Positions 1-64,000 of a stretch of DNA of 64,000 bases are shown here, in pieces; position 1 is the stretch's first letter; every line of letters starts with the position of its first letter. The position numbers and the translations under genes are program-made. Under the pieces are notes generated by a model. The model did no database searches, had not been told where the DNA came from, and saw only the letters and a list, made by a program, of their open reading frames with translations. The stretch is taken from contig OZ024929.1 of the NCBI GenBank assembly GCA_964017235.1, positions 26,285,464-26,349,463 of the forward strand. Reading direction: 5' to 3'. Origin of the DNA: Sabellastarte sp. h YS-2021. Its lineage: Eukaryota > Annelida > Polychaeta > Sabellida > Sabellidae.

Positions 1-541
1 GTAACCTCAATTATATGTACTTTTATCATTTAAATACAGTACAACCTTTGTGTTCTAATATCTAATCGGATTGGGAAAGTGAAAATCTGTTGAGATATTA
101 GAAGGTTGATAATATAGAAGAGGTTTTTAAGTATGAAACAATAGGGGCCTGGAGACTGGAAATGTGTTCATAAAATTGAATATTTAGTGAACAGAGATTT
201 GGGATCCAGTTTTCCATGAACACTTTCACTCTCATGTTACTGGTGTTTGATAAAAAAATTCTTTTGTTTTCTCACCCATCTAGTATCTGATAATAATTTC
301 ACTCTTGCTACTTGTTTGGATATAATAAGGTCTAATGTACACCCTGAATGTTTTCAGTTATTCTCATCTAATTGTACTCGGTGGGCAATGTATAAAAACA
401 AATCTCAATCTTACAGATCTTGCCCCAATACTTGTCACAGGAAACCCAGATTGCTTTTCCATGACATAAAAAGTGGTCTCCAACACAGTCAAAAAAGTTC
501 CCAAAAACTTCAGAAACCTAATTGTTCCCTTGGATCACTGT
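1..541. other. 3' flank of the cytidine deaminase gene, nothing recognised
   Basis: AT-rich sequence beyond the stop codon of the minus-strand cytidine deaminase gene. It presumably includes that gene's 3' UTR. No AATAAA in minus-strand orientation was found, and no coding or repeat signal was seen. Confidence 0.4.
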
Positions 542-4624
<4,083 letters not shown>

Positions 4625-4871
4625 TTTATCCTGTTTTAAAAACTTGTTTTATAATTAAGAATTTTAAGTTTGTCACAAAAATTCTGCTCCACAGATTTCC
4701 TTTATTGCGCTTACAGGACAGAAGTGTAAAGATTCAAACGTGACTGTTATTAAAATAGTCCCAGGGTGTTTATCTGACACTGTTATTTTACTTACTGTTT
4801 TCTTATCATAGGGGTCTCTAGTATTTATTGGCTTGAGGCCATACAAAGCTACCAATGACAGTCCTCATTTG

Positions 4872-5817
4872 GAGATGTTGAGCGCCAACTCGCGATCGGG
4901 AACATCTCGAGATTGTCCTTGCACAAACTCAAGATCTTGAGTTGAGGCAAACATCTCGAGATGGGACTCCCATCTCGAGATTGGGCTGCCCAAACTTAAG
5001 ATGTTTACCTAGCGCTGTGATTTGCTAATTAATTGAGGTCTATTAATAACTGATTGGCTAATTTTAGTGACTGCATGGGCAATATTGTGTGTGCTCACTC
5101 AGTCAGGTAGTCATTTCTATTTATAATTGCAATTATTGTGTCATTATGATGACTGCTTTGTTTCTTTTTTCTGTATAACTACAAAGAATCAGACAGATAT
5201 AAGTATCCATTTTTACATGAAATGTGACTTAAATCTGTGAATCTGGGTTTCAGTCATAGCTCAGAAAATGTAGTGAAGAACTAAAAAGTCATCAATCTTA
5301 ACCATTAACCATTTATAGTTATGATTTTATTCCAATAACTGTTGTGTTGGAATGACTATCTTACAATGTCAAGGGTAAACATCATTCATATTTTATGAGC
5401 CTGTTAATAGAAGGAGTCAGTGTTATAAAAGTGCAATTAGTAATCTAGTAAAGGGATGCATCTGGCAACACACCAACAATTGTAGAATTGCAATTAAGAA
5501 TCTGAGAAAAAGTTCAGGCAACAGTGTACACAAACAAATTTCTTTGAACAGATAATCAAAGAGTTTTATATTCAATGCCATTGTTATCCTTTGCCAAATT
5601 TTATTAGGAAGCCACAACCATGTTTATATAATCTAGGGAAAGTGATCATAGCTAAGGGCAATTGCCTAAAGTATTTAGCAAAGTTATCTTAAGTTTGTGC
5701 AGCCCAATCTCGAGATGTACTGCCCAATCTCGAGATGTTTGCCTCAACTCAAGATCCTGAGTTTGTGCAAGGACAATCTCGAGATGTTCCCAATCGCGAG
5801 TTGGGGCCTAACAGAGA
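4872..5817. mobile_element. Non-autonomous Ginger-like DNA transposon (MITE), copy 1
   Basis: Element proper 4876-5813 (938 bp). It starts TGTTGAGCG and ends GGCCTAACA, and is flanked by a 4-bp duplication GAGA (4872-4875 and 5814-5817). Near-perfect inverted repeats of about 125 bp (4876-5005 and 5690-5813) contain several copies of TCTCGAGA-type palindromes. The interior has no coding capacity. TGT...ACA ends with 4-bp duplications are known for the Ginger/Tdd group of transposons; assignment to that group is inference. Confidence 0.8.
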
Positions 5818-6536
5818 CACACCTCCCTGTAGTAAAGTTGTTGTCAATGAACTTTGTGTAAACATATATAACAGCACGTATAGTACGTTCTCAGAAAGTC
5901 AGGCCTTTCAATGAATAATACATTGAGAAGTAACAGGATGGGTATCCAGAGAAAAATCTAGAAATACAAGTTGGAAAACCGTTATATATTTTCATATGGT
6001 GTATCATACTGTGAAGTGTGAAATACAACAACAATTATGACTAAATTTGATAAAGATGCATTTAGTTTTATGTAGTTTTAAGATAATAGGAATTTAAAAA
6101 AATACTATGGGCGGCATTAAATTATTGTTATGCATAAATGTTTTGTGCATTGAACATATTTTAACACATTTTCCATTAAGTAGTTGAGTTTGTGCTCTTA
6201 ATTATTTCTAACTTTTACGACACTGTAACTTTCAACTTTTCTCTAGGACAATAATGTTCCCTTTTTTGGAAGGTAAAACAAAATTATCCAAATTTACTAT
6301 ACAGTACATTGCTGTTCACCAAGGATTACACCAGGACTTTTATTGTTGTTTTCAAAACTATACTTGAGCGACCTTTTGTCAGAAGGACAATTAAATTATA
6401 TTCTGTTATCCTTGACCAAGACACTTTGCTTTTCATGTTTTAAATGGACAGATCAGAACACTGAAATGGTTCTGTCTGCCAATTGATCTTAATCTACGTC
6501 TGTTATCTTTCAAAAGGGTGCAGTTTTGAAGAAATA
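5818..6536. other. Spacer between two Ginger-like elements
   Basis: AT-rich sequence with no recognised gene, repeat or motif. Confidence 0.4.
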
Positions 6537-7750
6537 AAAGTGTTGGGCGAGAAGTACCGATCTGCGCAATCTCGAGATGGTACTTGCGCGATCTCGGCAT
6601 CAAAAGATCGCGCGCCCATCTCGAGATTGCTCAAGCAATCTCGAGATGGAGCTGCTCCAACTCACAATGATTTTTTAATTGATTTTGAAAAGGTCTTTCA
6701 TTTGGTATAGCAAATTATCTTAAAGTGTCAGTGACCAGATATCCTGTATGTTGTTATAATATACCTGACAGATTAAAATATGAAAAGACTCGCACACACT
6801 TCACTGAGACCTTCATGCAACAACTTGTGTTTTAATAAATCACAATACCTATGTACATGTTAATATCTGAATTAAAGAATTAGAATTAAAATTGTTTTTA
6901 ATTGGAAAACAGGAGGCCACATCTAATCCAATTATATTGTTACAATGAAGGGGTTATATGTTATAAGAGCAAATAGAGTGAAGCTACATGTAATTCAATT
7001 AGGTTATAACAATTTGGGGTGGCTTTCATGGGTATTTAAGTGAAGCAAATACTGAAGCCAAATGTAATCTAATTATCTGGTTACAATAATAAGAACCATA
7101 GGCCCTCTTGACACAACCATTGATCAATCATGCAATCAGCCAACAATAGACCACCAATAAGATGCCAATCACAGTCCAAGGCAACATCTTAAGTTTGGGT
7201 TCCCTTAAGTTAGGATCCTAAGTTTGAGCAAGCAAATCTTAAGATTTTACCTTACATTACACCATTACATTACAACTGGGGGTCTTGGGTGTTTTTGTAG
7301 AGGAATAATAAAGGATTTACCTGTTGTTAGGATTCCTGTTGGGAGGATTCCTAGAAACTGTGCCTGCCAATGCTGTAATCATTTTAAGTGACAAGTAATA
7401 CTAAAAGGACTTGACAATATTCAACAATGATGTACTTGTTGTATGGATCTGATGTATGTTAAAATATGTTTTTAGTATGTAATATGTTTACTGTTTTAAT
7501 GTTTCAATATGTATGTATGTACAAACCTGTTTTATACTAACTCAAATGTCCTGATGTTGTGAAAATCAGCCAATCATTGACCACCCCAAAAATGAATACA
7601 GCCAATCATATCTCAAGATTGTGTGATAAAAATCATTTTGAGTTGGAGCAGCTCAAGCAATCTCGAGATGGGCGCGCGATCTTTTGATGCCGAGATCGCG
7701 CAAGTACCATCTCGAGATCGCGCGGATCGGTAGTTCGCGCCCAACAAAAG
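6537..7750. mobile_element. Non-autonomous Ginger-like DNA transposon (MITE), copy 2
   Basis: Element proper 6541-7746 (1206 bp). It begins TGTTGGGCG, ends CGCCCAACA, and is flanked by the 4-bp duplication AAAG (6537-6540, 7747-7750). Inverted repeats of about 120 bp again carry several TCTCGAGAT motifs plus GCGCGATCT blocks. The TIR sequence differs from copy 1 but shares TGTTG ends, 4-bp duplication and CTCGAG-rich composition, so the two are related families rather than recent copies. The middle (7190-7245) has a run of AAGTTTG/CTTAAG motifs. No coding sequence. Confidence 0.8.
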
Positions 7751-7799
7751 TACCACGGTATATTTACGGAGCCCTGAAAGGGACATAGAACTGTTTTCC

Positions 7800-8470
7800 T
7801 TGCATTTTTTTATCTCGTTACCACAAGATAGTAAGTCATTCCCACAAGATAGGAAGTCATTCCCACAAGTTAGTAAGTCATTACCACAAGATACTAAGTC
7901 GTTCCCACAAGTTAGTAAGTCGTTACCACAAGATAGAAAGTCGTTCCCACAAGTAAGCAAGTTGTTCCCACAAGTTAGCAAGTCGTTACCACAAGTTAGC
8001 AAAGTCATTCTTACAAGATACTAACTCATTCCCACAAGTTAGCAAAGTCGTTACCACAAGATAGAAAGTCATTCCCACAAAATAGGAAGTCATTCCCACC
8101 AGATAGGAAGTCGTTCCCGCAAGTTAGAAAGTGGTTACCACAAGATACTAACTCATTCCCACAAGTTAGAAAGTGGTTACCACAAGATACTAACTCATTC
8201 CCACAAGTTAGAAAGTCGTTACCACAAGATACTAACTCGTTCCCACAATTAAGTTAGCAAAGTCATTACCACAAGATACTAACTCGTTCCCACAAGTTAG
8301 CAAAGTCATTACCACAAGATACTAACTTGTTCCCATAAGTTAGCAAAGTCGTTACCACAAGATAGGAAGTCGTTCCTACAAGTTAACAAATCGTTCCCAC
8401 AAGATAACAAGTCGTTCCCACAATATAGCAAGTCATTACCACAAGATATGGAGTCATTCCCACAAGTTTT
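7800..8470. repeat. 21-bp minisatellite, about 30 copies
   Basis: Tandem units of 21-22 bp on the pattern TCATTCCCACAAGATAGGAAG, alternating between TTCCCACAAG and TTACCACAAG and between GATA and GTTA versions. Read on the minus strand it is an open repeat peptide (LLTCGND-type heptads) because 21 is divisible by 3; this is not evidence of a gene. Confidence 0.9.
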
Positions 8471-9020
8471 ACTAAGTCATGCTTTGATGCCAATGTACAG
8501 GCAATTTCTTTGCCTATGATACCTAACTTATATAGAGGTCACTCATCTACTAGCATACCATTCAAGTTTACATATCCCTGTAGGCCTCCAGAGTTCCATG
8601 TTTCCTGTTATTTTACATGTCAAACTTTCATTTTATCAATTTGAATAGTTATTCTTCTAAGTTACCTAATTAGTGACCTTCAGAAGTCATCTACTTATTG
8701 TTACAGGTATACTGCAATACTGTCTTTTAGAGGTTTAATACTAATTGTGTTACAGTGTCTATATGTGGCACCTAAGGGGGAACCAAGGTAATGGTGATAA
8801 AGAAGGGATTGAGAATGATAAGACTATGCAATTTACTGTATGAAAAGTCTATGCAATTTGCAGCACAGCAAACACGAGTTTTGCTGCATCCAGATACATA
8901 GCTTGTATGAGAATCCAGTGGAGAAACTGCAAGGTATGCTGTGCCAAAAAGCACCCAGTCCAATGTAACATACTGAAATATCTTAGAAGGACCAAGGAAA
9001 GTGCCATAAAACAGGCATTT

Positions 9021-9150
9021 TGCTATCTTGCTATCTTGTGGGAACGACTTTCTAACTTGTGGGAACGACTTGCTATCTTGTGGTAATGAGTTGTTAACTT
9101 GTGGTAATGAGTTGCTAATTCATGGTCACAACTTCTTATCTCGTGGGAAC
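9021..9150. repeat. Short inverted copy of the 21-bp minisatellite
   Basis: About six units of the 7800-8470 repeat in opposite orientation (CTTGTGGGAACGACTTTCTA), forming the inner part of the right arm of the 7765-9202 element. Confidence 0.85.
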
Positions 9151-9524
9151 GAGATAAAAAAATGCCAAGAAAACAGTTCTATGTCCCTTCCTGGGCTCCG
9201 TATTATATTACATATCTATGGACCAATTTTAATGTCTCTGTGTTGGGAGAATTATATATGTACCCAGTATGTTTAACATGTGGTGTAATATTTCTATTGT
9301 ACTTGTTTCTTACATTTAGATTTATGAAAATTCAATTCTTTCAGTTACATTCCTATTCAAATTATGATTGATCATTTTAATATATATTTGAGCATTGATT
9401 AAAGAAAGTGAAAATTCGAAAAAGGCACTCGGAGAGCACAAGACTTGCTCCAGGGCAAACTACCTCCAATGTGGATTGTGAGTGCAATGATTAAAACTCC
9501 TTTAAAAGTTCTGCGAGCCAGGCG

Positions 9525-9665
9525 GTAATCTGGATCTCTACCAACATTTTATTATTTGTTCCTTGTACTCTTGTAGACATTTCATGAAACGTTTGTCAAA
9601 CTCCATCCACAACTTCTTGAGTTATTTTGCAAACAAACCCATAAAGCCAATTACATATACCTTCT
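9525..9665. repeat. Dispersed repeat, copy 1
   Basis: Shares an extended match with 49640-49800: a GATC...ACCA start, TTGTTCCTTGTAC, a CATTTCATGAAA stretch, and CATCCACAACTTCTTGAG followed by TTATTTTGCAAAC. Likely the body of an old SINE or LINE 3' end; no RNA polymerase III boxes identified. Confidence 0.55.
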
Positions 9666-10371
9666 TGTCGGGCGTTAAAAATGCTGAAGAATTAAGTTAT
9701 TACAACACGGAGACCCTACACAAAGTACAGAAGAGTGACAAAGAGGAATTATTTTGCCTGATTCCCCAAAGTGCAGACCTACTCTAAGTCTTTGTATTAT
9801 TGGATCTGAAACAGGAGTTCATTTTTTTATTAATTCACGAGAAAGGGAGGTATTGTGAAAAAAAATAGAAGAAATGGTCATTAATATTAAAAAGTCAGTT
9901 TCCATATATATTATACATAAAAATTAGACAAAAGGACTTTCATGAAAGGCTACCAAAACAGGAACAGGATAGAAAATTCAGGATAGAAAATTTATTGCAC
10001 TTACTTATGAAGGCTACAAAAAGAGGAACAGGATAGAAATTTCAGGATAGAAAATTTATTACACTTAATTATTGAAACAGGGTGCTATTCTATTGTTCAC
10101 CAGGAAAGTTACCAATGGGAGTGAAGTTGGAAAATTTCTCAGCAGAAAGCAAGGAGATTGGGCTCCCCATAGCGTGCGTCTTCTGCAGGGGTTACCTGTG
10201 TTTTGTATGACCAGATATACAATGACTCATCTTGTTTAGGCAGCTTAATTTTGCTCTAACCTAATCAGTGGTTTTAGATAATTTTTAATTTTTTTCTAAT
10301 TTTTACTTTATTAAATTGCTTTTTATACATAAACAGTTTAAATAAAACATATTTTGTAAAATTTCTGCCCT

Positions 10372-12239
10372 TTGCAGTACTTTGCGACACTGGTGATTCA
10401 CCATGGTAAGCACTGGCACTCTGGTGCCCTCCTGGAGGCCTGTGCTGAATGCTCGGAAATTGAGCAGAATCACCTCAAAACTCTCTTCCAAAAAAGAAGT
10501 GCTAAACATGCTGCCAAGTCTCTAATGATTGAGGACCTGGCCCCAGATAGTGAGGAGGATCCAAAGGTCAGTGAAATAGATGACTCCATCTTAGATATTA
10601 ATTTAGACAATCATCACCAAGCTTACCTGGTCCTACTGGATATGTATCTCTACCTGGTGTCATGGAATTCGCCAGATTGTCCCCTCTACAACTGGCTACA
10701 GTCTCAAGCAGAAATCAAACCTTGAGTCTTCCTGTCCTCAGCCCTGTCAAAGTCTCTTGTTTTTCAACCTGGCCTGGTTTTAACATCAGCGATTTCTACT
10801 ACACCAATCTTTTTCAAAACTCCAGCTTCTATTACAGCAACATCCGGGCTCTCTTTCTGCAGGAAGTACTTTTTCATCTGGCTCTGATCCATGGAAACTT
10901 GCAGATCCTCCAACTCCCCACACTGAAATTTCAAAAGCCCATTTGGAACAGCATAATATGCAAATGATGGAAAATATGTTGCAACAAAACCAAAAGCAGA
11001 TTCAGTATCTGTTTTTTTCAGCTACAGTGTGGACTCCAACAGTTCCTGTCTTGTTCCATAAATAATTGTTCTAAAGATTTTTCACCCCTGGTCAGCATAC
11101 TCCAGCTGCTACTACTATAGTTCCTCAGCATCTGCACTGAAAATTATTAATTTTTCGAAATGGTGCCTAAAACAACAAGTTTCCAAATTGGCTAATTTAA
11201 ATGCCATTTTCTTGTTGGATGATAGCCAAATATTGATAACTTATTACTCAGATTAGCTGAAAACTGATGATAAGAAAAATAATGCAATTAAACTTAACTT
11301 CATAAGAACTTGGCCAATAACAGGTGGCCAAAATGACAAATTAATTGGACTATCAAGTTCATTTTCTTGTCATAAGTTTGTCTGTTAATTTGTCCAACAA
11401 GAAAGTGAAAAGTTAAAATTTGTAAATTGGGAAGTTTGTCGTTTTAGGCACCATTTTGACAAAGTCTTGACGAATTAATGTTTGTCAGAGGTTTTCAGTG
11501 TGCTACTCAAGCACAACCCACTCAGGTTCTTGATATAACCCATCAACCTCCACAGCCAATTAAACCCATGTCTCTAGAACCCATGGATACTAGCAAATGG
11601 TTCCCAGAATTAAAAGGGGGGGTTAAAAGGATCAAAGGCTCAGCCAGCCTCCATTATCAGGGTGGTCATGTCCCCTTCATCACAATCACAGAATACTGTG
11701 GTTAGACCAGGACCATCATCTTCGTCCCTGGATATTGGTCAATTTGTGCCAAATCCACCCTATAGAGGCAACTGGTACCTGGTGGCAGGTCACAAATTTG
11801 AACAGAGACCTGAGATTGTGTCTCAGGCCTTCTCCAACATAGCCAAAACTGGTTACAAAGACCTTCTCTCTGATTTGTCAAACCAAAGAGAACTGGTCAT
11901 ATTGGAGCTCATGGTTATACATTGTCTGCTCAACTTTCCTCTACCCTTTCTACTGTGAGTGAATGCAATCTCAAAAATCTCAGGGCTCCCAGGGAGAAAG
12001 AAAAGACCTTCGGATTCTTAACCATAGATCCAGGTCACAGGGCTAGAGACCAGTACCTGCACAGACTTCTAAATAGCACCTTTGGAGGATACACTTCAGA
12101 TGCAATTCATGCTGGTCATCAAAAGAAGTGTAGCTGTAGCTTACCAGTGCTTTCTTGCGAAGTTTCTATACCTGCTGATCAGTGTGATTCTAATGTTTCT
12201 AATGTGACAGGACACATACCTCAAAAAGACCCAGAGTAG
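10372..12239 (+). pseudogene. Degraded gag-like coding sequence (uncertain)
   Basis: Three adjacent open stretches in different frames read like one decayed protein: 10372-10725 (HWHSGALLEACAECSEIEQN, then an acidic DSEEDPKVSEIDDS segment), 11478-11705, and 11662-12239 (PYRGNWYLVAGHKFEQR). The H/C spacing and following charged tract recall Gag proteins of DIRS or Ngaro-type retroelements, but no diagnostic domain is complete and no polymerase follows. A MITE (11158-11456) interrupts it. It could instead be a remnant host gene. Confidence 0.25.
11158..11456. mobile_element. MITE of 299 bp
   Basis: Terminal inverted repeats of about 65 bp beginning AAATGGTGCCTAAAAC and ending GTTTTAGGCACCATTT. 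The interior is AT-rich and non-coding. No convincing target duplication, so superfamily unassigned. It sits between two parts of the gag-like remnant. Confidence 0.75.
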
Positions 12240-13204
12240 TTTGGAAACATATCACTACAAGAATCTCAGAACGGCCCCCAATTCAGGCCCAGATCTCATC
12301 AAAAGCTCCATGATGCAAGAATATTAAAAGCACTTTATAGGCCTGGGTGTCAAGAATGGAAGCCAATAAGGATCCTGATATCACCCCTATGCCAAATCAA
12401 ACCATCTAATATCTGTTGATTACATGGTGAAAGAGTTTCAGTTGCTTCTAAAAAGCCAAGTCTTGCTTTCAATCAATTTCCTTTGCCTGAACCTTATTCT
12501 TAAATGTACATAAAAATTTATTGTTTCTTCTCTTATTTTTAGATATGAGTTCCAAGAAAATGTCATCATCAATAACTAAGTGTGTGTACCTACTACAGTT
12601 TATGTTTTCAAGATAATCCAATTGTATATCCGAAGGAAATAAATCAAAGATTTATTTACCCAAAAATTCAGTAGAATTGTACTGTGTCACCAGCTTCGGT
12701 TAAAGACTGAAGCAGATGAAATTCGAAAGGACAAAAATTATGCTGGATAGACAAAAATATTTGGCTAACAGACAGTATTTTTGCAGATCCAGACCATCTT
12801 TCAGAAGGATTGAGCCATGGTGAAGCCCCACCTTTTTGAAAAATATAACCTAGATCCAATGTACAGGTTATGACAAACGCACACAGGCAGACAGCAAGGC
12901 AAACACACAAAGTTATCACTTATCAAGATTTCAAAAGATGTGAACAGACAGCAGAAAATTCAATAAAATATCATTTTGGTAACATACTGTTAAACTGTTA
13001 GTCATATGACCATACAAGTTAATGGATTGTGCAAGATGGGACCTGTCTGGTGTGCCTCCTCTTTTCAAGGAGGAAAGAAGGACTTATTTTTGTCCACCAT
13101 TTTGTGGGACAGCAAACAAGCAAGATCATTTTCTAATATTGTGGAGTGTTGGTTCCTTTATCATACAGGTCTTCTTCAGGACTTTTTATATGTACAACCT
13201 AGAA
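12240..13204. other. Intergenic, nothing recognised
   Basis: AT-rich sequence without a convincing open frame or repeat structure. Confidence 0.35.
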
Positions 13205-13740
13205 ACAGAAAATAATGTTTCCATGGCAACACTTGCTGCCAGATATTGGTGCTCCTATTCATGCAGGGGTTTGGAATGCAAAGAACCCACAAAAATATAA
13301 GTCCAAGAAATAGAAAAAGTGTTGTCATGGCAACACGTATTGCCAGGTGTTGCCAAAAAACTAATCAGCTCCAATCTGTGCAGGAGTATGGAAAGCAAAG
13401 AACTCATAAAAATATTTGTAAGTCCAAGAAACAAAAAAGTGTTTCCATGGCAATACTTGTTGCCAGGTGTTGCTGAAAAGCTAATCAGCTACAGTCTGTG
13501 CAGGGTTATGGAAAGCAACCCATAAAAATATTCTTGAGTCCAAGAAACAGAAAAAGGTGTTGCCATGGCAACACTTGTTGCCAGGTATCATTGAAAAGCT
13601 AATCAGCTCCAATCCATCCAAGGTTTGGAGTTTGAAGAACTCCGAGAAAGATTTTTAACCCCAAGAAATATGAAAAAGTGTTGCCACAGCAATACTTGTT
13701 GCCAGATATTGCCAAGAAAGCAATTACACATAAATTCTCA
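13205..13740. repeat. Tandem array of ~115-bp units with X-box-like palindromes
   Basis: About five diverged units, 103-122 bp apart. Each has AAGAAAYAGAAAAAGTGTT, a CCATGGCAACAC palindrome region, TTGCCAGGTRTTGCC, GCTAATCAGCTCCAATC and a GGTTTGGAAAGCAAAGAAC segment. One unit (13559-13572) carries the perfect GTTGCCATGGCAAC palindrome; the others differ by one to three bases. Confidence 0.8.
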
Positions 13741-13879
13741 TGCCATGAAACCTTCACACCAATTTTAGCTGAGACACGTAAACAACTACCTGTAAATAAG
13801 CAGCAATAAAGGGTGATTCAAAGGGAAAGGCAAAATAATTTCCATGTCCAGCAGGATGGATATAATAATTAAAATAAGT

Positions 13880-15830
13880 TGTAACATTAAACTCATTTTT
13901 TTAATGAACAGGTTTTTATGGTAACATTACAATAAAGATCCTATTTTGGTCTAGATAAGTGTACATGTTTAATTTAAATAAAAAGTCTCAACTGCCACTT
14001 TAATCTTGCCAATCTATCATAAAAATTTGTCCTAACCTTAAACTAAATGTAAGTCAATGCAAATATTAAGAGTTTAAGGTCATGTTAACCATGTAGACTC
14101 TGTTCAAGGTTACTTATATCCAAAATTTAAGTGTGCTTAAAATCTATTACACATAATTTAAGATATTATCCAAAATTTTAAAAGAAAAGTAGTTATAATT
14201 ATGCCATTAAGAGTTAAAGGTCACCTCAATGTAGTCTTGGGGCATTTCTGTAACATCAGTTACATGTACCTGCAAAATATAGATCAAATATGTCATGCCA
14301 TTTTGGTATACTATGTGGAATCATAGAAAAAGTTGAGCTCAGTAACATTCTTTTACACATGGGAGTTTAAGGTCACGTTAAAATAGGGCACACCTTCAGG
14401 ACTAGATACATCAACATTCCAAATTTAAATTAAATCTGTCATGTAGATTTGAAATACTTTCCAGAAATTGAAAAATTTAAATTTAATATAGTTATGTTAT
14501 CACTAGAAGTTTAATTTCACCTTAAAATGGACTACACCTTGAAGACCAGTTACACCTATGTACCAAATTTGATTTGAATCTGTGAAGCCATCTTTAAGCT
14601 ATTGCCCACAAATCACAAAAGTAAAATTTTAATATAAATGTGTTGTAAGTGGGAGTTTAAGATCATCTTAAAATAGGGCACATATCAAAGACCGGCAACA
14701 CCTACATGCCAAATTTGAATTTCATCCTACAATCAATTTTTGACATATTTTCCAGAAACAAAGTGTGATGACGATGCTATTCCTATAGGTGATCCATCAC
14801 AGCTGAGTGACACCAAACTGTTGGAACCTTAAACTCATAGGTTTATAAAATATCAGTAATTTATTGTAACATTACAAAAGAGACCTTTTTCCTTTCGCCT
14901 AAATATATATACATGATGAATCTCAATGAAAAAAATATCAGCACATTAAATATCTTCCAAACACCAAAACAATTGTCCCAACCTTAAAGTCAATGTTAGT
15001 TTAAGGTAAGGAGTTTATTGTAATCTTTTCCTGAAGGTTCTGATCAAGGTTTGTTACATCCACAACTAAAACAGGCCTAGAATTGTACAGTATTTGAAAC
15101 ACTGTTCAATAAGTGCCAAACCTAAAGTGAATATAATTGTATTACTGGCAGCTTAAGGTCACCTTATTGTATGACACTTATGTGTATATATGCAAAATTT
15201 GAATGACACTTTGTATATATGCAAAATTTGAATGACAAGTTATTTTCAGTGTACTTTATGGAAAAATAAAAAATGTAAACTCAAGAAATAACTTTTTAAG
15301 GTTTGAGGTCACCTTAAAACAGGGAACACCTTGAAAACCAGTTACAACGACTTGGCAAATTTGAATTGAATCAATCAACCCATTTTTGAGATACTGTCTG
15401 GAAACAAAAAATCTTAACCTCAATATAAATATGTTACTATTGGAAGTTTAAGGTAACCTTAAAATAGGGCACACCTTAAGGACCAGTTACATGCACATAC
15501 CAAATTTGAATTTAATCCATACTGCCATTTTTGAGATACTCTCCGGAAAGGAAGTGTGACATCGACACTGACCATATTTGTCTCTCCAACATAGCTGCTA
15601 GTGACACAAAAGTAATGCAACCTTAAACTCACAAGTTTATCAAATATCAGGAATTTACTATAATCTTACAAAAGAGACTTTTTGGTGTAGACAGATGTAC
15701 ATGATGAATATCAAAGAATAAAGTCTTAATTAGCACATCAAATATCTTTCATACACCAAAACATTGTCCCAAACGTAAACTCAAAGTTAGTTTGAGGCTG
15801 TGAGGGAGTTTAAAGAAATCTTTTTGTGTA
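13880..15830. repeat. Higher-order tandem repeat array
   Basis: Sub-units of about 170-200 bp (AGTTTAAGGTCACCTTAAAA, GGGCACACCTT, ACCAGTTACA, CCAAATTTGAATT, TTTTGAGATACT) are organised in a larger unit of about 780 bp. The larger unit is marked by AACCTTAAACTCA...TTATAAAATATCAG...CAAAAGAGACC at about 13890 (diverged), 14827 and 15610. Read on the minus strand, the sub-unit core TATCTCAAAAATGG...ATTCAAATTTGG resembles the core of the NOC2L intron arrays. No coding content. Confidence 0.7.
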
Positions 15831-17699
15831 GTTTTGGTTCACCCAATTGATATATGACTTGATGCCAATTGGAAGAAAGAAACACCGCAGAACAAAAAAA
15901 TAAATATATGGAATATCTTGACTGGAGTGGAGAATCTGTTAGATTTGGGTGTTAATTTGTCCCTTAAACAAATGCCTGCAAGTAATCATCACAATGCGAA
16001 GGGCAAAATCAAAGGTAGTATAACTATTTGGAGGAAAATGTCACACCCATACCCAAAATTCTAAAAAAATAAGAGTAATGAAAAATTAAATCATGTCTTC
16101 ATGGTGGTACCTAAACCAAGTAAATACTTTATTATAAATATGAAAAAACTATTGTATGACTTCCGCTGGGAAGGAAAGACAAGAAAAATAAGCAGAATGC
16201 ATTCACCACAAAGTTACATAAATGCCAAATATTTGTAAGATTGTAATAGTATAGAAAATTACTCTGTAAGAAAAGACAAATTAGAAGCTTTATATGGAAT
16301 TCCAAATATTAACTTTCTTATTTTTATCACTTAAAATTAGATGTAACTGCCTTCACTAAAAAAGTTTAAGTGTATGATAAAGCCATTTAATAACACTTTT
16401 TATTCCTCCCCATTAAAAGTCAGTGTTTATAAGTGAGAAAGGTTGTCAAACCTAGCAACAGCAAAATAAATAACCAAAGTTTTGAATCATAATGTAATTA
16501 TAAATGGAATTCAGAACTGTACATTTACAAATTGAAAGAGTTGCAAGGAGGAAAATATTCTTTGTTTTAATTTAGTTTATTATAATTATTGGGGAGGAAA
16601 AAAGAATTTGAAAATTACTGTTAATTGTATGATTAAGCATATTGTTTCAGTTATGTTGATATTTAAAATGCTCAAAAGAACATGTGTGAATTATATAAAT
16701 CAAGATGCACAGCAAAAAGGTGATAAATATCAGTATGTGTTTATATGTAAGAACTAGTGTTGCAACATACAAGTCTCCTTATTCTGTTCACTATATGTGT
16801 GTTTTTATGAGATTTTTGTGCCTTGCTGTCCTTTAAACATATCTAAAGTTTTCATTGTGAGTTTCAATATAGCATTTCAGTGAAGATACATGATCATTAA
16901 AATTTGTGGTGTTTATTTTATTTTAATACCATGCAAACCATAGTTCAGGAAACAGGTTTCATAGACCTTAGGTTACATGACATAACTTAATAGGAAATCA
17001 AGTGAAGAAGGACAAATAAAATCGCTAAATTTGTCTAAAACCTAGGTCATGTGACCACTACTTCTCACATTCCAGAGGTTGTAATGACTGTAAGTTGTCT
17101 TTCGCATTCCAATGCTTACTATAAAAGTTGCAGCACGTGCAATCAAAATTCAGTAACAGTAGCACTAGATTAAGTAGAACTAGGAGTATCAGAAAAAGAG
17201 ATGAAAGATCAGAGAAGAAACACCAAATAGTAACTAGAGAAGGCAGCCTTGTGGAACAAGAAAGAAAGTACTGGTGTGACAAAAATGTCAATATCAAAGT
17301 GAAACAACAAATAAAGATGCAACATTTAAAAGTTAGACCACAATAAGGATAAAGATTTGATTTATGGATTTGGATTTATTGTTGCACCAGCAGATACTTA
17401 CCAACTTTCCCACTTTAGATTGGGCTGGGAAATCTAACCCAGGACCTGAGAGGTGGGAGAAGGAAAGTTTAAGTAAGGGTGCAAACTTACAATTGTGAAT
17501 GGTAAAATTGACAAACTTTTTTCACATAATTGTTTTAACATAAATTATAATGGTGCATGTATCATCTACAAGATTCAATAAAAATTAGGAGTGAAAACTT
17601 TTTGGACAACATAATTTATAATTTAATGTGACAGACACATTTACTTACAATTACATTTCCTTTAAATATAATTGAGTCAAAAAGAATATTAAATATATA
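15831..17699. other. Intergenic, nothing recognised
   Basis: AT-rich sequence. Short open frames (for example 17128-17346, Lys/Arg-rich) have no recognisable family. A possible tRNA-like fragment lies near 17400-17460 on the minus strand but is too weak to call. Confidence 0.35.
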
Positions 17700-18003
17700 C
17701 AAACGGGTCACTTCTGAATTTATCAATATTCAATTTATGATGCTAACGGAAGGTAACAACTTTCTGCATTGGAGTATCCGAAGATGAAAAGTCAATCACA
17801 CAAGAGATAATTTTATGATCACCTATGAAGCCTGAACCTTTTACATCAGAAATTGCAGAAAACTTGGAAGGGGCCATCAGCAAATCTAAGGTATGACCGT
17901 GAAGGTGAGTTGGAAAATCAATGTATTGGAACAGATAGCAAGAATCAATGACTGATTTAACTTCAGAGACTGTTGGAGACATAGGGTCGAGATGAAAATT
18001 AAA
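17700..18003 (-). mobile_element. LINE fragment: end of the endonuclease domain of the outer copy
   Basis: Minus-strand translation from 18003 reads FNFHLDP...FPTHLHGHTLDLL...GDHKIISCVIDF, the C-terminal part of an AP endonuclease domain of an L2/CR1-group LINE. A stop follows VVTFR. The segment starts exactly where the 5' part of the same ORF (19354-20168) stops (LICG), and the intervening 18004-19353 is a second, 5'-truncated LINE. So 17700-18003 and 19354-20168 are two halves of one older copy. Confidence 0.75.
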
Positions 18004-19353
18004 GTAAGTAAGTAAGTAAGAAACACTTATATAGCGCCGAATTTGATGTAAACATCCTCTAAGGCGCTGATGTGCAAAAAGGGATAGTCCAGTTCCAGAA
18101 AGATGTCAGTTTCCATATTAGCGTCCGGTCGGGGAGATAGGCTATGGTGGAGGATAAGCCAATCTAAAAAGGTATGTTTTCAACTGTTTCCTGAAACCAG
18201 AAATGCTTTCTATGGTTCTGATGGCTTGAGGAAGCTTGTTCCACTCTGTGGGAGCCCCTGCTATGAAACTGCATAGCCCTGAGCGTTTATTTGGTTTAGA
18301 TGAGGAAATTGATAGGCGATTGCCCCGTGTGATATCACTCCGCCTAATTAGAGTGGAGAGATATGGAGGTTGGCTCAAATGTATTGCTTTATAAATGAGG
18401 AGATTATATTTGAACAGTATACGGTAATGAATGGGGAGCCAGTGTAGTTTGTGCAGGAAGGGTGTAACATGACAGTATTTATTTAGCTTGCACACCGTCC
18501 GACATAAGGCATTTTGAACTCTCTGTAGTCTGCTAGTATATGCCTTTTTTGTGTTGTAAAGCAGTGAGTTACAGTAATCCAGACGACTGCTTACCAAGGC
18601 ATTTGCCACCTTTACAGCTGTTTCATGATTTAAGTACCTGCGGACCCTTCGTAGTTCCCGGAGATGGTAGTAACTTATGCGACATAGATTAGCCATGTGT
18701 CTTTGCACTGAATTTTCAGCATCCAGGATGACACCAAGGTTTTTTACTGATTCAGCTGGTTCCATGGTGTTGCCAAGCAAACTCACTGGGAAAGATGACT
18801 TCAGGGAACTTCTAATTTGATCATCACCAATCACTATGAATTCTGTCTTGTCAGGATTTAATTTAAGCTTATTATTTCCCATCCAAGCCTGGACCGCCTC
18901 AAGGCAATTTGTTAATTCAGTGATACTGGAATCGAAGTTCCTAGAGTCGAGTTCCAAGTAAATTTGTGTGTCATCTGCATATAAGTGGTGGGTGACATTG
19001 AATTTAGATATGACTGAACTGAGAGGGGTTGTGTATAGGGTAAAAAGGAGTGGCCCTAGAACTGAGCCCTGGGGAACCCCGTAAGGGAGTTGAAAAGCAT
19101 CTGAAAGATGTCCATCTATTTTGATGCGCTGCTTGCGTGAGTGGAGGTATGACTGGACCCACTTAAGCACTACCCCATCAATGCCATACCAGTGCTGAAG
19201 GCAGTTGAATAGGATTGAGTGGTCTATTGTATCGAAAGCTGCAGATAAGTCCAAAAGGACTAATCCAACAGCTGCACCCTTGTCCATTGATGTGGCAATG
19301 TCATTTTGTATTTTGAGCAACGCCGTTTCAGTTGAGTGAAAAGCTCTATATGC
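18004..19353 (-). mobile_element. 5'-truncated L2/CR1-group LINE nested in an older relative
   Basis: Begins inside the reverse transcriptase (AYRAFHSTETALL), continues through the palm with FDTIDHSIL, GVPQGSVLGPLLF and YADDTQIY, then the thumb with NKLKLNPDKTEFIVIG and the C-terminal region ending near 18142. A short 3' UTR with GCGCTATATAAGTG leads to a TTAC-repeat tail at 18004-18020 (on the plus strand AAGTAAGTAAGTAAG). Reverse transcriptase reads RNA into DNA at the nicked target. The frame is open for over 400 codons, so this insertion is fairly young. It lacks its own endonuclease and 5' end. Confidence 0.85.
18142..19353 (-). pseudogene. LINE reverse transcriptase, 5'-truncated ORF2
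   Basis: About 404 residues of uninterrupted RT. The catalytic YADD aspartates and the FDTID motif aspartate are present. The open frame extends upstream to 19470 only because it fuses in phase with the outer copy's endonuclease segment (GVIYRPP...SSFLICG); this apparent 442-residue chimera is an accident of nesting. Confidence 0.85.
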
Positions 19354-20168
19354 ACCACAAATCAGAAAGGAGGAGGATAAGGAAGACAACAAACCCATGT
19401 ATGACAGAAAATCTTCAAAAAATTTTACAACAGATGAGGCAGGGGGTCGGTAAATGACCCCAAGAAACATGCAACGCCCGTCGAGAGTGAGAGAGATAGT
19501 GTGATTTTCAAGGGAGGAGAATTCAGGGGAATGGATGGTTTTGAAATCCAGAGCTGATTTAATAAAAAAGCCAACACCGCCACCACGTTTGTTTTCTCTG
19601 TTGGTGTGAACAAGGGAAAAATCTTCAGGTGTTAACTCATTTAAAAATGAGGGTGTGTCTAGAGCTTTAATATGGGTCTCAGTGAGACCAAAAACATCAA
19701 ATTTCCAGTTTTAACTTGTTCACTTCTTGCTTTATTCCTAATGGACCGGCAGTTAGCAAATCCAAACTTCATTTGCCCAGGGTTGAGAGCGACATCGCTC
19801 AACAACAGAACCAGAGCGAGCTGCCTGAAGGACGCCTTTTCACAAAATGTAACTCTATGTGACTTGATATAAATGAACAGAATGGATTTGGCAGTAGGTC
19901 CATTATATTTACATACATGCAGACCAACATTACACCTGCTCTGAATTCTGTTTTGAGTCTTATGGCAATGCACAAAGAGACCAACAATACAAAAGAGGAG
20001 CCTAACAATCCCCATCATAAGGAAATCAGAGACCACAGAATAAAACGGAACATGCAGAAATTCATAAAAGTAAAACCAAACCACAGTTATGAAATATTTA
20101 AAGTACAGACCACAACCAAAAATCACTGAGTAACTCCCGGTAAAGGACAGTAATACCCACAATATCAA
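19354..20168 (-). mobile_element. Older LINE copy: 5' part of ORF2 with endonuclease start and 2A-like motif
   Basis: Minus-strand reading 20168 to 19354. An N-terminal hydrophobic leader ends LALVLLLSDVALNPGQ, then the start of an AP endonuclease domain (FANCRSIRNKA), a frameshift near 19705, FDVFGLTETHIKA in another frame, and LGVIYRPP...LICG. The DVALNPGQ octamer matches the 2A peptide consensus DxExNPGP at five of its six fixed positions or fewer, being changed at the Glu and final Pro. 2A sequences at this place are established for CR1/L2-type LINEs of invertebrates. Confidence 0.75.
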
Positions 20169-20257
20169 CTAGCAAAATAATTAAAATACAGACCACAACC
20201 AAAAAATCACCGAGTAACTGCCGGTAGTGGGCGATAATACCCGCAATATCAACTAGC
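20105..20257. repeat. 83-bp tandem duplication at the LINE 5' end
   Basis: Two copies of ACAGACCACAACC...TCACYGAGTAACT...AATACCCRCAATATC about 83 bp apart, upstream of the minus-strand LINE coding region. Likely a 5' UTR monomer repeat of that LINE. It ends where the plus-strand LINE begins. Confidence 0.7.
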
Positions 20258-22516
20258 AGGCTATTGATCCGTTTGTAAGTTCACCATCTAATGACATTGA
20301 TTTATTGCATGAACAGTATATGTCTGGTTTGTCTGGCCTTCTAGATATTCATGCACCAGTGAAGACTAAACAGCTCATCAAACCAGCGCCAAGCTGGATA
20401 ACCAACGAGTATAGAACTGCCGAGTGCATGAGAAGGCAGTATGAACATGTTTGGAGAAGAGACAAATCCTCTGTAAATCGTTCCTGTCTTCGACGGCAAA
20501 TAAACAGATGTAACCACATTCTAAATAGAAATAAGGGGCGTTTCTACCATGATCTAGTTAGTGAAAATTACGGTGATGGCAAAAAGCTATGGCAGGCACT
20601 GAATAGAATATTCAGTCGGTCAAATACCACTGTTCTCCATCCTTTGTTGATGAAAAATCATTAGCAAATAGATTTGGTTCATTTTTTATTGATAAAATTA
20701 AAAAGATCCGAGACACCTTCAAACACACCCGATCTAAGTCTCTTCACCCAGACAAGGAGCTGCCAAATTTCAGTTCCTTTCAAGTTGTCACTGAGAGCGA
20801 AGTCCTCAAGTTTATCAAGGAAACCCCTTCAAAAACTTGCTCTCTAGATCCGTGTCCCACACATATTGTGAAACAATGTATAGACATTCTTCTTCCTTCA
20901 TTGACAAAACTGGTTAACTTGTCTCTCAAAAATGGCATTTTCCCAAATCCTTTTAAACAGGCTATTGTCACACCTCTCCTCAAAAAGTCCACCCTTTCAA
21001 AAGAGAACTTGAAGAGCTATCGACCGGTGTTTGGTCTTAGCTTCTTGTCAAAGTTGGTGGAGTGAATAGTAGCTGCCCAAATTAGATCTCACATGGATTC
21101 TCATGATCTTGGAAACACTTTCCAGTCAGCCTATAAGGTGGGGCACTCAACAGAAACTGCCTTGTTGTGCATCAAAAATGAGATTCACTTATCTCTGTCC
21201 AAGGGCATGCCTACAGCACTGGTGCTGCTTGACCTGTCTACAGCTTTCGATACTATCGATCATGACACACTCCTTTCCTGCTTGTCAGCTAAGTTTGGCT
21301 TTCCTGGATCTGCACAAAAATGGTTTAGATCCTACCTCCAGGATCATTTTCAGTCAGTCAAGATTGGTTCTAGTCTTTCGAATTTGTTCAAATTGATGTT
21401 TGGAGTCCCCCAAGGTTCTGTCTTAGGTCCTCTTCTGTTTTCACTCTATACAACACCTCTTGGTCAAGTCATCAGAAAATATACTGGAGTTAAATACCAC
21501 TTTTATGCTGACGATACCCAGCTGTTCATTCACTTATCCCCTGATGATAGTCTCAAGTCTTTGACCGTCTTAAATCCTGTTTGAATGATATTCAGGTCTG
21601 GATGTCTGAAAACAAACTCAAGCTAAACCCTGATAAAACAGAATTCATAGTCTTTGGTGCCAAAGACAGATACAAATGGCTCAGTGACTTATTTCCTGTA
21701 AATATCCTGGGTAATTATCTCTCTCCCACAGATGTTGTATGCAATGTGGGTGTTCTGTTTGATGCAAAGTTCTGTTTCACCAATCACATAAATTCTGTCA
21801 TCAAATCTTGTTTTATTAGCCTTCATCATATCAGGAGGTTTCTCTCCATTGATATATCAGTGGTGATTGCAAATGCTCTGGTCACCAGTCGTTTGGATTA
21901 TTGCGATTCTCTATTTCGCAGTTCGTCATCCCGTAATGCTACCGGGCTCCAATATGTTCAAAATGCTCTTGCACGGTTTGTCACTGGTGCTTCTAAGTAC
22001 ACTACATCACATCCAGCCTTAGGACACTTCATTGGCTACTCATCAGACAACGAATTACCTTAATTAACTCTAGTTCTGGTATATAAGCACCTCACCACTG
22101 GCCAACCTAAGTATTTTGCACCATATCTTTCCTTGTACAAATCTGCTGTGAATACAAGACGTTCCAGCCCCAAAAATTTGTTTCTCCAGGTTCCTCATTA
22201 TTGTGCTTCCATCCATAAATCAAAGGTCCACTTCAACAACAGTTTTTCATATGATGCCCCGAAGTTATGGAATGATCTTCCACATGATATCCGCAGTGCT
22301 CCAAATCTCTCCTGTTTCAAAAGTCGACTAAAAACCTACCTATTTCAGAAATCATTTCCACCTTAGCTTCTAACTACCAAACACCAGATCGCCTCCCTGG
22401 GTATGACTTGGAACATGTCTAATGTCTTGATGATTTATGCCTTACGAACTGGATGGTGTGCCTTAGAATCCGTAGATACGGAGATTAAGCACTTGGACAA
22501 CTGATTGATTGATTGA
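20258..22516 (+). mobile_element. 5'-truncated L2/CR1-group LINE, decayed
   Basis: Starts in the endonuclease-RT linker (IDPFVSSPSNDIDLL, LLDIHAPVKTKQL), then RT: LKSYRPV, SAYKVGHSTETALL, FDTIDHDTLL, GVPQGSVLGPLLFSLYTTPL, YADDTQLF, NKLKLNPDKTEFIVFG, and a C-terminal segment ending FQKSFPP at 22366. A frameshift near 20665 and stops at about 21063 and 21582 break it, so it is dead. The 3' UTR ends in a TGAT-repeat tail (22500-22516). It differs in sequence and 3' tail from the minus-strand LINE next to it. Confidence 0.85.
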
Positions 22517-22539
22517 TATTTTGATATCTGTCACATTCA

Positions 22540-23480
22540 ATACTTCAAATGTTTAATTTAAATTTTTTTCCCTACTTCATCAAGGGGAAACTTCCAATAA
22601 ACATTAGATATTTTTTAAAAGGATCAAAAATATTAGCAAAACATTTTTAAAACCTATATTAAATGCTATTAAACATTTCAAAGGGATTTGTTTACATTGT
22701 AATGTTTAACAATGTTTCATATGTAATCTCTATACTAATGTTTTGGCTGAAAACATTAAGTAAATATTTAATAAATAACTAAAGAAGCTGAGACTTGACT
22801 GGAAACATTTTTAAAACATTTATAAAAATAACTCAAGAAATGAAGGTTATGCTGGAAATGTTTTTCAAATATTGATCATTAAATCGGTGAAAAACTGTAC
22901 ACATAAAACCTTTTAAACAACATTGTTGACAATGTTTTGTGGAGGTTTACTCTGGCATTTCATAGCAATTGGTTTTTAAACCCATCATTTTAAAACATTT
23001 AAAAAATGTTTTCGATCAAATGGTTTGTCAACCATTTATCACTGATGGTTTTTGTGCCCATATTTTAGAAAGCTGATTGAATGTTTACCTTCAAACATTT
23101 GCAAAGATTGCGGTGAGCAATAATATGGGATTTTGGGGACCCTTGTCAAAAATTACCCCACATGCAATTCCTTACAGTAAGAATTCAATGTGGGCACAAT
23201 TTTTAAGCTACTATATTTCAAATTTAGACATAAAATTAATATTTTCATTGGTGATTAACCTAAAACAAGTTTAATTTGGTCAACATTGGTAAGCAATAGT
23301 TAAGTAATATTTCTGAGACATTGAGATATTTATTTGTAATATTTTTCTAACATTTGTCAGGAAACAATATAATGGTATTCATAAACATTTTTGTAATCTA
23401 TTAGAAATGGGTTTTGTATCAACAGTTTTTTAACTTTTACAAAATGTTTCCCTTCAAACGTTTGGAAACAATGGATATGT
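22540..23480. repeat. AT-rich block dense in AAACATT/AATGTTT motifs upstream of NOC2L
   Basis: About twenty copies of AAACATT or its complement in roughly 900 bp, in both orientations, for example AACATTTTTAAAAC and AATGTTTAACAATGTTT. No tidy period and no clear terminal repeats; possibly a decayed inverted-repeat element. It ends about 200 bp before the NOC2L start codon. Confidence 0.5.
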
Positions 23481-23693
23481 TTACAGCACTGTTACAGTTT
23501 GTTTGTTCTTTATCTTTCCTTATTGTTCTACAATTATATTTTCTTTAATATGGTATTGATGTATGCTTTTAGAATTATTATCATTAACGAAGCCTCTGCA
23601 CACTAGGTTATTTAGTTATAGAACGTGTAACTTATTCTATCTAAGTTTCCGCGGCTGAAGGAATTTAAAAATTCGGAAATATTTCCTGTCAAC

Positions 23694-23710
23694 ATGCCTG
23701 GAAAGAAAAG
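23694..23710 (+). CDS. NOC2L: NOC2L exon 1
   Basis: Codes MPGKK and part of Arg6. Donor AAAAG|GTATGT. Chosen because it supplies an ATG in the phase needed by exon 2 and a lysine-rich start as in other NOC2L proteins. Confidence 0.75.
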
Positions 23711-26700
23711 GTATGTTGTTTACTTATATTTTGGAGCCAAAGGATGGTTTATTGTCAGTTTCATTGGATTATTATGATGTATTATACATAATTACATATA
23801 ATAACATTTAATTTTAATGCACTCCAACATTTTTATAGTGACATTTGATTAAATTGAGCGATAATGCAGTGATGTTTCCTTGTGCTACTGCCTTACTACC
23901 AATTATCGCCACCAGAAAATAAAACATTCATATTTCAGTAATGGTCACATATTTTGAAAGCTTTTTGTTGTGTATTTGTTCCATTCACTTCGGAAATAGT
24001 TGTACCTTATTTGCGAGACTTGGGATGCTACTTTTGGTGAAGTTTTATCTATTTGAATTCTGTCTGGTGATAATTGGTACCCGGCGATAATAGGTAGCAA
24101 GGCAGTACGTACTTGACTTCAGAATTTGGCATACGCCTCAAATTGCTCCAAAACGGAAAAAGAATGCTAACAAAAATAGGTTGTCATATATAACAGTCGT
24201 ACATTTCTGGGGATGTCTGTACCAACTTTATTTAAATACCTTATAGCAGGCTGTGTTTAGGGTCCTGGAGCATTCACTGGTCACTTGCTCACAGTCGATA
24301 GCCAGGCATGCAGAGCCGTTGTACAGCAGGAAATATGAAGGCTTTTATTCAGAGGCAATCATAAGATATAAATGTAAACAAGCAGTTCTAAATTCCATCG
24401 TGAGGTCCATATGGTTGTCCATAAATTTGGAAATCTCCGCAGTTTACTGCACCAATGCCATATAAGGTAGCTGAAGTGACACAGGGCATAAACACTTTTC
24501 TGGAATTCAATCTGTAAATTGTGCCAATTTTGGGCATTAAGTTCAAGTAAAAGTTATTGAACCTTTGAAAATATTAATTGCTATAAATGATTCTAAAAGG
24601 TTACTTGATTTTGTGCTGATATTTGTACATTCATTCTTTGCGCTTGTGTCATTTTAACCAGAAGAAATCTCTGTATCTACAATTAAAACAATCGTAAATA
24701 AGGATTGTGCTTCCAAGTTTGCCAAGTTGAGATAAAGAGCGGAATCTGGCTCAAAAACTACTTCAGAGACACTTGGTTCCTAAACCATCATGAAAAATTG
24801 ATAATTGTTTGCTAAACATTGTCTATGTCAACAATATCTTCAGTCTTGAAGTGAACAATCAATATTTACAATTTATATATAATAGGTTCTATGTTAATAT
24901 ATAGTTTATATGTTAGCTGGTTATTTTTTATGTTTAATTCAATAAACAGGTTTGGGTTATGTTTCTATTAAACCATGTTGGCAAATGATATTTATTTCTA
25001 TTTATTCTTGTTTTTAGAGAAATTTGTCTTAATTTCATAATATTTCTTTTAAAGTGATATATTTGGACTGATATATTTTGATTAATCATATCATGTAGCA
25101 GACATATTTACATGCAAAGTGGAAATGCTCATGACTGCCAGTTTTGCATACAAAGAGAAATATTTGATTTTGAAATGTAACAGAGAAATATAAGGTGGAG
25201 GTTCACTGGTAGGGGTCTTTCACTTTATGTTGCTAATTATTAAATTTACTATAAAGGACTTTCTACTCAGAACACTAAAATTGATTAGGAATGTGTTATA
25301 AAGTTGATGAAACCTGCTGTTTGTGGTATATTTTGGATTACTTTTCATATAATTGTAGAAATATGAGTCACTGTGAATTTTGCTATTCCCGGAAAGAAAA
25401 ACATTGTTGGCTATTAGCCACACTCCAAGACAGTTGTGCATGACAAAATATAAATGTCTTGTTAGGTATCGGCAAGTATATTATCTGTGAATAGATATTG
25501 TCAGAAATCTTTGTAAATAGGGAAACCCTATTGGAAGGGTTGAAGAAATGATACCAAAATGTAGCTTTAAATGAAAGATGAATTGTATACAGTATCTTTT
25601 TAAATTAGTAGATTTTCTTGCATCATCATCTAAAATTTTGTGAATTTTTTTTTCAAAAAGTTAAACAAAATCAATATCTTCTAAATGTGACATGGAAAAA
25701 AAACTTTAAAAAAATGATTTAACCTTTGAGTATTTGAGCCTGTTCTAGTAATCTTGACCATGAAAATCTTGCCTGGGCTATATCGTCAAAATTGTAAGAT
25801 AGTGTTGGTATTGAATAAAAATATTTATACTGATATCAAACCATATTTTGCCTTCCGTATCGATTGATATTGAAATATCGGGGCATGAGATGTTTTCCTA
25901 CAGACTCTTTCTTAAGTTTTAGTAGGTTCCCGAAATGTAAACAAATATGGCATTTCTGCTTTAGTGGTAAGTAAAAGTTACTTTATTTGAATGAAAAACA
26001 TGATAGTTGTACTTGCTAACTAGCATGTTTCTATATTGATTTTGTACTCTATATTATTGATATTGGCAAACTTAGCTTGAATCTATAAATATTTCAATAT
26101 CGCTAAACAATACCAGCACTAATGTAAGGTGAAGAAAGTAGTTACCTTAGTGTATGTTGGTGTCAAACACTGTTCCCAAGAATTTAGAGTACAGGCATCT
26201 CTGATACTACTGTCATTGATTTTTCTCAATAATATATTTTTTTTTATTTCCAGGAAATTGCTTTCTGTGGATGCATTTCTGGAAGAAGGCCTTGCTAGCA
26301 GTGGGGATGAAGTAGAAAGCACCCAAGAAAAACCTCAAAAAGATAAGCACAAACCAAAACTCTCTGAATCTAGGAAACCAGAACAAAAGGGAAAGTCAAG
26401 GTTTGTTTTACTTACATGTTTAATGCAGAAATTCTGTATCAACTAACAAGGAAAGGATGCTCAAGTTATTGAAGTAATTTTTAATAACTATTTTTTCTTG
26501 GACATAATTTTTGCTTTCAATGTGATATATTTTCTTTTGCAATGTATCTAATCTGTGGCTGCTAAATTAATCAGATTTTGGATTTCTGATTCTAACACTT
26601 CTTGGTTGTCAAAGTTCACTCAATTTGCTCTCAATATGACTAGTACCAAGAAAAGGGCAGTTGAGCACAAGGCTTCCTTACAGAGCCTGAAGGATAAAGA

Positions 26701-29700
26701 CCCTGAGTTTTACCAGTTCCTAGAGAAAGAGGGCCGTGAACTACTCAATTTCAACCCTGATGAAATCTCAGGTAAATACACAGGAAAGGTAAATACATAA
26801 AGTAACCATACCTATTGTGTGAATGTACTTTAGGAACCTTTAAATATTTATGCTCTGAAGTATTTCTTTGAACACAGACTCTGTTTGAAGGTTATTTTAT
26901 GGACTAGTTTAATTACCTCCACCAGGGGTTATGTTTTTCTGTGTTCATTGTCTAATTGATTGTCTATCTGTGTTTGTAACTCCAAAAGTAATAAATAATT
27001 CTTTTTGGAAGTTTTATATGGGTAGGGCCTAACCAGAGGAAGAAGTAATTAAATTTTGGGAAAGATTCAAATTATATTCTGGAATCCGGGTGCAAAAAAT
27101 GTACATCAGATAACTGTTTATCAGTAGGTTTAGTGTATAGAGTTTTGCGTGGTTTCTGGTATATGGGTCTATTTTGACCATGGTGTTCAGGAATGGGATT
27201 TCACTTGTGCTTTGTTCACATGTGAATTTAACTGTATCATGTATATTGTTCATGTATTTCATAAATGTGTCCATGTTCTTCCTTTCCCTTCATTGTTCAC
27301 CCCACCCTGCCACACACACACATACACACACCCAGCCAGCCCAACCCTCTGTGAAGTCTTATTTCACAGCACAGAGGCCTGCTTAACACACCCCCTCAAA
27401 GCAAAGAAGGTATGATGATTACTTGAACAAAGTACCGACCTCACAAATGCTCCTCAACCCAAACAACACTTATTCCTGTGCTTTCAGTTAGTGGTAGAAC
27501 GCTTGTCTACAGACATTGAATGGTTGGTCCAAATTCACAGTCGTAGCGATGATCGATCCGGAAGTAGTTCCTATCGATTCATCATTATCATCGAAAATTT
27601 TATAATCTTTCGTTACCTTTCTTTATGTATCTAAATATCCACATGTTTTTAAAAAATATTTTTATTTCGTTAATACATCCTATCTAATGGACAATTGCTT
27701 TACCGGTCGGCACGACCGGTCCCGTCAAACGCCAGAAAAAGACGTCCTGTATATAATACCGGCAGGATCGGTCAGGAGAGTGCATTCATCATTATCATCG
27801 AAAATTTTATAATCTTTCGTTACCTTTCTTTATGTATCTAAATATCCACATGTTTTTAAAAAATATTTTTATTGCGTTAATACATCCTATCCAATGGACA
27901 ATTGCTTTACCGGTCGGCGCGACCGGTCCCGTCAAACGCCAGAAAAAGACGTCCTGTATATAATACCGGCAGGACCGGTCAGGAGAGTGCATTCGCCAGG
28001 TGGGGCATCATTCTTCCTTTCTAGACGTGACGTCATAGCATCTTTTTCGTTTGGCGCGTGGAGAGTGAAGACGTGTTTTCAACGACAAGGAAATTTTGGT
28101 TTTATACCGAACTCATCCGTTTTATTTCATATTTGAAGTAATTCAGAATTTTTATCTACAACTATGTCATCACCAGGACAAAGACGAGGTTCATGCGGAC
28201 ACGCTATGGCTGGGTTCGACACCCACTGCAAGTGTGCACGGTGTAGGGACAAAGGGCTAGGCGACAACCCCTGCGTCCTGAAGAAGGAATGCGTGATTTG
28301 TAAAGGGTTTACCCCTGAGCAGTCCCTTCAGCTGGCTACGCCTACCTATAGGGACAGGAAAGACAAGAAGATGACCTCCAATGCTACGACCTCATCCACC
28401 TCCACTCTTGTGGACCCAGCACACGTTAGCATACTGGGTAAAGTGGAAAAGGTCAAGGCTGTGCAGACGACCCCTTCCAAGAAGACGAAACGTAGTGAGT
28501 CTCCCAAGCCGTCTGCTAGTAAGAAAAGATCTTCAAGCAGTAGACCTACAACTGAAGATCTCCAGCATCTGGATGACAAGTGGGGAGAAAGATTTTCCAG
28601 ACTTGAGGCTATGCTGCTAGCCAAGGCTTTCACAGTGCCGGTTGAACCGGTTGTGAAGCCGGCTTCAGATGTGACTCCCTCTCAGAAGTCCTTTTTTGAC
28701 CCTGGTGCCACCACCAGCAGTCTTCCTGTGGAGAAGAGTCTACCAGCTGAGAAATCCGGTCCCTGCCTTGACCAGGCTACCGGTAGTGCTGTAGAGGAGA
28801 TGCAGACTGCCACCCAGCCCTTGGGGCTCCCGGTGCAGGGATAGCAACCCAGCCTGTTCAGGCCCCCGGTTCGTTCCCAGAGGTTCAACCCACCGGTGAT
28901 GTGGATCTGAGTGCAGCTTCTGACAATGAAGCTGAGCAGTTCAGCGAAACCGGTTTCCTGGATGGTGACATCCACCGGGACCGGTCAGCAGACAAAGATG
29001 CTTCTAGAGATGACCCTGAGACTGAGCCCACTGAGGAGGCAAACTACAGGGAAACCATGAGGGGTGTGAGGAGCTTCATGAACTGGCACAAGGTTCCTGA
29101 GTTCGAAACTGTGTCCTCTGCTGCAGATGACAACCCTTTGCCGGTACCCGTGTCCAGCCAACCGGTAAAGTTAGTGTGAAACTTCCTGTGGATGACTGGT
29201 TGTGCAGGAAGATGTCCAGTCTTAACCTCACAGTCAAAGAAGGCTACCCTACCAGGAATTCTGATAACACTGGCCTCCTCAGGGATCAGTTCATCAAAAC
29301 CCCTAGACCTTCTAGATGGTACAGGATGCATGCTGAAAAAGAGAGTGAGAGTTCTACAGTTCGTATCTGGTCACCGGATCCGGCTAAACTCAACCACTCT
29401 TTCAGCAGGATTGCCAGAAAAAATTTGCCCTCTGCTCCACCCTCTCGAGCCTTCAGTCAGGATCTCCTCAGACGCTGGGAGAGGGCAGCTCGTGAACAGA
29501 CAATAATGTGTAACCAGGCTGCTGGTTTGTCAAGGTGTTTGACCAGGGTCCAAGACTCTATGAACTCTCAGTTAAAAACCCTGCGTCTGGACAGTAAGGG
29601 GAAGTCATCTGAGAAGGTGAAGCAAGCTGTTAGTGAACTGGAATATTTGACCACTTTCAACCGGTCAGTATCTCAAGCAATGGCCAGGACTATGCAAGAT

Positions 29701-32700
29701 CTTTCAGAGGCAGTTTTTATTAACATGGCCAACTTCACCCTTGCTCCCCGGGATAGTTACTTGGACTATCTACATGCTGGAGTTAAGCAGGGTACGTGGC
29801 ATGCCTTGAGAACATCACCAGTTCATTTGAATGCTTTATTCCCGGACCAGCTTATATCTAAAGCTGAGGAGGAAATCTGTAAGAGCGAAGAGAGGCATTC
29901 TTCCGGTACTTCACACCGACAGCAAAGTCGCTTCCACCCATATGCTGCCAGTGACAAGGTTACTAGCCATCACACCGACAAGAAGAACGTCCCTGCTTGG
30001 AAACAGATCAAAGACAAGCAGCAGGCTAGGAAAGGTCGTGGCAAGGCCTCAACTTTTACACAGAAACCTGCCAAGGGGTTCAAGTCTCATAAATGACAAT
30101 CACTGTATTTTTCCAGTGACCGGTCAGAAGAACTCTGTACTTATTACCGGTCAGGGAGACTTGAACACAACACCAGTGGTTTCAGAGAACAGCAAAGTGA
30201 CTTTAAATTTCAATGTAGGCTCTCATGTTGCAAATGCTCATATTGTCACCGGTTTGCACAAAGGAAAGGCGTAAATCCCACCTTTTGTCAAATGTACACA
30301 GAAATAAAATATGTGAAAAATGTTTCTTGTGTAGGTCACTTGTGTTCTGTAAATCTTGTCACCAATGCCCAACATGCTGTTATAGATCCTCCTGTAGGGG
30401 CGAGGTTAAATCAGTGTTGGGAGAAATGGGAAGCCTTGGGTTCGAGTCCAAAAGTAGTCACCACACTGAGGGAGGGTTATACTCTTCCGTTCCGGTTCAG
30501 ACCTCACTTAACAAGGTCACCGACTGTAATAAGCAACTACCACAATCCAACCAAACAGGCCTTCCTTGTGGAGGCACTGCATCAGCTGATAAACAAAAAT
30601 GCAGTCGAACCGGTGGAAAACCCAAACTCACTGGGGTTTTACAACCGGCTATTTTTGGTACCCAAACCCAACAACCGGTGGAGACCGATTCTGGACTTGA
30701 GCACCTTGAACACCTTTTTGAACACAGAGTCGTTCAAGACCAACAGAGGAACGTTGGCAGACCTTGACAGACAAGATCAGATCAATACTCTCGGATCCGG
30801 TATGCCCGGTCCGGAAATTTATGTCCCTCATAGGGCTACTCACAGCAACAGAAAAACAAGTCCACTTAGGGCGACTACACATGAGACCCATACAGTGGCA
30901 CTTGAAAAACAACTGGAGGGTCCCAGAATCACTGGAAAAGGTGATACCGGTTCCCAAGTCCCTCCACCCCCATCTAAGGTGGTGGCTGGAGGAAAGCAAT
31001 GTGCTACTAGGTCAACCATTACACCCTCTACAACATGCTCTGCAGATCTTTACAGACGCATCAAACGAAGGGTGGGGCGCTCACTTGGACGACCATACTG
31101 CAAGAGGAACTTGGTCCCTTCCAGAGAGCAAGTTACACATAAACCACTTAGAGCTAAAGGCTGTATTTCTAGCTCTAAAAGAGTTTCGAACCCTGGTCTG
31201 CAACAAGACAGTGTTGATAGCTACAGACAACACAACAGTGGTTGCCTATATCAACAAAGAGGGGGGGGGGGTGAAGTCGGGGTCGCTGTGTGCCCTACTG
31301 TGGAGAATCCTGTCCTGGTGCACCAGACAACAGGTAACCCTCAGGGCACGTCACATCCCCGGCCGGCTGAACGTGATAGCAGACAAGCTATCCAGACTTG
31401 GCCAGACCATTCAAACAGAGTGGTCACTTTACCCAGCAGTGTTCCAAGCTGTATGCTCAAGGTGGCACCAGCCAAAAGTGGACCTGTTTGCCACCAGGTT
31501 CAACAACAAACTGCCACAGTTTGTGTCACCGGTTCCAGACCCCCAGGCTTGGGCAGTGGATGCACTCAGCCTCTCCTGGGAGGACCTGGACCCATACGCC
31601 TTCCCACCGGCAGCCATCTTGGGCAAAGTGGTGGAGAAGCTCCAGGACTACCCCTGCAACAAAATAATTCTGATTGCTCCAGGGTGGCCCAACATGCCCT
31701 GGTTTTGGGACCTGGTGGCAATGTCAAGCCAGATCCCACTGTGTCTGCCCTGCATACCAAACCTTGTGTCTCAGCCCTTCAACCAGGTCCTTCACAGGAA
31801 CCTGTGGCAGCACGAATTGAGGCTCCTCAAAGAAGATCAACCAGATCTGTCTATGAGGCAAAGTGGACCATTTTTACAAAGTGGTGCCTCGGTAATCAGG
31901 TGGACTTGAGGCCACCACCTTTGAAAGCCATTGCTGACTTCCTCCTGCACTTGTTTCAGGACAAGAAGTTGCAACCAGGCACTATTGATGGCTACAGATC
32001 AGCCATTGCTGACAAACTGGGCAATTCCACCATTAATGTCAGTAAGGATGAAAATCTCACTCGTCTCCTGGATAGTTTCCATAGAGACAGACCCAAGGGC
32101 AGGAGGGGCATACCCTCCTGGAGCCTTTCTCTGGTGCTTCACCAGCTGACAAAGGCTCCCTTTGAACCCCTAAAAGAGGCCTCCTTGAAACATCTGACCT
32201 TCAAGACTGTTTTCTTGTTGGCCTTAGGTTCTGGTAAACGCAGGAGTGAGATCCATGCTTGGTTACATAAGAACATCAGACACCAGTCAGACTGGTCTCA
32301 GGTGTCTTTGTACCCCTCACCCAGCTTCCTATCCAAGAACCAGCTGGCTAAGGAAGGTCCAGATAGTGTGGCTCCAGTGGTCATTCCAGCCTTGGCACCA
32401 TCTCTGGATAAGTCACTCAAGGGTGACAGGTCCTTATGTCCAGTTAGAGCCCTGCGCTACTACTTGGACAGGACTGCAGATCTCAGGCAGAATAAGGAGT
32501 TAGTCTTTGTCTCCTTCAAGAAGGGCTTTGACAAAGACATCTCACCTGCCACCATCTCCTCATGGATTAAACAGACTGTGATTCTGTGCTATGAGCTCTC
32601 TGACCGGGAGGCCCTCACCTTACATCAGGTTAAAGCCCATGATGTTAGGGCCTTTGCTGCCTCTAAGGCTTTCCAATCAGGGATTTCCTTAGATCAGATC

Positions 32701-35700
32701 TTGTCAGCCTGTCACTGGAAGTCTCACAATACCTTCACCCAATTCTATTTGAAGGATGTTGCCTGGGCTGACTTGGAGCTTTTCCACCTGGGACCTGTAG
32801 TGGTTGCCCAACAGGTGCACCACCAGGCCCAGAAGTGAGGAGATATTGTATATATGTAAATATGTACATATTGTAAATATGTTAAATATGTACATAATGT
32901 AAATATTTGATGTACATATATTTTCCAAAAAAAAACAACTGTGACTTGCTTCCTTTGGGAAGTTTATTTCTTCTGGGACTGAACTCAGCCCCTCTCTCTC
33001 TCTATCTTTCCCTTCTCAGACCGACTCTAGAAGGAAAGGAAAAAAGGTGGGGGGGGGGGCAACGTCGGTAGACTCCTGGTTAACCGGTGAGTTGATGGCC
33101 GACCTTGACCTGCCAGGGTTCTCTGACCCTAGGTCAAATGGGCCTGTACAATTTTGTTTGTTATGACTTCACATAAGTCCCTAGCTGCTTACCCGCCTAC
33201 CAAGCGGTAGTTATTCAGCAATTGTCCATTGGATAGGATGTATTAACGCAATAAAATTGCAAATTTAATAAGTAAATTAAATTTTTATAAGTTAATACCC
33301 TATCCAATGGACAGGCAAGGCCCACCCAACCGGCCCCGCTATCAGCTTACTAGGGGTCTTACCAGGATTAGACACGAAAAAGATGCTATGACGTCACGTC
33401 TAGACAGGAAGAGGAAGTACGATGTGCCACCTGGCGAATGCACTCTGCTGACCGGTCCTACCAGTATTATATACAGGACGTCTTTTTCTGGCGTTTGGCG
33501 GGACCGGTCGCGCCGACCGGTAAAGCAATTGTCCATTGGATAGGGTATTAACTTATAAAAATTTAATTTACTTATTAAATTTGCAATTTAGGCTGTTTCC
33601 TTAATAAACTGACAGATTTGTCATGAATTTTGGGTTTGTTTATATCTGCCGCCATATATGCAGGGAGTAAGCGTTATTGGTAGATTCTAAATGTTGAAAC
33701 ACCGTTATTCCTACCGCATCAACATTACGCTTCATCCCGGAATTTGTTTCATGATATAACTAACAATGGAATTGATTATGGCTCCAGCATCGCTCGGAAA
33801 AATGGACGATTAATCGACCATGCAACTTGGAGGCGATTCCCATCACTACTTTCAGTGTAGTTAAGGAAGGCCTGGATAACAGTGATAAAGTGGAGTTTTG
33901 TTCCGTAGAGAATGATCTAAACCTCTTCCAAGATAATGATTAAATATTATCCGATGCTGATGAACTCCTTCAGTCATTGATTAGTGATTTATTTATCACA
34001 AACACTGGCCCATTCCTGAACACCGTGGTCAATTGATTATTTAAATGTTTTCCAGTAACAGTTATTTTTGTTTTTATTGACACAGAAAGACACAGTAACG
34101 CACATATAAAATAATACACCATTTTTTGTTAATAAACTTTGTTAACTCATACTTGTATGTAAAATAAATGCACTTACTCTGTATGAATCATCATGCTACA
34201 CAATCTTACCTGAACCTCAAACTTTCAGACAGTACTCCCATAAAATATCTGATTGGAATATTTCCATCAAGTAAATATATATAAGGCAATATACCTCAGA
34301 CCAGAAAACTCAATTGACCTTTTCAAGGTCAGAATCAAAGCTTCCCAAATCTGTAAGATGACTAGTAAATTTTAAATCATCTGTACATACAATATAAGTG
34401 TTACAACCTTTTAAACTGACATACAGCAGGTGGCAGTTCCATTGTATACAGCATATATTGAAACATTGGCATACAGAGATATACAGGGCCTGTACTACAG
34501 GCCCAACACCTGTATCCGCCCGTATACCTCCTGTATACATGTATACATCTCTAGACCAATCAGATGTCTGGATTTGACCAGAAAAGTTATAGGAAGGTGT
34601 ACTAAACAGTATACAACCATTTTTGGTGTACATTTTAAATGGTAGAAGTGTTTTCAAATCAGCTTCTGATGAGACCTTCAGGTTTACAGGTCAAAGGGTA
34701 TTAAAGGAAACCATTTTATATACCTCAGGCATCCATTTAATTTCTATCTTGTGATTTATAACACATTGTAAACTTTCACTGTATAGACTGGCAAACATAT
34801 TGTTTAATATATTGACAGTATTTAATAGAAACAAATAGTTTTAAATGTTCGTATATAATATTTTATGTGTTTGGTTTGTCATAACATGAGAAAATTTTCT
34901 GAAACCTGTTATTACAGATAATAGTCATTGGTTATTAAAAAACTGGAAGCTGTTTTCTGAGTTAGCAATCTTAACATTCTTGATGAAAAATTTGCTATAA
35001 GTTATCATCTTTTCAGATTCAGAGGATGATGATTCTGAGGATGAAAGTGGACCAAGTCAAAAACTACCCAAGCTGGAGGTCTGGTCTATGAATTTAAAAT
35101 GTATCTGTAATACTTGAGACAGGGTCCCCAGGTGTGGGTGTTGTTTTTTTAGATCATTTTAGAATTGTGTTCAAGTTGGATACTTTGTCTGATTTCCGCA
35201 TTCAAAGTTATTTTTAGGCGGGTTGCGTGTAACCAACCCACCTATTAGATTGATGTGTCCGACGTCCATCTGTCTGTCCACCTTTTCCTTTCCGGACTTT
35301 ACCTTGAAAACGATTTGTCAGATCGAATTCAAACTTGACAGGGAGATAGATCACCATCATAGCTAGGTTCCTTTCGAAATTGGTGTAATTCTGTCTGTTC
35401 GTTTGTCCGTCAACATTTCCGTTTCTGGACTCTTACTCGAAAATGTTTTGTCCAATCGAATTCAAACTTGACAGAGCTAGATCACAATCACAGCTAGGTT
35501 CCTTTTGAAATTGGTGTAATTCTGTGTGTTCGTTTTTCTGTTTTTTGTCCGTTTGTGTGTCCGTCAACATTTCTGTTTCCGGACTCCAACTCGAAAACGG
35601 TTTGTCCAATCAAATTCAAACTTAACAGGGAGATAGATCACCATCATAGCTAGGTTCCTGTCGAAATTGGTGTAATTCTGTCCATCCGTTTGTCTGTTTT

Positions 35701-38700
35701 TTGTCCATTTGTCTGTCCGTCAACATTTCTGTTTCCGGACTCTTAACTCGAAAACGCTGTTTCCAATCGAATTCAAACTTGACAGGGAGATAGATCACCA
35801 TCATAGCTAGGTTCCTGTCGAAATTGGTGTAATTCTGTCCATCCGTTTGTCTGTTTTTTTGTCCATTTGTCTGTCCGTCAACATTTCTGCTTCCGGACTC
35901 TTTACTCGAAAACGCTGTTTCCAATCAAATTCAAACTTGACAGGGAGATAGATCACCATCATAGCTAGGTTCCTTTCGAAATTGGTGTAATTCTGTGTGT
36001 TCGTTTGTCCGTCAACATTCCGTTTCTGGACTCTAACTCGAAAATGTTTTGTCCAATCGAATTCAAACTTGACAGGGAGATAGATCACCATCATAGCTAA
36101 GTTGCTTTCGAAATTGATGTAATTCCATCCTTTCGTTTGTCCATTTATAGCCATAGATACAATTATGTAACCTAGATTACAAGTTTTACATTTCTTAGCA
36201 TGTCTAACACATTCACCTTAACTGGGTGACCTAACATTTCTTTCCTTATTTCTAAATGTAATTACAGCAGTCGCTAACCTTATTGCTGCCTGCGCAACCC
36301 GCCTTTTGGGGCATCTTTGACCCTCTTATCTCTGTGTGTCAGTGGTTTTAACTGATTTCTTGAAAACATTTAATTTTGGTGGCAGAATTTCTTAGTATGC
36401 AATATTGGTAATATTAATGTGTAAAAGTTTGCTTGTGGTATTATTGATCAATAAAGAGGTGTCACTGTGAAGTATTAGTACATCTGTTAATCAATAAGTT
36501 ACTCTTCAGGTGGCTACTGACAGTGAAGATGAAGAATCAGAAGCAGAAGAAACAGTGAAAAAGTCTAAGAATAAAGCAGCCAAAACCAGCGTCACTATCA
36601 AGATGGTCAACCAGTGGTCCAAGGCCCTCAATGTAAGTGGCTTGTGGTGTTAAATAGAAAAAAAACTCCACACAGTCTTCTGTCTTTATAAATCAATAAG
36701 AAAGGTGACATGTTTTTCCAATCAAATTCACTAACTCTACACTGACTGAAATTTAACATCAGTATCTATCTAATCAAGAAATTTTAATGAAAGCCTAAAA
36801 CCCCAATCACGTTACAGGTGGTACTTCCTGCGGTTATAGGTTTTACTCTGAACCATCTCCAAGGATGCCTCATATATTTCGAGATTTGGTGTAATCTATC
36901 ATACTACATGTGGTATAACCTGTGGTTTTATGCATTGGGTGAAATGCCCCTGTCCTTCAGCTACTGTCTGAGGTTCGTATGTGAACTTGTGGCACAGTGG
37001 TAAAGTGTCCAATACCTTCTCTCACCTGATGTCACTGTATTCACTGAAACATGACCGAGTTGCAACCTTACATACACTGTTCACCACACCTTCAGTTACC
37101 GTATTAAAAATTACATCTGCGTGTGCTTATTGTGAGGCAATCGGAGGCGGAAAGTTAAAACATTTTAAAATGTCCGCAGGATGCGTAAGGTATTGGACAT
37201 GTTGCCACTGTGTCAGTAGTTCGCATACCAACCTCGAATAGTAGTTGAAGGAGAGGGGCCTTTCCCCCAACACCTATAACTGCGGGTTATACCACCTGTT
37301 TTGTGATTGGGATATAAAATGGCTGAAAATGGGTGAAATATGGGTTTAAATGTAAATGTATTTAAATGTATTTTAAATGCTCTCTCACTACATTCATTTT
37401 AAAATTGCACGAGAAAGGCATTAAGATTTTGGAAAAAAACCCCCAAAAAAACAGACAAACAAACAAACAAAACAAACCCAATATTTTTAACACTTTCAAG
37501 TAAATTCCAAACACATTTTACCTTGTCATATAAAAACATCAATATATTTATTTTTTATATTTATACCTGTTACAAGTAACCATATCCTTTATCATGCTGC
37601 TGTTTTTCAGCAGAGAAAATCTCCACAGGTCCATTATCTGGCTGTGGGTGTTTTTAGTGTAGTTGTATGTTTATGTTACATGTGGTCATGTTCTGTATTT
37701 TTCTGCCCTTTTTAGGAGAGAGATTCTCTGCAAGCCTTTCATCAGGTTGTCAGTGCGTTTAAGGCGGCGGTGCTGGAGGCGGGGAGTGAAAATACAGAGA
37801 CCCTCTCAAAGTACAGAGTGGAGGGCACTACAGGTATGTATCACAGAACCTGTATTATCTGAACTTGCAGAACAACTTCTCTTATCTGAATCAACACCAA
37901 AAGCTCGGTTATTTGAACTTATGTTGTCGAGATTTTGGTACTGTTGTAATTCTGGTATCTTACTTATTTTGCTCCATGTGGGATCATAGGCCATTGACAA
38001 GCTGTCTCCAACTTGCTCAGTCTGTTGCATCATTCTCTAGCAAGTCCCAACTTTTGCCTGTCGTTTTTTCATTGTTTCTCCTGTCTGATCTTCTTTTGTT
38101 GTGAACTCATTTTAATTTGTTCAGATATTTACTTTATTACTTTGTCAGTTAACACAAGACTGCTTCATGTTATAAAAACTGTTCTTCATGCAAGTGCCTC
38201 ACGTACCCTGTTACAGGCTTTCTAAAATATACCAAATGTTACTTAAACATAGGAATGGACAATAAACTTGTAGAATTTATAACCTTTTATCTTTTATCAC
38301 AATTTTGTAATCCCTTTGCAAACTTATATGCCAAGTCATGTTGAAGTTGAGGTTTCACATCCTTTCTGTGGCTAATGTTGTATCAGGGCAGGTTCTTAGC
38401 ATATCAAATTGGTTGCCGTCAACTGAGTTTGAACCTATGGTCTCAAAGGTAAGAGGCAAGTGATTAAATACCAGATTTGTTAACAGCTGAGTTCTGCCAG
38501 TCCTGCTTAAAGACAGGGGGAGATCTTGTCAGTGTTATATGCAATTCTTTGTGCCTTGAAAACTGTTTCCAAAGTTGGTGGGCTTTATTTTCTCAGTCAA
38601 AAGAATTGAGCATAGTGCAGTTGACTGCTTATTGTATCCCTGGCGCAAAGCGGGGATACTATGGAATCATCGTCGTCGTCCACGTCCATGGAGATTTCTT

Positions 38701-41700
38701 GTTAGCGACCTACAGTCCACATTTCTTTCCAGATTTCTTTCATATTTGGCAGGTGGCTTGGTATGCTAGAGAACTCGCCACCCTATCTTTTTGGTAGGCT
38801 TTATGTCTAAATTAGGCCTGTGGTAGACAAAAATGTCTAAAATGTGGAATACTGCTTGTTAGTGACCTACAGTCCACATTTCTTTCATATTTGGCAGGTG
38901 GCTTGGTATGCTAGAGGACTCGCCACCCTATCTCTTTGGTAGGCTTTATGTCTAAATTAGGCCTGTGGTAGACAAAAATGTCTAAAATGTGGAATACTGC
39001 TTGTTAGCGACCTACAGTCCACATTTCTTTCCACATTTCTTTCATATTTGGCAGGTGGCTTGGTATGCTAGAGGACTCGCCACCCTATCTTTTTTGTAGG
39101 GTTTATGTCTAAATTAGGCCTGTGGTAGACAAAAATGTCTAAAATGTGGAATATTGCTTGTTAGCGACCTACAGTCCACATTTCTTTCATATTTGGCAGG
39201 TGGCTTATCGCTGTCAGAATAACTCATTCATCTACTTTTGGGAGAGCTTTCACATGGTGAAGTTTCAGACCCGTAGATAATTACTCACCTACTCAAAATG
39301 AGTAAATGCGAATTATCTCTAAAAGTATTGCAGATAGCCAATTTTTCTCAAATAACTCATTCACCTACTTTTGGGAGAGCTTTTACTTAGTGAAGTTTCA
39401 GACCCATAGTTAATTACTCACCTACTCAAAATGAGTAAATGTGAATTATCTCTAAAAGTATTGCGGATAGCCAATTTTTCTCTAATAACTCATTCATCTA
39501 CTTTTGGGAGAGCTTTCACATGGTGAAGTTTCAGACCCGTAGCTAATTACTCAGCTACTCAAAATGAGTAAATGCGAATTATCTCTAAAAGTATTGCAGA
39601 TAGCCAATTTTTCTCAAATAACTCATTCACCTACTTTTGGGAGAGCTTTTACTTGGTGAAGTTTCAGACCCATAGCTAATTATTTACCTACTCAAAATGA
39701 GTAAATGCTAATTATCTCTAAAAGTATTGCGGATAGCCAATTTTTCTCAACTCATTCATCTACTTTTGGGAGAGCTTTCACATGGTGAAGTTCCGGACCC
39801 GTAGGTAATTACTCACCTACTCAAAATGAGTAAATGTGAATTATCTCTAAAAGTATTGCTGATAGCCAATTTTTCTCAAATAACTCATTCATATACATTT
39901 TGGAGAGTTTTCAATTAGTGAATTTTCAGATCCTTTACTTACTCACCTACTCAAAATGAGTAAATGCCTATTATCTCTAAAAGTATTGCAGATAGCCAGT
40001 ATTTCTCAAATAACTCATTCACCTACATTTTGGAGAGCTTTCACATGCTAAAGTTTTTTTATGAATTTTTTATATAATTTTTAATGCATTAAATTAAAAT
40101 ATGTTATTCAGCTACTTTTTCCATAGCTACAAAATGCTGAGTAACTTGGGTGTCTATCTCAATAGCTAAGTGAGTAATAGCTACTTTTGGACTTTTCACT
40201 AACTTCCATCATGAGTAAAATCACTTGTAACTTGAAAACTATTGCATTTAGAGAATTTTGTGAGTCTTTGAAGCTCACACCTTTCTTTGGCTTTTTCTGC
40301 CTTTCTTTGTAGATCACACTTGTAGGGGAGTCTGACAGTGCCAGAAGTAGAGAGATCACTGCCCAGTGGGTATCAGTCTGAAAAGAATAACAAATAATCA
40401 AAACATATCCCCTTGAACTTGACATTGCATAGCTGAGTAATAGCTACTTTGAAGTTCTTACCCAACACTAAATCATTTATAACTTGAAAAGTATTGCATT
40501 TTGAGCATTTTGTTAAAATATGTTATTCAGCTACTTTTTCCATAGCTACAACATGGTTAGTAACTTGGGTGTCTATCTCAATAGCTAAGTGAGTAATAGC
40601 TACTTTTGGACTTTTCACTAACTTCCATCATGAGTAAAATCACTTGTAACTTGAAAACTATTGCATTTTTTTTTTGGAGAATTTTGTGCAAATATGTTAT
40701 TCACCTAGTTTTGGGTCAGCTATAACATAGTAAAGTTTCAGACCTCTAGCTCGTGGCATAGCTGAGTAATAGCTACTTTGCCGGTGGATACATTTTGCTT
40801 CTGGCCACAGATGCGTCCTTGGTCTAGTTCAGGTCACCTTTAGAGTCACAAATTATGATGAAAATATTAAAGCTGTGCTAATAAGATGTCTAGAAAATAT
40901 TTGAGGTAAAATCTTACATTACTGTGTAAAACCTCTGTTTTCTGGTTTCAGTTTTCAATGCCATTGTGAGACTATGCATCACCGATATGCTACCAATGCT
41001 GACCAGAGTGTTGAACTTACCTCAAAAAAAGGATTCACAGAAACCAGTGCTGCCATCTAGCAGCTCAAAATGGAAAAAAGTCAAGATGGATGTGAAGTCG
41101 TACCTCACTGATGTCTTTCAGGTTAATCGACTGAAAAGTTAAAAATTTAATTCCAAGTCAAAAAGAGCAAACTTGCCAACAGGTACTATGTTGTATTTAG
41201 TAGGTATAAACAGTGGCTTAATGTCATGAAACGAAGACTTCATAAAACTAGGGGTGTTGCGGTAGCAATTTTTTCCTTCCGGTTTCCCGTCTTTCACTTC
41301 CCGGTCGGTTACCGGTTAACCGTCTCTTATTTAACAAAACATGAGAACCAAATAGTTTCCATACTGTAAAACAGGAATTCTAACATGACACAGATGTTTC
41401 CTCGATTCTGATTGGCTAAATGACGAAATATATGGTTACTCCAAATTATCACTCATTATGGCTGTGATATTACAGTAAATAGCAAATAAAAGTGGATTAT
41501 GACACTTATTTTGTATGTAAGGTTAGAAAAGTTTCTTTACATTGAAGTATAAGCGGAAAACCGGAAGCTGAACTTTATGACGGTTTGCAATAATTTATTT
41601 ACCGTACAGACGATACCGGTACTACCGCAACACCCCGACATAAAATATCAGAAATTTTAAAGAGGTAAATGAAATAATCAATAAAGTTGGCAAATTAATG

Positions 41701-44700
41701 CAAATTTTAGAAAGTGTTTATTTGGCAGAAAATATTAAAACTGGGATATCTTCCAAACAACAATCTGACTTGAGTCAAAATAAAACGGTGGTAAAGTATT
41801 GGATTTTGAACATCAACCAGGATATCATTCAACTGATTACATTAATTTGGGTTTAACATGGCCTTTAACATATTGTATACATATCACAGCATGTATCTTA
41901 GGGAATGAATGAAGGCAATGCGTACTAGGTACTCCACACTCTGTACTGAAAACTGGTTAGTGGGAGGTGAATGTACTACCCACTAGGACAATAGGCCCCC
42001 TTGTAAAATACAAAAATTAAGTTAATTTTTATATTTCAATAAAACATTTCAAATTATGTGTGAAACCGTTGACCAGACACATAAATTGAATGTTTTAATT
42101 CTTAAGCTATCTTTTTTTGGTTTATTGGGGAAAGTTTTAGTTTTAATACAAACTTTTGGTTTAAAAGTTACTCATATAATTTCCTTCCGGTAGTCAGAAT
42201 CCAATTAAAATAAAAATATTAGTATTTCTGTTGGGAACGGTTATTTTATCCAATGATATAGGCAGTGAATACCTTTCAAGTGTATTGTTTGTGTTGGTTT
42301 GATTTATATTTCTATGTGTCTGTCCTTTTATCGCAGTTTGTTTCTGATATTGCTGAGCCAGCCATCCTGAATGTGATGCTGAAGCATGTGCACCAGCTGA
42401 CCCCGTACGTTGCCTGTTTTCCCAAACTCACCAAGCAGGCACTGAAGGTGAGTGGACTGTTGTAAACCTTAGACATTCTGCCTCTCTTTTTGGGTTAATT
42501 AAAGAACAGCTAGAATTTTGTTGACACATGCTAAATTGCAAATGTTAAAATATAGATGTACAACTAAAACCTAACAAAGCTATCTGATTTTTTTATGAAA
42601 TAAGCTACTCTACAAGTGGCAGTCTTATTTGGCAGTATACTGATGAAGTGAGGAGTGCTGAGGTTGAAACTGTGCTAAACCAAGAAACTCAACATCAAAA
42701 GCTTCTTGATTAGGATTTATAGTACTTTGGTCACTTTAATGGATCCCTGTGATCTTTTAGGGTGGGAACATAATTATATCCCCAGACGAAAGTCGGGGAT
42801 ATATTGGATTCAGGTCCGTCGCGCCGCCGCCGCCGCCGCCGCCGCCGTAGAAATTTCCTTGTGGACGCGATAACTCAAAAACAAATTAATATTTTTTTTT
42901 CAAACTTGGTACACATGTTAAGGGTGCCCAAAGGAAGATCCCTATTTTAAGGTGACCTTAAACTCCCAGTAAAAAAGAACTTATGGCCACCTTAAGGTCA
43001 GAAATTGCACTTTTGGCCACTTAGAGCCCTGTAGGTCACAAACTATGATGCTCAGCTGGCTGAAATTTTACCTGACAACACATTAATATGTTCTTAGTAC
43101 ATGTGCTGAAAATCACGACTTTAAGTTGAGGAGAAAATTGTGTTTGAGGCCCATAAATACCCCCACTTGGGGATTTTTTGCTATACTTTTCACATATTTT
43201 GCCCTATAATTTGGAAGTGGTAATTCTGATGAGTCTCAAACTGCGCTAGGTATAACTTTGATATGTAATCCTTGTCTGTAGAAAATTTTAGGGCTGTAGG
43301 TTTACCCAAAGGGGTCGACTTAAGGTCTCAAAAGTGCCCACAGAGACCCAATTTATGCACTTTTTGCCACTTTCAAGCACTGTAGCTTTCAAACTATGTC
43401 TCTCATCTAAGTTAAATATCATCTGGGAATATATCTATGTGTTTTCTTATATGTGCCCCAACATTTAGGCCTTTAATAGACAGTTAACCTGTGTATCAGG
43501 ACCATAAACACCCACCCGAGTGACCCTTATAAGACATTTTTCACATCTTTTTCCCTGTAACTTGGAAATGGTAAGTCTGAGAAGTTTCAAACTGTATTAG
43601 ATATATATTCTGTGTGTAATCTTAGTATGTAACAGATTTTAAGTCTGAAGCTTTAATTTTGAAGGTCAAATTGAGGTCTCTAAAAGGCTCCCAAAGACCC
43701 AATATTTGGACTTTTTGCTACTTTTAAGCCCTGTGACTGTCAAACTATGTGACTGATAGAGCTCAAATCCTATCTGGGAAGATATTAGTATGTTATTTAT
43801 ATATGTGCCAAAAATTAAGGCTTTAAGAAGACATTTAACCTGTGTATGAGGACCATAAATCCCCACCCGAGTGACCATTTTTAGACATTTTTCACATATT
43901 TTGCCCTGTAACTTGGAAATGGTAAGTCTAAGAAGTTTCAAACTGTATTAGATGCATATTCTATGTGTAATCTTAGTATGTGACAAATTTTAAGTCTGAG
44001 GCTTTAATTTGAAGGCCACATTTAGGTCTCTAGAAGGCCCCATAAAGACCCAGTATTTGGACTTTTTGCCAATTTTAAGGCCTGTGACTGTTAAACTATG
44101 TGACTGATAGAGCTGAAATCTCATCTGGGAATACATTATTATGTTCTTTTTACATGTGCCAAAAATCAAGGCTTCAAGTAGACATTTAACCTGTGTATGA
44201 GGACCTTAAACACCCACCTGAGTGACCCTTTTAAGACATTTTTCACATATTTTGCTCTGTAACTTGGAAATGGTAAGTCTGAGAAGTTTCAAACTTTATT
44301 AGATACATATTCTATGTGTAATCTTAGTATGTAACAAATTTTAAGTCTGAAGCTTTAATTTGAAAGCCACATCGAGATCTCTAAAAGGCCCACAGAGACC
44401 CAATATTTGGACTTTTTAACCACCTTTAAGCCCTGTGACTGTTAAACTATGTGATTGATGGAGCTGAAATCCCATCTGGGAATGCATTATTATGTCCTTT
44501 TTACATATGCCGAAAATCAAGGTTTTTAGTAGACATTTAACCTGTGTATGAGGGCCATAGACACTCGCCCAAGTGCCTTTTTGGACATTTTTTCCGTATT
44601 TTGCCCTGTTATTTGGAAATGCTTAGTGTGACAAGTCTTAAACTGTATTATATATAATTTTTGTTTGTTATGTATGTCCCCCAAAAAGTTTCAGATCTGT

Positions 44701-47700
44701 TGTTTAATTACTAAGGTCTCTTTAACAATTGTAAAATGCCCACAGAAACCCAATTTATGGACATTATGCCACTTTAAAGCCCAGTAACTGTCAAACTATG
44801 TGGGTTATAGAGCTGAAATCTTTGAATTTTTAAAAGGAAATGCCTGTCTATTTAAATTTTGAATATTAATAATGTTATGTCTATCTTAGTCTTTTAAGAA
44901 CTTATTTTTGTGTGTTATACCTCTGCTTGTTGAGTTTTTAACTTTTTAAAATGAAACTGGTTAAACATATTCAAGTAGACAAAATGGACACTTTAAGTGA
45001 GCTTTAAGTCCCAATATTAATGAAATTATATCCTTATGTAGTAAAAGTAGGGGATTTTTAACCCTCAACTAGCCCAGTTTTATTCAACTTGCCTCAGTTA
45101 ATTTTGACACAGCTCCTACAGTTATGAACTCATTTTAGTTGATAATCACATACTTAAAATTCTCAATTCTTTTTGTATTTGAGTACCCCTTTTATATAGA
45201 TTGTTTGTTTACCATTTATGCATCCCCCACCCGGATTCCCCCCACCCACCTCTGGGACCTCCAGCTATATTGAGTGACACTAAATAAACAAAGGTATTTA
45301 ATGATATCAGATGAGAAACAAAGAACTCAATGGGGTTGCAGATCTTGTGTAATAGTGAGAGAGGTGTGGAGAAGGGGAGAGGGGTGGGGGTGGGAGGTGG
45401 TGGGCTTCATTACATATAACACAAAGGGGAGTCAGAACTGAGATTGTGTCACATATTTAGGTTGCATATATATGGACCACATAATATATAGGTATAGAGG
45501 AAATGAATAACTGAAAACAATTTGCAAATTCTAAAAATAATATAATAAAATAATAATATAAATAATTTTTTTTTAAATAATATTTTATTTGTGAACAAAT
45601 ATAGAAACAGATATGCGCTTTTGGGATTATGAATTTTAGAATGGACATTGAATCATCAATCATTTAAATACTTTGAAGGAAGATTGAAAAGTATGATGAG
45701 TTGAGTTAAAAATAATATTTTATTTGTCAACAAATATAGAAACAGATATGCTCTTTTGGGATTATTATTTTAGAATGGACATTCAATCATCAATCATTTA
45801 AATACTTTGAAAATAGGTTTAGAGTTATCATTGCAGGAAGATTGAAAATATAATTTGAGTTATGTATTCGGCGTCTGGGGATACACCATCTTCCTTGGAA
45901 GATATAAACAGAGTAGATTGATGTGCTGAAGTTCATATAATAATGGGTAATTATGTTTTAAAAAATTCCCGATCAAAACCTGTGGCGTGAGTGATGACCT
46001 GTCTGGGGATATGTTGGCGCCGAGTTGGCCCAATCTAGTTAATTACTGGGTCTTTTTGTGTAAGTGACAATTTACTCTGGGTATTAATATTGCAATTTTA
46101 GCCAATGAGTTTGACAGTGAAAGTTTAATTATGGTAAAATCTTAAATTTGTATTTTTATGTCAGCTGACTTATCAGTCAGCTAACATTATGGCATCACTC
46201 TGTGGCGTCTGTGTACGTGTCTGCGTGAACAACTTCGCCTTCAAAACTACAAGACCCAGAGACATGCTGTTAATTTTAAAAGATACCTTATCTACCTTGT
46301 TCAAGGCATGCAAATCTGTTCGTTCGTCTGTTCCCCAGAGCCATTACAAGTGAGGTACCCCCCACCCAAAGTGTGAAAATTTCAACACTTAATCCCAATT
46401 TTCTCATTGACTATTACAGGGATTTCTGTCTTATCTTGCTATATGTACTAGACCACAAGTAGATTCCCTTGCGTGAGTCTCAGGCCTGGATCTTTCTTAG
46501 TTATTTTTTTATGAATTTTTAAAATAATTTTTAATGCATTAAAATTCATGAAATCATGGACTAAATCACTTATAACTTGAAAAGTATTGCATTTAGAGCA
46601 TTTTGTTAAATATGTTATTCAGCTACTTTTTTAATAGCTACAACATGGTGAGTAACTTGGGGGTCTATCCCAATAGCTAAGTGAGTAATGGCTACTTTCT
46701 AACTTTCCGTACCTTCCATAATGAGTAAAATAATTTGTAACTTGAAAACTATTGCAATTAGAGAATTTTGTTTAAATATCTTAGTCATCGACTTTTGAAT
46801 TAGCTATAAGATTGTAAAATTGCAGACGAGTAGCTCATGGTACAGCTATTTAATAGCTATTCTCAGGTTCTCTCTGTTGAGTAAATCAGATGTAACTGGG
46901 AAACTTTTGCATTTAGAGTATTTTGTTTAAATATGTTGTTCACATACTTGTGGGTCAGCTATAACATAGTGTAATTGTAGACCTGTAGCTCATAGCATAG
47001 CTGAGCAATAGCTACTTTTAGATTTTTACTGTTCAGTTATTCGGTTGTAACTTGAAAACTATTGCATGTAGAGTATTTTGTTTAAATAAGTTGTGAATGT
47101 ATTTTTGGTCAGCTATAAAATAGTAAAATTGCAGACCTGTAGCTTCTTGCATAGTTGAGTAATAGCTACTTTCAAGTTCTCACTGTTGAGTAAATTAGTT
47201 GTAACTTGAAAACTATTTCATGTACAACATTTCTTTAAATATGTTATTTACCTACTTTTGCCTGAGCTATACCATTTTAAAATTGCAGCCCTTTAACTGA
47301 TTCCATAGCTGAGCAAAAGCTACTTTGACATTCTCCATGTTGAGTAAATCAGTTGTAACTCAAAAACTGTTGCATTTGCAGTATTTTCTTTAAATATGTT
47401 TTAACCTACTTTTTACACCTAAACAGTAACTTTGTTACTTTCCTTCTGAATACCATTTGCAGGGCACAACTTTGTGTCCTTTTCTTCTGTCACTTCTACT
47501 CTGAAACTCAAAACACACAGTCAGCTGACACAGAGCCCGTTCACGGGCACTGATTGCTTGTTATGAGAATTAAATTAATTTGGAGAATTTCTTTAACTTG
47601 GAGAATTTTTTTTTGTCGAAATATCCTTCCAGCTAAATTTTCAGCCCGTTCACGGGCACTGATTGCTTGTTATGAGAATTAAATTAATTTGGAGAATTTC

Positions 47701-50700
47701 TTTAACTTGGAGAATTTTTTTTGTTGAAATATCCTTCCAGCTAAATTTTCAGCTGCTCGTAAATTATTTTAGAAATATACAGTAATGTACGAGTGAGCTT
47801 CCTGTTGTAGTCTGTGATAACCTTTAGCACTACGTGAACATCCAAATAAATCACTGCAGATCTGTCTTGTCATATTTATTAAGAATTGAACCCAGTGTGT
47901 TTATCTGACTGTTTCAGAAATTCTTTGGCAATTGAAACTACTGTGTGTTTGTGAAGATTATGTCAATCTGACTTTACCTTGGCTTTCTATTTTAGCGTGT
48001 GATCGCTGTGTGGAGTAGTGGCGAGGAAACAAGTCGTGTTCTTGCCTTCCTCTCAATTAGTAGACTCACCCGACTGTGCCAGAACTCACAACTAGAGTTT
48101 GTCATCAAGGTAAGCTGCAATTACACCTTTAAAATCAAATTACACCATAATTACACCTGTTTCATTTAGGTAAGCAAAATTGGCACCTGTATCATCAAGG
48201 TAAGTTGCAGTTAATGCATATTGTCAGGCAATGATGCAGTTACACCTGTGTTACCAAGGTTTCATATGACATCAAGGTAAACTGCAGTCAACTAGGGCTG
48301 GGACGAATGCTAAAAAACAGCTCCCGAGTACTCGCCCTCTGACAACCGGCCCGAATTCGAGTAACCGCGAGATTTAGTACCTACCATTAGAAGTCTTCTG
48401 TAAACAAGAAGTCGATTCCGGTAATGAAACTTTGGAAGAAAAACGTCTTCTACTTAACCAGATATTATGGAATATGGAGTAACTTATAAGTTTTTAAGTG
48501 AACGCCTCAACTTTAATTGATATCATGTGACGGAAGTGCTGAAATTTAGCATAATTTACACAAAAAAACATTATGTAGGCAATAATACAATACCTTGCGA
48601 GTAACCGAGTAGTGAAAATGGACTCGAGTCCTAGCAAAGATCGACTCGTCTATCAAGGCTTGAGTAACCGTTCACAGCCCTAGTCACAACTGTTTCATCA
48701 AGGTAAGCTGCAGTTACACCTGTACAAAAATCAGCTAAACTTACATCTTTGTTATCAAGGTAAGCTATATGTAGTCAAGATAAGGTATATATATATCTAT
48801 TTGGATTCTCGAGTTTTACATTGAATAAGCTAACTTTCAGTGGAGAAAAAGCAAGTTTGCTAATTAGAGTTCTGGTTAACAGGTTCAGCTGTATAAGTCC
48901 TCCAAATGTGCACACTACAAATCAGTAGGGATGGGTCGGTGGGTCCGGTATCTCGGTATCGAGAGCATTTTACTGAAATACCGTGATGAGATTTTACAAC
49001 CGCCACTTCACTTGCCAACATATATAATGGAAGGAATAGTTAAAATATTAGAAACATACCCAAAATCTGAAGAAATTATAAGCTTTTATCCCCATATTTT
49101 CGTCCATTTGCAGACTTTTATACACGTTGAGCAGAACTGCCATGTTTTGGTTACGAGAATTTATAACCTAAATTTCGCTTGACAACACATAAAATGGAAG
49201 GAAAACTTAAAATATTGTGAACAAACAAGAAATCTGAAGAAATTATACAGGTTTCTCTCATATTTTGTCCATTTGGGGACTTTAATTGCGATGTTGTTAA
49301 GAGGAAATGTCCATGTTTGTTTGGGGTGGACTAAAACGCGGAGTCCCAGAATCGGTACGGTTTTGCATTGGCGACCTCCCGATGTACACATTTTTGATAC
49401 CAACCCATCCCTACAAATCAGCCTGAGTGTTGTCTCCTGCTCATAGTGGCAGGCTTGGCTCTAAGTAAGTAACAAACGTAGTGTGTATTTTATGTTTCAT
49501 TCATTGTGCGCACTTTTTGCTTTAAGTGTGAAGTTTTTGTAATAATTATCAGCCAATGTTTCTATATCAGGAACTTAAGAATATTGTCAATTTTACCTAT
49601 TTCAGCTAGTATACAGGTTTCTAGTACATGTACTTGCTAGATCCCAATATTGATCCAGATCACCACAAAAAAATCAGATCATCCGTTCCTTGTACAAGTG
49701 CCGACATTTTCTGAAAATGTCATCAAAATTCATCCACCTGTATCTTTTTGAGTTATTTTGCAAATAAACAAACGAACGTACACTACCAAAAACAAAACCC
49801 CCTTGGCAGAAGCAAGAACTAGACGCACACTGTTATGTCTATTTTCAGCACATGTACATGGCATATGTACAGAACTGTAAGTTTACGTCTCCCACCACTC
49901 TACCGATGATTAACTTCATGCAGCGCTCCCTGGTGGAAGTGTTTGTACTAGACGTCACTCTAGCGTACCAGTTTGCCTTCATCTACATACGTCAGCTTGC
50001 CATTCATCTGAGAAATGCCATCACTGTCAAGAAAAAGGTACAGCTATACATCTGACCTACTTTCTTATCCTTATGGCTTGGACAAAGTGGTTTTACTTCA
50101 CTGGAAATAGTTACAAGTGTAGAATTTGGCGTTCCTTTATACTTGACATCTTTGTCTTTTATGTAGCAGTGAATTTCTGCTATTTTATCGAATCCGATTC
50201 ATTGATGTTCAGAAGAAAGTGCAAAGTGGATACAGTCTGTTTTTGTTTAATTTTTTTTTTATTTTCTGTATTTCAGTGTTCTATAGTGTCGGTTTCCATT
50301 ATTTGCCTGTTGTGATCCGACCAATATTAGGAACATATTTAAAGTTATGTTAAAACTGAAATATTTCACATATTCTCATGTTTTTGCAAATTACTAAAGT
50401 AATATACAACCCTAATGTCCATTCTTATAACATCCCCCATTGCATTTTTGTGGGGAAGTTTGTATTTGATTGTTGTGTGGTATACTTTTATTATATACGT
50501 GTATGTATATATATTTGATATATATCTGCATGCTATGTTTTTGTAGGAGACTATACAGGCAGTATATAACTGGCAGTATGTACATTCACTGCACCTGTGG
50601 GTCAGGTTACTCAGTCAGGTCTACCCCAATGAGACTCTAGAGCCACTGATATACCCACTGACGCAGGTCATCATTGGAACCATCAAGTAAGAACATAAAG

Positions 50701-53700
50701 TGGACCATAGTTTTCACAACATATTAAGCACAAGATACTTTTGAACACTAGAAAACCAGATGTTAATTAAATTAAATTTAAGGTGTTTTGCACCATGTGT
50801 TTATATGAAACAGATGTAATTTTTTTTTTATAAATTTTCAGAAAAAATACAATATAACTACAGTCAGTTGTTTTCATTGTGTTTAGTCCTTGTCAGTGTT
50901 TGAGCAGAAGAGACAAACTTATTGAATGCTACTGTTTCAACAAGCCCTGTATTTAATCTACGTGTATATTTTATGGTGTAGGCTGGTGTCCACTCCCCGC
51001 TACTACCCGCTACGTTTTCACTGTGTGCGAGCTCTCAACATGTTGTCAGATTCTACCAACACCTACATCCCCACCCTGCCATTTCTTACTGAGGTAATCT
51101 TGTCAAATATCCATAAGAAATTACAGAAAATTCAGTAAAACAATAGATCAGTTGTTATCCAAATAGTTGATTTTATTATCTCACTTTATCTCTCCCAAAT
51201 GTATCTTTCCTCATTTGTTTTTATTTCAAAATAAATTTATGCTAAATTTACTGTATTAAGATTTAATGTATTCCCAAAATCAGCCAAAATTAATGAATTG
51301 GCAATAATGATTGGTTGAAATATCTTGTACAATGTGTTATTGGCTGTTTTGATTTGAGTGTAGTAACTTACTTGTTGCACTAAGTAACGTGAACGGTGTG
51401 CACTGAATAACTGGCATATATTGACTCATATGTATTCACGTTTCTATGTTAAGATTTTACGTACTACGGATTTCAATAAAAAGTACACGAGCACCAGTTT
51501 GAAGCCGTTCAACTTTGCCTGCATTCTGAAGTTATCCAAGACTCAGCTAGCTGAGAAGGCTTTCAAGGTGAGACTGAAAATACAAGCATAAAAGAAATAT
51601 TTACAAAATTTGTGTAAAATAGTGCAACTATTACCAGAGGGAGGGATGAACTGTGAGTCAAATGAGATTGATCCTTATTCAGCCTCGCTTTCGTGCATCC
51701 AATTAGTGGGCCTCAAGCGTATTGTTTCTTACACTTGGATAAAAGCATGAACATCTAACTATAATTATAATTAAAAGCAATATTCTGCCCTCTCCTGTCC
51801 ATATTTGGGCATTTGCATTTTGCATTATGTGCCAGTTGGTTGTAATTGGGTAAAGCACTATTTCTGTGTGTTCTCACTTCCTGTAAAATAAACTGGTTTT
51901 TAGGCGGGTTGCGTGTAACCAACCGGCCTATTAGATTGATGTGTCGGTGATGTGTATTATATTGATGTGTTTTTTGTCCGTTTGTCTGTCCATCAAAATT
52001 TCTGTTTCCGGACTCTAACTCGAAAACGGTTTGTCCAATCGAATTCAAACTTGACAGGGAGATAGATCACCATCACAGCTAGGTTCCTTTCGAAATTGGT
52101 GTAATTCTGTCATTTTGTTTGTCCATTTTTTTTCCATTTGTCTGTCCGTCAAAATTTTTGTTTCCGGACTCTAACTCAAAAACGCTGTATCCAATCGAAT
52201 TCAAACTTGACAGGGACATAGATAACCATCATAGCTAGGTTCCTTTCGAAATTGGTGTAATTATGTCTGTTCGTTTGTCCGTTTTTTGTCCATTTGTCCT
52301 TTAACATTTCTGTTTCCAGACTCTAACTTGAAAACGTTGTGTCCAATCGAATTCAAACTTGACAGGGAGATAGGTCACCATCACAGCTAGGTTCCTTTCA
52401 AAATTGGTGTAGTTCTGTCTGTTCGTTTGTCCGTTTGTTCGTCAAAAATTTCAGTTTCCGGACTCTAACTCAAAAACGGTTTGTCCAATCGAATTCAAAC
52501 TTGACAGGGAGATAGATCACCATCATAGCTAGGTTCCTTTCGAAATTGGTGTAATTCCATCCGTTCATTTGTCAGTTTGTCCGTCAACATTTCCGTTTCC
52601 GGACTCTAACTCGAAAATGCTTTGTCCAATCGAATTCAAACTTGACAGGGAGATACATCACCATCATAGCTAAGTTCCTTTCGAAATTGGTGTAATTCTG
52701 TCCTTTCCTTTGTCCGTTTATAGCATAGATACAATTATGTAACCTAGATTACAAGTTTTACATTTCTTAGCACGTCTAACACATTCACCTTAACGGGGTG
52801 ACCTAACATTTCTTTCCTTGTTTCTAAATGTAATTACAGCAGTTGCTAACCTTATTGCTGCCTGCGCAACCCGCCTTTTGGGGCATCTTTGACCCTCTTG
52901 TTATAGAGTTTTTGGTCACAAGTTGTCCTTCAATGAGAGCTTCACTATTTAAATCTTGCTAGACCACATTTTGGTCATATTTTCCAAGATAGCCTTGGCT
53001 TTTAACTGTTGTCATATGCTTACATTCTTTCTGATGAATTTAGAAATAGAGAAAAGAGAAACCACATATGTCTAATGTCAGGTTATGTAGATTTTACACA
53101 CAAAGTGAAACATTGCTTTTTGAATGAGTTTAAAATATTACCCAATTTGATCTTATCAAAATTTTATAGCTATTAAAAGGAATAGCTATAAAATTTGTGT
53201 CATTAGGTACAAAAAAACTAGATAAGTATTAGTGTTGTGAACGATAAACCGTTATGCGGTTTTTTGTTCGTTTCTGGCAAAAATAACGAAATTTGCAAAG
53301 AATATTTGGGAACCGGTAATTGAAAACGTCATCATTTTAGGCCACCTAATGGCTGATACTTCATCAAAACGACAAAAAATATACATATATTGTGAAATAT
53401 GTCACATTTTTACTTAATATTGAGCAAAAATCATGTTTACATACTAAATAATTTCTCGCGAAAGCCATTTCCAGTTACAAGTTCTGCCTCATGTACGCCG
53501 TGGGAATAATTTTACTGCACACTAACACGCATACGAAATACCGGATTTCGTTTGTTTCAAAGCCCCTGGTAACCGATTTTAATTTCTATAAACAGTCTGA
53601 CCACTAATAAGTGTACAGTGGGTATTTTAAAGATGAAATCACTGGTTAAATGTCTTGAAGTCTCAATACATTTTGAAACTGTGACATGTAAAATTATTTT

Positions 53701-56700
53701 CAATGCATCTTCTGCATAGGACTTTAATTTGAAACAGATGTTTATTTAATCAACAATACTCATAGTATACTTTCACATTTGCTTTCACTTTTTTGGGAAG
53801 TTCTGAGATGCCTAATGGTTTGCGAGTTTGGTATCTAATCACAGGCTGTCATATCTGTGTGGGTTAGACTCACACAGGTGGCAAATGGTGAGGGCCTGTC
53901 CCAATATGACCCTTGACTATTCAACTGAAAGTAAAAACCACATTTGACTTTGACATGGACTTTTCAGGATGGTGTCATAGACCAGGTGTATGAGCTGTTA
54001 CTGGAGGGTTTTACAGTCAATTCACACTGTGTGGGATTCCCAGAGCTGGCTCTTCCTTCTGTTATACAGGTAAATACTGTATTCTCTTCAGGTAAATACC
54101 AAACATCTTAGAAGTACATACTGTCCTCTGTACAGGTAAATCCTATGTATTATACAGGTAATTACTGTCACCTGTACAGGCAAATACTATGTATCATACA
54201 AGTAAATAGTATGTTTTATACAGGTAAATACCAGTACATACACACCAGTACATATAAGTAATTTGTGTCCAATGGGTAAATACTCTTGTGTAAGATAAAA
54301 CTAGGTATTATACAGGTAAATAGTACTACCTGTACAGGTAAACACTATGTTATAGAGGTAAATATTGTCACATGAACAGTTGTGTATGTTATGTTACTGT
54401 CACTTATTTTGGTAAACCTTATGTGTTATACAGGTAAATACTCTCTGATGCACAGGTATATTCTGTGTATAACATAGGTAGATACTGTTACCTGTACAGG
54501 TAAATACTCTGTGTGTTATACAGGTTAAATACTGTAAAAATACTTACATTATCCAAACACAATAGACTTTGCAGAGTGGAACCAATCTAAGAAGAATACA
54601 TTTAGCTTTAAGTTTCAATGTTAGAAATTGTTGTATTTATGTAAATATAAAGAACCTCGGCGGCCTAGTTGTTGGTAAGTTTGGCATCTAATCATAGGCT
54701 GTCACCTCTGTGTGTTCGAGTCCCACAAGTGGCAGTGCTGAGGCCCTGTCCCAATATGACCTTGGCTGTGGAACGGACGTAACGTGAACGTGACTTTGAT
54801 ATATGTAAATGTAAGTGGAATCTCTAAATAAATGAAACCAAGTGCTAGAGATATCTGTGATTGTTTGACCTTAGTTCCACTCTGCCCAAATTATAACTTC
54901 CTGCTCATTCTAAAATGGTACACTGCGCAGTGACCTTGGACACGTCTTTTGTGCAATGCTGGAATCGTGAATATAGTACGGTAAATAAAACAGCGCTGTT
55001 GAATTCTGCGTCCATCGTCACTTTGCGTACAAATGTAGATAACTCGCAGTAAAATAAAATGTAAATTATATGCAGCAAATGTGAAGTCAAATAATTCAGT
55101 GGGGATTTTTTATCAATATTTCATTTAAAGATCGACTACTCATTAATATTTATGAAATCACAAAATTCTGTGGGGGCTTTCCTAACAATATTTTAACCAA
55201 AAGGCTGTGTGCACATCAATAACTATGCATGTTTAGTTAATGGAACAGCCAACATGGCATTGGATTTGTTTTGATTTTTGCGTAAGATTTACCCCTTATT
55301 TTGAACAAGATATCAATGTAACCATTTTAGAATAGGAATAAAAGACAAATTCAGGTTTCACGGCTTTAATATTCAGCCGATTGATAGTTGAAAACTGCCA
55401 TAAAGCACTCGAATATGTCATTTATTCCTATAATAAGTTTAATCAAACTCTTATATGTTACAGTGAATTTGTGTAATCAGGGAATTCGTGAATTCTCTGA
55501 ATGTTTTTAGGGACTTGAGAGTTGGGCTGTACTTTGTACAGTTGGGATGAGTCAAATAGTGGTTTGGAGATATTGCGCTGAATATAAATACACAATACAA
55601 TACAGTTTTTGTTTCCACTATTTGTTTCCCCCACTGCAGATGAAGGGCTTTGTGAAGAAGTGTACAGTTCCCAACTACAGTAAGGTGATAAAACAGCTTA
55701 TAGACAAAGTGCAGGAGACCAGTAACTTAATTACACGGCGGCGAAAGACTGCCTCACTGACCCTCAGCAATACACAGGCAGTGGTGAGTATTAACCTGTC
55801 ACATGTCAGGCTGTTACACTGACACAATGGTCACATGCAAACCACTATTAATATACAGAGGGGGCTTTGATTTGAAGTTATTGTAGACTTTTACAAAAAA
55901 TCAATCAATACTAAACATACAACCAAAAAAAATAAAAAATAAGACAATTTAAATATGAATAAGGTAAAAGCATGAACACAGCCTACCATTACCAATTAAT
56001 TGCTTATTTTAGACAAAAATAATTTAGAAGTTGTTATCCACTTCAAAGCAGTCTGAACCAGGTTATCTTGATAAACATGGTGCAGTTGAAATTTATCCTG
56101 TGCTACCTTATTTTTTGTGGGTACCAGTCTATTTTGTATTCACTTGCAACAACCTCATCATTAGTTTTTGTTTACATTTAGCCAATCTCCGAGAATCGTA
56201 CATTCACTGTCCCTCCATGTAGATACATGGAAAATTCTTCAGTAAGATTTGATTTTAAAATATAGAACTCTGCTCAGAAGAATTGTCTTTGAGTAATCCA
56301 TAGGGGGGCTTTTCCATTGACATTTACCCTGTGTTTGGTAATTCCTGGAGCAGGATTCACTGACATGGATTGAGATCAGATCAAGATCAGATGAAGTTTG
56401 AGAAAAAAGGGTTGAAGTGAGCCAGTGGGTCAGATAGCTATTCACAAACTAGGGATCAGTTGCTGAAACATTAAACTTCTGAAAACAGTTGAACTAATTA
56501 CAAATGAAATGACTTTCAGGATGCGTGGGAACGACGCAGTAAAGAGGAGGGTACACCACTGATAAATCACCAGAAACAATACAAGAAGAAGAGAGAGGTG
56601 GAACTTCAGCAGGAGATTGCAGGCAGGGAAATGGTCAGTAGAATCAGACTGTTATCTAATCAAACCCACCACCATAGTCGGCCTCCTCCTGTTGGGCGCT

Positions 56701-59700
56701 TACTGGCTTATGACTTAGCTAGGTTTGAGGACTTTCCCTTTTTACCCCACAGCCCTTAAGGGCTGTCGGGGTATTGTTTTCACCCATGGTGTCCGGATGG
56801 GCGGGCGGGCGGGCGGGGGGAAATAGTTTGTCCGGGCTGTATCTCAGAAACTGTAAGGTGTAGGAAGTTCATACTTGGCAGGGACATTGGTTGGGGGGTG
56901 TAGGTGTGCAACGTCATGGTCTGACCTTGATTTGACCTTTCCGTAGTGACCTTGAGTTTGAAAATCTTGTCTGGGCTATATCTCAGCAACCATAAGGTGT
57001 AGGAAGTTGATACTTGGCAGGGACATTAGTTAGGGGTTGTAGGTTTGCAACGTCATGGTCTGACCTTGATTTGACATTTGACCTTGCCATAGTGACCTTG
57101 ACCTATAAAATCTTGTCCGGGCTATATCTCGGAAATCGTAAGGTGTAGGAAGTTGATACTTGGTAGGGACATTGGTTAGGGGGTGTAGGTGTGCAACGTC
57201 ATGGTCTGACCTTGATTTGACCTTTGACCTTGCCGTAGTGACCTTGACCTATAAAACCTTGTCCGGGCTATATCTCAGCAACTGTAGGGTGTAGGAAGTT
57301 GATACTTGGTAGGGACATTGGTTAGGGGGTGTAGATGTACAACGTCATAGTGTGACCTTGATTTGACCTTTGCCGTAGTGACCTTGACCTATAAAATCTT
57401 ATCCGGGCTATATTTCGGAAACTGTAAGGTGTAGGAAGTTGGTACTTGGTGAGGACATTGATTGGGGGTAGTAGGTGTGCAACATCATGGTGTGACCTTG
57501 ATTTGACCTTTGACCTTGCTGTAGTGAACTTGACCTATAAAACCTGGGGCGGTATTCACTAACATTCCTATCTTAGTCTTAGTCCTAACTTTAATATTTT
57601 TGTCATAAAAATATGTCATTATTGTGCAATCTCTTCGTTAAGACTTTCAATTTCGACATAGTTGTAATTTAAATTTAGTAAATTCCGCTTTATTTGGGTC
57701 TGTTTTGGTTATTTGAAGGTCAATGCTAGGTTAAATTTTATGACTAAGATAGGATTAAGATTAGGAATGTTAGTAAATACCACCCCTGGTCCAGGCTATA
57801 TCTTGGAAACCGTAAGGTGTAGGAAGTTGATACTTGGTAGGGACATTGGTTAGGGGGTGTATGTGTGCTACGTCATAGTGTGACCTTGATTTGACCTTTG
57901 ACCTTGCTGTAGTGACCTTGACCTATAAAATCTTGTCCAGGCTATATCTCAGAGACTGTAAGGTGTAGGAAGTTTATACTTGGTAGGGACATTGGTTGAG
58001 GGTTTTAGGTGTGCCACGTCATGGTGTGACACTGATTGACCTTTGACCTTGCTGTATTGACCTTTATAAAGTCTTGTTGCACCTTTGGGTCTGTCTGTTG
58101 ATGCAGATTAAGCACTGTTAAAGTCATATTAGAATTCATTAAGAATTTCCTTTTGCAAGTTCCCATTGTAACAGATGGAATTTCATCAACACCACACATA
58201 AGCATTCATTGAATGTATTGCCACTTCTGTATGCATGGGTAATATTCAAAACATCCAAACCATAATTCGGCCATTTTTGGTTTACTGATAAGTGCTGTCA
58301 TTTTATTATTGAATTGTTTTGTTTTAATACTTCATCTTTACATACCTTTCTTTTCCTTAGATATTATTTTCTCTACTTAAGCATTATTTGGACCTTAATA
58401 TAACTGACACTGCTCTGAAAGTATCTTGAACTTTGTACTGTTATACTACTTCTATATCTCATGGTGTTGAAAAATATTTCCCCAGGCTGTGGGGTACGGG
58501 CATCTCTGATGCTATTTTTTAGAATTCCAGTGCACTAGGGGATTTTCATCAATTTTGCACTATGCCAATGTTTCTATTATTATTATTATGAAGCTGCATC
58601 TTTGTACAAGCATATTCTGGTGACCATAATACAGAGCCATTGTGGTATGGCCATGTAGCTATGAGGAGCTATAGGGAGATAGATACACAGCATGATACAT
58701 CAGGTATACATGGTGAATCCAATCTATTCACAATCTTACAGTGCTTCAGATACCTCACATTTAAAGCAGTCAGACTGGCATATTTAGAGGTGATGTACAA
58801 TAACTGAGCATATTACTGTGTCTATAAATTTGTGTTCATTCTATCAGTCTTTAAATCTATCAATATAGAGATAAAGCGCAGCAGAAATCTATAAATATTA
58901 ACTCAATGGGATTGGTTGTTCTGACTTATTATATAACTGAAATTGGAACTGAAAAACAACTTCCTCTTGTTTGAAGAAATAGTATTGTAGCTGTTTGCAG
59001 TAAGTTTTGTGTATTTATTACGGGTAGAGCTTGCTTTTGTATTGCTTTAAGTCTGTTCTTTAAAAATTTTCTAAACTGAAATCTTGCAAAGCGTAGTTTA
59101 CTCGTCTTATTTGATGTCTTTGAAATTTCTCTACATTTTGAGGTGTATTTTATAATTCTTTGTTTAAATGTTAACATTGGATGATAATATTTCACAGATA
59201 TTTGTGTGAGAAAGTTTGAGGTATGTTTTGGGATTTATTCATTCAAATAGTAACATTTTGACATGTCTTTTCACAGATTTCATTTTCAAAATATTAAAAT
59301 GTGTATTTAACAGATTTCCTCTGAAAACCTGCCAACAGTTCACCGTCCTGTTCTAGGAAAAGCTACAAAGGAGGAGAAGGCAGAATTCAAAGGATTGTTT
59401 GGGTCAGACAGTGAGAGTGACTCAGACAGTGAGAGGTGAGTTATCTAAGTAACCACATCTGACTGTGAAGCAATTTACATCTGACTAAATTACAGCTTGC
59501 TGAATTTTTAACCCCAGCCCATAAAGGCTGGGTTTATAGTTGTCCCCAGCGCCGTCTGGGTGACGGTGGGCATAGAGCTTGTGGGTGTTCCACAGACTAA
59601 ACCCTTGTACGGATTTTCACCAAATTTTGAGAATATGATAATATCCAAGAGGATCTAGAGCTGTTTTGGGGGGTATCCGGTAACAATTGTTGTCATGGCA

Positions 59701-62700
59701 ACACTTTAAAGATTTTCGGGTCTTAAAGATTGTGGGTGTTCCACAGACTAAACCCCTGCACGGATTGTCACCAAATTTTCAGGAGATGTTTACCCCAAGG
59801 GGATCTAGAGCTGATTAGGATTTGGTGGGTATCCGGTAACAACTGTTGCCATGGCAACACTTTTAAGATTTTTTGAGTGTTAAAGTTTCTGGGTGTTCCA
59901 CAGACTAAACCCCTGTACAGATTTTCACCAAATATTCAGGAGATGTTTGCCCCAAGAGTATCTAAAGCTGATTAGGTTTTGGGAGGTATCCGGTAACAAT
60001 TGTTGCCATGGCAACACTTTTAAAATTTTCGGGTCTTGAAGCTTGTGGGTGTTCCACAGACTAAACCCCTGCACGGATTTTCACCAAATATACAGAATAT
60101 GTTTACCCCAAGAGACTCTAGAGCTGATTAGGTTTTGGGTAGTATCTGGTAACAACTGTTGCCATGGCAACACTTTTAAGATTTTTCGGATCTTAAAGCT
60201 TGTGGGTGTTCCACAGACTAAACCCCTGCACGGATTGTGACCAAATTTGCAGAATATGTTTACCCCAAGAGTATCAAGAGCTAATTAGGTTTTGGGCAGT
60301 ATCCGGTAACAACTGTTGCCATGGCAACACTTTTAAGATTTTTGGGTCTTAAAGTTTGTGGGTGTTCCACAGACTAAAGCCCTGCACGAATTTTCACCAA
60401 ATTTTCAGGATATGTTTATCCCAAGAGAATCTACAGCTGATTAGGTTTTGGGAGGTATCCAGCTACCACTGTTGCCATGGCAACACTTTTAAGATTTTCA
60501 GGTCTTAAAGTTTCTGGGTGTTTCACAGCCTAAACCCCTGCACGGATTTTCACCAAATTTTCAGGATATGTTTGTCCAAAGAGGATCTAGAACTGATTAA
60601 GTTTGGGGGGTATCCGGCGGCAACTGTTGCCATGGCAGCACTTTAAAATTGGGGGTCTTAAAGTTTCTTCTAAAATCTTTGATATTTTCTGTAACCTAAA
60701 ATATTGCAGCTAGCTTCATCAGATTAGCACAAAATGTAAATGGATAAGAAAGCTTGCCTAAAAGTAATTGTGTCCTTGTTTTGGAAACAAAATGACGACC
60801 ATATCACATCTTTAATGCCAAATAGGAGGGTCATCATATCAAAAAGGCCTTATATCTTATCTCCCTTGTAATTGCTTCTAGGGCTTCAAAATATGAAAAC
60901 TACTTGTAAGAAATCATGGCCTGTGAATCTTTTGTAGAACATCTCGTGGGTTCTCTGTACTTCTGACAACAGAAGTTGTTCTTAAGAATTTCCCAAATCT
61001 CAATGTTGTTGGCCATTTAGCTGTACCTACGGGCTGGGGTTCTTGCCTTCCGAGGCTGGCTATTTTCAATCTTTCTGATAAACTTGGATCTTGCTAGCTT
61101 AATTAGGCCAGGAAGTGACAGTGAGTTCAATAGAGAGAGGTATATGAGTCTTAGTAGCTTGAAGCTTGTGAACAGATTTTAGTCTGAGTAACTTAAAGCT
61201 TGTATGAAGAAGTTCAGGTGGTTCTTTGGGTCTGGTAGTGATAGTTAAGTCTGAGTAACTTCAAACTTGCTACAAGTATCTAATACAGGGGACCTTGACC
61301 TCGTCAACATTACATTTTGACCTGTGATCAGTTGATCATCTTTGATCATGGTTTGGAATTTAGGACAAGTGATGGTGACTATAGTTATGGACAAAATTAT
61401 ATCCTAGGTGTAATTTGTAAATAAATAGTTTTTGAAATAAGAAGACATACTGTAATGGAGTATTGTGAGAAAACTGCTGTTGAACTGTGCTTCACTCTCT
61501 TCTGTTTCAGGTTTCTGCTGAAAGAAGAAAGAAAAGGGACGAAAAAGCAAAAACTAAAGAAGATGGAGGTAGATGAGGAATCAGATTCTGACATATACAG
61601 GTGTGTTATTAATATTCTTACCTGTGCTCAGGTGTGGAAGGGATCATCTTTACTGTGCACAGTTTGTCATATTAATCATCTTACCTGTCTTCAGGTGTGT
61701 TATTATATCAGGGATATACTGGTTTCATATCTATCGTGCCGCCGCCATACATTTTCACTTGTGTGCATGATAACTCAAAAACGCTTTCACAGATTTCATT
61801 CATGCTTGGCACACACATGTATATGGGTCAGGGGAGGAGCCCTATTGTAAGGTGACCTTAAACTCCCAATAATAAAGAAGTTATGGGCACCTTAATGTCA
61901 GAAATTTGACCTTTGGCCAATTAATGCCCTCTATGTCAAAAACTAAGTGGCTCATCTAGCTCATGTTTTATCAGGGAACACATTATTACATTCTTCTTCT
62001 ATAGCCAAAAATCAAGACTTTATGTTAATGATAAAATTATGTTTGAGGCCCATAAAGGCCATACTTAGACATTTATTTTCTACATTTTTCACATATTTTG
62101 CCCAGTAACTTGGAACTGGTAAGTCTGACAAATCTCAAACAAGTCCATATGTAATCTTTGTCAGTGGAAAATTTGGAGTCTGTAGCATTAATTTTATGGT
62201 AACCTTAAGGTCTCTTAAAATTCCCGTAGAGACCCAATTTATTGACTTTTTGCTATTTTTAAGCCCTATAGCTGTCATACTGTGTGGTTGATAAAGCTGA
62301 AATCTCCTCTGGGAATATATTAATATATTCTTTCGAATTTCTTACTACAGTAACCGAAGGTGTGGTCCACGAGGTACATAGGTTTGTGATTCAGTTGTCT
62401 TTTGGTGTAATATAGCGACATAAAGCGCATGGAGGAACATGGGACGTTTTGCCAGTGTTACAGAAGGTTGTATACAAATCTCGAAACGGTAATTGAAGAA
62501 CAGGGGTGTTTCGCCAAACGCCTATAACTGCGAATTACACCGCTGGTAGTGTGAACAACTCGGATGAAATTGGGCGATCTAGGAGACGGTTCCTGTAACT
62601 GCGGGACACACCGCCTGTAGTGTGAAAGGGGCATAAAATCAATCTGGTGGTAAATGATTGTTTAGAAAGTGATTGGTTATCTGTTTATATAATTTTTTTC

Positions 62701-63462
62701 CTATTTTTATCCTGTCTTGTTCATAACTTTTAAAATAACATGAACTGAGTTATCTACTTTTAATGTTAATTATGTGCAAATCTAAGCAAAAATGGTATAG
62801 CTGAAAAAGTGAAAAAATGAAAAATGGTTTATAATAAACATGAATCAGACAAAAGTGGTGTGAGATATGGCCTGTCTGGGAATATGTTGATATCGAGCTG
62901 GCACAATCTAGTTAATCACCTTCCTTACCTGTACTCGGGTGTGCAATTGATCGTGTCACCTGAGTACAGGTATATTATTAATCATCTTACCTGTGTTCAG
63001 CTGTTTTTACAGATACTAACTACATTAACTAAGACTTTAGAGCAATCACAGGTATTAATAATTTGAACTCATAGAAATTGGAATTTTTGTGTGCAGAACC
63101 GTGTACTGTTTTATAGCCATTTCAGACTGCACATATTAATTTTGTGTAGATTTGTGTAAATATTTACAAGATATTACTCCTTTATAGACATTTAATGCCA
63201 CTGTTTTAGTGATTTCGATGAGGAAGAGATGGCAGCTCTGGATAAATCTGCCAGTGATGATGATGAAGATGATAGTGACCCAGAAAGTGAAAGTGACATG
63301 GACAGTGAAGGTGATGGAGAAAGTGAAAGTGAAGGTGATAGCGAGGAACATTCCAAGCTGAAAAGTAGGAAAAAGAAAGTGGAGGAGGAATCAGAGGAGT
63401 CAGATGAAGGGGACATGGTGGAAGATTTTAATTTGTCTGATTTTGAAGAAGACAAGGATTAA
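23694..63462 (+). CDS. NOC2L: NOC2-like nucleolar complex protein, complete 19-exon gene
   Basis: Orthologue of yeast Noc2 and human NOC2L (NIR). Noc2 pairs with Noc1 and then Noc3 to escort pre-60S ribosomes through nucleolus and nucleoplasm; the vertebrate protein also inhibits histone acetylation at p53 targets. Coding exons: 23694-23710, 26254-26400, 26644-26771, 35017-35078, 36510-36632, 37716-37833, 40952-41121, 42337-42447, 47996-48109, 49849-50037, 50547-50686, 50982-51093, 51454-51567, 53968-54069, 55640-55783, 56520-56633, 59314-59435, 61511-61600, 63210-63462. All borders are GT/AG and phases agree, giving 789 residues (human 749). Order: a basic start with SVDAFL, a charged low-complexity stretch, the conserved Noc2 domain (about residues 160-600), then a basic then very acidic C-terminus. 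Start: first ATG of a short exon giving MPGKKRK. Introns total about 37 kb and are packed with repeats. Confidence 0.95.
23711..26253. other. NOC2L intron 1 (2.5 kb)
   Basis: AT-rich. No recognised transposon, gene or array. Short open frames lack family resemblance. Confidence 0.45.
26254..26400 (+). CDS. NOC2L: NOC2L exon 2
   Basis: Residues 6-55, beginning [19 protein letters not shown], the counterpart of the vertebrate TVDEFL motif, then a Lys/Glu-rich tract. Acceptor TTTCCAG, donor CAAG|GTTTGT. Confidence 0.92.
26644..26771 (+). CDS. NOC2L: NOC2L exon 3
   Basis: Residues 55-98 with [16 protein letters not shown] and LLNFN, strongly conserved in the family. Acceptor ATGACTAG, donor TCAG|GTAAAT. 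Confidence 0.93.
26772..27576. other. Start of NOC2L intron 3, before the DIRS element
   Basis: Contains a short CA-rich microsatellite (about 27313-27330) and a weak tRNA-like stretch near 27485-27540. Otherwise unremarkable. Confidence 0.4.
27577..27990. repeat. 207-bp tandem duplication spanning host DNA and the DIRS left end
   Basis: Two direct copies offset by 207 bp (27577-27783 and 27784-27990). Each has ATTCATCATTATCATCG host-like sequence, the AT-rich element edge and the first part of the DIRS inverted terminal repeat up to GAGAGTGCATTC. The copies differ at only a few bases. Only the second continues into the element. Confidence 0.88.
27883..28050. repeat. DIRS left inverted terminal repeat
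   Basis: About 168 bp from TATCCAATGGACAATTGC through ACCGGTCGGCGCGACCGGT to TAGACGTGACGTCATAGC. Inverted match to 33375-33538 with small differences. Rich in ACCGGT palindromes and with TGACGTCA, a CRE-type octamer. Confidence 0.9.
28164..30096 (+). pseudogene. DIRS gag-like ORF1 with two frameshifts
   Basis: Starts [15 protein letters not shown]; an early Cys-rich segment (CKCARC...[10 protein letters not shown]) is the zinc-finger-like start typical of DIRS Gag. Then a basic/Ser-rich region, an acidic region, and a C-terminal conserved part ([25 protein letters not shown]) ending in a Lys-rich tail at 30096. The frame moves near 28825 (stop at 28844) and again near 29165, so three frames are needed to read through. 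Presumed role: particle-forming nucleic-acid-binding protein. Confidence 0.8.
30400..30756 (+). pseudogene. DIRS reverse transcriptase, N-terminal fingers only
   Basis: Reads [11 protein letters not shown], then [19 protein letters not shown] and [16 protein letters not shown], the start of a DIRS-type RT. The frame then leaves the family within about ten codons. The palm motifs (the DLxDAYxHI block and the catalytic DD box) are absent, and the next recognisable sequence (30764 on) belongs after the palm, one frame away. A deletion of roughly 100-150 codons is inferred. Confidence 0.8.
30764..31909 (+). pseudogene. DIRS RT connection, RNase H and methyltransferase-like region
   Basis: Open 381-codon frame. 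It starts in the RT connection ([20 protein letters not shown]), then RNase H with [13 protein letters not shown] (Asp), [10 protein letters not shown] (Glu), [17 protein letters not shown] (Asp) and [16 protein letters not shown]. The tail with [18 protein letters not shown] and [10 protein letters not shown] is typical of DIRS-group polymerases and is often described as methyltransferase-like. A 10-G run at 31261-31270 lies in the RNase H codons without breaking the frame. The N-terminus is an artefact of the upstream deletion. Confidence 0.85.
31750..32838 (+). CDS. DIRS tyrosine recombinase
   Basis: About 340 residues, one frame from and overlapping the RNase H ORF by about 160 bp, the usual DIRS arrangement. 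A SAM-like core-binding half ([35 protein letters not shown]) is followed by the catalytic half: [12 protein letters not shown] (first Arg), [11 protein letters not shown] (His-x-x-Arg) and [10 protein letters not shown] (nucleophile Tyr). All four catalytic residues are present and the frame is intact to 32838, so this is the best preserved part of the element. It would integrate the circular DNA intermediate. In the window the frame happens to stay open back to 30292; that upstream extension is not recombinase. Confidence 0.85.
   Translation: MHTKPCVSALQPGPSQEPVAARIEAPQRRSTRSVYEAKWTIFTKWCLGNQVDLRPPPLKAIADFLLHLFQDKKLQPGTIDGYRSAIADKLGNSTINVSKDENLTRLLDSFHRDRPKGRRGIPSWSLSLVLHQLTKAPFEPLKEASLKHLTFKTVFLLALGSGKRRSEIHAWLHKNIRHQSDWSQVSLYPSPSFLSKNQLAKEGPDSVAPVVIPALAPSLDKSLKGDRSLCPVRALRYYLDRTADLRQNKELVFVSFKKGFDKDISPATISSWIKQTVILCYELSDREALTLHQVKAHDVRAFAASKAFQSGISLDQILSACHWKSHNTFTQFYLKDVAWADLELFHLGPVVVAQQVHHQAQK
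32839..33217. other. DIRS 3' untranslated region
   Basis: After the recombinase stop: TGTAAATATGTACATA repeats, an A-run, a CT-rich stretch, a run of 11 G (about 33049-33058) and non-coding sequence up to the internal complementary region. Confidence 0.6.
33218..33313. repeat. DIRS internal complementary region
   Basis: The left half (33218-33253, GCAATTGTCCATTGGATAGG on) is the reverse complement of the outer left edge 27867-27905. The right half (33251-33313) is the reverse complement of the outer right edge 33526-33589. The halves meet at an AAA/TTT overlap. This is the diagnostic DIRS structure used to template circularisation. Confidence 0.88.
33375..33538. repeat. DIRS right inverted terminal repeat
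   Basis: Inverted copy of 27883-28050, with the same TGACGTCA, GAATGCACTC and ACCGGTCGCGCCGACCGGT blocks. Point differences and a few short indels separate the arms. Confidence 0.9.
33590..35016. other. Remainder of NOC2L intron 3
   Basis: AT-rich. A strong hairpin GGGCCTGTA-C-TACAGGCCC at 34485-34503 lies in a patch with several TGTATAC motifs (34430-34645). No gene recognised. Confidence 0.45.
35017..35078 (+). CDS. NOC2L: NOC2L exon 4
   Basis: Residues 98-118, acidic: [19 protein letters not shown]. Acceptor TTTTCAG, donor GGAG|GTCTGG, weaker than the others. Confidence 0.85.
35217..36303. mobile_element. Hairpin-headed minisatellite element, family A, copy 1
   Basis: The left end GGCGGGTTGCG is matched by CGCAACCCGCC at the right end (11 bp). 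The left end also folds on itself (GGTT-GCGTGT-AACC). The interior has about six tandem units of 115-180 bp built on TCCGGACTCTAACTCGAAAA, TCCAATCGAATTCAAACTTG, ACAGGGAGATAGATCACCAT and GGTTCC...AAATTGGTGTAATTC. A non-repeated right segment (36140-36303) is shared with copy 2 at 51903-52875, as are about 25 bp beyond it. No coding function; an open frame on the minus strand is a repeat artefact. Confidence 0.8.
36510..36632 (+). CDS. NOC2L: NOC2L exon 5
   Basis: Residues 119-159: acidic start ([13 protein letters not shown]), basic stretch, then [13 protein letters not shown], the start of the conserved region. Acceptor CTCTTCAG, donor AAT|GTAAGT. Confidence 0.93.
36802..37311. mobile_element. 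MITE-like inverted-repeat element in NOC2L intron 5
   Basis: The left end CCAATCAC...ACAGGTGGTA...GCGGTTATAGG is matched in inverted form by CCTATAACTGCGGGTTATAC, CACCTGT and GTGATTGG at the right (about 45 bp with mismatches). 510 bp, non-coding. A related right-end sequence occurs near 62520-62635. No clear target duplication. Confidence 0.65.
37716..37833 (+). CDS. NOC2L: NOC2L exon 6
   Basis: Residues 160-199: [20 protein letters not shown] and YRVEGTT. Acceptor CTTTTTAG, donor ACAG|GTATGT. Confidence 0.92.
38690..39205. repeat. ~150-bp tandem repeat, about four copies
   Basis: Unit: TGTTAGCGACCTACAGTCCA, CATTTCTTTC..ATATTTGG, CAGGTGGCTTGGTATGCTAG, ACTCGCCACCCTATCT, TAGGCTTTATGTCTAAATTA, GACAAAAATGTCTAAAATG. 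Copies are very similar, so amplification is recent. Confidence 0.85.
39220..40050. repeat. ~132-bp tandem repeat, seven copies
   Basis: Unit: ATAACTCATTCACCTACTTT, GGGAGAGCTTT, GTGAAGTTTCAGACCC, ATTACTCACCTACTCAAAAT, GAGTAAATGCGAATTATCTC, AAAAGTATTGCAGATAGCC. The TACTCAAAATGAGTA core is a palindrome. Copies diverge slightly, more so toward the right. Confidence 0.88.
40081..40760. repeat. Tandem repeat shared with 46.5-47.4 kb
   Basis: Units with ATATGTTATTCAGCTACTTT, GAGTAACTTGGGTGTCTATC, AGCTAAGTGAGTAATAGCTA and GTAACTTGAAAACTATTGCA. The same unit fills element G (46160-47529), along with its lead-in TTTTTAATGCATTAAA. So two elements with different ends share one interior. Confidence 0.8.
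40952..41121 (+). CDS. NOC2L: NOC2L exon 7
   Basis: Residues 199-255: [20 protein letters not shown], a Lys/Ser linker, then [17 protein letters not shown]. Acceptor GGTTTCAG, donor TCAG|GTTAAT. Confidence 0.93.
41249..41638. mobile_element. hAT-like MITE in NOC2L intron 7
   Basis: The left end TAGGGGTGTTGCGGTAG is matched by CTACCGCAACACCCCGA at the right. The flanks CATAAAAC and CATAAAAT agree at 7 of 8 bases, as expected for an old hAT 8-bp duplication. 390 bp with CCGGTTACCGG-rich interior; non-coding. Confidence 0.75.
42337..42447 (+). CDS. NOC2L: NOC2L exon 8
   Basis: Residues 256-292: [32 protein letters not shown]. Acceptor TATCGCAG, donor AAG|GTGAGT. Confidence 0.95.
42776..46012. 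mobile_element. Hairpin-headed minisatellite element, family C
   Basis: The left end ATATCCCCAGAC folds with GTCGGGGATAT nearby and is also matched by GTCTGGGGATAT at 46001-46012 (12 bp); a second near-identical right end lies at 45873-45883. After the hairpin comes a nine-fold GCC run (about 42820-42846). Then about six tandem units of 340-350 bp (43000-44850; ATTTGGACTTTTTGCCACTT, TTAAGCCCTGTGACTGT, CAAACTATGTGACTGATAGA, TTTTGCCCTGTAACTTGGAA) and unique AT-rich sequence. 3.2 kb in NOC2L intron 8. A short relative lies at 61704-62925. Confidence 0.75.
45374..45404 (+). other. G-quadruplex-type G-rich run
   Basis: Four or more runs of three to five G separated by 1-3 bases on the coding strand of NOC2L intron 8 (GGGGAGAGGGGTGGGGGTGG, then further G runs). 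It fits the G3N1-7 pattern; whether it folds is untested. Confidence 0.6.
46160..47529. mobile_element. Hairpin-headed minisatellite element, family G
   Basis: The left end GTCAGCTGAC continues into a hairpin AGCTGACT-TATC-AGTCAGCT; GTCAGCTGAC recurs at the right end (47520-47529). The interior is about seven diverged units (TTGTAACTTGAAAACTATTG, TTAAATATGTT, CAGCTATAACATAG, GCATAGCTGAGTAATAGCTA) of the kind also seen at 40081-40760. The right end is followed by a second hairpin GCCCGT-TC-ACGGGC. Confidence 0.72.
47534..47747. repeat. ~107-bp direct duplication
   Basis: Two near-identical copies starting AGCCCGTTCACGGGCACTGA and running through ATTAAATTAATTTGGAG and CTTCCAGCTAAATTTTC. It directly follows element G, so it may be a duplicated right flank. 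Confidence 0.9.
47996..48109 (+). CDS. NOC2L: NOC2L exon 9
   Basis: Residues 293-330: [20 protein letters not shown] and [12 protein letters not shown], core of the Noc2 domain. Acceptor CTATTTTAG, donor CAAG|GTAAGC, which is repeated downstream in the intron. Confidence 0.95.
48104..48775 (+). repeat. Degenerate repeat of the exon 9 splice donor
   Basis: The donor context ATCAAGGTAAGCTGCA recurs at about 48191, 48271, 48696 and (shorter) 48756, plus a weaker TTAGGTAAGC at 48167. Most are followed by GTTACACCTGT-type sequence. A hAT-like MITE (48293-48682) splits the array. Confidence 0.78.
48293..48682. mobile_element. hAT-like MITE inside the exon 9 donor array
   Basis: Ends TAGGGCTG and CAGCCCTA, typical of hAT elements. 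Flanks CAGTCAAC and GTCACAAC agree only roughly, so the target duplication has decayed or one end is imprecise. The interior repeats CGAGTA/TACTCG and GAGTAACCG motifs. 390 bp, non-coding. Confidence 0.65.
48918..49421. mobile_element. hAT-like MITE with perfect 8-bp target duplication
   Basis: Element 48926-49413 (488 bp), starting TAGGGATGGGTCGG and ending CCAACCCATCCCTA, flanked by exact CAAATCAG on both sides (48918-48925, 49414-49421). End sequence and 8-bp duplication are diagnostic of hAT. The two short open frames inside are not hAT transposase. Confidence 0.9.
49640..49800. repeat. Dispersed repeat, copy 2
   Basis: Matches 9525-9665: GATCCAGATCACCA, CGTTCCTTGTAC, ATTCATCCACCTGTATC, TTTTGAGTTATTTTGCAAA, followed by AAACAAACGAACG and ACCCCCTTGGCAGAAGC. 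Probably an old short interspersed repeat. Confidence 0.6.
49849..50037 (+). CDS. NOC2L: NOC2L exon 10
   Basis: Residues 331-393: [54 protein letters not shown]. The most strongly conserved part of the protein. Acceptor ATTTTCAG, donor AAAG|GTACAG. Confidence 0.96.
50547..50686 (+). CDS. NOC2L: NOC2L exon 11
   Basis: Residues 394-440: [35 protein letters not shown]. Acceptor TTTTGTAG, donor CAA|GTAAGA. Confidence 0.96.
50982..51093 (+). CDS. NOC2L: NOC2L exon 12
   Basis: Residues 440-477: [20 protein letters not shown] and [11 protein letters not shown]. Acceptor GGTGTAG, donor GAG|GTAATC. Confidence 0.96.
51454..51567 (+). CDS. NOC2L: NOC2L exon 13
   Basis: Residues 478-515: [20 protein letters not shown]. 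Acceptor ATGTTAAG, donor AAG|GTGAGA. Confidence 0.95.
51903..52875. mobile_element. Hairpin-headed minisatellite element, family A, copy 2
   Basis: Same ends (GGCGGGTTGCG / CGCAACCCGCC), interior units and right-hand unique segment as 35217-36303. The head has a GATGTGT...GATGTGT duplication not in copy 1. NOC2L intron 13, same orientation as copy 1. Confidence 0.82.
53222..53614. mobile_element. Probable hAT-like MITE in NOC2L intron 13
   Basis: Element 53230-53606, with short ends TAGTG and CACTA, flanked by ATAAGTAT and ATAAGTGT (7 of 8 identical). The interior has GATAAACCGTTATGCGGTTT and GGAACCGGTAA. Beyond the first bases the terminal repeats are poorly matched, so the call rests on the flanks. 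Confidence 0.5.
53811..53956 (+). mobile_element. tRNA-derived SINE, copy 1, beside the exon 14 acceptor
   Basis: CCTAATGGTTTGCGAGTTTG (tRNA-like A-box region), ATCACAGGCTGTCA, a diverged B-box region, GGCCTGTCCCAATATGACC, ending near TTTGACTTTGAC. It aligns along its length with 54661-54800. It ends about 11 bases before exon 14. Confidence 0.7.
53968..54069 (+). CDS. NOC2L: NOC2L exon 14
   Basis: Residues 516-549: [20 protein letters not shown] then LALPSVIQ. Acceptor ACTTTTCAG, close to a SINE. Donor ACAG|GTAAAT, repeated many times downstream. Confidence 0.96.
54060..54535 (+). repeat. Minisatellite built on the exon 14 splice donor, about 17 copies
   Basis: TTATACAGGTAAATACTGT and variants recur every 20-45 bp from the exon end to 54535. 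Exact ACAGGTAAAT occurs six times including the true donor; others read ACAGGTAAAC, ACAGGTAATT, GAGGTAAATA, TAGGTAGATA and similar. Many retain a plausible GTAAAT or GTAAAC donor. Confidence 0.9.
54661..54800 (+). mobile_element. tRNA-derived SINE, copy 2
   Basis: CGGCCTAGTTGTTGGTAAGT (A-box-like), ATCATAGGCTGTCACC, TGTGTTCGAGTCCC (good B-box), then GGCCCTGTCCCAATATGACC and GTGACTTTGATAT. The RNA polymerase III boxes and the match to 53811-53956 support a tRNA-derived SINE. Confidence 0.75.
54815..55639. other. Remainder of NOC2L intron 14
   Basis: AT-rich. No repeat or gene recognised. Confidence 0.4.
55640..55783 (+). CDS. NOC2L: NOC2L exon 15
   Basis: Residues 550-597: [40 protein letters not shown]; end of the Noc2 domain. 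Acceptor CCACTGCAG, donor GTG|GTGAGT. Confidence 0.96.
56520..56633 (+). CDS. NOC2L: NOC2L exon 16
   Basis: Residues 598-635: [20 protein letters not shown] and a charged helix. Acceptor ACTTTCAG, donor ATG|GTCAGT. Confidence 0.95.
56743..58496. mobile_element. Hairpin-headed minisatellite element, family B
   Basis: The left end TACCCCACAGCCC-TTAA-GGGCTGT..GGGGTA is a strong hairpin. Its left arm TACCCCACAGCC is matched exactly by GGCTGTGGGGTA at 58485-58496 (12 bp). A GGGC repeat (about 56800-56820) is followed by about eight units of 130-150 bp: GGGCTATATCTCAGAAAC, GTAAGGTGTAGGAAGTTGAT, ACTTGGCAGGGACATTGGTT, TGACCTTGATTTGACCTTTG. NOC2L intron 16. A MITE (57546-57786) interrupts it. Confidence 0.85.
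57546..57786. mobile_element. MITE inserted in the family B array
   Basis: Ends GGGGCGGTATTCACTAACAT and ATGTTAGTAAATACCACCCC with about 45 bp of inverted repeat containing TCTTAGTC blocks. 241 bp, non-coding. It splits one unit of the surrounding array, so it arrived after the array grew. Target duplication ambiguous (possibly CCTG). Confidence 0.8.
59314..59435 (+). CDS. NOC2L: NOC2L exon 17
   Basis: Residues 636-676: [20 protein letters not shown], then [11 protein letters not shown]. Acceptor TTTAACAG, donor AGAG|GTGAGT. Confidence 0.94.
59510..61041. mobile_element. Hairpin-headed minisatellite element, family D, with RFX-type X-boxes
   Basis: The left end AACCCCAGCCC folds with GGCTGGG (seven-base stem) and is matched by GGGCTGGGGTT at 61031-61041 (11 bp). 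About seven units of 150-160 bp (59580-60650): TGTGGGTGTTCCACAGACTA, CCCCTGCACGGATTTTCACC, TTACCCCAAGAG, ATCTAGAGCTGATTAGG, GGTATCCGGTAAC, CTGTTGCCATGGCAACACTT. Unique right part 60660-61030. NOC2L intron 17. Confidence 0.85.
61511..61600 (+). CDS. NOC2L: NOC2L exon 18
   Basis: Residues 676-706: basic [20 protein letters not shown] then DIY. Acceptor CTGTTTCAG, donor ACAG|GTGTGT. Confidence 0.9.
61591..61715 (+). repeat. Short repeat built on the exon 18 splice donor
   Basis: ACAGGTGTGTTATTAAT...CTTACCTGTGCTCAGGTGTG recurs at about 61670-61705 and, after the family F insertion, at 62928-63005. The unit contains the donor CAGGTGTG and, in inverted form, CTTACCTGT. Confidence 0.7.
61704..62925. 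mobile_element. Short relative of the family C element
   Basis: The start TATATCAGGGATATACTGG...GCCGCCGCC matches the family C head with its hairpin middle lost. The core (AAGGTGACCTTAAACTCCCA, TTTTGCCCAGTAACTTGGAA) and the right end CCTGTCTGGGAATATGTTG...CAATCTAGTTAAT match family C near 46000. Between 62345 and 62640 lies sequence related to the 36802-37311 MITE. Inserted in the exon 18 donor repeat. Confidence 0.65.
63210..63462 (+). CDS. NOC2L: NOC2L exon 19 (acidic C-terminus and stop)
   Basis: Residues 706-789 plus TAA. Almost entirely Asp/Glu/Ser ([15 protein letters not shown]...) with a short KSRKKK patch and a final [10 protein letters not shown]. Acidic tails are usual for NOC2L; this one is long. 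Acceptor TGTTTTAG. Confidence 0.93.
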
Positions 63463-63473
63463 ATTGATCAATT

Positions 63474-63479
63474 AATAAA
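63474..63479 (+). terminator. Polyadenylation signal of NOC2L
   Basis: AATAAA 12 bases after the stop codon. A T-rich GGGGCACTTTTTGTTTTC stretch follows within 30 bases. Confidence 0.7.
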
Positions 63480-64000
63480 GCATCCCTTGAAAGGGGCACT
63501 TTTTGTTTTCATGTCCAGTTTCCCCACTGCTGCATTATTGTCTCCCTTGAAGATCTCCCTTATTAGAGGATGGATTCTAACCATTTTTGGCATTTATATA
63601 TCTTAAGTGTGATAAAATTTTTGTGCATGCTATTTTTACCTTTACTAATGTCACATGACCAAAACTTATTTTTTAGGGTACATCTGCTCCACTTTGCCAC
63701 TGATCCAAAACTATTTTCTGTCGGAGGTTATTTCACGTATGTGTCAATACTATCAAAATCTCAAGAAGATTAGATTTTGGGAATGATTGGACCACAATTG
63801 AGCAATTTATGAGCATTTTTAAACCAGGTAGTAATTAGAAAATTTAAATTCAGTAGGACCCCCATATCACCTTATCTATTGCATTTGCAGCCATAAAATA
63901 TATTTGGAGGTTATAGGAAACTATATGCAGATATGCAGGGAGTCGAGAAAGCTGATCAGATTTACCTCCCCCCCCCCCCCCATGGGTCAAACTGGGGTCA
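63480..64000. other. 3' flank of NOC2L
   Basis: AT-rich, no gene recognised. A run of about 14 C precedes ATGGGTCAAACTGGGGTCA at the very end and may be the head of another repeat cut by the window edge. Confidence 0.4.

Follow-up and report, generated by a model that had tools for sequence, protein, structure and literature searches.

The window, a stretch of 64,000 nucleotides of Sabellastarte sp. DNA (C3:26285464-26349463) from a searched genome of 1.786 Gb, carries six families of repeated elements (A, B, C, D, E and G). We are highly confident, from their sequence, that these elements are HINEs, that is, non-autonomous Helentrons, which would be moved in trans by a Rep, a helicase and an endonuclease, in a rolling-circle manner, into T-runs. 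The kind was identified by the palindrome after the tail, the T-rich ends and a parent element, which was found for family A. The kind itself is known. The member families are new, and so are the family A partner, with its internal minisatellite, and the doubling of head and array in that partner.

Elements and gene context in the window

The elements follow one order, in which arrays of 131-351 bp units come after a head and, in A, B, C and E, a short triplet or tetranucleotide run. Family A has two copies. The first (A1, 35216-36328, +), placed by its ends, array, boundaries and Helentron alignment, has the head GGCGGGTTGCG with its IR, a GTCY-like run recognised by eye, and several monomers of 131-158 bp; its 3′ subTIR CGCAACCCGCC lies at 36293-36303, and the terminal region runs to ..CTCTT. 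The second (A2, 51902-52901, +) has the head, the array and a 3′ subTIR at 52865-52875. The family C element (42776-46038, +) has the head ATATCCCCAGAC/GTCGGGGATAT, a (CGC)n run and a 351-bp array, and its 3′ subTIR at 46001 is followed by a palindrome, then by ..CAATCTAG and then by TT. A second, decayed C-family element (61705-62911, +), whose head is partly lost and whose tail has 7 mismatches, still ends in ..CAATCTAG followed by TT.

The family G element (46160-47560, +) consists of the hairpin head GTCAGCTGAC, a 154-bp array, a 3′ subTIR at 47520, the palindrome GCCCGttcaCGGGC and an end in ..CTTG followed by TT. Family B (56743-58514, +) has the hairpin head TACCCCACAGCC, a GGGC run seen by eye, a 146-bp array, a 3′ subTIR at 58485, the palindrome GCATCtctGATGC and a T-rich end, and family D (59510-61062, +) has the hairpin head AACCCCAGCCC, a 156-bp array, a 3′ subTIR at 61031, the palindrome GCCTtccgAGGC and a T-rich end. 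Element E (38634-40791, +) has a hairpin head, a CGT run (by eye) and two arrays of 145 and 133 bp; the second array and the stretch up to 40780 are related to family G, and the right end is uncertain. A second E-type head was present in another fetched place (L064).

A single domain match, that of a frame at 55511-55819 on the + strand to Noc2 (PF03715, E 2.1e-10), supports a putative NOC2L gene context with + as the sense strand. The eight placed elements (A1, E, C, G, A2, B, D and the second C; 35216-62911) all lie on this same strand. Their uniform orientation could be due to chance or to the selection made by the earlier reader; among the places of A, B and D listed genome-wide, both strands were represented.

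Other features were also noted in the window. A long frame at 30097-32835 gave a weak match to the tyrosine recombinase family (PF00589, 2.7e-4), under the cut-off, and by eye similar sequence flanks it on both sides within 27577-33600; this region resembles a DIRS-type retroelement. Reverse-transcriptase frames occupy 17746-22363, with matches to PF00078 at 18145-19710 on the minus strand and at 21066-21581 on the plus strand, pointing apart. A minisatellite at 7815-9126 has a 21/42-bp unit, TCGTTCCCACAAGATAGAAAG, and a unit that is roughly its reverse complement is arrayed at 9027-9126.

Pairing and folding of the ends

The initial annotation had described left ends that fold into a local hairpin and are also exactly complementary to a right end located far downstream. 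The quoted ends were all present at their positions, and A, B, C, D and G each have an exact downstream reverse complement. Head and tail start at 35217/36293 and 51903/52865 in the two family A copies (11 bp of exact complement), at 42776/46001 in C (12 bp), at 46160/47520 in G (10 bp), at 56743/58485 in B (12 bp) and at 59510/61031 in D (11 bp). The end word of G is its own reverse complement, so that its head and tail are identical words. The hairpins were likewise borne out, as all six heads that were folded were more stable than shuffled sequence (z of -3.1 for A copy 1, -3.9 for C, -4.9 for G, -5.8 for B, -3.3 for D and -2.8 for E). The diverged tail proposed for E was not supported: the candidate at 40782 matches at 7 of 10 positions and is one of three such matches among about 2,800 scanned places.

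A palindrome was found after each of the five tails (A, B, C, D and G). Its folding z was -3.4 in G, -3.1 in B, -1.5 in C, -1.2 in A and 0.0, the level of the shuffles, in the window copy of D. The palindromes can be written as TTGGcGCC..GGCcCAA in C, GGG..CCC in A and GCCT..AGGC in D.

The three-arm design was more frequent than expected by chance. In a stringent scan of both strands the tail had to match as an exact 10-mer, and the local arm was allowed a single mismatch or a one-base indel. It returned 17 loci, whereas 200 dinucleotide shuffles averaged 0.27 and never exceeded 3. Among the 17 are all of the named copies, two of A and one each of C, G, B and D; the further 11 are eight loci at 3-8 kb and those at 13555, 29161 and 34496. 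Because only six of the 17 are characterised elements, the stringent scan by itself does not point to a specific class. A looser scan, which missed A and B, found 41 loci, while 100 shuffles gave 9.0 on average and 22 at most. The counting of head-tail pairs alone was rejected as proof, since exact 10-mer inverted pairs (1040 against a shuffle mean of 525) are not element-specific.

Boundaries and target in genome copies

A first-look search with the heads gave 2674 candidates for A, 877 for B and 2270 for D, with 40 scored per family. Twenty places per family were then fetched by head match; the heads are therefore present by construction and the boundaries are not. It had been predicted that genome copies would end at the hairpin and at the complementary tail, and in A, B and D the similarity indeed ended at the hairpin and just past the tail. 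The tail was kept in 50 of the 60 copies (A 19/20, B 17/20, D 14/20) and was followed by a short palindrome and a T-rich end, and the DNA past the tails of the three families differed from copy to copy.

At least four T were found among the five bases before the head in 58 of 60 copies (A 19/20, B 20/20, D 19/20; the exceptions are L026 and L061), when in family A the pentamer was counted before the leading A of the head. Typical junctions are TTTTTA|GGCGGG in A, TTTT|TACCCC in B and TTTTT|AACCCC in D. The length of the T-run was exactly five T in 16/20 copies of A, four T in 20/20 of B and five T in 15/20 of D. This constancy suggests that part of the run belongs to the element. In family B the three bases before TTTT were C in 55, 85 and 80% of the copies, and these may come from the target or be part of the element.

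The data on C, G and E come from few copies, found either in the window itself or in places fetched for another purpose. In this material, all six C heads follow TT and three C tails end in ..CAATCTAG followed by TT, while three of four G tails end in ..CTTG and one in ..CTTC, with TT after each. A hairpin lies just before the 3′ end, which is CTAG in C and CTTG in G and A. These endings, with TT after them, recur in different families and come near to the CTRR of canonical Helitrons; they may be a shared terminator. Some G-family heads (L025, L058, L092) abut the T-rich 3′ end of an A or D element or lie near a Helentron-like tail, as would be expected if the T-runs there serve as new targets.

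Empty sites were searched by a joined-flank test within the fetched DNA. Both flanks were available for 50 of 60 copies, and seven gave a match across the join. Two of these are paralogous empty sites inside the window: that of a family A insertion (L028) at 33217-33355 (+), 95% identical and carrying no insert, and that of a family B insertion (L048) at 47415-47549 (+), 91% identical and located inside element G. The other five were set aside. L017 was an artefact, being the same place as L002; L034 and L040 were weak (72-74%); and L021 and L031 matched diverged sequence or monomers (73-76%). A third clean empty site was found at a C11 locus, where a C-family element lies within a Helentron gene and another copy of the gene reads straight through; this C element is 99.5% identical to the window C over 745 bp of its 3′ part. 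With the A element taken to run A..CTTG and the C element ATAT..CTAG, a count by hand at the empty sites of A (L028) and C indicates a gain of two T and no other duplication, and the B case (L048) a gain of four T if the element is cut at CTA. The two T could be a TT duplication or T carried by the element, between which the count does not distinguish; the part of Thomas et al. (PMC4067079) used here also leaves the distribution of T open for mites.

The autonomous Helentron partner of family A

The domain PF14214 (Helitron_like_N) was detected at 24 places in this genome and at none in 14 control genomes. One of the family A parent copies is C3:168666692-168678958 (12,267 bp), in which an A head, A monomers, a second A head, a second array, the coding sequence and the A terminal region follow one another. 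It has an open frame of 2245 codons. The 2189 codons that were tested matched DUF6570, Helitron_like_N (2.7e-25), PIF1 (2e-27) and Exo_endo_phos, the last at 2.2e-4, which is below the curated cut-off. The Rep motif VEFQHRGSPHLH in the 2245-aa ORF has the Helentron-type S in motif 2 (RGSPHxH), in agreement with the criterion reported by Thomas et al. (PMC4067079), in the part of that paper used here, that motif 2 of Helentron-type Rep has S. A further ORF of 236 aa in the parent, its second, matched no Pfam family, so that no RPA was seen.

The other parent copy, C2:137358596-137371138 (12,543 bp), has an interrupted frame and is 98.5-99.0% identical to the C3 copy in the two main aligned blocks. 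Both copies start at a family A head at the 5′ end, and their flanks showed no similarity where these were compared, over 392 and 362 bp at the 5′ end and over 364 bp in each of the two 3′ flanks. L088 and L094, read on the 3′ side, also end at the HINE terminus, and all four 3′ flanks are mutually unrelated.

A1 corresponds to positions 1-1117 and 12083-12265 of the Helentron, with 72-81% identity over the variable arrays and 87.5% over the tail; A2 aligns likewise, with a tail 89% identical. The last ~185 bp of family A close the parent element. On these alignments, HINE-A is the Helentron minus its middle, a deletion derivative.

The two parents differ in their head-to-head spacing, which is 600 bp in one and 768 bp in the other, and the difference of 168 bp is one monomer. 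Within the Helentron frame (L077/L079, L078/L080), a 126-bp in-frame repeat was also observed in 5.4 and 6.4 copies, again one unit apart. By eye, the sequence that the inner head follows, ..TTCGTTTTTA, resembles a T-tract inside an A monomer, so that the inner head probably arose when one member of the family inserted into the array of a second. A second internal head was found in none of 20 HINE-A copies.

The A-type endonuclease was found at no fewer than 30 near-full-length places with 97-100% identity, among the 71 matches listed (150 of 447 candidates scored), and only 4 of the 24 Rep places adjoin it (on C3, C2, C4 and C11). The same 823-codon frame was noted at 10 of the 30 endonuclease places, most of which have no PF14214 nearby. 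The A-type gene may mostly be present in coding forms that lack Rep through an internal deletion. At L092, an A-like tail lies next to a 53-65% relative of the endonuclease.

A partner of B, C, E or G was not found at the Rep and endonuclease loci examined. For family D there is one decayed locus on C5, in which a head-like sequence (L090, about 8314; 3 mismatches in 11), D-like monomers of about 71% identity, a Rep match with four stops, an endonuclease-like frame, and a D array and tail (87%) follow in this order. Five Rep or endonuclease loci (L083, L084, L087, L091 and L093) showed no clear family tail; L087 was read short of its 3′ end, and L091 and L093 were read over 1.2 kb.

Relations among the families

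The families had been described as unrelated in sequence. This does not hold for G and E, and several families share a weak likeness after the head. The G array and the second array of E align with a score of 216 against a null maximum of 129. The D array also matched, on the opposite strand, the array at 13262-13712 (score 186, null maximum 107); the latter is a 120-bp array for which element ends were not found. Over about 70 bp after the head, weak similarity was obtained for A-B, A-E, D-E, A-C and B-C (p ≤ 0.006 each, uncorrected), that is, for 5 of the 15 possible pairs of the six families; for A-B the count was 0 of 500. The test comprised 21 uncorrected pairs, six of which are biased, as they involve a seventh sequence (the L031 flank) that was added for its likeness. 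The same stretch of G showed no similarity to the other five families (p 0.28-0.97). An ancestral leader common to the families is a possibility rather than a demonstrated fact.

Comparison with published elements and rival explanations

Vojvoda Zeljko et al. (2020, PMC7492417) described HINEs of Crassostrea gigas, which, in the part of their paper used here, have subTIRs of 11-12 bp with a complementary IR of 7-12 bp located 1-12 bp away, a microsatellite, tandem repeats of 100-500 bp in fixed orientation, and a 3′ subTIR followed by a palindrome, and which enter T-rich targets without duplication. The Sabellastarte elements share the subTIR/IR plan; several Cg_HINEs have a GTCY-type microsatellite, as seen by eye in A, and some have two arrays, as E does. 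The likeness is one of plan, the sequences not having been compared, and family A differs in having a partner that itself carries the array; in that part of their paper, the authors were unable to relate the oyster HINEs to autonomous Helentrons. A bivalve tandem-repeat HINE tied to an autonomous partner was not found in our searches of open-licence literature. The Pearl elements of bivalves (Gaffney et al. 2003), as cited in the same part of PMC7492417, have up to six central repeats of ~160 bp and belong to the same architecture class, again by plan and with sequences not compared.

In the part of the article by Thomas et al. (2014, PMC4067079) used here, Helentrons and HINEs are similar to family A in the Rep/helicase/AP endonuclease parent, in subTIRs common to the parent and its derivatives, in the 3′ stem-loop, in the T-run ends and in the origin by deletion. 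Mite HINEs in the same part have palindromic subTIRs, as G does here, and the Drosophila DINE-1 has an IR arm nested in its 5′ subTIR. The parent of family A differs from these Helentrons in that no RPA was seen and in having two head-plus-array units in a row. The subTIRs in these published plans (PMC7492417, PMC4067079, as far as used here) are 11-15 bp long; exact inverted repeats of 11-12 bp were found in A, B, C and D and of 10 bp in G, and were not confirmed for E.

The initial annotation had proposed a non-autonomous, minisatellite-carrying element unlike MITEs and, beyond this, a new class. The former part agrees with our results through the parent of family A and the ends, although the palindromes past the tails and the T-rich ends had gone unmentioned. 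The latter is contradicted by the published HINE plan: the three-arm design is real and commoner than chance, but together the oyster HINEs and DINE-1 show that the design of one arm, its complement, and the complement again far away was already published (parts of PMC7492417 and PMC4067079), and family A has a Helentron parent. We therefore give a categorically new class of element practically no weight.

A MITE has symmetrical terminal inverted repeats and is flanked by a target-site duplication. Ordinary MITEs, that is, deletion derivatives of cut-and-paste TIR transposons, would suit the complementary ends, the lack of visible coding capacity and the high copy number, and elements of such a kind were annotated as MITEs earlier (Thomas et al., PMC4067079, in the part used here). 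However, the right repeat is subterminal and has a palindrome after it, and the clean A and C empty sites show no target duplication beyond a possible TT. The parent of family A encodes Rep, PIF1 and endonuclease, which refutes this explanation for A, and for the elements as a whole we consider it extremely improbable.

Canonical Helitrons end in CTRR at the 3′ side, begin with TC, insert between A and T and have no terminal inverted repeats. An origin from such Helitrons, not from Helentrons, would be consistent with the CTAG end of C and the CTTG ends of G and A, each with a hairpin just upstream, and no partner was found for C, G, B and E at the loci examined. On the other hand, subTIRs are present at both ends, insertion is into T-runs, the 5′ ends are not TC, and among five families the CTAG end occurs only in C. 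The family A partner, moreover, has a C-terminal endonuclease and the Helentron-type S in its Rep motif. We regard derivation from canonical Helitrons as very unlikely, and the elements are best read as HINEs.

Proposed mechanism and meaning

If the elements are HINEs, Rep would act at the T-rich 5′ end beside the head hairpin, one strand would be peeled off, copying would stop at the 3′ palindrome past the 3′ subTIR, and the copy would join a T-run. By pairing with the head in place of its local arm, the 3′ subTIR may draw the ends together, so that the local hairpin and the head-tail pairing would form a plausible switch. The array would ride along, gaining or losing whole monomers. Both parents span the outer head, the inner head and one tail between unrelated flanks, which fits a start at a head and a stop at the first tail. 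We observed the ends, the target, the deletion relation, the protein domains and the one-monomer difference in length between the parents; nicking, strand transfer and the role of the competing hairpin are inferred, and the scheme is presumed to extend to B, C, D, E and G.

It was proposed, in the part of PMC7492417 used here, that tandem-repeat HINEs spread satellite-like DNA in bivalves, and there the autonomous partners are unresolved in oyster. Family A, which also gives a concrete pair of enzyme and ends, provides a chain: a Helentron with an open Rep/helicase/endonuclease frame, derivatives made by deletion that keep its ends, and an array that is one monomer longer in one of two near-identical parents than in the other. 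This favours an array that is intrinsic to the parent rather than captured by each derivative.

We also suggest, tentatively and at somewhat less than even odds, that in Helentrons the head and tandem array constitute a 5′ module that can be stacked. Insertion of a Helentron would take place in the T-tract of a family member's array, and the resulting composite would then move as one unit, which begins at the outer head, includes the inner one and stops at the first tail. Both Helentron copies that were read at the 5′ end are built in this way. If such stacking takes place, minisatellites would be grown and spread by the autonomous rolling-circle elements themselves, beyond hitch-hiking in their offshoots.
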